A DNA stretch of 64,000 bases from Dryococelus australis (Eukaryota > Arthropoda > Insecta > Phasmatodea > Phasmatidae), in contig CM056994.1 in assembly GCA_029891345.1 (NCBI GenBank), forward strand, positions 140,266,457 to 140,330,456, given 5' to 3'. The notes under the pieces were generated by a model. That model was not told the DNA's origin and did no database searches. It saw only the letters and a program-made list of their open reading frames with translations. Numbering within the stretch: position 1 is the first letter of the stretch; each line of letters starts with the position of its first letter. Positions 1 through 64,000 of this stretch are shown here, piece after piece. A program made the translations under genes and the position numbers.

Positions 1-2425
1 ACATATCAACAAAACAACACAGCAGGTAGATATACCAACCAAAAAAATACAGTTCACACCATATTATTCGCTCTAACACAAGCATACCTCTGTCATGCTA
101 TTAATACTACAGACCATATCAAACACCAAACCTCAGACTTACTTATCAATAATAACATTCAAATTATTGACTACTATTTCACCCATCTAACTTAATCATT
201 TATACATATAAACAAGGCATACTAGCATCCGATCCAATCAAATATTCCAATCGTAAGCTCTAGCCATGCTGTCATAATATCAATTCGATTAATTTTTCCA
301 TTTATGAAACCCATACAAGCTTAATTTCCAAATACCATATCATACTAACTAGCCACACCAGTTAAGAGTTCTGTCCCTCTCATACTAATTAAAACATCCC
401 ATCAAAATATTCCGCTCTTGGAAACTAATCACACAATAAATCCATTATCCCCTCCCCAACGAAGCTACACTTTTATCTAACTGCCAAAACAAGAGAACAT
501 GGATCAGGTCATATCAATCAACGTTATTATACCAAACATACACAGAAATTAAATGTACAACCAACTCGTACCAATAGGTTATACCATTAAGATGTAATAA
601 CTATAAAAAACAAAACAGTACAGGTAGCCCAACCGGCATACAATACCATCATGTTACTCAATCTATTTCTGCAATTGCATGTGACCATAAAAAGGAAAAT
701 ATACTAGTAGGACATAATAACAAAACATACTAATCAGACATACTTACAAAACATATTACCTAAACAAGCTACCTAAAAATAAAAACATTCCGTATACAAA
801 TTCTAAAAGCATGTCTACCAATGACGAGCCTACAAGCAATTCATATTATTATCTGATTGGCCAACATAATATTCAATCCATAAATTTCTACCTTTCTATA
901 CTAACCAATACACCTGTCATCATACCTCCAGCCCCTCTGTTTATCAGCCATACAGACACGTCACACTCAGAGACAAAGCTATTCCATCAAAATAAACTGC
1001 CTCGTAAAATCAATCCAAACTACTGCAATGTCCCAATCACACATTTAAGAAATCGCTACTACCATACTGATATGCCATACAACCAAGGTACATCACAAAA
1101 CGAGTCAACCAATAAACATATACAGATCATCATGTTAGAATAGTATAAAAAACAACAGAGACGCCACACACACATCTCGCAAATATTTTGAGAGGTTAGT
1201 TTTCTCGAACAAGTAAAGCGCGTACGACCGACCAACTTGCAAAGGAGATGTAGATGACGGGTAAGGGAAGGTCAAACTTGTTCGAACGTTACCGCTAGGG
1301 GATGTGCATGTCGACGACCAAACATTTGTTCCCCACCACCCAATCAGAACACATTCACCTAATATAATAGCCTGCGAGTATATTCATACACCCTTGCGAA
1401 TAGGAACTTTGCTGTTCGCTACAGAACATATATACTATGTTATCGCAAAACATGGAACATACATAGATCTTGATCATCACAGACAACCCTATGCCACTGT
1501 CTCAACAGACGAATGACTGTCAATGAACGTTTTATCAACGACTCATGCAAAGAACATTTCTAGGGTAAAATTAAATAACCGTTCTTAATTTACTTTCCAC
1601 ACAAAGACAGAAACGGAATAAAGTAAATTCCTAAACCTTCGTTGGTTGCTACCATTCTGGTTTATCTAAACACACCAACCATTTTAATCTTTCGTGGACA
1701 TAGGTATGTGCAAGTGGGAAATATATATCATACCTAAAATCCAGTCATGGGTTATTAAACAGATCATAAAGGATATAGAGCATTACTTTTTTAGGAATAA
1801 TTATGCAAAACTCTTCAAAACAAAGGTATCTCCATATACATATATAAAAGAAATAAAAAACATATATACCTTAATCGTATATAATAGAAATAATACAAAT
1901 CACTCACTTATACACTTCATTTTAAAAATCCATGATATATTGCAAACGATTGATGGAGTAATTTATTTTTCAGACATAAATAATAATGTCCTTTTTTTAA
2001 CATCCTGATATGACAGTGCTTCATTTCCAGAAAAGCAGACCTCACACTTACCATAATCTTATCATTAATTAAATATGTCGACCAGCTTTTACCCAATGAC
2101 CAAACAAAATTTAATCACATATCAAACTAATATACAGCCCAAACCTCCATATGAATATCGAAAATTATTTAAACTGTGTCGTAAAATTTTGATGTCACAT
2201 TAAAGTCGCTGCTGAAAAAACGGACCAGAAATCCATTTATACATAATCTTCAAGACAAAATATTCTAACTTTTAATATTCCAAAATACAGAAAACTACCT
2301 ACAATCTATTCCACTACATCATATAGGTTATACCAAAATGCTTCCGTTCATACTATCCAGAACAACAAAGCAATCATATAAGCATTCGTATGAAATGTCC
2401 CCAACGAATTTATCTGGTAAAACAT
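1..2425 (+). repeat. FB-1 left arm of a long inverted repeat
   Basis: This block is an imperfect reverse complement of 5390-7665. Matching anchors, left to right, are the stretch near 92-130 with 7505-7545, the GC-richer core 1190-1320 with 6600-6780 (shared CCCCTAGCG / CGCTAGGGG), 1655-1685 with 6245-6280, 2060-2085 with 5650-5680, and 2300-2425 with 5390-5520. The arm is strikingly poor in G on the + strand and its partner is poor in C. ORFs at 811-1143, 1304-1516 and 1694-2008 are open, but only the C-terminal part of the last (NHSLIHFILKI) is matched by an open stretch in the other arm (NHSLINFILKI, 5669-5878, minus). Coding capacity is therefore doubtful. The arm probably continues beyond the window start. 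Confidence 0.8.
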
Positions 2426-2529
2426 GGCGCTTCCTCTCATAATGTGTTTCAGCGGGTAAGTAATGAAAAGGTCGCAATCGCCAAGATTGCTTGTGGGTAG
2501 GCGAGAAGTATCGTGGGGGTGAATACCAC

Positions 2530-2556
2530 GGGAAAAAATATATATATATAATATAT

Positions 2557-2612
<56 letters not shown>

Positions 2613-2810
2613 TATAAAGGATATGTATATATAGTTATATAAATGATAGGAATCTATATATATATATATATATATAGCTATATAAAGGATGGGAATATAT
2701 ATATATATATATATAGTTATATAAAGGATACGAATATATGTAATTATCTTTAAGATAGGAATATACATAATTATATAAGATAGTATTATACAAATAGTGT
2801 GTTTTCTTCT
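2530..2810. repeat. TA microsatellite with a short tandem unit
   Basis: Long (TA)n tracts alternate with copies of a unit containing TAGTTATATAAAGGAT, seen four or more times between 2605 and 2740. It lies in the FB-1 spacer. No gene is seen; the minus ORF here is a translation of the repeat. Confidence 0.9.
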
Positions 2811-3017
2811 GGGCGAACGTATCATTGGGTTTTTTCAGAGTTATCCCAATTGTGAAGGTTTTATGATTATTTCTGAGTATTTATAATTTTGGTGAAATTA
2901 TATGTTTCTTTTTTTTTAATGGTAGATTTTGAAAATATTGTAAGTAACTTCAGGAACCTATGACACCATTCAAGCGTAAGCTAAATAGTTTCAATTATAC
3001 AAACATTTTCTGAACTT

Positions 3018-3100
3018 GTCAGGTTGTCGAGCAGTCTAAGACTTTGGATTTAAGCTCTAGTTTCTTTTAAGGATAGTGTGGGTTCTAATCCGGAATAATA
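3018..3100 (+). pseudogene. tRNA-Leu(TAA)-like relic
   Basis: The order of parts matches a class II tRNA. There is an A-box-like TGTCGAGCAGTCTAAGAC at 3025-3042, a TGGATTTAAGCTCTAG anticodon arm that would present TAA, a long variable region, and a B-box GGTTCTAATCC at 3081-3091. The 3' side (CGGAATAATA) does not pair with the 5' GTCAGGT, so the acceptor stem is broken. It is either a dead tRNA gene or the head of a tRNA-derived SINE. Confidence 0.55.
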
Positions 3101-3875
3101 CATTTAATTTTCAGACATATATTGAAGACAGTCGAGATGGTCTCATCCGCAGTTCGTCTGTCGTTCGAGTAGGAGTTGTCTTTCTCTGACGGATTTCTAG
3201 TGACTTAAGACTTAGCTACATCATTTTTAAACTTATAAAAGCAGTGTGCGTGTGTCGTCGCTCCAATTAATCCAAAATGTCATTCTCTTATCGTGAAGGT
3301 ATAGTGAAAACTTTGGTTTGTTGTTCCAGCAGTCAAATAATTTTTATCAGCTAATGTGACAAACGGAAAGCTTAAATCACTAGCAGAATTCGACACAGTT
3401 ACTGATCTCACCTACCTACCTATATACCTAAAGAATTCCTTCTGACGTAAGCACAACATGAAATTAAATGGGTATACAAGAGAAACAGAAAAGTGGTATT
3501 CAACATTCAAATATGTATATGTGTAAAAACGCATAGTAGTTTGATGGATGAATTCGCACGTTAGAAAATGAAGAGGTTTATTATCCTTCATATAACACTA
3601 CATCCCGTGTTTTGCTTTTACATATTCATACTCAGCAGACCGATAATGCGATAGTAGATATAACGTAAACTTATTCTACTGTTTTGAAAACAGTATATAG
3701 GCTTGCATCATGTAAGAATGGATGCAATTTCGCCAACGACTGTGGTGGACAGGATCGTCACGAGTGGAATCATCTATTATGACCATGCACTGTGCTAAAG
3801 TTGGCATCAGTGGTTGAAGACTTAACTGGAACACCGAAATCAGCGAGGAGAGCAATGGTTCTGAAGAGTCGCTAA

Positions 3876-4257
3876 GAACATAATGGTATCAATGTTGTTG
3901 TGGAAAATGCTTTTAACCAAAGTTGTAGTGGGCGCCGACATGAAAGTAGTCATTGCTTGTTCAGTCCAGCATACAAGTCGTTCCAGTGCGATAAGTGCGA
4001 TGCTGTGTTTTTTCGTAGTAATATCCTATATAGACATAAGAAGTGTAAAGTTACTGTTTGTCGATTATCGGGAAGCGAATGCAAGTACTGCAGCAAGATA
4101 TTCTCAACTAGGTTTAGCGGGAGAAAACATGAAGTTAGTAACTGTCCATTTGCCATAAGCTACAATACCTACATAATGTGTTAACTGCAATGTCGTATAT
4201 GCGAATAAACGTGCCTCGATTGCTCACAATAAGATTTGTACTATAAAATTGGCGTAA
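3876..4257 (+). pseudogene. C2HC zinc-finger protein in the FB-1 spacer
   Basis: The reading frame from 3876 has no ATG before its upstream stop and ends at 4184. It shows a half finger with H-x4-C (RRHESSHC), then a finger C-x2-C-x12-H-x2-C (CDKC...HKKC), then C-x2-C-x12-H-x4-C (CKYC...HEVSNC). A fourth unit, C-x2-C-x12-H-x3-C (CVNC...HNKIC), follows at 4177-4257 in the next frame, so a frameshift or a lost splice separates it. Such arrays normally bind nucleic acid. The gene sits between two inverted arms, which makes it a candidate element-encoded protein. The same finger type occurs in the FB-2 arms. An exon of a spliced gene is possible instead. Confidence 0.6.
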
Positions 4258-4747
4258 AGTATAAATACTTTTGCTGAATGTGGAATATGGTTGAGTGATG
4301 TAAGTAACAGACTGTATTTTGGAAAAGTGATTGAAATAAAGATTAAGTGAATGGAAGGACTATTGTTCTTATTCATTTCATCATCAACTGACACTGTGCA
4401 GGTGCAGAAATGCTATGTGCTGACTTAGGCTATCGGACGCCATCCATATTAAAATATATGTTAATACTTGTTTGGTGTAGCTATTGATACAGTCTTCTCT
4501 GACAATTTAAAATGGTACTTAGAAGAGACATACAAGACTTTTTGATGACATTAATTTTCCAGTAAAGAGTCATCTGTGAATAAAGGAACGGAAACTTCAA
4601 TTAATTAATGTGAGGTGGAATATGTTAACCATCTTCAGTAGCAATTGCTTTGTCACTGTGTAGGATGTTTGAGATCGTACCGGAGTGAAGTTGAAGTATA
4701 AGTCTGCATGATGATGATGGATGTGAAAATGATAGTGTTTATCTCAG

Positions 4748-4905
4748 TAATTCGCTGGAATATTTCATAGGAATGCTTATTTGATTGTTCAGTTGTCATG
4801 GGTGGTATGATTGAATGGGTTGTAGATATTAAGTGTTGTTATATTCTGTTCAGGTATTTCGGATATTACAAGTTAGAATGTTTGCCTGGCTGAATATATA
4901 GAAAT
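4748..4905 (+). repeat. Direct duplicate of the inner edge of the FB-1 right arm
   Basis: This stretch (for example TTTCATAGGAATGCTTAT, later TTACAAGTTAGAATGTTT) matches 5405-5575 in the same orientation, about 660 bases away. The FB-1 arm therefore carries a tandem internal duplication. The rest of 4260-5390 is G/T-rich and resembles arm sequence, but I cannot align it clearly. Confidence 0.6.
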
Positions 4906-5389
4906 GGTTGTTTGGTATGATAATTTTAGCAGGAGTATGATATGAACTCAAATATTATGAGTTAAACATTTCTTTCGATAGGTGGTAGTCGTAATTAAGG
5001 CATCGAGTTTTAACAGATCTTGCTTGTATGATATGCTAATTTTGCTGGTAATGTGTCTTTGCAAATGAATGGCATGGTGTGATAGTAAGGCTGGTCAGAA
5101 TTTGGAATATTTGGTTTGGTAATTGATATATTCTGGCAGTATGGTATGGCAGTATGTTAGTTAATAGATTCTGTAATGGCCTGCCTAGATGGACGGTGGG
5201 ACATGATACTGCTGCGTGTATTGATGGTTTGAATGTTTTTTTTTTCTACTGGGAAATTTGAATTGTTGGTTTGGCGATATGGTTTATAGAAATATGATTT
5301 TGTTAAGGTTGGATCGTTGACTATAGTAAACTGTTTGGGTGTTGGTATTATTTGAATGTGTGTGTGCTTTGCTATTACATTCTGAAATG

Positions 5390-7665
5390 TTTTATTAGAG
5401 AAATTTGATGGGACCATTTCATAGGAATGCTTATATGATTGTTTTATTGTCCTGCATGTTATGAACGGATGTGTTTTGGTATAACCGATATGATGTAATG
5501 GAATGGATTCTAGGTAGTGTTCGGGTATTTTGAAATAATACAAGTTAGAATATTTTTCCTGGAAGAATATGTATGAAAGGAGTTTTTTTTTTTTTTTTTT
5601 TGGCTATAAACTATTTTGATATGACATTAAATTGCGACTGGGCATTTGGGAGAAATTGGTCGACATATTTAATTAATAATGAGATTGTGATGTAGGCGAG
5701 GTCTTCCTTTCTGTAAATGAAATACTGACATATCCGGACATGTATAAAAAAAACTACTGTTTATATCTAAAAAATTAATGAATCCATCAAACAATTGCGA
5801 TATATCATCGATTTTTAAAATGAAGTTTATAAGAGAGTGGTTTGTAGGAGTAAATAGAATATCCTTGCATGATGGCAAAATGTTTGCAAGGAGAGTTCAA
5901 AATGTTTGTCTATAGAAGAGATGAAATGGAATACTGGTAGGAAATTTTCCCTAGTAATTGGAATATCTTGAATGTGTATATGTAAGGGCTGGTGGAATGT
6001 TTGAACCTACGATGTTCCGGATATGTGAATAGATATATTATTCGCCTTTGCATTAAATTCGACCAAGGTATATATATGCTGTTTATACCGTGTATATATA
6101 AGATGTATATGGAAATACTTGTTTTTAAGGAGATTCGCAGAAATTTTTTTTTAAAGTAATGAATTACAACCTAAACGAACTGTTAAATTACCCATGGCTC
6201 GATTTTAGGTATAATAAATTCTTCCCTTGTATGTTACTAAGTTCACATAAAATGGTTGGTGTGGTTAGATAAACCGGACTGGTAGTGATAAGTGAATGTT
6301 TATGTATTTACGTTATTCTGTTTGTATGTGTGTGTGTGTGTATGCCAGTGGAAGGTATAGTAGAAATGGATACTTACTTTTTAGCCTAGAAATGGTGGTT
6401 CGCAAGAGTCGTTGACAAAACGATCAGTGGCAGTCTTTCGTCTGCTAAGACATTTGCATAGGGTTGTGTGTGATGGTCAAGATCTATGTATGCTTCATGT
6501 ATTGCGATAGCTTAGTATATATATATACTGTAGGGAAAGGCAAAGTTACTTTTCGCAAGGGTTGTATGGATACCCTCGCTAGCTGTCATATGAGGTGAAT
6601 GTGATCTGATCGGTTGGTGGGCGGAAAATGTCTTGTCATCGACACGCACCTCCCCTAGCGTTAATGTTGGAACTAGTCTCGCTCTCCTCTACCGTTCTCC
6701 TTCATCTCCTTTAAATCTGATCAGTCGTACTCGCGTCTACCGTTCGAGAGATCTTACCCTCTATAGATATGCTAGAGGGTTTTAAACAGGAGGGCAGGAT
6801 GTATGATGACAGGTGTGATAGTTAGTATATAAGGTCGAAATGTTTAGCTTGAATATTATGTTGGCCAGTCTGATAATAATATGAGTTGTATGTATGCTCA
6901 TCATAGGTAGTGGTGATTTAGAATCTTTATACTATATGATCTCTCTGCATGGTTGTCATAGGTACATTGTTTTGGTAATATGTTTTGCTAGTATGTCTAA
7001 CTAGTATGTTTTCGGTTGGTAAGGTCAATTGGAATTGCGGAAATGGTTGGAGTAACATTATAGTATTATCTGCCAGTGTGTACTGCCTTTATGGTTTGGT
7101 ATTTATAGCTAGTACATCTTAACAGAGTAAACTATCGATATGACTTCGTTGTACAGTTAGTTTCTTGTATTGTTCATATAGACATTGTGTCGATTGGTAT
7201 GATCTGATCCATGTTCGGTTGTTTTGGCAGTATGACAAAAGTGTAGCTTCGTTGGTGTGGGGAGAATTGTTTAATCGTGTGATTAGTTTGTAAGAGCGGA
7301 ATAGTTTGATGGGATGATTTAATTAGTATGAGAGGGGCAGAATTCTTTTTGCATATAGAATGAGATCTTGGCATGACTGAAGTATGATGGGGTTATGGTT
7401 GGTATAGTACCCGGTACTCCTGGACTCTAAGGTTATTCATTTTTTGTGTTGTGGTCAGAATTTTTGTTGGGATGGATATTTGATTGAGTGATTTATATTA
7501 TTGTCAGGTATGATATTTGGCTGGTGTCTGATGCTATGACAAATAAGTTGGACTATTGATTTTTTTATAAGGCCAGTTTGGGCTGAGATAAGCTTGATTT
7601 CTAGTTTGAGTAGTGCATATATTTAGTCAGATGACGGTTGGTAGAGGATAAATTCCACAAAAATT
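5390..7665 (-). repeat. FB-1 right arm of a long inverted repeat
   Basis: Inverted partner of 1-2425, with the anchors listed there. It contains the GC-richer core at 6596-6790, a TG microsatellite at 6325-6340 and a poly-T run near 5582-5600. It is depleted in C on the + strand. The outer end is near 7665, where similarity to the window start runs out. Minus-strand ORFs (5157-5543, 5669-5878, 7174-7374) are translations of arm repeats, and I do not support them as genes. Confidence 0.8.
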
Positions 7666-9461
7666 TGCCGATCTATTCACTGAATAGCATAATATGTAAG
7701 CAAATAAAAACAAAAAATAATTTAAATAATAAACTAAACTTTTATTTATTCATAGTAATTTGTACATCTGCTTCTCTGAAATACTTATAAATTCAGTGGC
7801 ATTTAAAATCAACATTAATGCGAGTGCATGCTGTAGGAAGGCTATAGTACACGTAACATCGACTGAGTTATACGTGGCCAATAATAACTACTAACTAATC
7901 ATCGTTGCTCTGTCAGTGGATAAGTTTTTGTGATGTGAAAATATATTTCGTCCTTTCTTCGCTCAGCTTGAACTCATGGTCACACTTAAAGTAGACAACT
8001 AATTCCTGTCATACCGGCAGCTCAGAAGACTGATAACTCTTGAATCTTAACACATTGACTCAAAAATGAAATGAAAATGACCCAAAATGACTTGCTTCAT
8101 ATCACCATAGCTCCATTGTCCCTTAGCTCCATAGCTTCATAGGTACACGTTGTCATAATATTTATGTAAAAATATTTCTCATATTTTTAAAATAAAAAAA
8201 GAAATTCCAGGTTCTGACGTACATGACTAGTGTGCAGTGGATATGTTAGGTGAAGTTAGGTTCAGTAGATGGTGAGAGAATTATAATAAAATTAATATAT
8301 TCAGAGTTCTTACATGATGGATAGGTTAGGTGAAGTGGATACTGAATTGTTATGCATGATAATGGGATGGTGTGTCAAAAAATTAACCAGTCCTGCCATA
8401 GGTGTAGAAAACTTTTTTCAAAGTTCAACATAGTGTACAATTCCCTATTTGTAAATACTAATGTCTGGGATAGCAATAAAATATTATAAGTAAGTTAAAA
8501 TTTACATATATACTCAAAATGTTAAAACTAAAAAAGGAAATAGTTTTTGCTGGCCTCTGCAAGTCTGGAGTGGGTTGGAAGAGCAGATGGTTTGCATGAG
8601 TTAAAGTAGGTGGAACATTGAATGTGAAGGTGCCTGTTTACTAGTGTATAAACACTCAGGTTAATTTTATGGAGCTGTTTGACAGAGGCAGTCGTGAAAC
8701 TTTGTCGAGATGAATATATGGCCATGGGTTCTTGTTAGATGCTTGCTAGAATGGACTATATTGAGCTGCGTGTAAGCAGATTACATTAACTATCTAAAAA
8801 ATGATTTTTATGCTGTAATGATACTATGTGAATTAGGTGGAAAATTGAGGAAATCTGGTTTTATGTTTGTAGTCTGAAGTATTGAATATACATAAATTAA
8901 AGAAGTCTTTAATTTCTCGCTGGTGTTCTACCCAGCCTGATATATACAGAATATAATGGTGCTTGGTTTATCCACTTATACATACAGTGAATAAAATCCA
9001 AATAGGAATGTTATGTCTGCCAAAAATAGTTGAGGCAGCGAATAATTAACATTGCTTATAATTTAGACTTGAAGATAGGAGATTGGAATTGAAGTTGAGA
9101 GAACTTCTTGCATTACTCTACATACACTTCATGCATAACTTAAAAAATTTAATACATTTTAAATTTGTTAAAATATTAGATTATTACTTGACTTATGCTA
9201 TGCCTATAAACGTAATATGGTTACCAGAAACATAGTGAATTCCTGGACACATAAATGATACATGCAAACTGAGCTTCATGAGCCTGGTATTAATAGATCG
9301 CAAATTATTTTCACTTGTGATTATTAATATTCCCTTTCTTACATCCTAACTTGCTACAAAATTATTTTAGAAAGAATATATAAAAAGAATAATTATATGT
9401 GAGCTTAAGCATTCAGACTCCGACTTAAAGTTACGGAATGATTTCAATACAGTAAATCGCT

Positions 9462-9463
<2 letters not shown>
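7666..9463. other. No gene seen
   Basis: AT-rich anonymous sequence. The GGTTAGGTGAAGT motif occurs around 8245 and 8330 as a short direct repeat. No ORF longer than 65 codons and no recognisable protein fragment were found. Confidence 0.6.
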
Positions 9464-9505
<42 letters not shown>

Positions 9506-9617
9506 CTGCTATCAAATATAGTATACACAAACCATATATATGAACTGATTGAAAAATTAAAAATACATTTAAAAAAATTTTGTAACTGTATGAGGGAATG
9601 TAACTTCTAAGTTTACA

Positions 9618-9698
<81 letters not shown>

Positions 9699-9775
9699 TT
9701 GGGTGTGAGCGCTATATATATTGTGCGTGTGTGCTATATATGTGTGTGTGCTATATATATGTGTGTGTGTGTTTT
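9464..9775. repeat. TA and TG microsatellites
   Basis: (TA)n at about 9466-9504 and 9620-9686, followed by TGTG tracts interleaved with CTATATA up to 9772. Simple sequence only. Confidence 0.95.
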
Positions 9776-9789
9776 GAGCACTTGCTTTA

Positions 9790-9860
9790 ATGTGAGCTCG
9801 TGGTAGCTAAGTAATCAAGGTGCTTGGTTTGAATCCCACCCGAGCATGACAATTTTTTCT
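9790..9860 (+). repeat. tRNA-headed SINE-like fragment
   Basis: A-box-like TGGTAGCTAAGTAATC near 9801 and B-box GGTTTGAATCC at 9826-9836 have RNA polymerase III promoter spacing. A poly-T stretch follows. No body is recognised. Confidence 0.5.
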
Positions 9861-10540
9861 TTTTTTAAATGCTGCCAGCTGTCATGGGAATATGTGAAAA
9901 TTACTCAATGAAATCTCTTTGAACTCAATTTGAATTGTAAATGCATAAAAAAAATATTTTTACTGCATTTTTAAAGATTTTTTTTCGTAATTTTTTGAAT
10001 GACAAATGAAATAAATTCAAATAATTCTACTTATTTATACGCGAATCGCTTCATAGATGAATGATTGGGAAGAACTGCCGGCCGAGTGCCTCGCGGTCAT
10101 TTACACTCTGTCCCTTCCCTGCATGACGCCTGCCGATGACATCACTCTCCGCCTTTCAGAGCTGGCTCGAGGGGCCTGCCCTGGCAGACCTGTCAGCATG
10201 TGCCTGGCTACAAGGCTAGGCGAACAAGTGTAGGGGTAAATTTGGTCGGACGTATTCGATAAAAAAACATTTAAGAAATATCGATTGAATCGATTTTTTA
10301 AGTCGTGGTGTATATTTACTAATACATATTTTACACATGCTTATAAAATTGAATAAAATATATGAACATTATTTAATAAAAAAATAATACTCAAAATATA
10401 AAAAACTGGAAAAAATTATTGATATGAAAATAAAATACTTAAAAATGATTTAAGAAATAAACATGAAATGTCTTTAATGAGAAGCAAGATATTATTTATT
10501 CGTATCCAAGCTATATGTTCCTTAAGAAATTCTGTCCCAG
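9861..10540. other. No gene; a GC-richer island
   Basis: AT-rich except for 10065-10245, which is clearly GC-richer and contains several CG dinucleotides. No ORF or known motif accounts for it. Confidence 0.5.
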
Positions 10541-10640
10541 CGCATGTCGCGATAGCCTAGTGGTCTAAGCTGTTAGTCTGGCGTCTCAAGGTCCAGCAGA
10601 TCTATCCCGTACCCATTTCAGTAGTGCTCCTAGCGGCCAA
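10541..10640 (+). repeat. Decayed tRNA-headed SINE-like fragment
   Basis: A good A-box (TAGCCTAGTGG, 10553-10563) is followed by a poor B-box near 10597. Probably a SINE head, but weaker than the other copies in the window. Confidence 0.35.
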
Positions 10641-10759
10641 CTCCAGAACCAATATAGCAGTAGAACAAAGGTGAGTAATCAGTGGAGTGTATACGACAGA
10701 TGCGAAATATACTAATCGAACCACTGGCATATCATCTCACGGCCAATGCCAGAACTTTT

Positions 10760-11345
10760 GTAGGAAACAAATGACAAACCAAAAAACAAATATGGTGTCC
10801 TCCATGTAAATGTAAACAAAGATAACAGCATCCAGTAAGAAATGACCAACGAAAAAACCAAGATGGCGATCTCCAGTAATTGCCGATATAAACTAATGAC
10901 TAACAATTGGGAGATATAGGGAAGAAAGAGAGAAAGAGAAAGGAAGAAAGGAAAGAATAAAATAAAGAGAAAGAAAAAATCAAAACAGGAAAGAGTGTGA
11001 GCACACGGAGAAACCCTCGGAGAGGAAGTAGGGGAAAGAGAGAAGTAAATGAAGAGAAGAAAGAAAGAGAAATGTATATGAAAGATTGCAAAAGAGAAAA
11101 AAGTGGAAGCACTCGGAGAAAAATCTCGGAATGCAAGATTATGAAAAATGGCATACTGGCGATTGAACAAACTTTAGTTAAAAGATGGCGGCGTACTGGC
11201 TACAAAGAGGGCGGTGTATTGACTACAAATATGGCGGTCCGCGATGCTGGCGCACCGGCTACCAACATTGCGGAATCCAATATGGCGGTTGCGTGACCAG
11301 AATAACAGAGCGGGATGTCCGTAATCCAACCTGGCGTCTAGCGCC
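10760..11345 (+). repeat. Dispersed ATGGCGG / CCAGTAA repeat cluster
   Basis: Motifs of the type AAGATGGCG...CTCCAGTAA recur at 10785, 10835 and 10860, and ATGGCGG-type words recur at 11185, 11210, 11232 and 11283. A purine-rich tract (GAAAGAGAAAGG-like) fills 10918-11110 and creates long artefactual ORFs on both strands. Related words recur at 42780-43160. Confidence 0.65.
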
Positions 11346-13370
11346 CGGCCAGATCCTTAAACCTCGAGCAGTGTGCCCTAAGATATGCTATATATTTACT
11401 TATATGCTAATTCTACAAACTAAATCCAAATAATTAAACAACTTTATACCTACATAATTGATTACATATTAAATATGTGATAGGACATAAAAAATTCAGA
11501 TTTTTATTACAAAGGCGTATAGAAGGAAGGCAGCTTGATTTAGCAAACTAAACCGAGATAATAATCCTATAAAAGAAGAACAAGTAATGATACGTTCTAA
11601 GAGTACACACTACAATATTTATAATGATTACCTATTTTTAATAATTTAGTTTGCTTGAGAGTAATATTATTATATTCATCTCTTGATTATTTTTGGCATG
11701 TTACCAAAAAGTCTCTGTTTTCTTTTGAAAACAGGCATAGAACTCGTGTTTTGAAGGTTAGTAGGCAGCTTGTTACAGTAATTTACTACTGGCTATGAAG
11801 CTAAATTATAGCTTATATTTTCCTTTAATGTGACGTTGTATTACAGACCTTGTTTCTTTTGTGATATTTTAATTATGGCAGCAATTTAAATAACTTATTT
11901 TTAAATGAAATAACTGTGGAATACTATTGAAAGTGATTGATTTTATTTGTGTGGAATCAATGAATAGTAACCTATTTTCAATCTTCCGCCAACAGTTTTT
12001 GCAAACGGCTTTGTAACATGGCTCCTTTTATGATTATAAATGTACCTAATACATGCGTTTTAATAGTTTTCGCAAACTGTATTGTAATGAATTATCAATG
12101 TTACAGGACAGGACTGCACGGTAGTTGAAAGGGGATAGAACAAGTTTATCACCCATCTCAGTTATAGATAAGGAGCTACAATGCTATTAATTTTTTGGTG
12201 TTGTTTCTTTAGTAGCCGGTTTGAAGAAGAGACAAAATGTGTTCCAGGAAAGATTAGAATTGAAAATAACTGTAACGTTTCGGTATATTTCCCATTTGGT
12301 GTTTACGATTCCGCTGATGTTAATTGGTAAGTTATTAACATTTTGTATGTTATCGTAAACAGCAGGTCGAGCTAAAAATGGCCATCCTTACAAACAAAAC
12401 GCCAAAAAATATTAATTGACAAATTAACATCCTTCTTTTGAAATACGTTCATACTCTTGAGATTGATAAGATAATTTTATGACTCATATTTTTAGCGTGT
12501 CGATACGTATTTTGCAAAAAAAAAAAATTGTTGTCTTCAATGATAATTAAATTTATTTTACTTGAGAGATATTGAGAAATGATCAAAGATTTACATTAAA
12601 AAATTTCAGTTTTTGAAAAAGACTGATTTTATTGCAGGTTTATACAAATATATGTAAAATTAAATTATTTATGAAAAGCTATAATATAAACTGATTGATA
12701 AAGTCTACTACTACGGATAGTATGGCTATTTTCCTGTTATGTTTCTAGAATATTTTAGGTTTTTTTCTGATTTTGCAGTCTTTCTTATAGTGATGATTCC
12801 TTGTTTAAGGTTTTGTTTTATTAAGGTTACTTTCCCCCTTTTATAATTAAAGGGGCTTAGCGAACATGCATTGTGTTGTAAAATATGTAAATCAAATGAT
12901 TATCGTGGCCATAGTGTTCGTCTCTAAACGCGTATTTCGATATTAAGTAAAATAGTGTTCTTGTAGTGTTTTTACATATTGTATTATGTGGTATTCTGTG
13001 CAAATGAGATCAAATAAATAAAATTATACAACAATACTGGCAAAACTGAACAGGTATACGACTTAAATACGGTTAGCTTCCTGGCACAAATTTATTCGCT
13101 CTACAGAAAAACTTACTACTTTACGTGATACGATATAGCTTTAAAGACATCCCTAAGTTACACATTCTGCACCAAGTTAAAGTTGATGAATAACAATGAT
13201 AATGTGTATGTGGTAGGAAAATAGCCGTTGATGGACAAGGGCACCGGGCACAGGAGTGTAGGAGCAGGGGTCGCCATGTCGTTATGTCATCCGACCACCA
13301 ATCATCTTGTCATCTTGGTAGGCGACAGCCATATTAGTAGACGTCACCCATCAGAGAGACCAGTGTCCAT
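11346..13370. other. No gene seen
   Basis: AT-rich anonymous DNA with only short ORFs. I compared translations with reverse-transcriptase and transposase motifs by eye and found no convincing match. Confidence 0.5.
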
Positions 13371-13720
13371 GACGTTGACCCCACTTCCTTTTATGACTTT
13401 GAAAATAAAAACTGGATATATTATCCATAAAAGTCAACAATCATATTATATTACTAACAACTAGCGTCATACTAGATGCAGGTAAACTCGAGAGTGCCCC
13501 CGTGACCTTGAATGATCTTGAAAACAAAACTCGAGTAAAAATACATAAAAGCCAATAAGTATAATATATTACAGAATACCACAGTCATATGATATGCATA
13601 TGACCTTGAAAGTGAACCCGTGACCTTGAATTATTTTTGAAAACAAAAATCCGAGAGTAAATTTGTTGAAGTAAGCACGCTGGAGGCCAAGTGAGCTGTC
13701 TGCCGTTATATTTATAGGCA
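13371..13720 (-). repeat. TGACCTTGA tandem repeat cluster
   Basis: About three degenerate units of 110-120 bp. Each has TGACCTTGA, a GAAAACAAAA word, then ACATAAAAGCCAA and a TATAATATATTAC end (13390-13490, 13500-13575, 13610-13660). The reverse complement of the same unit forms the array at 42395-42640. Confidence 0.65.
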
Positions 13721-14814
13721 CGAACAGACTTGTAAATGTTCAACCTATTTTTAAAAAAATGCGGGAATTTGACGACATGCATAATTTGCAATATATACAT
13801 AAAATTTAAATTTGTTCCATTTAAAAACATCTTATTTTATTTTATAATTGTGCGCATAGAGTAATGGTTTTTTATATAATACTTCTAAGGGAAATTTCTT
13901 TAAAATCTGTACCTTTTCAATTTTACTAATATTTTGACATATAAGGAAAACATAAAATAAAACACAATTTTAGTTACATGCATTTTTTAATTCACTTATT
14001 TTATTACAGTAGCAAACATCCTCAAATATTTACAGTATTGTTTAATATATTGTCTAAGTAAATGGCTGCTACGGATGGTCTACTTACCGCACATGTCACA
14101 AATATGGCATGCGACAGAGATTTTTAGCACACTTTAAGCGCACATGTCGCCGAGCACGGCAGTAGTAGGCGCGTAGGCGTTCTACTTCACTTTTGATTAA
14201 TTGGATTATCAATTTGATATAAAATTGATTTACCCAATTAATCCGGTCATAAATCCGTAACTAATCCGATAAAATTGGGTAATCGTTAATCTGATAACAC
14301 TCCGATACAATTAATGTAATTGATTGATTATTTTTAAAAAAATATTATAAATATTTTATGTGATTGTATATAATTGGTATGTGTGTTTAGGGTACTTTAT
14401 TTTTATTTTTGGAGAGCGGCAGCATCGATGTTCACCCTTGGACATTTAGCGGTGTACTGAGTTGTGATGTGTTGGGGGAATGGGAATATATCTATGTATT
14501 GTGTAGTATTCATTTTATGGCATCATGGAGGGGGAGAGAGAGGCATAGGAGTTCCTTCCCGTTTACTGTCTGGCAGGCGACCGAGGGATAAGATACGTCC
14601 ACTTTGGCAGGCATCTGAATGTCTAATGTATTATGCGAAACACAGAGTTCGGAAAGGTGTATTTCAAATTGAATGTTTCAAAATAACGAAGTATAGTATT
14701 TCGGCGAAATCAAGTAAGTACCAAACATTAAAAAAATATATGTTTTATAGAACACGTCGAAATAAATTATCACTGATAAATTAAAACGGCTTACTCCGAT
14801 TGAGATGTACCCGA
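13721..14814. other. No gene; a short imperfect palindrome
   Basis: At about 14192-14245 a TTAATTGGATTATC-type sequence is followed by its inverted form, with further AATCCG words to 14290. This looks like a small MITE relic. The overlapping ORFs at 14409-14784 match nothing I recognise and use different frames. Confidence 0.4.
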
Positions 14815-16289
14815 ATGTTTTGAATGTTTAAAAAATATGAAGAACTCCCAAAAACTATTTCCCTGCCTATATAATATATTTGAAACACCAGAATAAATGA
14901 CAGGAATTAACTGCTAACCAAAAACACTGATCGAATGAAGTACTCAGTAATCGCAAAGAGAACATATATAATTACAAACGAATTATCCCAAATCCACATA
15001 ACTGCACGAATTGCAGGGAACTTAACCTATTTCCACAACAAAATGAAAAATCGCTTACTGCCCCAGCAATCCCGGTGACACAATTGAAAAAATAATTGGA
15101 AAAACTTATATTAATATCCTAACTCGTAACGAAATGTCCAACATGGAACCAAATTACGTGAATTAAACCACACTAGTCCTAAACACAAGAACGAAAAATT
15201 CTGAAGTATACCTAGAACAAAGTAATTAACAAAGGTGACTTATAAAAATGCACAAGTCCGAAATTGAAAGTCATTCATAAAGCAATGAAAATTATTTATC
15301 CCTGCTTACAAATAGAGCACACAATTGTTTTGAATGTTTAAAAAAATATTTCCCGAAATTAATTTAAGTTATGAAAAATAAAATAGAAACTTACTAATAA
15401 AGGAAACTATTTGCACAGAATAATGGCACATTCTGAATTACCTACAACGAAGTAATTAACACAGGTGACTTATTAAAAAATTTACATATTTATATTAATA
15501 CCTTATCTATCTAGATGTTATAAATAAACGACGCACAATTTAAGCATAGCTCCCTCATCGGCTCTACAACATTAAATGTCTTTAGGTTTTCGGGTTTTGT
15601 ACAAAGTTATTATATATCGCATTGAATTTTAGAAAATATTCGGAATGTTTTAAATTTTTAAACGTGGACAAAGATTTACCACGGAATAGCACACAAAACT
15701 AAGAACTTACTCCATTCCTAGATTGGAATTAATAGCATATAATCGCAATTCCCTGGAAAGAAATCAATTAAAAAAGTTATTATCTCACTTGTATTCACAA
15801 CCACATGAATCAAATATATAAATCAACGACGCACAATATAAGCCTACCTCCCTCAAGACGTCAGCTCATTACATATCATACGCGGGCGAATTCCACTCCA
15901 TATGTTTTCCCTAGCTCGAGAAAAGTATTTAAGATAAAATATTTTTTAATACTACTTCTGCCGAACCCTACGAACTCTCGCGAGACGTAGGTCAGCTTAA
16001 GAAACGGTATTCACAAGCTGATTTCCCCCCAAAAAAATAGCATATCATTTGTGAGAAAATTCAGAAATGTTAAAATACTAGCAAATCATGATCTAACAGA
16101 ACGACTTGAATGAAACCACGCACGCAATTCATCGAAACATAATTAAATTTTTAAAAGCAATATTATCCTCAAAAAATAAAAGACGCACATATACGTTAAA
16201 TGTCTTAGCTTACGGAATCGAACATCTTACCCCATTCCAAGCTTTAAAATAATTCACAAATGCAATGAAAGACTACCAACATTCACGAG
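14815..16289 (+). repeat. Degenerate ~300-bp tandem units outside the FB-2 left arm
   Basis: Recurring words mark the units. GACGCACAATTTAAGC occurs at 15531 and GACGCACAATATAAGCC at 15829. AAGTAATTAACAAAGGTGAC occurs near 15219 and a near copy near 15452. GAGACGTAGGTCAGCTT occurs near 15980 and GAGACGTAGAGGAGCTT at 16287. The last unit runs into the outer edge of the FB-2 arm. Like that arm, the region is A/C-rich on the + strand. It may be the tandem-repeated outer part of a fold-back arm whose partner is missing on the right. Confidence 0.5.
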
Positions 16290-17155
16290 ACGTAGAGGAG
16301 CTTCAAAAATGTAGTTCACACACATGCCTTCCCGATATCAGACGTTATATAAAAATCCAAATTATTGTAAAAAGTTATAAAACTATCGCATTGTATCTTA
16401 CGAAGGGAAGTAAAGTATGAAGGATCTCCGGAGCACTGCCCTCTGTCCGCCCAAACCAAGCTTAGCAGTAGTACTGGAAGAACCTAGCTAGGGAAGAGAT
16501 ATGCTACGCTGTTTTCGGCGTACATGCTAGCAAGGTCCCGTTAGCCGACTCCCTACATCCCTCTGCCAACAAGCCTGGAGCAGGATGACTCTAAAAGGTC
16601 AACACCCTCCATGCCTTTGTGGTCGAAGGGTGTTTGAAAAGGTTCGCAGCCTCAACTCTCAACAGATTTCGAGCACATGCTCCAAGTGAATATAATTTTA
16701 AGAAATAAATCACACTGAAAAATAATCTCCCAAACACGTAGAATTATGTCACAAATTAACTTTAATCCACAAAAATCCAAAAAATTATATTTCAATTCGA
16801 GTAAATTACAACAGTGAATTAAACAAATGTAATAAATCACATTCCAAATGACTTTAATTCGCAAAACTCCAGTAAATTATATCCCAATTCCAAGAAAATA
16901 AATAACATACAAAGCAAAGAAATATAACCTATCAAAAACAATTAAAAAACCCAGAAAGATATTTCGAGATGCTAAAACATCACTATAAAAATTTATCTCC
17001 TAAACACAATGAATTACATCCCAACTAATTTTAACACTAGCAAATTATATCAATTAATTACGAATAATTACATACACGGCAAAATTATTTCTAAAATATT
17101 AAGAGATCCGCTGTCCAATTGTACAAATTAGGTTTTAAAATTAGGTATTTGTCAT

Positions 17156-17431
17156 CTATTTGAAATATTTCATTAATGTAACCATTAAAAAGTAATATTC
17201 ACAAACAGTTTTCCAACCGACAAAGCACACGGTATTATGTACTATTGTCACACGGAGGAATCGTTTACGTCGCATTTCAAGCATTTGATTATATATGTCG
17301 TATGTTTGCCAAACAGCACTAATACACTGAGAGAGGTACGGTGAACAAACGTCGTACATATTCTGAATCATTAATAATTCCAAGTAATTTTCTTTATCCG
17401 GGAAAATAAAATACCTTTTTTTGGTGAACAT
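17156..17431 (-). CDS. Small conserved protein encoded in the FB-2 arms (intact copy)
   Basis: An open 91-codon frame with an ATG. The inverted copy in the other arm (about 40890-41180, plus) encodes a clearly related protein, sharing CSPY, CISAVW and YD-type words in order, but it is interrupted by stops. Keeping a frame in one arm and similarity at the protein level in the other suggests it once encoded a real product. No domain is recognised. It is Cys/Tyr-rich with a C-terminal hydrophobic stretch. It is transcribed outward, and only 84 bases separate it from the divergent ORF at 17516, so the gap could hold a shared promoter. It could still be a chance ORF in repeat DNA. Confidence 0.45.
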   Translation of the reverse strand: MFTKKRYFIFPDKENYLELLMIQNMYDVCSPYLSQCISAVWQTYDIYNQMLEMRRKRFLRVTIVHNTVCFVGWKTVCEYYFLMVTLMKYFK

Positions 17432-17515
17432 TTTGCATGTAGATTTATGTGAAAGACCAAATTTTAAAATACTTGGTTATAGAATAAACAAAATTTTGTG
17501 TTGTGAAAATAAAGG

Positions 17516-17701
17516 ATGATTATAATACATTCTTTGTACAAAGTTTTAAATGTTTCAATCCAAGATTTTTGGATACACCATCGTATATATCAGAAACGTA
17601 TATATTTAGACAAATATGAGGCTTTTTATTTAAAAATACTAAATCTTAGTGATATATTATTAAATAAAGACCACAAATCACTTTTCGAGAATAAAAATTA
17701 A
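17516..17701 (+). CDS. Small ORF divergent to 17156-17431 in the FB-2 left arm
   Basis: 61 codons, basic and Lys/Tyr-rich. The other arm (about 40620-40810, minus) keeps a related reading (KVLNVS, RRIYQK words) with stops towards the end. No known domain is seen. It is head-to-head with the 91-codon ORF. It may be the first exon or N-terminal part of a longer decayed gene running inward toward the zinc-finger gene. Confidence 0.35.
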   Translation: MIIIHSLYKVLNVSIQDFWIHHRIYQKRIYLDKYEAFYLKILNLSDILLNKDHKSLFENKN

Positions 17702-18397
17702 CTCGGTAGAAGGTAAAATATGGTAAATGTAATGATATCTCAAAATAAAATTTTGTAGAGGTATTATTTTAACCAAAATCCAAGCAAAAGAGCAGCCATT
17801 TTGGATTCGAATACTTTATAAGCAGGGCAATAATTTCCGACTCCTAACAAATTATTTACATCTTAAAGAGCTACCGGAAACAAATAACACACTTCCACAT
17901 ATAACTTATAAAGTTGTCATAGTGAATTATCAAACAAAATTTACTGGGAAAACGAAATTCTTATTACATACATATGTTTAGAGCAGAGCATATTTCAAAC
18001 ACCGTTAAGACAATCCCAGCTACCAAAGGATTACACACCAGGTTAGCCTTCAACTAACACGATCGTTTCAGAAAACAAAATATTTAAACATTCGCTACAG
18101 TAGACTTCCAAACCCATCTCTCCCTTTCAATTCGTAAAATTAAATTATCCTTTATTTACTTTTAAATCGAATATCAAGTAATGACGTTCCGATTATCCAG
18201 CTTCAGACACAATGTAACATTTGCCCTCATTCGTATTCTGTCTAATATATGTAAGTTTGACCATATAGTGTATTAATATGTATAATTACACATTGAACAT
18301 AAACATATATCACAGAGAAGGCATTTTGTTATCATTAATTAAACCCGTTAGAATTTAAAGTATTACATTTATACAGAAACCAAAGAGTAATCACAGA

Positions 18398-18834
18398 ATG
18401 AACCTTGATGAAACTGGAGGCGAATGTATCACCGAATCGCCTATACTGCAAATACTGCGGAAAATAATACACACGTTCGCCTACACTGTTCTTAGGCGTG
18501 AGAAGAGTGAATGTTTGAACAACTCATCTAGGACTATTCTTAACTACAAACACTCTTTTAGACTGTTCGCAAGAGCGGATAACTTGAATCGACGTAGATC
18601 TGTAAATATAATCTTCCTATCGAGAAACGATATATATCGTCTCCACTACTTATCACAGAAACAGACGTATTTCTAAGTAATAATCTTGGACATAATGTAC
18701 TACAAATAACCACAAAGACTAATGACGCCAACAATATGTATGATGAAACACGAAATGAAGATAGCATTGAGGATTCCACCAACAAGTTTCCTTCGACAGA
18801 TGGTGTCAATAATGAGTAAATATTTTACGAAGGT
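18398..18834 (+). pseudogene. C2HC zinc-finger gene, left-arm copy (decayed)
   Basis: Counterpart of 39511-40010. The first finger Cys pair is visible (YCKYCGK near 18445) but in another frame from its H-x4-C half (REKSEC). The second finger has lost its Cys residues and its His (NLNRRR instead of NLNRH in the right arm). The acidic, Asn-rich tail (NEDSIEDSTNKF) is readable in a third frame. Several single-base shifts and stops make it non-functional. It points inward, toward the Polinton. Confidence 0.6.
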
Positions 18835-19875
18835 TCCAACTAACTTGTAAACAGACTTAGATACTTACCTAAACACAGGAAATACTGGACATGGAAGAGA
18901 TGTTTTCCATTATTCGTAAACTTCAAGAACGGGGATACATCGAATGAAAAAATTGAATTATAAAAACCACATTTATTAAAAAAAATATACAATAAAATTA
19001 TTCAACCATATTACTTGCCCGAAAAATTAATTATTTCAGTGATATTTTTCAAGTAAACATTGTGTGATTGAAATATGTTTCCATTTGAAGTATGATGCCT
19101 TTCTCAAGCGGCTTAACTTGTTTGAATTTGGTTGATAAACTACCTAAATTGGAAATGAGTTTTATTGAGGTGTGTCCTTTGAGAAATAAGGAATGTGAGT
19201 GAGAAAAAATAAGGTGTTTTGAGGAATGAGATACGAAATCGTTTATATGTTTTGAAACAATCTATATTATATGTGTAACATGTGTTATGATTTTGATACA
19301 CTCTCTACATTTGCTTGTTAAAATGTTGTGTAAGTTTTGTAAACAACCTGTGTATCGTTTGCTATGTATGTATGTATTTGAAATAACCTGTGTTAAAACG
19401 AATTGATGAACATCCTAAACTTATTATTGCTCGTAAAAAATTATGTATATATTTTGATACAGCTTGTGTTTAAATACTCCGTATGTAGATTGTTAAACAT
19501 CCTATACTTGTTCAATGATGAATATATTTTGAATCAGCTATATTATGTGTACAACATTTGTCAATATATATGTTTAAAATTTAATTAATTTATATTTTTA
19601 TTTAGCAAATCCCTTTACAAACAGAGAAAATAAAATTATTACATTGGTTAATAAATGTCTCAACAGAGATTAATTCTTACATTTACTAAAAGTATGTAGC
19701 AAATAACTAATGGTGTTGTAGCAAGTTAAAAGTGTTTTTGTATTGAAAAAGGCAGAGGAAATTCTGGAAACAAGCACTTTAACCACCTATCCGTTTTCAA
19801 AGTATTCATTTCCGTAACTACCTTTATAATATATCAAAATATTTATTACGTGTTGAACCCTGTTATGTGTTTCAA

Positions 19876-21486
19876 AGAAATAAATGTGTTTGTGTTTGCC
19901 TGTATTTTGGAAGTAACATATGCAGCCTGTATACTAGACATGCTCGCGATGGTTGAAGATGTTATCTAGAAATACACGTGCTACGGTTGAAAACTTGGTT
20001 TTGTTTAAACCGAGTGCAGAGTCTCCTAAATAGCTATGTTTGATCGGATCGGAAGACGATACTCCGCGGCACACACTGTCCGCTGATATACAGCCCCTAA
20101 TAGCTAACACCATTCCCCCCCAACCCTTCTCAAACTTTATCCGCAGTTATGAAACTTCGGAGACCAAATGCCCAACAACGACTTGGTCACCACGACATGA
20201 AGAAAAAAAATTCTCACCACTTCTTCGTAGCCTGTTCAGGTGACACACTAACAGCAGCACTGAACGCCTTTCCCCCATTCTTCATGTAACCCGCCTTGTC
20301 ACATTGTCAGACACAACCCTGCAATGCACAGCTCTATCGCATTCGCAGAGACTACTTACATAAAAATTTATTTATTAAAACATGTATTTAAATTACCGAA
20401 AAATAATTAAATATATACCCAATTTGTAATCTAAATAACAATATAATTAATATTACACAAAAATTGTCCATTCGTGTCGCCGACCTCCACAGCGTAGTAG
20501 GTTTGTTTGTTGGTTTACATTTTTAGAGTTTCTGGGTTCGAATCCCGGGCAAGGGATGAATGATATAAGTTAGTTTGTAAGTCAGTGCCCTTATTAACCG
20601 TCGAACATAATGTACATTACTTAACACTATCGCATATGCATGCAATGTTTGATAAATAATTATTTCAATTGATATTTACGGATTCAAAACAGAAATTCGT
20701 CCGTGTACAATAAAGGTTACAAAGTGTCTAATAAAATGTTTCTAATCGTAGTACTTTAAAAACTTGCAATGCAATACATTCTGGTTGAAAAAGCTCGTAT
20801 TGAAAAAAAAAATTCATTTGTTTACTAAACTGGTCAATAAACATATAATGAAATTAAATCTAATAGCTAATACCGAAGATATAAGCCCATTAAAAATTAC
20901 ATTTCCAATCCCACAAATTGTGTACGGTAAAGTTCAGATAACACACTCGTTTATAAAATAAACCTTTTAATTTTGTAATTTTGTGTGAAATTTGTTTAAA
21001 TTCTAAAGAGAACCATTTAAGATACGTTATTTCTTCGAAATAATTACATTTGCATAACATTTAAGCCGATTTTCGCTATATTATAATTAAAAGGGAGGGT
21101 GCCGGGTTATAAATACAGCTCTATGTGCTCTCGCTGCCATTTGTCAACCTACCGCTGGGGGGAGTAGGGCCTCCACATCGCTGCTGTGGCCACCTCCGCG
21201 CTCCAGACTACGTCCTGCTATGCATTCACACTCGTCGTGTCAGCTTCGGGATAAAGTTTCTGGGGTTGCTGCTTGCAACTCGCCACCTACAGCCCACCAG
21301 TGTTGCTGCCGTTGTTCGCACCGCCCGTCCGCCTTCTCCGGAGCTCTTGCCTGGTGCTGTCGGTGGGAGCTAGCCACCCACAGGCCACAAAGATCGCTGC
21401 CGCTCGCTCACCACCTCGCACAGCCCTTTGGGGGGGGGGAGGTGTCGTCACCCAACCTACATCAAAATCAGAGGTTACCCACATTC
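19876..21486. other. DNA between the FB-2 left arm and Polinton A; no gene
   Basis: AT-rich up to 21060, then a distinctly GC-rich patch (21100-21470) with a run of G at 21430-21439. The patch gives overlapping ORFs in several frames on both strands, which is a composition effect. A SINE-like head lies at 20485-20570. The Polinton polymerase begins abruptly right after the GC-rich patch, which looks like a truncation junction near 21480. Confidence 0.5.
20485..20570 (+). repeat. tRNA-headed SINE-like fragment
   Basis: A-box-like GCGTAGTAGG at 20492-20501 and a perfect B-box GGTTCGAATCC at 20535-20545. The body is not recognised. Confidence 0.5.
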
Positions 21487-24400
21487 GTTAAGGAGATTTT
21501 ATAAAGATTTTGAAAATTATAAAACATGAAATAATTACACAATTATATGAATTTCAAAAAATGTGGTTCAGGATGGACTTTGGATATAGTAACGGGAACA
21601 CAATTAGCTATATATAAGTATAACCCATTAAATCAAGCTAATATATATATATATATAGAACTACCAGAAGTTTTTAAGAAGAAACAGGCATGTATTGATG
21701 CGAAAAATAATGATAAAAAATATTTTCTTTGGTCTATAAAATCAGCATGGTTTCCAGTAGACAAAAATTCAGATAGAGTTACTAAAAATGGAAATCTGGG
21801 GCTCACTATTGATAAAGTAATACATAATTATGAATATTCTATAAAAATTTATGATTTACCAAAAATAGAAAATTAAATTGCTACATCTATAAATATATAC
21901 TCTATTGAAGATGTCTATATTATATTCATTAAAAATTGCAAAGAATATAAAGGATAAACATATAAATTTACTTTATTACAAAAATTATACAAATTCACAT
22001 TATTGTTGGATAAAAGATTTATCTATATTAGTTTCAGCACAAAAATAACCATAAAAGTAAAACTTATATAAGTGATATGTGCCTACAGTTTTTTTCCTCT
22101 CAAGAGAAATTAAATTAACTTAAAGAAAACTGCTTAAAAAATGAATCAGTTAGAATCACTTTAACTTCGAACGGAGAGCAAATATCGTTCAAAAATTACA
22201 TACATTCAAAGAAGGTTCCTTTTGCAATATATGCACATTTTGAATCAATTCTAAACAAAATATCAACCACTAAACCATACCAAAGAGAACTAATTAAGTT
22301 TAACTTTATGAAAAAAATATTCAGTTTTAAGAGAGGTGCTTAAATATGATTAAATGATTAATATATGCTTAAATAAAGACATATTTTATAACGATCAAAT
22401 AAACACTATTGATTTAAAGTTGAATGAAATATCAACTACATGAAGCATCTGGTTCTTGCTATTATATTATAATTAGTTATGGTGATTATAATCCTCCACT
22501 AATATATGAAGGTCCGAATGCACATAAGATGTTTATACAATCAATAAAAAAGTGAAGTAGAAGAAATTGGGGAAATATATTCACAAATTAAGCAATGCTT
22601 CCACAAACAAAAGAACAAAAAATTGATATTTAAAAGGTCTAAAAAATGTACTGTTGTGAAAGTGAATACACGGAGGACAATAAAAAGAATGTCATCATTA
22701 TCGCATAAGTGGAAAATACATTAATCCTGTTTGTAATAATTGTAATCTATGATTAGTATTAAAAATTTTGTTCCAATTATTTGAATAACTTAGCTGGTTA
22801 TGATGCTTATTTATTTATTAAAGAGTAATGATATTATGAAAAAATATATATAAATTTAATTGCAAATAATGAAGAAAAAATTATCACATCTCTTATAGCA
22901 ACAGAAAATCTGAAGATGAGATTTATAGAAACATTTGAATTTATGACCATTAGTTTAGAAAAATTATCATCTAATTTAAATGAAGAACAAATGAAACTCA
23001 CCCAAAAGCATTTTCCGAATGATCAAGTTGATTTAGTTATAAGAAAGGGTTTTTATCTATATGATTATATGGATAGTTGGAAGAAATTCGAAGAAACTGA
23101 ACTTCCACCAGAGTGAATTTTACAGTAAATTAAACGAATCCGACATAGCTGATACCGATTTTGAGTATGCAAAACTTGTATGGAACCAGTTTAATAGTAA
23201 AAATACTTGCGAATATCACAATTTATATTTAAAAAGTGACATATTGTTGTTAGCAGCTATATTTGAAAATTTCAGAAAAACGTGTATAAATGCATATGGT
23301 TTAGATCCTGCGTGGTATTTTACAGCACCAGTATTATCGTGGGAAGCAATGTTAAAAATTAGTAAACAGTCACTAGATTTATTACACAATTATGATATTA
23401 TTTTAAAGGTAGAAAAAGGAATTAGAGGTCGAATATCACTATGTTGTAAGCGATATTTTAAAGCCAATAACAAATATTTAGAAGATATCAATCCAAATCA
23501 ACAGTCAAATTATTTAACTTATTTCGATGCTAATAATTTATATGGTTGGGCATTTTGTCAATACTAACCATATGGTGGTTTCGAATGGGTTAATTATACA
23601 TTATATGATTTAGAGTACTGGAGTTAAAAAATTTAATATTTGGAGGACGATTCTGATTATGGTAATGTATTAGAAGCTGGTTTAGAACATCCACAGGAAC
23701 TGCATAAATTACAGGAAGATCTTTCATTTTGTCCAGAAAATAAGGTAGTTGCAGGAACAAAGCAATACAAATTGTTAACAACTTTACTTAATAAACATAA
23801 GCGTGTACTTCACTATCGTAATTTGAAACATTGTCTAAGTAATGGTTTAAAACTTACTAAAATACATAGAAGATTGCAGTTTTATCAGTACGATTGGCTG
23901 AAAAAGTACATAGATTAGAATACAGAGATGAGAACTAATGCTAAAATTGATATTGAAAAAAATTTCCTAAGCTGATGAATTATTGTGTGTTCGGCTAATC
24001 AATGGAACATATAAGCAAAAGAGTATATGAATATTAATATCAGATGCAGAAAAATGTGAAAAAGTAGTGGCAAAAGCTAATTTCAAGAAAATTACTATAT
24101 TTAATGAAAATCTTGTGGCCATCCATATGCATAAAACAAGGGTAAAATCTAATAAGTCTATTTATGTTGGTATGACAATTTTGGACATATCGAAAGAGTT
24201 AATGTATGATTTTCACTATAAAGTGATGAAACCAAAATTTGGAGATAACATTGAATTATGCTATCAAGACACTGATTCATACCTTTATATCATAAAAATG
24301 GGAATTTTTTACGAAGACATGAAAAAAACTCATAAAAAAATTTGATACAAGTGATTATTCTAATGACAATATCTATAACATGCCACAAATAAATAAAAAA

Positions 24401-24760
24401 GTTATAGGTAAGATGAAATACGAATGTAATGGGAAAATATTGAACGAATTGGTTGGTTTGAGAGCAAAAATGTGTGTATATATATATATATATATTAGAT
24501 AATAAAGAAAATAAAAGATCAAAAGGTGTAAAGAAGTGTGTTGTTAAAAACAGAATTTCATTTAAGTGTTTAAGGGCTATAAGAAGTGTATGTTTAAAGA
24601 GAAAGCAGAATATAGAACAATGAATTTAATAAGGAGTGAAAAGCAAGATATATATCATAGAGGTTAATAAAATTTGCCTTATGTCCTTATGAAGGAAAAA
24701 AGATTACATTAGAACAAATGGATACTTTGCCATATGGATATCAAAATTTATAATTTTATT
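21487..24760 (+). pseudogene. Polinton copy A: protein-primed family-B DNA polymerase, decayed
   Basis: Fragments follow the usual order of Polinton/adintovirus polymerases. 21547-21876 is the N-terminal segment (FKKCGSGWTL, NKYNPL-type words). 22180-22560 is the start of the 3'-5' exonuclease region. 22760-23116 holds the NNLAGYDA-like site and the YDYMDSW word. 23061-23567 is an unbroken 168-codon stretch through the TPR1/palm region with DANNLYGW (motif A). 24067-24345 contains CYQDTDSY (motif C, 24259-24282) with both catalytic Asp. Stops and frameshifts separate the blocks, and motif B near 23950-24010 is degenerate. The N-terminal zinc-module gene seen before the copy B polymerase is missing. 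In the family, this enzyme replicates the linear element using a protein primer. Confidence 0.9.
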
Positions 24761-24771
24761 ACATGTACCTC

Positions 24772-25482
24772 TTATGGGACCTCTATAGCATAGACGTCCT
24801 TAAATTTTCTAATAAAATTGTATAATATTTTAATTTCTTTAATCTCTAAAACAATGTCAATATATGCACCATAAAAATAAATCAGTTTACCATTTTTTCC
24901 CCTAATTTCTAGAACAATGTGATTAAACCATTCATTATTGACTATATAAAAATGGATATGCATGCTCACAACAAATATATTCTCTTAAGCCAAACATAGT
25001 TATTGGTGGAAAACTAGCAATTATATCAGTTTCCAAACGATTATATTCGTTATACTTTATGAACATTCCATACGCCAAAATACAATTAACATTTATTGTT
25101 TTAAATGAATAAAAATTAGGTTACTTAGAACCTACATCAATCTTGTCTTTCTCAATTGTCACATTTCTCTCAAAGCCAAGAATATCGGACAATCGATCGT
25201 CTAATTTCATATCAAACTTAGATTTGATCGATATTCTGTTTTTCACATTGTCTGCTGTCAATTTAATGTTATTTGCTGAAAATTGATCGATTGAATTTAT
25301 AGCTTCTTTTAAAGATTCAAGATTGTATTGGCCTCTGAGAATAGTGATAACTTCATTTTATGAACAAATTTTACATAAAAACTGATTAATGCAATCGATT
25401 TATCTTTATGAAATATATCTTAGTGGAGTTTCTTCTTTAGTACAGAACTGTTGTTTGTTAACTTGAATACTTTATTCTCCAT
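24772..25482 (-). pseudogene. Polinton copy A: candidate penton/minor capsid protein
   Basis: Read on the minus strand from an ATG at 25482. There are several frames with stops (for example after KKKLH), then LSDILGFERNV (the SIGRLLGF-like site of the family), KTINVNCI, and the C-terminal NNEWFNHIVLEIRGKNGKL stretch ending at 24772. Proteins of about 240 residues with this layout lie beside the capsid and ATPase genes in arthropod Polintons and are thought to form the penton or minor jelly-roll capsid. That assignment is from family memory, not proven here. It converges on the polymerase with only about 10 bases between them. Confidence 0.6.
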
Positions 25483-25572
25483 GTATTACAAAATAATCTA
25501 ATTTAAAAAAAAGTCGAGTAATGCTTTGGTGTTTTAATTTCCAAAGAAAATTAATAAAAATAAAAAGAGTAA

Positions 25573-26118
25573 TGATTTTTTTGCCTGACAATATGAGGCT
25601 TAATTGTTGGACCCAGCAAGTGTGGGAAATTGAACTTGATGATTAATTTTATTTATAAGCAAAGATGGCAAAATTTTTATAAAGTGTATATTAGTTCAAA
25701 AAGTTTAAATCAACCAAAATATATTCAGTTACAATATGATATTGATGTAATATCCAACAGGTTTAATAAAAAATTACATACTTTTTCTAATTACAATAGT
25801 GAAATGATTCCTTTAGACCAATGTGAAAATATTTCTTTAGTTACATTTGATGATGTTATGTTAGATGATCAAATTATAATCCATGAGTACTTTTCTAGGG
25901 TAAAATACAAGAATTCACATGTATTTTATCTTGCACAAACATATTCCACAGTGCCCAAACAACTCGTGAGAGACAATACGAACCTTCTGTGTATATTTAG
26001 ACAAGATGACGCAAACCTGAGACATATTTATAATGATTTTGTAGGTGGCATGCCTTATAAAAACTTAAAGAGATGTGTGCAAAATGTTTCAATGAAGACT
26101 ACAGTATTATCACAATAG
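25573..26118 (+). pseudogene. Polinton copy A: FtsK/HerA-type genome-packaging ATPase
   Basis: After LPDNMRL a one-base frameshift leads to VGPSKCGKLN, a Walker A site in which the usual Thr/Ser after GK is Leu. From 25630 the frame is open for 162 codons: Walker B LVTFDDVMLDDQ, then the conserved HVFYLAQTYSTVPKQLVRDN and FRQDDANLRHIYNDFVG stretches. In Polintons and adenovirus-like agents this enzyme moves DNA into the capsid. The 3' part is well kept compared with copy B. The C-terminal CxxCW-type end is lost. Confidence 0.85.
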
Positions 26119-26177
26119 ATTGACTAGAAAAATGAACAGTAGTAAGTACACAAACCAGATCCAACAGTTTTTAACTC

Positions 26178-26307
26178 GGTGAGCTCTCACCACAACACGA
26201 AGGCGCTTTAGCACAGCAGTGCTGTTATGTAGTTGTGGTGTAGCAAACAGTCGCCATGCAACTCGCGATATGAAGCTATCATCGTGTGGTGAGAATAACT
26301 CACCACA
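26178..26307. terminator. Two hairpins after the copy A ATPase
   Basis: GGTGAG-CT-CTCACC at 26178-26191, and a 9-bp stem TGTGGTGAG / CTCACCACA with a 5-base loop at 26285-26307. Both lie within 190 bases of the ATPase stop. They share the GTGGTGAG word, so they may equally be repeat remnants. Confidence 0.35.
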
Positions 26308-26910
26308 TGAAGACTTATAATCATTGCCTCGCTCATCTTGTCGTCATGGCTTAGTGGCAAGGAAGTTTGATTTCAAATGCGAAGGTCGTGGGTTCGATCC
26401 TCGGTCGGAGCAGATAATTTAATAATGTGAATATGAGGCACCCATATTTGCCAATAGATTATCACTAAATAATTCAAAATCAGCGCCAAAAAACCTTGAT
26501 CTTGCTCATACAGCAATGTATAATTATTGATGCAAATAAAAATGGTACATCCAAGCTTCAGAAAAAATGCTCTCCATACTACACATATCGTAGTACAACA
26601 GTTGTATAAACTGGAGTGTTCTCACATAGTGAATGGTGCCTCACTATATGAGGAGAGGTATCATCAAGAAATAAAATAATTTAAAAAAGTACTAAAAAAC
26701 CTTCAATTCTCCACAAAAAAAAATAAAAAATGGCCACCCAATGGTGAACTGAGGGGATACTCCAAATGGAATTTTGATGGTGCTAATTAAGGCCAGAAAA
26801 TTTGGGTCACTGGCATGATAGAGATATAACTCTAACCCCAAAAAATAAACAGGTCACAGGCACAGCATTAAGTTGCTTGTAAACTTTTGCAATTTCTTAA
26901 AGAAAATATT
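26240..26910 (+). repeat. SINE-like element after the copy A ATPase
   Basis: A strong A-box TGGCTTAGTGG (26347-26357) and B-box GGTTCGATCC (26391-26400) head a body that matches 60135-60745. Shared words run from ACTCACCACATG upstream of the head, through a GTATAA...GTGTTCTCA segment and a GATACTCCAAATGGA / GGTTACTCCAATTGGA segment, to AAGGCCAGAAAAT, AACAGGTCAC and GCTTGTAAA. Because homology begins about 60 bases before the tRNA-like head, the mobile unit is either longer than its head or was copied together with the Polinton. Confidence 0.75.
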
Positions 26911-27024
26911 TTGTTCAAAATTAAGACTTATATAATTATTCAACTATAAATTTAACTATACATTTTGTGCTGCCCATAAAATATAATCGAACAGATTGTG
27001 TTATCAACTTTTTAAATAAATTAT

Positions 27025-28250
27025 ATATCTAGGGAATGATGCAAATTCGCTTTCAAATATTAATACTTATAAGTTAGAAATTTCTTTCAGAATATTTCAA
27101 GAATATGATAACACTTCTTCAATTGACGGTAAACTCATTGAAGAAACACTTAATTTGATAAATAAGCCAATATGTGGTGATAAGTATGAGATACCTATTG
27201 ACCTTTCATTAACCTCAAATTGGAATAACAAACCATTAAAATGGAATTTTGCATATGCAAACAAATCAATTACAAAATTAGCTGAAGAGGCTTTTAACAT
27301 TTGCCAAAATCATACAAATTTGAAATTTGCTTACGATACACAATCTCTAGTCATAGTTATGCCATACAAACAAGGTCAACATAAATATCAGAGATGACAT
27401 GGCTTTTGTCTTTATACATTATCTGTGTATGGTAGTGAGCTAGCTCATGCATTTTTTTCCAAATAAAAATTAGTCTTGTTAAAATTCATATCAATTAACA
27501 AGAACATTGGTATAATGGAGGGAGAAACACTCCTGAAAATAATGTCAACTTACTGCCAGTTTTGAAACACAAAATTGGTCATATATTAGGTCTTGAACAT
27601 ACAAATGATAATCATGTATCTAATTCTTATCAATGATTTACAACCAGACGACATTCTGAAAATACAAAACTTTTATGGGCCACACCAACAAAATAATTTT
27701 AATGATAATAAACCAGTTTATTTATGGAAATACAGACATGTAAAAATATTTTTAAATATCGATGGCGAATTGTATATTTTTTACAATACAAATTGTTCTA
27801 CAAGAAGTTTGAATGACATGAAAATAATCAATAGGCCATTTTTGATAACAGAATGGCTTGAGTTTTTACTAAGTGATTTCAACAATTTTTTATATATCAG
27901 AGGCCTTCGGGTCAGTTGGTTCTGTTCGTTGACAACAAAATTTATATGGTTGAGTATCCTAGTTATCGCCCTGATAACGGATACCAGAAAGAATTTTCTT
28001 CATTTGGATTAAGAGATAAATATATAATAAATGCTGGTTTTAATTCATATTCAGGAAAAACTTTTATCTTCTATGAAAAGGTGTATTATGCTGAAATAGA
28101 TGAATGCAGTTTCCAGATAAAGGAGACTGGCCCAATTAGCAAGACATTTCTTCATTTGCCAAGTAAGATAGAGTCGGCTTTTAGATAGACAAATGGTTTA
28201 CTGTATTTCTTTAGCAACGATATATTATGGAATATAACGAATTTACAAAG
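27025..28250 (+). pseudogene. Matrix metalloproteinase-like gene with hemopexin repeats, inside Polinton A
   Basis: Order of parts: a propeptide-like stretch ending in KPICGDKYEIP, which resembles the MMP cysteine switch (PRCG); a catalytic-domain stretch (LKWNFAYANKSITKLAEEAF, ELAHAFF); a zinc site reading HKIGHILGLEH near 27565-27600, where the usual catalytic Glu of HExxH is Lys; NDLQPDDILKIQNFYGP; then hemopexin-like blades (PSKIESAFR, GLLYFFSNDI). It is spread over three frames with stops at 27395 and 28012 and a shift near 27910. MMPs cut extracellular matrix. Baculoviruses carry related genes, so a viral role is plausible. It lies between the ATPase/SINE and the BRO gene, has no visible introns, and has no counterpart in copy B. 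A processed host gene inserted later cannot be excluded. Confidence 0.75.
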
Positions 28251-28639
28251 AGATTGACTAGAATCGGTAAAAATAGCATTTCCTTGTTTGGGATAAAGTG
28301 CGATTCCTTTAACGAAATCATAAATAAAAGAAAGATATTGTTAATGACTTAGAAAATGTAATTCATTAGAGCTATATAATAGCAGAAAAATATATAAATT
28401 TTTATGAAGATAAAGGGTTCCGGAAAACAGGGCTCCCTTCACTCAAAAACAACTGATTAATTATAGTAATGATCTCTACCGAATTGAGTACAATTAATAA
28501 ATCTGGTTTACATATATTTTTCATTTTCTTACTAAAAGAATACTACCAAGAAGATTTATTACAACTCACCAATTCAACTTGCGCATAATTTCGCATAAAA
28601 AAATTGAGTCAATTTTAGACATAATTAATATCAAACTTA
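28251..28639. other. Spacer between the metalloproteinase and BRO genes
   Basis: AT-rich. The end of this stretch (28565-28640, CAATTCAACTTGCG...) resembles the sequence before the first BRO unit of copy B (52690-52760), so it is probably the 5' part or leader of the BRO gene. Nothing else is seen. Confidence 0.4.
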
Positions 28640-29432
28640 TTTACTCTGGTAAATAAGTTTCTAGGATTGTTGATGAGGAAAATATTTCTTGGTTTAGAGG
28701 AAAAGATGCTGCTGAAATATTAGAATATTCTAACCCAAAAGATGCATTACAAAAAGCAAATTTCATTAAAATATAAGATACCTTAACAGGAATAGATGGG
28801 ATGAAAAATTCATGCCATCTCTCTTATAACGAAGGCAAAGCAGTTTATATTAGAGACCCATATTTATGTGAACTTATTTTTAGATTGCAGTGTAAATTAG
28901 CTAAAGGTCTTAAGACATGGATATTTGAAGATGTTATTCCTTCAATTAGAAAACATGGTGAATATGAGATTCAAAAATATATAATTTATTTATACAAGGG
29001 CCAAATAGAGCATTAAAAAATATAAATAATATTAAAGATGAACATGTGGAAAATTTAAGAGTATCTGTTCATATGGCCTTAGATACAATAACTGGCAGAA
29101 ATGCTGAAATCGGATAAATGACATCTCATGATGTACCAGAAACAGAAAATTCAAATTTAAATCCAACATTCGTTCTTTTAAAATTATTTGATGGTGACTG
29201 TGAATATGATTACTATGTCATTATAACTCAAAGAAAATATGTTCAAAGACAATTGTACAGCTTTGAAGACAGACATCCAAATTGCGAAAAATTGTTGAAA
29301 ATTTTAATTCATATAAATGAATTAGGGTTTTGTTCTTTGATTTTATGTAAAATTCACAAAACATCTGTTTTATTAATACAAGAGTTATGTGAGTTATCAA
29401 AACCTAATCATTTAACATACATTTTGTTATGA
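28640..29432 (+). pseudogene. Polinton copy A: BRO-N family protein with a C-terminal viral domain
   Basis: The BRO-N fold starts at WFRGKDAAEILEY (near 28693), continues through KAVYIRDPYLCELIFRLQ and ends with WIFEDVIPSIRKHGEYE. After a coiled linker (LKNINNIKDEHVENLR) a stop precedes a C-terminal domain with FVLLKLFDGDCEYDYYVI, which is also present in copy B (FILLKLFDYNFEF). BRO-N proteins are DNA-binding regulators common in insect DNA viruses. The C-terminal domain resembles those paired with BRO or MSV199 domains in entomopoxviruses and baculoviruses; I cannot name it firmly. It converges on the integrase, and a hairpin spans its stop codon. Confidence 0.8.
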
Positions 29433-29436
29433 TTAG
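29404..29436. terminator. Hairpin spanning the BRO stop codon, between convergent genes
   Basis: CTAATCAT (29404-29411) pairs with ATGATTAG (29429-29436), and an inner AACA / TGTT pair extends the stem. It lies exactly at the junction of the convergent BRO and integrase genes. It is AT-rich, so chance is possible. Confidence 0.4.
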
Positions 29437-29444
29437 ATTTTAAG

Positions 29445-30290
29445 AATTTTTCAATCCAAATATTCTTCACGATAGTTGGTTTTATAATTTCATATTCATA
29501 AAAACCTTTCAAGGATTAGTTTACTCTTGCTCACGCAGAGGTATCGCCAACTTTATATTTCGGTTTAGTAATCTCATTCACAAAATCTTTTTGTCTTAAA
29601 TATTTTAACTTTTTTTATTAACTTTAATTGGCTTCATGCCAGTGATTCTGTGTTCGGTATTATTCTATTCTTTCACTAAATCATCTAATATATTAACCTA
29701 TTTGTAATTGCCATTTAAAGCAAATTTTTTTCACATTTGGTTCTTCATTGTACAAAGATATCGTTCCACACAACTGGCTTTAAGTTCACTGAATGTGGAA
29801 TAGTGATTGATGTTATATTTATGCATTAGTTCTTTAAATGTATTATTATAAAATTCGGACACATTTTTGTTTGAATATTACATGGTTTTATTTTAACAAC
29901 TATAGATTCTAAAGCAATTACTGCATTTATTTTGCTGTTTTATCTTTATTTGGTTTAGCAAATGTATATTTTGAGCAAACATCGAAAATTGCCATAATAC
30001 ACTTATAACCATTGTTCATATGTGATATTCGTGTTAAATTTCCGGTGCCCATCTGTACAAGATCAATTTGCCAGAAATCATAAATTCCATATGAAATTAC
30101 ATTTCTTCTTGGAAAATTATTTCGTGCTGGTTTATCTAATCCAATTATTATACCTTCTCTTACTTTGGGTATTTTTTTTTAAGAATGTGGATTTATTAGT
30201 TTTGCATATAAAACATTTACTTGTATTTTTATCTTCATATTACTATTTTTGGTGACGTTTTTGCTCTTCAAACACCAAGTGTTCTCCATT
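29445..30290 (-). pseudogene. Polinton copy A: retroviral-type integrase (rve), decayed
   Basis: On the minus strand: IYDFWQIDLVQM (first acidic residue of the DDE core), NNGYKCIMAIFDVCSKYTFA, then a stop and frameshift. A degenerate second site follows, where the SDN of copy B is replaced, with SEFYNNTFKELMHKYNINHY and CVERYL (third residue Glu) still readable in other frames. The C-terminal part has decayed. This enzyme inserts Polintons into the host genome. It is convergent with BRO and divergent in decay from copy B, which keeps all three acidic residues. Confidence 0.85.
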
Positions 30291-30384
30291 TAATTTATAT
30301 ATATATATGTTAATCTTTATATTTCATGAATATTCCTATTGTAGTCAACATTCCATCAACAAAATAAATAGATAATTATTTTAA

Positions 30385-31420
30385 AAAATTTTTAAAGTAA
30401 GAAACTCACCTCTGTTATCTTCAAAATGGTTACTGTAATATATTTTTGTAGTTCGCTTAATAACAGTTAGAGTATTATCAGGCAAATTATAAGTAATTAT
30501 TTTATAAACAGTACAATCCATCAAAAAAGGAAAGAAATTTACATCATCTATGCGATAAACATTATTATTTTTATTTTACTTCCCATGTAAATAAAATATA
30601 TGAGATTTTCTTCCTTAAATTTTTCAACTTTCGAGATAAAATTTTGCAATTTAACATCTAATTCTCTGTCGGAGTCTTCTTAGTTTTTTTTTTTCAACTT
30701 TTTTGTTGACAAGTGTATCAAAATAATTCAAAACTAATTTGTTAAAATTTTGCAATTTAACAGCTATTTCTTTATCGAAATATATTTTATCGAGCACATA
30801 TTTTCCATCTACAGGATCAGCCATATTATTAATTCTTAGTTTTTGAATAGAAACATAATCTATTCTATAAGCAAACATTTTACTAAGTTGATCCTACAGC
30901 AGAAACAATGATATTGTATTTTGACTATACATATGTTTTTAAATCAGAAACACTAGTAATGTATTTTGAATCTACATCTGTTTTTAAAGTGATCTCAGAA
31001 ACAATAGTTTTATATTTTGAATCTACTTCCTTTTTTAGTGCCTGCTTTGCAATGTTTATACGTTTTATATAATCGGCCATTGTATAATTGAATTGTAAAT
31101 TTATATCTTCTTTTAAAGCATAATCAGAAACAATAGTTTTTATTTCGAATCTACAGCCTTTTTTATTGCTTAATCTGCTATATGTATATTAAAAAATTAT
31201 TTTATTGACCGCTTCCTTATGAATTATAAGATTACCTATATTAACAATTCTACATCCTGGAAAAGAAATAAAAAATTTTATCATTAAAACAGTCGGATAG
31301 TTCATTTTGTAAAGAAGAAACGCTGGAATTTCATTGTGAATCTGCATATGATTTTAACGCAAAGGCACCAGTGTCAAAAATTTTATTTAAATATTTTATT
31401 AATTGTTCCCCAAATATATC
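30385..31420 (-). pseudogene. Polinton copy A: fibre-like protein
   Basis: Several degenerate copies of a segment resembling SKYKTIVSDYALKEYV lead into YVSIQKLRINNMADPVDGK (30651-30878 frame), the same unit as IINIAEPIDGKDAVNKRYF in copy B, and then a C-terminal piece with FFPFLMD and DNTLTVIKRTTKIYY. Repeated helical segments followed by a DGKDAVNKRYVD-type stretch are typical of phage and adenovirus-like fibre or tail proteins that trimerise. Its role as an attachment fibre is inference. It lies between the integrase and protease on the same strand. Confidence 0.55.
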
Positions 31421-31433
31421 TGTCATTTAATAA

Positions 31434-31800
31434 CTAAGATTTTATATCATTAAACTTATAACCACTCGAAAAAATATGTAAAACAATTAAACATAGACGT
31501 CCACATGTAACTGAATCAAAATTCTGAATTCGACCATCATTGTAATAAATGATTTTATTATTGAATTAATTAGTAATGATATTAGGAATATTACTTCTAA
31601 ATGATTTGAAATAGTACACATCGTTGTTTTCTTTGAAATAGCAAACCGAATGAGTATTAGGATTTGTTGAAATATCTAAATTTACCACAGCACACTCATC
31701 TTTGAGCATATTTTTTGGTATTTCGTCAGTCACATAAACATTTCTGAAATGTTATATATCTATCGATGTTAGATAATTAGGATATATTCAAATTTTTTTC
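31434..31800 (-). pseudogene. Polinton copy A: adenain-like cysteine protease
   Basis: Nearly one frame on the minus strand. EIPKNMLKDECAVVNLDIS leads to THSVCYFK (catalytic His kept, the usual Trp after it replaced), YYFKSF (the acidic partner of copy B's YFDSF is Lys) and VTCGRLCL (catalytic Cys kept). It ends at 31434. There is one internal stop. In adenoviruses and Polintons this enzyme matures capsid proteins. The lost acidic residue and the stop make this copy dead. Confidence 0.75.
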
Positions 31801-31814
31801 GTTATTCACTTTTT

Positions 31815-32215
31815 TTTTTTTGCAACCAAACCCCTTCCTGGTTTATTTTCTATTGCTAAATTGTGTTTCAGTTTTTCTTCAAATTATTTTTTATTTTTTC
31901 TAGTTTCTTCGACAGAATAGTAAATTGCACTAGCTCCTCCAGCCAAGGCATCAAGTGTACCTAAAGAAGCAAGTATAATAGGAATAATTCCTCCATTGTG
32001 TAAACCACTTGCAGATTTTTCTTTGCCCATCTTTGTGACTGTTGGTAGTGATAAAGCTAATTTGAAACTCTTACCTTCTTTTATTTTTCTTCTTAATTAT
32101 ATACTTTGTTAAAAATATATCTATATCCAAATCTTTTAATTCCTCAAAGGGAATATTGAAAAATATGTATTTTTCTTCCTTTGTAAGTAATATATACAAT
32201 CAATAAAACCTTTAA
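31815..32215 (-). pseudogene. Polinton copy A: small Gly/Ala-rich basic protein
   Basis: An N-terminal part (YIFFNIPFEELKDLDIDIF) is followed, after a frameshift, by FKLALSLPTVTKMGKEK, a hydrophobic Gly/Ala stretch (IIPIILASLGTLDALAGG) and a Lys-rich tail (RGLVAKKKK). Copy B has the same layout at 47640-48005. Small proteins with this composition sit beside the protease in many arthropod Polintons and recall adenovirus core or membrane-active minor proteins. The function is not established. Confidence 0.5.
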
Positions 32216-32224
32216 ATTCCCCAC

Positions 32225-33485
32225 CGTAATTTTCTTTTTATAAACATTGTTGGAGCAACAGCAAAAGAAGCAATTTTTCGCCATTTCGTGTGTTTTAACT
32301 AACATAATTTCTTTTGCTTCTTTTTGTAAAATTTTATCAGCTTGATGTCTAAATTTTAAATCTTTGTTATCTTTATAATCAATATCGTGATATTTCCATG
32401 CTTCAAATAATTTATTTATGCCATTGTCTCCTCTGTCTATTCTTTCATTTAATTCTGTAAATGGTCCACAATAATTAGAGCCAGGCTAATGCATTTCGGC
32501 CAAATTTAAATTGTTTAATGCCCAATTTAGAATACCTTTGTAATTGTATTCAGAATTCCAAAATGAATGTGGAATAACATTTAAAACACTTATAAGATAG
32601 TACATTCCTTTCTGGTTATCAATGACAAAATCAGAAAATTTATTGTCAAACATATTCCTTTTGCTTACTTTTTCATTGTAATCCTTTATTTCCAGCATTT
32701 TCTTCACTATATATAAATAATAATCTATAAACCAATTTTCTAATATCATCCATCGAGACATATTCTTTTGGTTAATTATTGTATTTTTTATACCTTTTCC
32801 TGATGTAGGAGATCTTGGGGAAATCGTCCTTGCTGGTGGTTTGGTACAGATTTTGATTGCTATAGTATACGCTGTTCATAAATAAAATCATAAAATGGTT
32901 TTATTATATTCCCGTACTTCCAACTTTTGTGAGCATTTATTTGTTTACAAGGTTTATATTTTCGGAATGCAACATTTGTGTATAAAATTACTTTTTGTAA
33001 TTTTCATAGTCATTTTCAATGTTTTTATCCGTAAGATCTGGTTCTTTTATTTTGTTAACAAATTAGAAAGCACTTCTGCTAATATATATTATTTACCATT
33101 AATACATAGTTTATAGTTTTTCATTATTTATTTTTATTTCTGTATTTCGAAAGTATAATTTACGATTTTCTGCTCGTAAACCATTTAGTGTTTTGAAAGC
33201 AATTTTTTCAGAAATTACTTTTCCGATATTTATAGTAGAATCAGATGATGTTTCTTGTGGTGTTGGTGGATAATATAAACTTTTTACTGTTACAGGAACT
33301 AATATATTTATTGAATTTTTATTTTCACCACTAACTTGATCTACTTTTTTACCATTATTGTGTAGTTCGTCAATTCAGGGTAGATATTTCTTCTTATTTT
33401 GTTCATATTCCACTTCATGGTGTTTTTTTTTAAATATAATTTTTATATCTCTCGTTGAGTAATTTAACTCGAGAAATGTTCTTCA
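32225..33485 (-). pseudogene. Polinton copy A: protein with a C-terminal parvovirus-type phospholipase A2 domain
   Basis: From 33485 on the minus strand: an N-terminal helix (ISRVKLL), a middle domain with the FRNTEIKI / GLRAENRKLYF word, DDIRKL-like remnants, then the open 91-codon frame 32761-32486 (KGMYYLISVLNVIPHSFWN). Next come NYCGPFTELNERIDRG (Ca-loop-like CGP) and WKYHDIDYK, which keeps the HDxxY catalytic signature of PLA2. In parvoviruses this domain breaches the endosome. A virion role here is inference. The layout matches copy B, where the PLA2 part is one clean ORF. Stops and shifts are frequent. Confidence 0.7.
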
Positions 33486-33494
33486 ACTATTTCA

Positions 33495-34645
33495 ACTAAT
33501 CAAACCAGAATGAATTTAAATGTTTACAATAATTGAATTGAATTTGATATTCCAATAGGAGATGTCTTTTTTTTTCCAAATGATGCTTATATTCATGAGC
33601 AATATAAATTACTCAAAAAGGATAAAGGAGGAAATGAGCAAAATATGTAAAAGAAGACAATATTGATGTTTATTCGAACTCTTTTCCTTTTCAATTTTCT
33701 TGAGTATAAATTTCAAAACATGGAAATATTTTTGAAGCTGTTGATAATCCAGGTATAGCATCAACAATAATGATTACTTTATTAAGATCAACAAGTGAAC
33801 AAATTATTTAGAATTTTCTGGTGTTAATAATAAATATCGAGTTAAATCTGTTCACTTTCATAAAACAAATAAAATAACGTATTCTCTTAGATATTTGCTC
33901 GGTTTTATTCATGACAGAAATGTAATTTATTGGAAAGGAGGTTATAAAATTAATTTTTTTAGAAATTCATCATATAACAACTCTTTATTTGTTTATGAAA
34001 CAAAAAATGTTGATGGTACGCTTCAGAAAAGTTATGCTGAGCCAGGTAAATTTGTAAATGATAAATTAGAAATTATGTGGCTTATTGTTGAATACGAATC
34101 TAACACGGCCATTGCAATTAAAGACAAATATACAAACATCTTAAATGCGTATTAGTTTTGATTATTGGCAATTTATAGAAAAAGAAGTCCCTGCTGAAAC
34201 AACTGTTTTTAACTTTTATATTAAATATTAGTTTAATAATTTACAATTTGACGTCAGATTTTGTAATTGTATCTGTGTAGAAAATGATAGAAATAAAATT
34301 TTTCCGAAAGAAAATTGGAATCTAGATTTCGAAAATGGCATTTGTTATTAAATGTGTCTTGTTTATGGTAATTTCAGAAATTCTAGAACAAAACTAGATA
34401 TTATGTAGAAATAATTAACTTTATAAAAAACCAACAGTAAACTTCGAAGGCAAAATCAGTAATTATTAATTTTTTTGGCCGAAGAACATTGTATATTATT
34501 GATTGCTTATATAGAAAAACAAATGTGGCATATACAAATTTGTGTAGATTTTAATAAAAAAGTTGGAGCAAATACAATTTGTAATATTGTTGTAATTAGT
34601 CAACGGAACTTAAATTATGATTATTTGAAAGTGAGAATTACTTAA
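33495..34645 (+). pseudogene. Polinton copy A: double-jelly-roll major capsid protein
   Basis: Begins IEFDIPIGDVFFFPNDAY, with decayed middle parts (FQNMEIF). An open stretch at 33895-34155 contains YWKGGYKINFFRNSS and LEIMWLIVEYESNTAI. Then WQFIEKEVPAETTVFNFYI, ENWNLDFENGICY and MCLVYGNFRNS follow in other frames. Order and spacing fit the about 450-residue double-jelly-roll protein of arthropod Polintons (NPGITST, YPYDNLNLDF-like sites), which forms the hexon-like capsid. It is longer at its 3' end than copy B, which is truncated after the SNTAI-equivalent site. It diverges from the PLA2-domain gene with only about 10 bases between them. Confidence 0.7.
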
Positions 34646-34955
34646 TATATACAAATAATATATAATTATTATATTAATTAATTATATTTTATACTATTTA
34701 TTATATTATATACTATGTTATATATTATATTAACAATTCATATAAATATATATAATTTTTAATATTAATGAATGGAAGAATGAACAACATGTTTCGATAT
34801 TTTAATGCAATATTTTTACCCATAGTGGTTGCAATTAAAAGTTTTACTAATTTTTTGAAATATATATGAATTATTTGATTACATAAAAAAATCATTTTCA
34901 CAATTCTAAATATTTTTTTCTGTGTCTTAATAAATTTATTTTCTTTATAAATATA

Positions 34956-35225
34956 ATGAAAATGCCTTTGTTTCCATGCAGTTTGACTAACAATTTAAAA
35001 GGCAATTGTAGTGGTTCAAGACCGTCTTCCTATAGATTAGGTAATGCATCCGAAGGTCTTCAAAATAGGGTTCACAAATTTTATTCAAAATTACAAATCT
35101 TACAATTATCAATCTCAGATAACATTGCAGATAAAAATGAACTTCGAGATATATGAGAAAATATAATGCAATTAGAAGAAGTTTTTAAAAAATTATTAGA
35201 TCTTCCAGTATACACTGTAAAGAAT
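34956..35225 (+). pseudogene. Small conserved Polinton protein, copy A
   Basis: 66 codons open, then a stop and further matching codons (QLEEVFKKLL). Recognisable words are SLTNNLKG, PSSYRLGNASEGLQN and helical DNIADKNEL. Copy B has the same protein at 53755-53998, placed before the zinc-module and polymerase genes. Probably a short coiled-coil protein; function unknown. In copy A it is the last recognisable Polinton gene. Confidence 0.55.
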
Positions 35226-35254
35226 AAAAACATAATATTTAAGTTTATTATTTT

Positions 35255-35560
35255 TTTTTTGGTATGAATTTGCTTGATTTAGATTATTCGCTTGCAAAAT
35301 TGGCATTTCTAGAAAACACGAAAATTTGCTTGATTTTGGTGTAAAATTGCTTGATTTGGATGAAAATTTGTTGTTTTTAAACTATGGAAAGTTCTACAAG
35401 CCTTTTTGTGAAATATTGGAAAACTTGCATGATTTTGGTTAATTTTGCTTGTTTTTGAGCGTTGAAAATTTATGTCAAATGAGGTTTCTAGAAACTTTAC
35501 AAAAATTGGGTTGGAAATGATAAAATTACTCGAATTTTGGGGTAATTTGCTTGATTTTTC
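35255..35560 (+). repeat. TTTGCTTGATTT-type degenerate tandem repeat
   Basis: The word TTGCTTGATTT or a near variant occurs about eight times, with TTCTAGAAA spaced between some copies. No gene. Confidence 0.7.
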
Positions 35561-38449
35561 AAAACGTGGGATGAGATTGTACTCGTAATATACATCTACT
35601 AGAAGGCTGTTGAATGATGATTAATTTAGATATGATGTCTGAGGAGGTGGGCTCGTAGTTACTTAATTGGTTTGTAATTATTTTAAAAAATTTTATGTGT
35701 TGGGTTGGTGCGTTATTGCCAGTATGAATTGAGGGATAGGCGTTTGATATGCCGCCATGTTTCATGGTATGGAAGAGACAATATATTCACAACAAAGACT
35801 TGAAACCTTTGTTTTGAATTGAGTTGTCTGATGAGAATGCTTGGATGTATATATGGAGTTCTTATGTTTGCGTGTGTATGAGAGGGTGGGTTTGGGTAGT
35901 TTGTGACTAGTGTTTAATTATTTTTTAGGTAGTTTGTGGGTGTATTAATTGATATTATTAATTTTTGTGTTTGAGTGTAATATATTAATTCCTCTCGTCA
36001 AAACTTTCTGGACGAAATCATCATTAATATTGTTATTGAAGGTTCAATGTTTAAAATATTGTTCAACTTTAAGAGTGTCAAGTAATTTAAATTACTTTAC
36101 AGAAACTTTCTTTTTAAAATGATAAAGTTAATTTAACCGTAATATTTAAAGTTTTGTCTTAAACATATCGTGTTAGTGTAGAGTTCAACAAGTCTCCTAT
36201 AATTCAATACATATTATGTGAGCTATAAATATTAAATATGGTCTAAACACCGTTCTCCTGTTATGAAGCGCAGAGGCCGTGCGCTGCGAACGCACAGTCC
36301 TTTAACACGTGAGCTAATGTCTAGGAGCGCGGTGTGTTGGAGAGTGCCGGCGGTTTCGGAGTGTGCTGCGTTGCGTGGAGTCGCGCAAAAGGTGATGGGA
36401 GGGAAGTGGTGTCCATCATCGTAACTGCAGGTATGGTGACGCTTGTCACTAGAAGGGAGGGGAAGGAGGCGGTGGAGTGCCTAGGAGTATTCGAAGAGGC
36501 GGGGAGTGTCGGCTGTGTCGGAGAAGTGAAGGCTAATAACTGCTGCTTACAACGGCTGTTTCTCCAAACATGTCCTGCTCTCAATTCTCACCGCCCCGGT
36601 AGCTGGCATTTACAATGGTTGTTTCTGTAAACACGTCCCGCTTCGTCGTGGTTCCGCGAGCGTTCTGTGGCATCCCTAAATGTGACTCAGGAAACTTTCT
36701 TGTGGACTGGGATTTTTTCAAACACAGTTCACGAATGAATTTAAATTTTATAATAGAATTATATTCTTTCTCTTCATATAACATAGCATACTTATGCAAC
36801 GAGTGAATAATATTTGTCAATATCGTAAATTCAACAAGTGTAAGGTTAAGTTTGGTCAAAGTGTTTTATATATTGCTGCATCCGTACGAACAGCGACATG
36901 CGTAACACATCATTTTTTCATTAACCAAATCAGACCCAGTGTACACAATTGTGTATATTATGCAACTGTAGGTAATTTTTGGTCTGTACTGCACACTAAG
37001 AAACTCAATGACCAATTATCTTACTTGTGGGTAAATTATTTGCAAACCATCTTACTGGTCTAAGTCATAATTGGTGCATATTAATGTAGGCCCACACATA
37101 GTCTACTGCTAATTGTCTGTGACTACGAAACAAGCTTAGTGTCAACATAAATACCACTGGGATTGAAAATTTTTTGTTGTTTACAACATTTGAAACCGTA
37201 AACTAATTTGGGTTTGAAAAGGTTTAACAAAAAATATTTCCATGTGAGAAATAGTTTCTATCGAGGTAATATAAAACACAGTCTCACGAAAGTCTCTAAT
37301 CTAAAAGCTCCTCGACGATATACTTTTTCCCTTGAAATAAAATAAACAGCAGACCAAACACTTTAAATTACACGAGGAAAACGTCAGTGTGTATTGCACC
37401 CATAACTTCAATGAAAAAGCAGCTGTGGTGGGAGGATACATTGTATACATAATTTTTTCAACTTACATGAAAACACCAACCATAACAGCAAGGCATCGAA
37501 CCGAGGATCTGCTTCGCTGTCAAACCAGTTTTTTAGCAGTATGACAGCCAGTTCTGTACTCGCATGGCTGTCAGTTTCCTACCAGCATGGTTGCCAGTAT
37601 GTATTCTTCAATGCAGCCTTTATTCTGGCTCTTCATCAGAGCAAACAATGTATTCCTATGTGCAAGAGACATATTTTTTAAGTACACTACACACGTGTGA
37701 ATGTGGAGATGGAGTATTTGTGAGTAATGAAGTGTCTTGTTATTTATTTTTTACAGGAAACTAACATTATTTGGACGATTTGAAAACCTCGGAGTATGGA
37801 AGAATATTGAGAAGAAAAGATTGTGAAAAATTGAGAAATCCCGAGAAAATCCAGCTGGACATTGGACCTGGAACGCCTTAGTGAGAGGATAACATGACAA
37901 CTACTAGAGCTAACTGCTTATGAAGTTATATTTTAGAAATGTAATTTCATTTTCCCGACAAGAAAACAACGTCGAAAATGTTGGTTTGGTCAATCTGGAA
38001 GTTTTCTCAATGGCAGTGTTAGCATCCAGCGAAAAGTTTCGTCCTTCAACAAGATTAGCCTCAGATAGCAGAGAATCTTGCGCAAGAGATAAAAGTCTCT
38101 TGAACACTGCGGCGAGGTGAACGCTATCTTATGTATGGAAAACAAGTCTATGAATTAAACTCCGACACTATTCGCTTAAGATTCGTTTATTCCAAAATAC
38201 AAAACTAAATTTCAATAACGTTTACTATTTAAAAATTAAGCTTATTATTACTTGTTCATAATACAAATTAAATGAAACTTTTATCACGAAAACAGTTTTT
38301 ATAACATTTAAATTAAAATTTATTTTTGGGATAGGAGAACATACAGATCAATGCTTACAATGAAAAAATAAATCCAATAAGTATTATGTTGTGAAAAAAC
38401 GATTCAATTGTGTTTGGGAGATTAACACAAGGATTAAGTGATTATCTTT
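35561..38449. other. DNA between Polinton A and the FB-2 right arm; no gene supported
   Basis: G/T-rich at first. A GC-richer patch lies at 36255-36560 and gives overlapping ORFs on both strands (36321-36630). The remainder is AT-rich, with several 60-95-codon ORFs that show no recognisable domain. A B-box-like word on the minus strand near 37494 lacks a convincing A-box. I see nothing that extends the Polinton here. Confidence 0.45.
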
Positions 38450-39510
38450 AAATAAACACATAAGAGGGTGCATCACATATTAATACTTTGCTTTATTGTA
38501 AAGTTAGTTATGGAAATGAATCATTTGACAACAGATAAGTGGTTAGAGTGCTTACTTCCAGAATTTTCTCTGCCTTTTTAATATTAAAACACCTGTTAAC
38601 TTGTCACAACTCCATTAGTGATTTACAACATAATTATTCAAAATTTAAAAAAATATATCTCTCTCTGTTGAGACATTTTATTTACCAAAGTAATACATTT
38701 CATTTCACAGTTTGTGAAGGGATTTGCTAAATAAATCTACAAATCAATTTATTTTCAAACATATTTATTGACAAATGTAGCACATATAATACAAGATGAT
38801 TTAAAATATATACACGATTTAAAAAGTGCAGGAAATTTCACAATTTACATACAAAATATTTTAACTCAGGCTGTTTCAAAATATATACATAATTTTTTAC
38901 AAACAAAAGGAAGTATAATATGTTTCGTACATTCGTTTTAACACAGGTTGTTTCAAATACATACATATAAAATGTTACACAGGTTGTTTCAAAACTTACA
39001 CAATATTTTAAAAGCAAAAATACAAGGTGATTCAAAATAATAACACATGTTACACATATAATAAAGGTTGTTTCAAAACTTACACACGATTCCGTTTCTG
39101 ATTCCTCAAAATCATTCCTCAATACCCTTTCACAAAGAACGTAGGTTATTCCTCACTCACATTCCTTTTTCCTCAAAGGACATATCTTAGTAACACTCCT
39201 TTCCCCTTTAGTTAGTTTATCAACCAAATTCAAATGAGTTAAGCCACTTGAGGAAGGCATAATACCTCAAAATGAAACATATTCCTATCACACAATATTT
39301 ACTTGAAATATATCTCTAAAATAATTACTTTTTTTCGGCCAAGTAGTTGGGTTAACTAAATTTACTATAATATTATTTATTTATGTATGCAGTCTTTATA
39401 CTTCATTTAACTCATTCGATGTATCGCCGTTTTTTGAAGAATATGAATAATCGAAAACATTTCTTTTATGTTCCATTATTTCCTGTGTTTAAGCAAATAT
39501 CAAAGTTAGT

Positions 39511-40010
39511 TTACAATTTCGCTGGAATCTTCGGAAAATATGTACTCAATATTGACACCAACTGTCGAAGGAACTTGTTGGTGGAATCCTCAATGGTATC
39601 TTCATTTCGCGTTTCATCAATATGGTTTGAATCATTAGTCTTTGCGGCTATTTGTGGTACATTATGTCGAAGATCGTTTCTTTTAAACACGTTAGTATCC
39701 GCTGCTTCTGTGATATTATGTAGTGGAGATGATACATATCGTTTCTCGATAGGAAGACTATTTTTACAGATTTTAACATGTCGATTCAAGTTATCCACTA
39801 CTACGAACTGTCTAAAAGAGTTTTCGCAGTTAAGAATGATCCTAGATGTGTTGTTGAAACGTTCACTCTTCTCATGCCTATGAACATTGTAGGCGAACGT
39901 GTATATTTTCCGCAGTATTTGCAGTGTAGGCGATTAGGTGATACATCCGTCTCCATTTGCATCAAGGTTGATTGTGTGATTACTGTTCGGCGACAGAATG
40001 TCAACTAACT
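39511..40010 (-). pseudogene. C2HC zinc-finger gene, right-arm copy
   Basis: Two open pieces, 40004-39801 and 39798-39511, in different frames. The first shows the Cys pair HCKYCGK, and the His half of that finger lies in a shifted frame. The second finger has one Cys replaced (NCENS) but keeps NLNRHVKIC (H-x3-C). The C-terminal region is rich in Asn, Asp and Glu (RNEDTIEDSTNKFLRQL) and ends at 39511. The finger layout C-x2-C-x12-H-x3/4-C is the same as in the FB-1 spacer gene. It points inward. It is less damaged than the left-arm copy. Confidence 0.6.
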
Positions 40011-40619
40011 GGTTTCTGTATAAATGTGATGCTTTAAACTGTAACAGGTTTAATTAATGACAATAAATTCTTTCCCTTTTAATATTAGATATGTTCATTG
40101 CGTAATTATACGCATTAATTCACCATATCGTAAGATCTATATATATTAAACGGAATATGAATGACGGCATACGTTAAATAGTATCTGAAGTTGAATAATC
40201 GGTATGTCATTACTCGATATTCGATAAAAAAGTGAATAAAGCAAATCGTTAAAGAGTGGGTTTTCTGAAAAGAACGGGTTAGGCGAAGGCTAGCCTGGTG
40301 TGTAATTCTTTGGGAGCTGGGATTGTATTAATGGTGTTTAAAATATGTTCTGATTTAAACGTATATATGTAAAACGAATTTCATTTTGCCAGTAAATTTT
40401 GTTTGATAATTCATTATGACAACTTTATAGGTTAAATATGGAAGATGGTTTTGGTTTCCGGTAGCTCTTTACGGTTGGGAATCGGAAATTATTGCCCTAC
40501 TTTTATAGTATTCGAATCCAAAATGGTAGCTGCTTTCCTTAGACTTTCCTTGAAATAAGGCCGTTTCGAAATTTTTGGTAGAAATATTGTTAAATTTGCC
40601 ATATTACATCTTCACAGAG

Positions 40620-40810
40620 TCAATTTTAGGCTCAAAATGTAATATGCGCTCTTTCTTCAATAATATATTACTGAAACGTAGTATTCTTAAATAAAATAGC
40701 TTTATATTTGCCTGAGTATATACATTTCTGATATATACGACGGCGTATCAAGAAATCTTGGACTGAAACATTTAAAACTTTGTACAAGAAATGTATTTAA
40801 ATCTTCTTTC
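40620..40810 (-). pseudogene. Right-arm counterpart of the 17516-17701 ORF
   Basis: The minus-strand reading keeps KVLNVSVQDF and RRIYQKCIYSGKYKA, parallel to the left-arm ORF, then meets stops. See that entry for context. Confidence 0.35.
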
Positions 40811-40889
40811 ATTTTAACGCACACAAAACTTTGTATATTCAATAACCAAGTATTTTAAATTTTGTTCTTGCAGAGAAATCTACACGCAA

Positions 40890-41180
40890 AATGCGTACAG
40901 AAACGTATTTTATTTTCTTGGCTAAAGGAAATTACTTCGAAGTATGAATAATTGTGAATATGGACGAAGTTTGTTCACCGTACTTTTCTCATTGTATTAG
41001 TGCTGTTTGGAAAATATACGACTTATGTAACAACATGTTTTAAATGCGACATTATCCATTCCTCCATGGGACAGCGTATGTAACGCTGCACGTTTTGCCA
41101 GTTGGGAAACTGTTTTTGAATAGTAATTTTTAATGGTTACAGTTATTAAACATTCCAAATAGGTGACAGATACATAATTT
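40890..41180 (+). pseudogene. Right-arm counterpart of the 17156-17431 ORF
   Basis: ATG at 40890. The reading parallels the left-arm protein (YFIF, VCSPY, HCISAVWKIYD) but has stops after about 18 and 50 codons and again near the end. It is the broken half of the arm-encoded pair. Confidence 0.45.
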
Positions 41181-41987
41181 TAAAACATAACGTCTGGGCT
41201 ACGGATCTTGTAATATTTTACCAATAGTTTTGCCTTATGCATAATTATTCGTTATTTATTGATATAATTTCCTAATGTTTTATGTTGGGATGTAATTAAT
41301 TGTGTTTAGGTTCATCGTGTTTAAGAGAGAATTTTTTATAATGTTGTTATAGTATCTCGAAATATAGTTCTGGGTTATTATTTCGTTGTGATAGGTGATA
41401 TTTCTTTGCTTTATATGATATATATTTCCGTGGAATTGTGATAAAATTTACTGGAATTTTGCAGATAAAAGCCATTTGGAAGGTGATTTATTATATTCGT
41501 TTTATACGTTGTTGTAATTTGAATTTTGTGGATTATAGTTAATATTGGAATTCATTCTTTGTGTTTAGGAGATAATTCTTTCAGTATTATTTCATTCTTA
41601 AAGTTATATTCACTTGGAGCACGCATTCAAAAACGTTTGAGAGTCGATGTTGCGAACTTTTTCAAACACCCCTCGACTACAAATGCGTGAAGGGTGCTGA
41701 ACTGCTAGAAGCATCCTGCTCCAGGCTTGTTAGCAGAGGGAGGCTGGGAATCGGCTATTGGGTCCTTGCTCGAATGCATGCAAGCAGACAGTGTAGAGCT
41801 TCTTGTAGCTAGCGACGCTCTTCTAGTGCAGCAGCAATTCTTGGTTTGGGCGGACGGAGGGCATGGCTCCGTTGATCCTTCATACTTATCTTCCCTTAGT
41901 AAGATACAATGCGATAGTTTTCTTTTATAAAATGTCTGATATTGGGAAATCGGGCGTGTGAACTACATTTTTGAAGCTCCTCTACAC

Positions 41988-42394
41988 CATAAGTGGCCCG
42001 CTTGTGGTTGACTTATTGGCAACTCTTGTTTTGCCAGACATCAAGAAGTGGCCAAACATCTGATGACAGTTAAATATCCGTGTGTGACCCATGCGTAAAC
42101 ACATCATACCACAGTCATCATTCATCATATGTGCCACATGCATCTGCGGATGCATTCAGCTTCTTGAATTCCTGTGGATGCCGCATGTGGGCGGCTTGTT
42201 CACAATCAGATTTGCACACGTGGGCCAACTATATTTTGCTACTTGTGTAGTATTAATATGAGTTTACATTTCTCCATCACGTACTGCAACGTGTAGAGTT
42301 CTTCTTCAGAACTGTACTGTGTATTTTCTGTATGTCCCCACCCATATTATTGGGTTCAAGGGTAATGCAGTTTGCACCTAATATGGCGGTAGTG
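41988..42394. other. No gene seen
   Basis: Anonymous sequence just outside the FB-2 right arm. It does not match the tandem units outside the left arm. Confidence 0.5.
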
Positions 42395-42640
42395 GTTAGT
42401 CATGTTTTATGCTTGCTGACTTTTATGAATTTTTTCTTGAGTTTTTGGTTTTCATGGTCAATCAAGGTTATGGTCTCAAGGTCGATGTAGTCTACATCTA
42501 ATATGTTGGTATTAGTCTGTATTGTATTATGCTTGCTCACTTTTATGTATTTTTTTCTAGAGATTTTTGTTTTCAATATCATGCAAGGTCATGGGGTCAA
42601 GGTCGATGTCACTGGATTCCTATATGGCGTATGGGTGATG
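42395..42640 (+). repeat. TCAAGGTC tandem repeat, two units
   Basis: Two units of about 115 bp, each with TATGCTTGCT-ACTTTTATG, TTTTTTCT, a TTTTTG/TTTTCA word and CAAGGT-ATGG-TCAAGGTCGATG. They are the reverse complement of the cluster at 13371-13720. Confidence 0.7.
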
Positions 42641-42779
42641 TCTACCAAGATGGTGGTTGCCTACCAGGCTGGTGGCCTCCAGTAATGTATATACGTTTTT
42701 TAAAATTAATTTTCTCTCGATGTTTTAATACATTTTTTATATATATTTTTTATATTTAGGAAAGCGAGAGCATATCAAT

Positions 42780-43160
42780 ATGGTGCCGAATGCTATTACT
42801 TGGTCGAGTCGCTTACCAAGATGGCGGATATACTAATACACTAACGCTACCTAAGTGATGTAAACACAAGACGCTTATGAATATGGCGGTGGAGTATATG
42901 CGACTAATTGAGCGAACATAGTTGACAGAAATCTGTAAAACAAATGACGAACGAAAATAATAAAGATGACCGGCTTAAGTAACATATAAACCAAGATGGT
43001 AGCCTCCGGTAGCATATAAAAAAAGATGGTGGCCTCCAGTAACATTAATACAAATTAGAAACGGAAAAACCAAAATGGCGGCATCCAGTAACATATAAAA
43101 AAATATGGCTGCCTCCAGAAGCTTGTCAAAATTTACGAACAAAAAAATCAATATGGAGGA
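42780..43160 (+). repeat. AAGATGGCGG / CCTCCAGTAACATA repeat cluster
   Basis: Words AAGATGG or AAAATGGCGG recur at about 42819, 42892, 43003, 43025, 43074 and 43106, most followed by CCTCCAGTAACATATAAA-type sequence. It is the same family and orientation as 10760-11345. Possible decayed tandem array of a dispersed repeat. Confidence 0.7.
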
Positions 43161-43194
43161 TGAGTATTGGTGGAGGGAGTGGAGGCGAGGGAGT

Positions 43195-43320
43195 CTTACA
43201 GCCAAAACACAGCTATAAGAACGGTCGTACAATAGAAACACACACTTAAGAACTATCATACACTCGAAACACACATATTAGAACTGTCGTACATTAGAAT
43301 CACATAACATACAACTTTTT
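43195..43320 (+). repeat. ~32-bp tandem repeat
   Basis: Four units of the type AGAACTGTCGTACATTAGAA-CACACA between 43217 and 43315. It creates the minus ORF 42975-43274, which I do not support as a gene. Confidence 0.75.
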
Positions 43321-43383
43321 CGTGTTAGAATTTTCTGGCTTGTGTGGTTCTATGTTATGTGGTTCTAGTGCGTGTGTTTTTAT

Positions 43384-43601
43384 AGTCCATTTACGACAGG
43401 AACAGACTTATGAAAATCAAACCTTTGAAAAAACACCCTAGCAATTAGTTGCATGCAGAGCAAGTAAAAAAAAAATGTTGCGGGAGCGGGTACATTACCC
43501 GCACCTGCCACCTTTTTTTTACTGGCTATGCATGCAGCTAATAGCTATGATGTTTTTTCAAAGGTTGATATTCATAAGTCTGTTCCAGTCGTGAATGGAC
43601 T
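43384..43601. mobile_element. 218-bp palindromic MITE-like element
   Basis: Begins AGTCCATTTACGACAG and ends with the near-perfect inverse CTGTTCCAGTCGTGAATGGACT. The arms of about 95 bp match closely throughout (AACAGACTTATGAA, CCTTTGAAAAAACA, GCATGCA), with a GC-rich centre around 43475-43510 that holds its own GCGGG / CCCGC hairpin. There is no coding capacity. The arms are well preserved, so the insertion is fairly young compared with its surroundings. The transposon family is not identified. Confidence 0.85.
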
Positions 43602-45507
43602 TTAAGTTGTGACAGCACCCCTTGAATTTGAAGCTCTTAATCCTTGTTACTGACCTGTAATGTAGTTTGTTGCATACAAGCTAATAGAAAGAGGGTTCTT
43701 GTTTAGTGTCCTGGTAAAGGCGCGTGTTATATGTAATTTTCTGACTATTATTGCATAATATTACGGTTCCGTTTATAGTGACATCTCTGTCAATAAGACG
43801 TTAATGCCTACATGCATTGCTCAATTTTGAAAAATTCATAAACTCGGTTAACATCAGCGCAGGGGGAAAAATGCTCCTTTGTTATTACGGTACCTTCTCG
43901 TATATTCCTTGCAGCTGCAATTTAATAACAATTTTGTGTTGAATACTTAATATATCTTATATTTGCAGAAGAATCCAGTTTCGTTTTTATGCGAGAGTTA
44001 AGAAACAAAATATATTTTCGACGTAGATATGAAATTCATAATTATGTCACGTTTTGAGAGATAAACAAGTATTGTTGGAAACAAAATTCAACACACTGCT
44101 CAGTCTTTATTACTAAGTTAACATGATCCATCAAAACCTCCCAATTGACAAGAGTTTACTTCTGTTAAAAATTACTGTTACGTATTTTCTTCAATAAATG
44201 AAGTTCCAAAAATTGCAAGATTGCTCAGTGAAGATCTTTCTCTTATTGTTTTTTCATATACATTATATATGCAAGTAAACCGAACTTGCAGAAATTAGCC
44301 TACAAAGTGAAGAAAATATGAACATATAAGTTAATAGATGGTGAAAATGCTTTGCTTACCTACATGGTGCATTTCATTCATACTACAAACGCACTGTTGC
44401 TAGAATGTATTTCCACCAAAGACAACAGCCGGAGTCTTCCGCTGCCTGCGTCTCCACAACGGGAACAGAATGGTCTCCAGTTTCCCGGGAGGAAATTTCC
44501 TCCGTAAGCAGCTTGCATAATTGTAACAGGAGCTCCATGTCCTATCCCGGGTCTCCACGTTTCATTCTATTGTTGGGAAGAAAATAAATACTTTTTCTAT
44601 CCCGCCCACTCACTTTTATCCCGGCTGGCGTACTTTCTGCAGGAACTTGCATGCAGGCATTTTCAGATCCCTTCATTTGAATCCTCCCCTCTTCCCTTTC
44701 TAGCCCTCCGAAGGAAACAATGACGTCAGGTTTAATCCAGGGAAGTGTCTACGGGAGTTTGCGAAAACAGAAGATTGATTGCAATCACCCTGAGCTCGCC
44801 ATAAGCGCGTGTTTGTACGCGGCGTGGGTGAGGTTCTGAATAGTTCCTTTGTTCCCAGTGTCTATTACGCGCCCGCCCATGTCTCAATTAGTGGCCGCAG
44901 CAGTGGTCCGGGGTCTTGTTCAAGACCACACACTGTCTCGTTGTTCTTGGCAGCTAAGCATTGCCCTCAAATTAACACACGAAATACTATCGAAACTGCC
45001 TCCTTCCTAAACTATGTATTAGTTTACCGAACTACACACACTCTCTCGTGAGGTGATTTCCTTTATTAACGTATCTATTTTTAGCTAAGTGAGGAATATT
45101 TGGATGAAAACAACTTTTTTTTTTAAATTCTTGTTACCCCAAAATTAATAATAATTGATATCGCCATTATAGTTTGTAGTTGGTTTATAATAAAGTTCAT
45201 TATTACTATTTGTAGTATTAAAATTTTGTTCTTGAATTTCTAAAATCATTAAAAGCCAGAAACATTTTAAGACAAAGATAATTTTCAAATACTATATTCC
45301 AATTTTCCCTTGAAAAAATTTAATTTCTTCCATTTTAACATAGATATTTCTCACACTACAGTGATCAAACATAGAACCGTGAACAGTCTGGGCAGTTTGA
45401 TTCAGTTACAAATTCGGGCGTGTCAAAATTGTAAATTATTAAACCGATCTTTTATATCAAAATTAAGGACTGTTGTCCCGCAGGAACGTCTTTTTTTAAA
45501 AATCGTC
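43602..45507. other. No gene supported; GC-richer patch with a CRE-like site
   Basis: AT-rich up to 44390. The stretch 44400-45050 is clearly GC-richer and contains ATGACGTCAG near 44728, a CRE consensus, plus several CG dinucleotides. It could be a host promoter or exon, or an old element. The short ORFs at 44405-44587 and 44809-45051 match nothing I know. Confidence 0.4.
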
Positions 45508-46240
45508 AACACTTAAAACGAATATGAATTTTAGGATTTTTATATATTTTTCTATTAATTACAATTGATGTGTTAGCTTCGTATTCAACAATATTCCACA
45601 AAATGTCTAATCTTTCAATAAAAATTCTACCCGAATCAGCATAATCTCTATCAATTGTAGTGCCATCTGCTTTCTTAGCCTGATAAAGAAATAAACAATT
45701 GGTATCAGACGAATTTCGGAAAAAATTTATTTAATAACCACCTTTCCAGTAAATTTCATTATTATCGCAAATTAAACCAAACAAGTATCCTAATGGATAT
45801 ATTATTTCATTAATTTTAACACAATGAACATATTTTACTCGAAATTTACTATCAACACTAGTACACTCTAAATAATTTTATTCACCTGGCGATCTTAACA
45901 AAGCATTCATAATTGTTGAAGTTATTCCTGGATTATTAAGGGGCTCAATAATATGTCCATGTTTTGAAATTTGTATTCTAGAAAACTGAAATGGTAAAAA
46001 ATTAGAACAAACATCAATATTATATAATTTTTAGTATTTTGCCTCAGTTTCAGTTTTACCTCTCTATAGTAGGTGATATTCTAAAAAAAACATAAGCATA
46101 ATTTGGAAAAGAAAAGCCATCTTCTATAGGAATATCAAACTCGATTCTGTAATTGTAAATATTTAAATTCCCTTCGTTTTATCAGTTGGAGGAAAAGTTT
46201 GTCTCTCAGAACTCTCAATGCTTTCATAACTCATTAATAT
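45508..46240 (-). pseudogene. Polinton copy B: major capsid protein, truncated and decayed
   Basis: Minus strand from about 46240: RIEFDIPIEDGFSFPNYAYVF, FQNMDI-type remnants, an NPGIT-like site, IIYPLGYLFGLICDNNEIYW, INFFRNSSDTNCLFLYQAK, DYADSGRIFIERLDIL and VEYEANTSIVI in several frames. It ends at 45508, where copy A continues for about 500 bases, so copy B is cut at this side of the element. Function as in copy A. Confidence 0.7.
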
Positions 46241-46257
46241 GTAAAAAAAATTATATA

Positions 46258-47563
46258 AATGAAGGATTCAGTGGAAGTTTCTCGGGTGAAATTGCTCATT
46301 GAGAAGTATAGAAATCATGAAAAGACCTATGAGGTAGAATATGAAAAAAATAAATAAATAAATAAATAACAACAATTCATTCGTGAATTACAAAATATTG
46401 GCAAGAACGAAGAACAAGTAAGTGCAGAAAATCAAAATTTAATAACATCACTAGTACCCGTTGCTGCAGAAATTTACATTATCCACCACCAGACGAAACA
46501 TCTTTTGAAAGAGAATTATTCCCTAAATCACCAATGGGTGTTACTCCATTAAAAACTTTGCCACCGATATAAGACATTTCTACTTTAAAATTCTGGAAAT
46601 ATATTACTGAAAATATTAATGTTATTGATGATATATTTAGTTTGCGAGGAGTTTGCCACGGTTTTGAAATTGGAGATACAAAAGTAAAAATTGATTGTGA
46701 TTTTTTATTTGTCAATGATCTTGTAGATGAAAACGCAAGCAAAATAAATTTACTAATGACAACTATAAATATTATGCAGAAATTGTTAAAGCAACAAATG
46801 ATATACATCAAGAATATAATCCTAAATTAATGTTGCTTCGAGTAAGAAGTGGAAATATACAGATATAATAGACCCATTTATCAAGATATACAAAAAGATA
46901 AACGGAAAGCATAATATAGACTAGAGGGTTTCAGTGATGATGATTTTGAAAATTGGAGATAGGAAGAATAAATATATAATCATTTGCCGACAGAATATAT
47001 TTGAATGGACAATGTTAGAAAATTAATTGATATATTATTAGTTATTCACGCTGAAAAAAATGCAGGAAATAAAAGTTATCACAATGAAAAAGTAAACATT
47101 ATGAATATGCTAAACAAAATATTTTCTGATTTTTTTGTGAATTACTAGAAAGGTATACCATATCTTATAAGAGTTTTAAATGCTATTTCGCATTCATTTT
47201 GGAATTATGAAAACCATGGCAAAAGGCATTATAAACTGGGGATTAATCAATTTAAATCCACCCGGAATGCATTAGCCGGGTTATAATTATTGTGGGCCAT
47301 TTACAAAATTAAATGAAAGTTTAGAAAGAGGAGATGCAAGAGTGAATAAACCAGATGAAGCTTGTAAATATCATGATATTGCTTATAGATATCATAAAGA
47401 TTTAGATTCTAGACATGAAAAAGATAACATTTTACAAAAAGAAGCAAAAGAAACAATGCTCAATAAAGATACTCCAACTGGAGAAAAAATTCCTTCTGCT
47501 GCTGTTGCCTCAACAACGTTTATAAAAAGAAAATTAGGTTTGAGCATAAAAATGTTTAATTAG
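46258..47563 (+). pseudogene. Polinton copy B: protein with a C-terminal phospholipase A2 domain
   Basis: N-terminal VSRVKLLIEKYRNHEKTYEV; a middle domain (LRGVCHGFEIGDTKVKIDCD, 46642-46830) that resembles a conserved arthropod Polinton domain with a GxxxxIGD word; a VRKLID...HAEKNAGNKSYHNE segment; IPYLIRVLNAISHSFWN; CGPFTKLNE; and the open frame 47342-47563 with CKYHDIAYRYHKD, which carries the HDxxY signature. The PLA2 end is intact at the motif level, while upstream parts need several frame changes. It diverges from the capsid gene with about 20 bases between them. A TA microsatellite follows at 47580-47600. Confidence 0.75.
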
Positions 47564-47639
47564 TTCAATAACTTTATTATTATATATATATATATATATT
47601 TAAATAAATAAACATAAAAAACCAAACTTTTTAAATATC

Positions 47640-48005
47640 CATTGATCAATTAAGATATTTGGGATCAGATAAAATCTTATTAAAAGAACAACATGAGAAA
47701 AATAAATAAAAATTTGAAAGAAGGAAAAAATTTTAAATTAACTTTTATCATTGACAACAGTTTAAAAAAATGGCAAACGAAAAAACAGGAAGTTGTTTAC
47801 CTCATGGAGAATTTTTACCAAATTTATTTGCAGCTTTATGAGCTCTTGGAGCAATACCTGGAGAAGTTAGTGCAATTTGTAATTCTGTTGAACAAAAAAA
47901 AAAAAAAAGTATTAGAAGAATAACAGAGACACAATTTAGCAATGGAAAACAAGGCTGGTAGTGGTGTAGTTGCGAAAAAAAGAGGTGGGCCAAAAATAAT
48001 TAGCT
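47640..48005 (+). pseudogene. Polinton copy B: small Gly/Ala-rich basic protein
   Basis: Readable parts are NFKLTFIIDNSLKK, an Ala/Gly-rich stretch (LFAAL, ALGAIPGEVSAICNSVEQ) and a tail with AKKRGGPK. Frames change at A-runs. Same position (before the protease) and layout as 31815-32215. Confidence 0.45.
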
Positions 48006-48009
48006 CCAT

Positions 48010-48400
48010 TCTCTAATATTGACATTGAAATATATGTAAAAAAAATTAAATAGTAGACATTTCAGAAATATTTATATGATTGATGAACTACCAAAAAATA
48101 TACTAAAAAATGAATGTGCCGTGGTTAATTGTGATATATCAACAAATCGTGGCTCTCATTGGGTTTGCTATTTTAAAGAAAATAATAATGTTAATTACTT
48201 TGATTCATTTAGAGGCAATATTCCTAGTAATTTAATTAATTATTTAAAAAACACAAATGTTTATTACAATTTCAGAATTTTGATTCAGTTATTTGTGGAC
48301 TATGTTTAATCGTATTATTTTTTTTTGAGAAATTTTTAAGTTTCGCGATATTATTTCTTTATATATATATATATGGGAAACTATTAATCGAATATCTTTG
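48010..48400 (+). pseudogene. Polinton copy B: adenain-like cysteine protease
   Basis: Open from 48076: DELPKNILKNECAVVN, RGSHWVCYFKE (catalytic His with its Trp), NYFDSFRGN (acidic partner kept). A one-base shift near 48270 then puts NFDSVICG and LCLIVL (catalytic Cys) in another frame. The Gly after the Cys is followed directly by Leu, so one residue of the usual CGHLCL is missing. It is better preserved than copy A. Its neighbours are the Gly/Ala-rich protein and the fibre gene, all on one strand. Confidence 0.8.
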
Positions 48401-48404
48401 ATGA

Positions 48405-49375
48405 TATTACTGAAGATGTGAAAAAAAATGTAGATTCATAATTCAATTCGAGTGTTTCTTCTTTACAAAGTGAGTTAAACAATTGTTTTGATTTTACAAA
48501 ATCATATGTTACTTTTCTGGGGGGAAGAATTGTTAATATAGGTAACCTGTAGATAAAAAAGATGCGGTCAATAAAAGATTTTTGATATACTTATAACAGA
48601 TTAGGCATTAAAAAAATATGTTGATTCAAAATATAAAATTATTGTTTCTGATTATGCTCTAAAAGAGTATATAAATTCACAATTCAATAAAAATATTGCT
48701 GATTATATAAAACTAATAAATAATACAAAACATACATTTAAAAAGAAGCAGATTTAAAATATAAAACTATTGTTGCGGATTATGCATTAAAAACGATGTT
48801 GAATTATAATACATCATCAGTGTTTATGATTTAAAACATATGTAGATACAAAATATAATATAATTGTTCCCGCTTTACGAGAACAAATAAGTAAAGTTCT
48901 GGTTTTCTCAACAGACTATGTTTCTATTCAAAATCGTAGAATTATTAATATTGCTGAACCTATTGATGGAAAAGATGCTGTCAATAAAAGATATTTTCAT
49001 AAAGAAATAGCTGATAAATTACAAAATTTAAACAAATCTGCTTTGAATTACTGCGACATATTCGTTAAGATAAAAGCTGTAAAAACTAAAGCAGATGTTG
49101 ATCAGAATTATATGACAAATTGAAAAAATTTTAGCCAATCAATTGAAAAAATTTGGGTAGAAAAATCCCTTATATTTTATTTGCATGGTAAGTGGAATTA
49201 AAAAAATAATATTTTTCGCATAGACGATGACATAATTTTTTTCCTTTTGTAATATTGTTTGTAATATAATTTGTATTAACCTCTCTGATGATACTCTAAC
49301 TGTTATTAAAAGACTTACAAAAATAGATTATATTAAGACTTTTGATGTTAACAGATGTAAGATTTTAACTTAAAA
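48405..49375 (+). pseudogene. Polinton copy B: fibre-like protein
   Basis: Repeated helical units (KYKIIVSDYALKEYINSQF, YKTIVADYALKT-like, KYNIIVPALREQI) are followed by STDYVSIQNRRIINIAEPI, DGKDAVNKRYFHKEIADKLQ and a decayed C-terminal part with NLSDDTLTVIKRLTKIDY. This copy shows the repeat period, about 35 residues, best. A trimeric attachment or tail role is inferred from the repeat plus the DGKDAVNKRY word common in fibre proteins. Confidence 0.55.
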
Positions 49376-49399
49376 TAATTAATTATCTAATTATTTTGT

Positions 49400-49404
49400 T
49401 GATG

Positions 49405-49475
<71 letters not shown>
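49400..49475. repeat. (TA)n microsatellite
   Basis: About 32 TA units between the fibre and integrase genes. The minus ORF 49387-49614 is an artefact of it. Confidence 0.95.
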
Positions 49476-49689
49476 TTCTAATTAAATTGAGAATACTTGG
49501 TGGTTGAAGTGCAAGAAAGTCACTAAGAATAATAATACAAAAATGAAAATACAAAAAATGGACGAGTAGTCCAGAAAATATATGCTTGTTGTGCAATTCT
49601 AAAAAAATCAACATTCTTAAAAAAAAATGCTGAATATGAGAAAAAAAATAATAAATTAATTATATAAACCTACGCAAAAAAATCTCCAA

Positions 49690-50475
49690 GAAGACAAGTT
49701 ATTTGGTATGACATTGACGATTTACAGCAAAACGATCTTGTACAATGGATACTGGAAATTTGAAAGGTATATCTCGCATAAATAAAGGCTATAAATATAT
49801 TATGACAATTATCGAAGTATTTTCGAAGTTTGCATTTGCTTTACCAATCAAAGATAAAGCAGCCAAGATTGTAGTTAATGTCATAGAAAATATTTTGATG
49901 AAAATAAAACCAAATAGTTTACACAGCGACAATAGCTCAGAATTTTATAGTAAAATATTTAAAGAACTTATGGAAAAGTATAATATAAATCATTTTTCTT
50001 CATTTTCTGAATTAATTATTTGTAGAAAGATTTAATCGACCTTTAAAAAATATAATGTGGAGAATTTGCAACTACAAGGGGATAAATATATTGGATGAAT
50101 TAGTTAAAGTATACAACACAAAGCACAGCAGTTTTGGCACGAAGCCAATTGAAGTTAAAAAAAAAAGAAAAATATTTATTGCAAACAAATTTTGTGAATA
50201 ATTTTATACCAAAATATTAAGTTGGAGTTATTGTTGGTGTGAGCAAACTAAAAAAAAGAAACTGAAAAATATTATACTGATATTTAGTCAACAGAATTGT
50301 TTACTATTTGCAAAGTTTTCAATTTTGATGTGCCAACTTACAAATTAAAATATATTAATGTAGAAGAAATAATGGGTGGTTTTTAAGAATATGAAATAAT
50401 GAAAACTAACTATCCTGATGAATATTTTGTTGAAAAAGTTTTAAAAACTAAATGTGAAAAAATTCTTTTTTAATT
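49690..50475 (+). pseudogene. Polinton copy B: retroviral-type integrase
   Basis: QQNDLVQ carries the first Asp of the DDE core. The open frame 49745-50035 has NKGYKYIMTIIEVFSKFAFA and LHSDNSSEFYSKIF (second Asp). After a one-base shift comes VERFNRPLKNIMW (Glu). After further shifts the C-terminal part reads KVFNFDVPTYKLKYI, GGF-EYEIMKTNYPDEYFVEKVL. All three acidic residues can still be seen, unlike copy A. The N-terminal zinc-binding part is not recognised. Confidence 0.88.
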
Positions 50476-50925
50476 GTTAGGAACTGATAACTCGCATAAT
50501 TCATGGAATAATAAAACAGATATAGTGTTAATTAAAATTTTTTTGCTTAAATGCATAACAACACGATTAACCACATCGGCTATACCAAAATTTATTTCAT
50601 CATGATTAAACATTATAAATTCGCAATTTTATTGGGTCTCTATACACGTTTGCCTCTCTGTTTCGTAATTCATATTTCTATCTCTGTGGTTAAATTCGTC
50701 ACATTAAATAGGTAATTATACATCTGTAAAATATAAATCAATTGTATAATTATCAATTTTATATTGTCATTATAATTAAATGTTTAAAACATTTAATAAT
50801 GTGTGAAATATATTTTCTTTAATTTTTAACTTAATTTTTATCTATATAAATTGTGTTACCAACATTGCCAACATATTTATTCGGTTTTATATTTTATAAA
50901 CGTTTTTATGGTTTGCACAAACATA
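50476..50925. other. Spacer between the integrase and BRO remnants
   Basis: AT-rich with many stops in all frames. I see no conserved word apart from generic AT-rich sequence. Confidence 0.4.
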
Positions 50926-51238
50926 GTCTATAATGACTTCTTTATGTGTTTCTATATTGTAAAATTTCAGCATCATCTTTTACTCTAAACTATGGATCAT
51001 TATTATTATCTAATTCAGCATAAATTGTTCTATTGTCAAATATTACATTATTTAAATAATTATTATCTTCTAGTTGTAGGTTCCGTAATTGTTTTTCTAG
51101 TGATTCGGCCAATTTGTAAGCAAGAAATGGGTTTTTTATGTAAACCCTTTTTTTTTTTAATAAAACGAAAAATTGAAAAATATAATTTTTAGCCCAAATT
51201 TATTGATAAATATTGTATATGGTTTCATGATTGAAATC

Positions 51239-51255
51239 GTCCCTATTATAGGGAC
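51239..51255. terminator. Hairpin GTCCCTA-TTA-TAGGGAC
   Basis: Perfect 7-bp stem with a 3-base loop in AT-rich DNA, downstream of the BRO C-terminal domain on the minus strand and before the next BRO start. Confidence 0.4.
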
Positions 51256-52456
51256 AGTTTTAAGTTCGGTAAATGTATTTTGATTTTTTTTTCATATATC
51301 CAGAGCATGCACTCACAAGCTCTGAAACACCATGATGAATATTCAAATAAAAATTTGTTTCCTACTTAATTCGACTAAGAATATTTGTATCATTTATTAA
51401 TTATTGTTGAGTATAATTATTTCCAAAATTGTTAAAATAGTTATAGAAAAATTATATGTTAACTATGCATTGTTTCCTTCATTCTTTGATATAAATTTAT
51501 AGAATTTGAAATGTACTCAAATCTCAGTAATTCTTCAAAACTAAGGTGTTTATCTCCAATTCTATACAACTGTTTTGAAGATTTTTGCTTTGAGTTCTAA
51601 TAACATATTAATCAAATTCAAAATTATAATCAAATAATTTTAGAAGAATAAAAGTTGAATTTAAAATTTTGGATTTGTGTCTGCGGTACACATGAGGTGC
51701 CATATCGCTAATTACCTCATTTCTGGAATTTATTCCATCTAGAACTCTATGAACTGTTTCTGTTGAATTTTTAATATGACACTCTTTAATTTTGTTTATT
51801 TCTTTTAAATTTTCAATGATATCGTCTTTAATTATATTTATATCTTTTAAATGATTTACTTCAATTTCTATAATTTTATTTGTATGCTTTAATTGTTTTA
51901 AGTTTATGTCATTTAATTTAAGTACTATATGTAATTTATTTTCGCCATATTTACGAATTGATGGTAAAACTTCTTTAGTAAACCATTTTTTAAATTTACT
52001 ACATTCTTCTTTTTAGACGGCAAAAATTAAAGAATATAAGCAAACTTCAATGATATAAAAATGTTCATTTTTCATTAACAACTAACCCGTATTTGAAAGA
52101 CGGATTCAGGCTTTCTAATTGACACTTATCTTCATCCGAAATATGCTTATAAACGTTGTGTATTTGTCAATATTCTAATATTTCAGCAATCTCTTTGGCT
52201 TTAAACCAAGGATTATTATTATTATCATCAAATACAATATTTATCCTTTATTATAAAAAATTCAGTTTTTTAAATCAAATAATATAAGCAATCTGTTTTC
52301 TTCTCTAGTTGTTTTTCTAGTGATTTAACCATTTCGTATGTTGGGAAATAAGTTTTTTATATGTTTTCATTTTATTACATAAAATGAAAATTTGAAGAAA
52401 ATTATTTTATAAAATAAAGAGATATTTTGATAAAATATAGCAGATTTTCACTGCCT

Positions 52457-52486
52457 CTTAAAGGCGTCTGGCAGACGCCCTTTAAG
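52457..52486. terminator. Hairpin CTTAAAGGCGTCTG / GCAGACGCCCTTTAAG
   Basis: A stem of about 14 bp with one bulge and almost no loop. Very stable for this AT-rich region. It overlaps a decayed BRO-N reading. Confidence 0.4.
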
Positions 52487-52829
52487 TTTTCTAATAAAAT
52501 GGTATCATCTTCATCAATATTTTTTCTAATAGCTTGTTTTGTTTCTTTTTATTATACCATTTTAGCAAAATCTTTGGCTTTAAACAAATGATTATTTTCC
52601 TCAACAATGAGGATAGAAACTCTTCTACTACTATAAATAAGTTAGTTGTTATTTAAATTCAGAATTGATTCCAATTTTATCTACAAAACTATGTGCAAGT
52701 GAAATTGGTGAGTTGTAAAAAGTGGTTTATAAATATTATTTTTTATGAAAAAAAAACTATAGTATATGATATTAAAGAATGTTGACCAAATTCATTGATA
52801 AATATTGTACTTGGTTGCATATTTGAAGA

Positions 52830-52854
52830 AGGGGTGGGTAAATCGCCCACCCCT
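52830..52854. terminator. Hairpin AGGGGTGGG-loop-CCCACCCCT
   Basis: Perfect 9-bp GC stem with a 7-base loop, between the BRO remnants and the 53382 gene. Confidence 0.45.
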
Positions 52855-53039
52855 GTATTGCTATAAAATTGTCTATGATTTGCTTATTATGTGTTGGAGT
52901 GATATCGTATAACGCCCGTGGTTATATATTTTTCTGTAATGATACAGCTCTTAATGAGTTATATAATAAAACCCAGATCCATTGATAAATTGCTTTACCA
53001 CTAGTGTCAATGATTCGTGGACACTTATATCTTTTATAT

Positions 53040-53090
53040 GTCGGTAAAACACCGACACTTTGTATCAGTAAAACACTGACACTTGGTGCT
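53040..53090. terminator. Two tandem hairpins with ACACCGACACTT
   Basis: GTCGGT-AAAAC-ACCGAC (53040-53056) and TCAGT-AAAAC-ACTGA (53065-53079), followed by CACTTGGTGCTAT. A related sequence with CACTTCGTGCTAT occurs at 58140-58170. A run of 16 C lies at 53131-53146. Confidence 0.5.
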
Positions 53091-53381
53091 ATCCAAAAAT
53101 TCTACTGATCTAAAGGTGTCCGCTATTCGCCCCCCCCCCCCCCCTTCACCCAAAAAATATTCAACTTTTTTTTTCCATTTATAGATTGTTATACAAAATT
53201 ATAGAATATTGTGTGGGCAAATGTTTGCACACATAGAATTATCATTTTTCAGGCTCCTAGAGCAGTCTATATTAAGACTTATCTGCAAACTAAATGAGTT
53301 TATGTAGATACAATTTTAGCACAAAGTTTTTTTTTCTTCTTAGTAAATTGTTTTGCTTCTAAGTAACGCAATACAAAAAAA

Positions 53382-53640
53382 AATGGATTCTCTGCTCTGC
53401 AAGTTTAACAATTCACTTGAATTCATCAAACTACAAGATGTAAAAAATAATAAATAGTTTGGGGGAACAGATTTTGAAGTTTATGAATCTAATTTTGGTA
53501 AAAAAATTAATTGTTTTCTAGATGGCCGATTAAAAATTTCATTACCACAGTGCTATGTCAGTGTACTCGATAAAAATGCTTTGAAACTAATTAATGAGAG
53601 GGAAATTTTTCTAAATTAAAAAAGCGTAAAAGACATGAAA
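53382..53640 (+). pseudogene. Small conserved Polinton-type protein (unnamed)
   Basis: ATG near 53382; one internal stop. Readable words are FEVYESNFGKKINCFLDGRL, ISLPQCYVSVLD and LKLINEREIFLN. The layout (beta-rich, FGKKI, LPxxY) resembles short proteins I associate with arthropod Polintons, perhaps nucleic-acid binding, but I cannot name the family. No copy is found in A. Confidence 0.4.
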
Positions 53641-53754
53641 AATTAAAAATATGTCCATAATGTAAAGTTCTTATAAGTACATTTTTTAAAAATATGTTAA
53701 AATATTTTTATTCTTTTAAATACATTTGTTTCTTTATTAATAAACATATATTCG

Positions 53755-53998
53755 CCTATTTCTCCTTTAAGTTTGACAAATATTTTAAAAGGTGGTGATG
53801 GCGCAAGTCCGCCGTCTTATAAATTAGCTAAGCATCTGAAGATCTTAAAAATTTAGTTCACACATTTCATTTAAATATACAAAGCTACAATTATCTCTCT
53901 CAGATAACACTGACGACAAATATGAACTTCAAGAAATAAGTGAATATCTAGAGCAAATAGAAGAAGTGTTAAAAAAATTAGTACAGATTCAAGTATAA
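53755..53998 (+). pseudogene. Small conserved Polinton protein, copy B
   Basis: SLTNILKGGDGASPPSYKLA-like start with shifts, then SEDLKNLVHTF and a helical end (EEVLKKLVQ-like). Homologous to 34956-35225. A hairpin follows the stop at 54025. Position: just before the zinc-module and polymerase genes. Confidence 0.5.
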
Positions 53999-54024
53999 AT
54001 TTTTTTTGTCGTCAATGTTCTTGG

Positions 54025-54045
54025 GTAGCACTGAAATGGTGCTAC
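54025..54045. terminator. Hairpin GTAGCAC-TGAAATG-GTGCTAC
   Basis: Perfect 7-bp stem with a 7-base loop, 27 bases after the stop of the small conserved gene and 115 bases before the zinc-module gene. Confidence 0.5.
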
Positions 54046-54159
54046 TCGAAAATATGCAAAATATTTACAATGTTAATCAATGAATATGTTTTATATAAAA
54101 ATTTATACCTTTTTATTTAGTTTTTCGTAATAAAAATTGTTTCTTTATAAATAAAAAAG

Positions 54160-54686
54160 CAGAAAAGTAGTATAAGCAAGCAATGCAAAAAATGTGGCAA
54201 AGTTTTAAACATTGAATGTTTTCCATCACATAAACACACAAAATATGAGCTCAGAAACACCTGTAAAAATAGTAACAATGAATATTCTAGACATCACTAT
54301 GAATTAAAAAAAAAGAGGTAGTACTTTGCGAATGTGGATAATCTGTTTGCAAAGTAAATTTCGAAAAGCACATAAATAACAAATTACACAATACTTATGA
54401 CATTTTACAATGTTGTTCTTCAAGCAAGACCAGCATAGTATACAAGAAGATTAAATTTATCGACGATTTCCCATCTCACAAAAACACATTAGATAAGAAT
54501 TTTAACACCTGCAAAAAATGTTATACCGAATATGCCAAACAACATTTTGAGTCGACAAAAGAGAAAGAGCAATGCGAATATGGAAAATTTGTATATAGCA
54601 ATTATCTAAAAAAGCATACAAATAGTAACACACACATTGCAGCAATAGATATTCTAAGAGATCCTCAGCATTCACCGACTTCTTAA
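54160..54686 (+). pseudogene. Tandem zinc-module protein before the copy B polymerase
   Basis: Two consecutive modules of about 85-90 residues. Each has a zinc-ribbon-like part (first: QCKKCGKVLNIECFPSHKH then RNTCKNSNNEYSRHHYE; second: IDDFPSHKN then FNTCKKCYTEYAKQHFE) followed by a C2H2-like part (first: CECG, VCKVNFEKHINNKLH; second: QCEYGKFVYSNYLKKHTNSNTH). One frameshift and one stop lie in the first module. The second is open to the stop at 54684-54686. Such sequences are found as the N-terminal part of, or next to, Polinton polymerases and may bind DNA ends or the priming protein. That role is inference. Confidence 0.6.
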
Positions 54687-54719
54687 ATTTTTACTATAAG
54701 AAAATTTACTGAAATTTTA

Positions 54720-57700
54720 ATATAGCATTGTCCAGAAATGTTTTAGCTTTGGTAAAGAAACAATTTTATAAATTTTACGTTATCAACTTATAAAACTTAG
54801 AGCTGTGAAGTCTAACATTAAATTTGCTGCTCATTTTCGAAGCCGAAAAACTGGCGAGATTCGAATTATCGACAACATTCACTCACACACATTTACAATA
54901 TTGAATGAAGGAGATATTTAAAAAAATATTCAAACAAACAACAAATGAAATAGTTGCACGAATAGAAAATATTGAAAGAAGCAACTCAGATAGGGCCTTA
55001 TATAGCATAATTGGGGTGAAGCTAGACATAAATAAGTATAATCCATTAAATGTTTCATCATATATTGAAATATAAAAATTTGGGTCTCAATAACGGGAAA
55101 CCATTTAATAAATATGAATATTGTATAAAAATGGATGATATTCCAAACATAGACAACCAAATTGATGTTTCTATAAACGTTTACTCTATTGACGAAAAAT
55201 TCAATGTTTATCATCTAAAGCTTACAAAAATAAAAAGGACATCACAGTAATTTACTTTATTTTTAACATGGTGAAACTCATATTATTGTTGGATTAAGGA
55301 CGTATTGAATTTACTTTCAGCACAAAAAAATAAACACAAGAGTAAAATTTATATATGCGATATGTCTTAAATTTTTTTATTCTCAAGAGAAATTAAATAC
55401 ACACAAAGAAGATTGTTCAATAAATGAACCGGTGAAGAAAACCTTGCCTACAAAAGGCGAAAAATTAAAATTTAAATATATAAAACACACCACGAAGGTT
55501 TCCTTTCGCAATACATGTAGATTTTGAATCAATATTGAAGAAAATTTCAACCACCAAACCAAATCGAAGAGAAATAAAAAAATCTATCTTAAACAAAAAA
55601 TATCCAATTTTAACCGAGGACGATATCGATAATGGTCTTAACAAAGAAATTCTCAAAGAAAAATATAATTTTACAAATGAACAAATGTATAACATTTATT
55701 CAAAGTTGAGTAATGCATCATACACAATGAAATATCAGCTACACAAAGCTTCTGGTTTTTGCTATTATATTGTATATACTTATGGTTATTATAAACAACC
55801 AGTAGTATATAAAGGCCCAGATATGCATTAATTTTTTATAGAGTCAATAAAAAGAGGAGTAGAAGAAATTGGTGAAATATATTCACAAATTGAGCCAATG
55901 CACCCACTAACAAAAGAAAAAAAAACAAATCTAAAAAAGGCACTCTATTCGAGAGTGAATATTCTAAAGACAATAAAAAAGTGTGCCACCGTGGTCATAT
56001 AAGAGGAAAATGTATTAAGCCAACGTGCAAGAATTGTAATTTACAATTAAAATTACCACATTTTGTACCAATTTATTTCCATAACTTAGCTGGTTTTGAT
56101 GTTCATTTATTCATAAAAGAGTTTTGCTATGATGAAAACAAGATTGCTTTACTTGCGAATCACGAAAAAAGTTTATAACTTTTGGGAAAAAAAAAATTGA
56201 AGATAAGGTTTATAGACACATTCAGTTTTATGGTTTGTAGTTTAGATAATCTATTGTACAATTTAACTAAAGAACAAATGAAACACACACAAAACATTTT
56301 CCAGAAGATTAAATAGATTTGGTTATGATAAAAGGTGTTTACCCTTATGATTATATACACCATTTAAAAAAATTATAATGAAACAACTTCACTCAAAGAA
56401 TGAATTTTATAATTAATTTAACGAGAATAGTATATCTGATGATGAATAGGAACATGCACAAATACATGGAACCAATTGAATATAAAAATTTTTGATGAAT
56501 ATCATGATTTATATTTAAAATGTCATGTACTATTGTTAGCAGAAATATTCGAATATTTCAGAAACACATGTATAAAGAATTATGATATACACCCTGCGTA
56601 GTACTTTACAGCACCAGGTTTATCATGGGACACAATGTTAAAAATTACTAAATATTCACTAGAATTATTACATGATTATGATATGATTCTAATGATTGGA
56701 AAAGGAATTCGAGGTGGTATTTCACAATGTTGTAAGAGATATGTTAAAGCAAATAACAAAAATATTTGGAACATTTTAACTGAACTCAAGAATCAAAATT
56801 TTTCGCTTATATCGATACGAATAATTTATATTGTTGAACAATGTCGCAACATTTACCATATGGGGATTTCAAATGGGTTTATAATTCATTAAATAATTTA
56901 GATAGTTGGAGTGAAAGATTTCAAATTTTAAAAACGATTCTGAGTTTGGTTATATATTAGAAGTTGATTGAGTTTAACCCCAAGGCATACATAATTTACA
57001 CAACGATCTTCCATTTTATCGAGAAAATAATTTAGTTCCAGGTACTAATGAATCTAAACAATTAACAACTTTACATAAAAATAAAAATATGTACTAAATT
57101 ATCGTAGTTTGAAAAAAAATGTTTAAATAATGGATTAAAACTTACTAAAATACATAGAATATTGACATTTAATGAATCTGGTTGGTTGAAAAAGTATATA
57201 GATTTCAACACAATGATGAGGACTAATGAAAAAAATGAAATTGAAAAGGACTTTTACAAACAGATGAATAATTCTGTGTTTGGTAAAACAATGGAGAATA
57301 TAAGAAACAGAATTGATTTAAAACCAGTTTAAAGAGAAAAAAAATTGCGTGAAATTAGTGGCCACACCAAATTTTAAGAAAAGTAATATATTTAATGAGA
57401 ATCTTGGAGCTATTCTCACGAATAAAACTAATGTAAATTTTAATAACCCAATATATTTGGGCATGGCAATATAGGATATATCGAAAATATTAATATACGA
57501 TTGTCATTATAAAATTATAAAGTCAAAATATGGTGATAAAATAGAATCGCGTTTTCAATATACCAACTTTCATATTTATAACATTAAAACAGCAGATTTA
57601 TATGGAGACATGAAGACGATGATAGATAAATGTGATACAAGTGATTATCCAAAATACAGTATATATAACATTCCTCAAATAAATTAAAAAATTGAGGCAT

Positions 57701-58010
57701 AGTGAAAGATGAGTGTAATGGCAATGTAATTAAAGAATTGGTTGGTTTACGAGCAAATCTATATGCATGCAGAGTTGTAGAAAAACAAAACAAAAGAGCG
57801 AGAGGTGTCAAAAATGTGTAGTAAACAATAGAATTAATTTTGATGACTATAACAAATGTGTGTTTGATGAGAAAATTCTCTATGAGACGGTGAATATTGT
57901 AAGAAGTGAGAAACAGAAAATATATACAGTAGGAGTTAATAAAATTGCATTTAGTCCTTGCGATAACAAGAGAATCAAACAAGATAATAAAATTTACTCT
58001 TGACCATATG
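54720..58010 (+). pseudogene. Polinton copy B: protein-primed family-B DNA polymerase, decayed
   Basis: N-terminal words at 55010-55250 (VKLDINKYNPL, IDVSINVYSIDE); exonuclease start 55500-55830 (GFCYYIVYTYGYYKQPVVYKG); 55981-56178 with CHRGHIRGKCIKP and FHNLAGFDVHLFIKE (Exo II); 56200-56390; palm 56600-56900 with [19 protein letters not shown], then IDTNNLY (motif A, near 56810). Motif B is readable near 57250 ([19 protein letters not shown]). Motif C near 57552 reads FQYTNF where copy A has YQDTDS, so both catalytic Asp are lost. Many stops are present. It covers the N-terminus better than copy A. Confidence 0.9.
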
Positions 58011-58139
58011 CATATCATATTTATAATTAATTTTTTTATTCTCCACTAGTGGTGTTTCAACACTGGTAAAATCTTCATAATTTTATTAATGAGAGGTGCG
58101 ATTAGTAATATAATTATTTCAAATCACATGACGAATTAG

Positions 58140-58160
58140 GTGTCGGTCAAACACAGACAC
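58140..58160. terminator. Hairpin between convergent polymerase and penton genes, copy B
   Basis: GTGTC pairs with GACAC around CGGTCAAACACA. It is followed by TTCGTGCTAT, as at 53080-53092. It is 36 bases beyond the penton stop and about 130 beyond the polymerase end. Confidence 0.45.
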
Positions 58161-58195
58161 TTCGTGCTATAAAAAATTATTCAAAACACCTATTT

Positions 58196-58942
58196 CTAAA
58201 AGAAAAGTTTTATATTTCTATATTTTATTTCAAACAACTTTAACCTCCACAGAATGTCGATATCAGAACCATCAAAAGAAATCAATTTACCATTTTCATC
58301 TCTAATTTCTAGAACAATGTTGTTAAATTGCTCATTATTAATTTGAAAAAATTTTGATATGGGGGCTTATAAATTATATAATCCATAAAACCAAAGATAA
58401 TTTTTAGTGGTAAACAGGCAATTCTGTCTGTTTCCAATTGGTTGGATTCGTCATATTTTTTATAACATACCATATGCAAAATTACAATGAACATTGATGG
58501 TTTTGAATGGAAAAAATGTTAGGCAATTTAATGCCTGAGGAAAATTTGTGTTTTTCAATAATTAATTTTCTTTCAAATCCAAGAATATCAGATAAGTGAT
58601 TATCAAGTTTAGTATCAAACTTGGTTTTAATTGTTATTCCATTTTTCACATTGTCTGTTGCTATTTCCTTTTTATTTCTTGAAAATAGTTCAAATTATTT
58701 TATAGCTTCTTTTATTGATTCAACATCATATTGGAATCTGGGAATATTCATAATGTTATTTTTATCAACAACAGCAATCATTTTCTCAAATGTAGTTATT
58801 TTATTTTCTTCATTTGGAGTTAAAAACTTTGCATGAAAACTAATTAATACAGTTGATTTATCTTTATCAATTCTATCATAGTGAAGCTTCTTCTTTGAAT
58901 AAAACTATTGTTTGTTAACTTGAAAACTTTAAGATCATCAAT
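58196..58942 (-). pseudogene. Polinton copy B: candidate penton/minor capsid protein
   Basis: Minus strand: DDLKVFKLTNNS at the N-terminus (start codon changed to ATT), a decayed middle part (ITYLIFLDLKEN-type remnants of the LLGF site, FKTINVHCNFAYGM), then FFQINNEQFNNIVLEIRDEN and KLISFDGSDIDI. It ends at 58196. Same placement and direction as in copy A. Confidence 0.6.
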
Positions 58943-59029
58943 TTATTGCAAAATATATTGTAATTAATTGAAAATATTTGATTGGGGCGTTGGTGATTTA
59001 ATTTCTGAGGAAACTTCCAAGAATAAAAA

Positions 59030-59590
59030 AAAAATGGTGTGGTATTGCCTGATAATTTTCGCGGGTTGATTGTAGGGCCTAGCCACAGTGAGAAAACCAA
59101 TTTAATGATTAATTTTATTTATAAGACAGAATGGTTAAATTTTTATAAATTCTATGTTTGCTCTAAACGTTAAAATCAACGAAAATTTATTCAATTACAA
59201 GACGATTTGAAGTGATATCCGAAAAAATAATGAAAAAAGGTTAATTTTTAAGTAGCAATGTTAAAATGGTTTAACTAGATCAATCAGAAAATAATTCTTT
59301 AGATATTTTTGATTATGTAATATTGGATGAGCAAGATGTAGTCGACGAATATTTTACTAGAGGTTGCCATAAAAATTTGGATAATTTTTTATTTGTCTTG
59401 CACATACACGTTCCAGTGTCCCCAAGCCTTGGTATGAAATAACACAAATTTTCTGTGTAAATTTCGACAACATGAAACAAATATGAGATATATTGTGATT
59501 TTTTGGAGGAGTCATGAGTTTCGAGAAATTTAAGGAGATATGTGCCAAGTGCTGGGACGAAAATTATAGTGGAAATATCGAAATCAAATA
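59030..59590 (+). pseudogene. Polinton copy B: packaging ATPase, decayed
   Basis: LPDNFRGLIVGPSHSEKTN carries a Walker A site in which the Gly before Lys is Glu. Then NLMINFIYKTEWLNFY follows. The Walker B part is lost among shifts. LAHTRSSVPKPWYEITQIF and a KCWDENY-type C-terminus (copy A lacks this end) remain. Same position after the penton gene as in copy A. Confidence 0.75.
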
Positions 59591-59767
59591 AAAAATACTA
59601 TACTTTAAACTCTCTCTTGTGAATTCAATATTTAGGTAGTCGTGTTTCTCGACAACCAATAAAGTTATATAATCGATCACTTCTTCTTCATTTATATGCT
59701 TGATATAACATCTTGAGTATTCTTATGGTCCAAAATTACAACTTCTTCTTTAATTAATGTGAACCAC

Positions 59768-59890
59768 ATCCACAACTAAACTTCAGCGCACTCTCATAGT
59801 GATAGAAAAAAGCTTATCTACACACTCGACTGCAACTAAACTTCAGTGCACTGTCATAGTGAAAGAAAAGCATATCTGCGCTGCGGGGCC
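59768..59890 (+). repeat. Two ~60-bp tandem units
   Basis: The word CAACTAAACTTCAG-GCACT-TCATAGTGA-AGAAAA occurs at 59772 and 59831, and a partial third unit starts near 59889. These lie between the copy B ATPase and the SINE-like unit. The overlapping 138-codon minus ORF (59814-60230) has no recognisable domain and covers repeats, so I do not call it a gene. Confidence 0.6.
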
Positions 59891-60134
59891 ACACTGAACT
59901 TCTGCTCACTCTGCCTGCGAAAAGAAGTAATTTTACAGTGAGTATCTGGCCTCGGCGATGCAAATTTTCCTCATTGAGCTTGCAGTGAGCTCTGTCCGAA
60001 ACAGGAAACATGTCATCAGGCTGTGTTGATTTCTGTGGCGCTGCTCTTGGCGCGTGCAATGCCAAATATGCAGAAAGTGTACTCCTCACAGAGAACACCC
60101 TACGAATAATTTGCAAGAGTGAATGAAATGATTT

Positions 60135-60745
60135 CCTCACCAAGCATCGAACACGCTCATTATTAATCTTATAGCTCACCACATGCAGGATTTTCATCAG
60201 CACCTTGCTCGCCCAGCCACCTTGGCTCAATGGTTTGGTGTGTGTCTTGTAACTCGAGATTCGGAGTTAGATCCTCGGGCGAGAGGATAATGTAATAAAT
60301 GTGAAGGCGCCCACATTTATTAAATTATCACCAAGACACAAAATTCGAGCCACAAAAAAAAATTCAATTACTCTTGCCCATATACTGTGCGTATGAGTAT
60401 GGTTGCAAAAAAATGGTACTGTAGTGTATCAGATGTATAAGCTAGGGTGTTCTCATACGCCAAAGGCACCACAGCGTATGAGAAAGGAGTACCATAAGAA
60501 ACAATAAAAATAAAAAATATAAAAACTTCTCACATCACCACTAAAATATAAAATTTTAAAAATAGGTCGAGTGGTGGTGAAGTCTGAGGTTACTCCAATT
60601 GGAGTATTGTTGGTGGTAATATCAAGGCCAGAAAATATATAACAGGTCACTGATATCTACATTAATTTGCTCGCAAACCTGGGAGGTACCTGGCGTGGCA
60701 TTCGCCTGCTTGTAAATATTTTGTAGTTTATTAAAAAAGGTGCAT
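60135..60745 (+). repeat. SINE-like element after the copy B ATPase
   Basis: A-box TGGCTCAATGG at 60223-60233; B-box-like GTTAGATCC near 60266. The body matches 26240-26910, with shared words listed there. The B-box is more decayed than in the first copy. Confidence 0.7.
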
Positions 60746-63420
60746 ATGTGTTTATATATACATATTTTTTATAAATCAGTAGTTCTTGGTGCAACTCAAT
60801 AATCTAACTAAAATTCAAGCTAAATTGAAGCAAACTTCTAATTGTGTGTCAAAACTTTCGAAGCACAACTCAAAATCAATCATATTTATGGGAAAAATCA
60901 AAATCAATTTTCAATTTGTGTTCACTCCTTGTGTGTGGTTCATTAAAGACTCATTTTCAAGCTGAACCATCATATTTTTGATGAAATTCCAAGAATGTTC
61001 TTCATTTTCTTGTGATATTATTTTTTAATAATAGATTTGGCTTTCAAATTTAAAGTAAATATTTACCTTTTGACCTAAATTTAGCCTCATTCAAACTGAA
61101 AATGGACCACTGATCAAAGAGTAAACAAAGACGTTTAAAAAAAATGCACTTAATTCAGAATGCAGATATGTGTCAAATTATTTTTGATTTTTGGGGTGAG
61201 ATTGACAAGATAAACTATGTTTGAAGAAGAGGTTGAAAAATTGTTGCTTGAAAGAGAGAATTTGCTAGAATTTTTTTTAAATTATTGTGCTGTGCCGAGA
61301 TCTGAAATAGTCCTGTACTTTATATGAACAAATTACATTTTGCTCTTTTTGGATTATGAAAATTGTTAATTTGACAAATATTTCTAAGAGAAAATCTTAG
61401 TTTCTACTACAAGTAATATTAGAGACAAAGTTGTGCTGCGTTCCTGAACTACCTACCTACTCTCTACTGACGTTTTCTGATTGAAATTCTGTTCGTGGCT
61501 TGAATATTTATATTTTCACCAACGAACTGACGTTAATGTCAGTAAATAATGGGCCAAATTTTTACCAACCTCAAATGCTATGGTGTAATTCACGTTTAAT
61601 TTTTCTAGCATAGTTGGACTATATGACCTGCTGTTGCATGTATTGTACGAGGCTCTGAAAGTGCCTGACTTTGGCCAATTTACCCCCAAGAAGCATTTAA
61701 TTTTGATCACCAATTTTTAATAGGATTCATGTCTGGTGATAGATTCTCTGCTAAGCTCACAAAATGATTTCTGGCAGGCCGCGTTTCAAGTTTGGGAGGA
61801 ACTTGCAATGACAACGGGCTTATATCGATGTCTGGTGATGCCCTTCCTCGACAACTGAAATGCATTCTCGGGGCTAGTGGTAATTGGAACAATGACAAAA
61901 AACTTCAAGATGGGAAGTTATCAATTCCAGTATAACATGTAATTCAGAACAATGAACATAGTAGTTATTTACCAACATAATTACATTGGGACTCGTATAG
62001 CATTTAGTGTCAATTATGAATTATTATATTAATCACATTATTACTTTTTATCCAACTATGGAAACCCAAGATACGGTTGCTTTGAAGTTATATATATAAT
62101 CTTATAATATATATTTTGTTCTAACTGAATACAATATGTTTTGTTGATCTGAAGCAAGGAGACACAGGACAGCTGCCATCTTGGAATATTCCTTTTACCC
62201 TCAAAATTTCCTTTTCTCTCAGAATTTCCCTTTCCCTTAGAAATTGACTATTAATCCTGTAATTTTTTTTCTCAAATGTTCCACTTTTTCCCCCCATATA
62301 AATCACAGATTCGCCCATTTGCAAAGAAACTAGCCTCAAGGCACTTTTCGATACATTGAAAGGATTTCTGAAGTTAGATTTTTACATGTAAGGCCTTCAC
62401 CCCCACACCCGACCACTAATTATGCTCACCTCCTTTATCAGCCAACTTCCAAACACCACAAATATCATTAAAAATGAAAGAAAAATAACTGGAGAAATAT
62501 GAATAGTTGAGAAACCTGTAATATAAACCTCCCATTCCCCCCTCCCCCACCGTAACTATATATCCCATCTATCACCAAAATCCACCTTCGAATAATTAAA
62601 AAATCACAAATAAAGTGTGTCATGTCTAGATTAGGGAATGGTAACCACTTCACGGTGATACTACCATAGCCATAACCCCCACCATCATCGAACCCCTCAT
62701 CAAAAACCTTACTGACTACCACGAATCTTAAAAAAAAAAAAAAAAAAAAACAAGAAATTAAAAATAAAATAAAAATTCAAGAGTCGTCGAAAAAATTACA
62801 TTTATGTCTCTGACAACTATGTTGGTTGTTGTTGACCTTGACATATGAAAAATACGAAAAATTAAATAAGGCTTTAAAATCCAAAAAAAAAAAAAAAATT
62901 TAAATACAACGAGGAAAACAATTACACACCTGATGTGCAAAAATATTTGGACGTGTTTTGCCCTTAGGGGTTCATTATCATAAATATGGCAGAGCACAGA
63001 CACTTCCTGGTACAAAGATGAATATGTGACCAACCCTCCCCAGGTTTATCAGTTGTTTAGTTAGCATGCCTCTAACAATACAAGCCAACAATAACAGCTT
63101 AATACATGAACTGGCCATGTCAATCAAGAACACCTCCAAATCTGACAAACCATCCATTACACATAGACATTCCAGCTATGCAGTCTAACGACCATCAAAA
63201 TCAGCCCACCATAGCAACTGCTAACGCCATACTTTCAAACGACTGACTCATGCCGACTGACTCCTCATCCACAATAATAATCAATCTCCCTTTTCAGTAC
63301 TTCTCATTCCTTCTCCCGTACAATCCTCAGCAATACTTCCCATTCTTCTTCCGCAGTACTCATTGTTCCTTCACAATCCTCCTTCATAATACATAGTAAA
63401 TCACCACGATTCTCGCCAAT
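60746..63420. other. No gene seen
   Basis: AT-rich anonymous DNA. Poly-A tracts lie at 62729-62750 and 62883-62899. A CTCA-rich, C-rich stretch runs from 62390 to 62720. The minus ORF at 61707-61898 contains SPDMNPI, reminiscent of Tc1 transposases, but nothing around it supports this. Confidence 0.5.
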
Positions 63421-63424
63421 CAGC

Positions 63425-63840
63425 ACCACACACACCACAATCAGCACCACATGCACAGCCATCAGCATGTATGCACCACAATCAGAATAACATATACTGC
63501 AATTAGCACTGCACACACCTCAATTAGCACTGCACACACCACAATTAGCACTGCACACACCACAATTAGCACACCATACACTACAATCAGTACCACATGG
63601 ACCACAATCAGCACAGCATGCATTGCAATCAGCACTGCATGCACCACAATAAGCACTGCATGCATTGCAATTAGCACCACAATCAGCACTGCATGCACCA
63701 CATTAAGCACAGAACATGCTTCAATCAGCACCACATGCACTGCAATCAGCATCGCAAACATTGAAATAATCATCGAATGGGCCAAAATCACCACAGTACA
63801 TACCACAGTCGGCAGTGCACACACCACAATAGCTCCACAG
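63425..63840 (+). repeat. 21-bp minisatellite, open on both strands
   Basis: About 19 units of the type ATTAGCACTGCACACACCACA, with CATG variants in the middle. Because 21 is a multiple of 3, the array is open for 172 codons on + (heptads like TISTAHT) and 143 on - (heptads like VVCAVLI). A different short repeat (CAATCCTC words) follows from 63840 to the window end. More likely a satellite than a gene. Confidence 0.85.
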
Positions 63841-64000
63841 TCCTCACCAACAATACTCAACAATCCTCCACAATCCTCACCTCCAATACACAATAATCCT
63901 CCACAATCCTCAACAATCCTCCACAGTCCTCACCAACCCTCAGCAATCCTTCTCTGCAATCCTCAGTAATCATCCTCTGCAATCTTCGAAAATCCTCTTC
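63841..64000 (+). repeat. CAATCCTC short tandem repeat
   Basis: Irregular copies of CAATCCTC(A/C)ACAAT run to the end of the window and beyond. Confidence 0.8.

Follow-up and report, generated by a model that had tools for sequence, protein, structure and literature searches.

The window analysed here, a 64,000-nucleotide stretch, holds a Polinton enclosed between two long inverted arms, and the locus raises the question of whether arms and Polinton form one element, or which of them came to the other. Very probably the arms are giant terminal inverted repeats (TIRs) of an element, here called LT, that belongs to a Maverick/Polinton-type lineage, and the enclosed Polinton, P1, is a member of another Polinton family that inserted later into a gene-less LT copy. 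This reading draws on the termini, a 6-bp target duplication, the pairing of the arms, sites that lack P1, the right junction of P1 and the gene content of other LT copies. The parts of LT in the window are the following.

14155..14160, plus strand: left flank CACGGC, the expected 6-bp target duplication, its partner lost (from the sequence)
14161..19875, plus strand: left TIR of LT, complete, ~5.7 kb, beginning AGTAGT (terminus common to 11 other ends, and terminus scan; inner end by self-comparison)
19876..21489, plus strand: LT interior, left part (the 1.6-kb spacer), alignable with other copies as far as ~21300 (matches C6:142.28, C2:144.63, C7:22.70 and C6:140.53)
35601..38449, plus strand: LT interior, right part (the 3.2-kb spacer), starting at 35601 in the C6:142.28 copy (genome search)
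38450..41987, minus strand: right TIR of LT, with only its inner 3.5 kb present and the outer 2.1 kb absent (self-comparison and comparison with other copies)

The arms form an inverted match between 16379-19872 and 38454-41921 (BLASTN, 78-80% identity, E=0); in full alignment they are 83.5% identical across 3,426 gap-free columns (272 gap columns; K2P 0.187). Both arms end sharply on the inside, at ~19875 and ~38450, as described in the first-pass annotation. The outer end that it had placed at 16290 is ruled out, as the left arm extends to a sharp terminus at 14161, where 11 other ends from 9 elements align. With its outer 2.1 kb gone, the right arm breaks off at ~41987; neither 16290 nor 41987 is thus a true element end, and a check for target duplications just outside them is moot. 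No tandem array was found inside either arm.

The window end reads AGTAGT, as do 9 of the 11 other ends read, the remaining two carrying one change. A terminus scan, whose search string itself begins AGTAGT, found 20 ends, 14 with AGTAGT, four with one base different and two degenerate (one of C2:144, one of C6:142). Genome-wide, a 24-base terminal-region motif has 3,756 matches with at most 3 mismatches, against 5 for the reversed pattern. Next to these ends a 6-bp target duplication matches at 28 of 42 positions over seven elements (67%), compared with 30% in mis-paired flanks, and control lengths of 3-5 and 7-10 bp give 20-36% against 19-28% when mis-paired. The scores per element are 6/6, 5/6, 5/6, 4/6, 4/6, 3/6 and 1/6, so that the duplication is perfect in only one of the seven and fails in C2:144 (1/6); C5:169, whose ends the scan missed, was left out of the count. 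In a tree, left and right arms pair as sisters for three of four elements (C5_149, 100/100; C6_142, 97/94; the window, 91/90), and those of C2:144 pair uncleanly, a third copy joining them. Such pairing offers a simple means of seeing, in fossil copies, the homogenisation of terminal repeats that goes with replication. LT elements would be pictured as linear DNAs that have AGT-AGT ends and duplicate 6 bp of the target on integration, presumably through a retroviral-type integrase, and protein-primed replication may keep the two arms alike.

Long arms that enclose foreign DNA do resemble a fold-back element, and the first-pass annotation had offered as one option that such an element, of a cut-and-paste transposon family, took the Polinton as cargo. 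We consider this very improbable and have rejected it on the 6-bp duplication and the lack of tandem arrays in both arms; the AGTAGT ends also speak against it, and the LT pieces scanned hold no cut-and-paste transposase bar one inserted in one arm of the C6:142 copy.

The genome-wide search for the arms that the first-pass annotation had called for finds them dispersed in the same 3.4-Gb genome, where inverted pairs of them enclose the same spacers as in the window, without the Polinton. The 1.6- and 3.2-kb spacers, which had been taken for unrelated DNA, are therefore both LT interior, recurring with the arms elsewhere. P1 is absent at three sites with both spacers and at one site with the right spacer, and the copies without P1 keep ~1 kb of LT interior that the window copy lacks; in four long-armed copies of this kind no capsid, integrase or polymerase pieces were found. 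Gene-less copies with both ends read (n=5) measure 5-22 kb end to end, some with later insertions, and the window copy, likewise gene-less, has a TIR of ~5.7 kb and a unique middle of ~5 kb. The window holds only two arms, as an assembly misjoin or a local inverted duplication would leave it, but the order arm-interior-arm is repeated at other loci, matches at other places span the right interior/arm junction (12 of 38) and the left one (18 of 38), and the arms are 16% diverged; such an origin is hardly credible.

The zinc-finger gene that had been noted in the arms is indeed a C2H2 gene, though it is broken in both arms of the window, and the piece of the window that was scanned had no Pfam match. 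The best-preserved copy lies in an LT copy on C11 (1.8e-8), from which the two remnants were located.

18381..18648, plus strand: decayed C2H2 zinc-finger gene, left arm (tblastn with the C11 copy; domain called on the C11 copy)
39685..40004, minus strand: broken C2H2 zinc-finger gene, right arm (tblastn with the C11 copy)

The enclosed element has the polymerase, phospholipase A2, integrase remnants and ...CT terminus (right end only) that are features of Polintons/Mavericks. That a decayed Polinton lies between the arms is confirmed by the phospholipase match below and by stretches of polymerase and integrase with homology to the window's second Polinton, pol2.

21490..35600, plus strand: P1, of another Polinton family, inserted in the LT interior, at least ~1.9 kb on the left and the left terminus deleted (P1-locus alignments; right terminus)
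21535..24755, plus strand: broken gene for the protein-primed DNA polymerase of P1 (homology with polymerase pieces from other elements; DNA search)
25597..26115, plus strand: weak piece of a packaging-type ATPase of P1 (ATPase_2 at E=0.0012, which misses the curated cut-off; tblastn partner in C17:284)
29734..30178, minus strand: P1 integrase remnants (tblastn to LT-copy integrase regions; stretch homologous to the rve-bearing stretch of pol2, 49718-50032)
32147..32485, minus strand: P1 phospholipase A2-like domain, Phospholip_A2_4 (PF08398, 2.7e-8)
35267..35600, plus strand: P1 right terminal region, ending ...CTACT (comparison with fetched P1 copies)

One of 48 pieces, drawn from P1 and pol2 together, matched DNA_pol_B_2. 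At the right, the window and four fetched copies of P1 end at the same terminus in ...ACT, and the LT interior restarts at 35601; of the four other P1 copies read, one has 35267-35318 again, inverted, towards its left. At the left, alignments start at 21489-21496 in 32 of the 39 other P1 loci listed and the fetched copies continue further left; the left junction of P1 is a deletion scar. P1 belongs to an abundant family, as judged among the best loci listed (at most 40 scored per search).

Genes are also found in relatives of LT itself. LT copies carry a double-jelly-roll capsid piece (PF21738, 6e-11), a phospholipase A2 (PF08398, 7.6e-10) and, by tblastn, ATPase and integrase pieces, two of the putative integrase pieces having no Pfam match. 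Polymerase pieces in C6:140.53, for which a Pfam scan gave no match of note, match the P1 polymerase at 29-38% identity, and at least 35 other loci scored for this region. The gene-bearing elements read are 12.9, 16.5 and ~19 kb long, with TIRs of ~1.45 to ~2.3 kb as against 5.7 kb in the gene-less form. Polymerase and integrase occur together in none of the three read from TIR to TIR (C6:140.5, C17:284 and C5:169): 291 capsid/integrase-side pieces found nothing in C6:140.5, and 117 polymerase-side pieces nothing in C17:284 and C5:169. When the best 36 polymerase loci and the best 37 capsid/integrase loci were compared by eye, no pair lay within 20 kb; P1, treated likewise with the 40 best loci of each side, gave no pair either though it holds both parts, and since this control is also empty the LT result is uninformative on a split. 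A search of viral contigs with an LT polymerase piece confirmed no relative and PHROGs gave nothing useful; Pfam put no name to a conserved block of ~2 kb that lies left of the polymerase in both C6:140.5 and C10:81.87, and the stretch upstream of polymerase copy L046 has no matches.

That some LT copies hold polymerase or capsid genes, and that LT is a Polinton lineage, would also suit the idea that the long-armed element carries P1 as its native gene set and that the copies without it are internal deletion derivatives. We find this very improbable, given how far the LT polymerase pieces have diverged from that of P1, that P1 is often met at loci absent from the arm listing, that its own terminus is the very point where the LT interior resumes, and that the copies without it hold LT interior which the window lacks. 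Nor is a mobile composite of ~25.7 kb supported: with arm and P1 loci compared by eye (at most the 40 best candidates per search), no second listed locus joins the two, the nearest pair lying ~88 kb apart (C6:169.54 and 169.63 Mb). Of the other option in the first-pass annotation, very long terminal repeats acquired by a Polinton lineage, the part on the arms stands, with their AGTAGT ends, 6-bp duplications and gene-bearing relatives; the part on the enclosed Polinton does not, as that is of the other family. On the preferred reading, of later insertion, LT would have integrated first and P1 would then have entered its middle at 35600/35601; later deletions, in an order that we infer, probably took away P1's left end, together with ~1 kb of LT interior, and also the outer end of the right arm.

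Polintons, described as single self-synthesising units, are thought to stand near the root of many DNA viruses of eukaryotes. The unexpected part of the locus is LT, with its 5.7-kb TIRs and with polymerase genes carried apart from capsid/integrase genes, on different elements, in the copies read. The gene-less long-armed form would be moved by enzymes made elsewhere and so may depend on helpers. It is possible, though in our view unlikely, that LT is a two-part Polinton, in which a polymerase element and an integrase/ATPase/phospholipase/capsid element have the same ends and depend on each other to move, the long-armed gene-less elements being satellites whose TIRs grew to 5.7 kb as one end was copied onto the other. 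A lineage of this type, with thousands of terminal-motif matches in one genome, 5.7-kb TIRs in its gene-less members and gene modules split between mobile elements, would imply that there are parasites of Polintons that rely on helpers, and perhaps also multipartite Polinton genomes. The phrases 'nonautonomous/non-autonomous Maverick or Polinton', 'Maverick-derived MITE' and 'defective Polinton' were not found in the literature searched, which is no proof of novelty.

The Foldback family has internally repetitive arms and a cut-and-paste transposase of its superfamily. LT resembles Foldback/Galileo in its very long inverted arms and differs in having arms without tandem arrays, a 6-bp duplication and Polinton genes in its lineage; Galileo is described as having TIRs that are long and internally repetitive. 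With non-autonomous DNA transposons, gene-less LT shares the principle of ends common with gene-bearing relatives, but it is large (5-22 kb) and has multi-kb arms with a zinc-finger gene. With Polintons/Mavericks (polintoviruses, adintoviruses) LT shares AGT-AGT ends and a 6-bp target duplication, and its lineage the protein-primed polymerase, integrase, ATPase and double-jelly-roll capsid, the window copy being without polymerase; it is unlike them in that polymerase and capsid/integrase genes lie on separate elements in the three gene-bearing ones read. Bidnaviridae are parvovirus-like, with two linear DNAs that have common ends and between which replication and capsid functions are split. 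PMC8097293 gives a Maverick terminus motif of (AGT)2 or an AG-repeat and, for intact vertebrate Mavericks, TIRs of 46-1,447 bp, a range not strictly defining, whereas those of LT reach 5.7 kb. PMC11071308 describes a Polinton-derived polymerase in Bidnaviridae and cites a title with 'bipartite genome'. If its split is functional, LT would be like Bidnaviridae in having replication and capsid functions on two DNAs with common ends, and unlike them as a double-stranded, integrated DNA that has genes for an integrase and a double-jelly-roll capsid.

The structure at 16290-41987, which the first-pass annotation had described as a Polinton between 3.5-kb inverted arms and possibly a single 25.7-kb composite, consists of two Polinton-type elements, one nested in the other: a long-armed Maverick/Polinton-type element (LT) encloses a Polinton of another family (P1). 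The window, C2:140266457-140330456 of a 3.4-Gb genome, has the following features.

364-7347: further inverted-arm structure (arms ~364-2425 and 5387-7347, BLAST pieces 74-83% identical), outer ends not recognised; weak C2H2 zinc-finger ORF at 3876-4181, between its arms
13500-13680 and 42411-42594: inverted 70% match beyond both LT arms, with no relation to the LT terminus
14161-19875: left terminal inverted repeat (TIR) of LT, ~5.7 kb
19876-21489: left spacer, LT interior
21490-35600: P1
35601-38449: right spacer, LT interior
36921-37227: short dispersed repeat of SINE-like length within the right spacer, 79-82% match in 26 of the best 40 loci scored
38450-41987: right arm of LT, outer 2.1 kb missing
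43380-43605: 226 bp, self-reverse-complementary at 84%, between the right arm and pol2
45141-60419: second Polinton, pol2, with an integrase (rve, 3.3e-11) and a PLA2 domain
63400-63966: degenerate tandem repeat (window against itself)

The inverted arms are borne out by comparison of the window with itself, which gives the pair 16379-19872 / 38454-41921, 83.5% identical in a global alignment (3,426 columns plus 272 gap columns, K2P 0.187). A genome search with the left arm (16290-19875) returned 82 matches in the best 40 candidates scored, and the window was mapped onto stretches fetched around several of these. At C6:142.28, C2:144.62 and C7:22.70 (chromosome and Mb) inverted arm pairs flank sequence matching both window spacers, with ~1.1-1.4 kb between the spacer matches that has no match to the Polinton, while at C5:149.29 they flank a match to the right spacer only; the spacer DNA had been taken as unrelated. 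The outer end had been placed at 16290; in all four copies one arm or both go on matching beyond it, as far as 14158-14161. The genome-wide search proposed earlier finds the arms recurring as inverted pairs and P1 in none of the four mapped copies, in which 408 Polinton-gene pieces likewise found no match, and the single composite gives way to two elements. Transposase ORFs (HTH_psq, weak DDE matches) are inserted into an arm of the C6:142.27 copy, at 7291-8280 of the fetched stretch L009.

A right-junction probe (38050-38850) matched 38 places outside the window, crossing from spacer into arm in 12, matching the arm only in 9 and matching only from ~38280-38310 onward in 17, so that other interiors share the ~150 bases at the arm-side end of the right spacer. 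The junction in the left probe (19475-20275) was crossed in 18 of 38 other places. C2:144 and C4:260 were found with both probes; C4:260.084-260.093 Mb crosses both interior/arm junctions, ~8 kb apart, and is therefore probably another long-armed copy.

A maximum-likelihood tree built from 14 stretches of arm places the two arms of the same element as sisters in C5_149 (100/100), C6_142 (97/94) and the window (91/90, under the starred level); in C2_144 they do not resolve from a third copy. This pairing suggests that the two arms of each element were probably nearly identical at integration. Such likeness would be expected if replication copies the terminal repeats into each other, a mechanism that may have homogenised the arms. 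A C2H2 zinc-finger gene can be recognised in both window arms and, counting the locus that supplied the query, in 16 other fetched loci (domain 1.8e-8 in one copy). A distant relative in another Polinton (4050-4202 of the fetched stretch L025) adjoins phospholipase pieces, which suggests that the arm gene is a Polinton accessory gene. That separate Polinton (L025 127-4202; ATPase, PLA2, zinc finger) lies ~2.7 kb off an LT arm at C6:161.85 Mb.

P1 DNA has 39 other loci in the best 40 scored, at 74-81% identity. By eye, no P1 locus of one such search (best 40 scored) lay within 0.5 Mb of a listed arm locus; another (39 other loci) placed one ~88 kb from an arm locus. The alignment begins at window 21489-21496 in 32 of the 39 loci of this second search, and fetched copies share sequence farther left (three of the four over ~1.8-1.9 kb, the fourth over ~1.1-1.2 kb), hence the window P1 is truncated at the left; this junction is a deletion scar, with ~1 kb of LT interior lost too. 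On the right, two loci align as far as 35601 and others end sooner; the window P1 and four fetched copies end in common at ...ACT and diverge beyond (two by BLAST, two by eye). The LT interior match begins at 35601 in C6:142.28 and 35608 in C5:149.29, and the P1 right flank reads AGAAGG in the window and AGAATG at the C6 site. Pol2 shares long stretches with P1 at 71-72% identity; its blocks differ in order and orientation, the 28.5-34.5 kb block being inverted and the counterpart of the 34.9-35.2 kb block standing upstream of the polymerase, unlike in P1.

Other LT relatives bear genes. C17:284306476-284319397, read whole, encodes part of a double-jelly-roll capsid protein (PF21738, 6e-11) as well as a phospholipase A2 (PF08398, 7.6e-10), and tblastn adds pieces of an ATPase (31%) and of an integrase (47% over 38 residues). 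The block recurs, at 78-85% identity in DNA, in C5:169.04, which was read TIR to TIR; at C7:31.34, a type I locus picked on content alone, the capsid side runs into arm sequence as in C17:284. Polymerase pieces, 29-38% identical to those of P1 (tblastn), occur in C6:140522913-140539413, also read whole; C10:81.87 has this polymerase region in common with it, and the left part as well over the 3.5 kb that was read. C1:377.07, a polymerase locus picked on content alone, meets an LT terminal repeat in inverted orientation ~2 kb downstream, and a further 1 kb read upstream gave no match. None of 291 capsid/integrase-side pieces matched the C6:140.5 or C10 stretch, and none of 117 polymerase-side pieces matched the C17:284, C5:169 or C7:31.34 stretch, whereas within its own kind each set does match (98 and 55 rows, self-matches in part). 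The two modules are together in none of the three gene-bearing LT elements read TIR to TIR. Each module is present in two or more independent insertions that are largely colinear, which gives it the look of a separate mobile unit; complementary deletions of one larger element would be the ordinary alternative.

The repeat present at both ends extends to 15607 in C6:140.5 and C10:81.87, to 15663 in C17:284 and, in C5:169, to 15981 against the window or ~16.4 kb against C17:284, which gives TIRs of ~1.45 to ~2.3 kb in gene-bearing LT; the 5.7-kb TIR was met in gene-less elements only. A ~2-kb ORF-bearing block (4718-6705 of the fetched stretch L029), kept in C10:81.87 and C7:22.71, occupies the place of the window arm's zinc-finger region and gave nothing over the cut-off in Pfam.

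Eleven other ends, from 9 elements, align with the terminus at 14161; nine start with AGTAGT and the other two deviate from it at a single base. With up to 3 mismatches allowed, a 24-base terminal-region motif occurs 3,756 times in the genome and its reversed pattern 5 times; a stricter pattern gives 167 against 0. In the seven elements with both ends read in the terminus scan, the six-base flanks agree at 6, 5, 5, 4, 4, 3 and 1 of 6 positions, or 28/42 (67%) against 30% in mis-paired flanks (binomial P 9e-8, assumed base rate 0.27), while flank lengths of 3-5 and 7-10 give 20-36% against 19-28%. The sole perfect duplication, GACACC, belongs to the gene-less long-armed copy C5:149.29. The LT end pairs C6:13051092-13065941 and C6:112315273-112331861, whose variable terminal bases are identical or nearly so, are apparently younger insertions. 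The part that merits following is the outer element, for its giant TIRs and for the way gene modules appear to be divided among members of its family. For vertebrate Mavericks, the commonest end motif reported is (AGT)2//(ACT)2, with 6-bp target duplications and, in intact elements, TIRs of 46-1,447 bp, mean 402 (PMC8097293).
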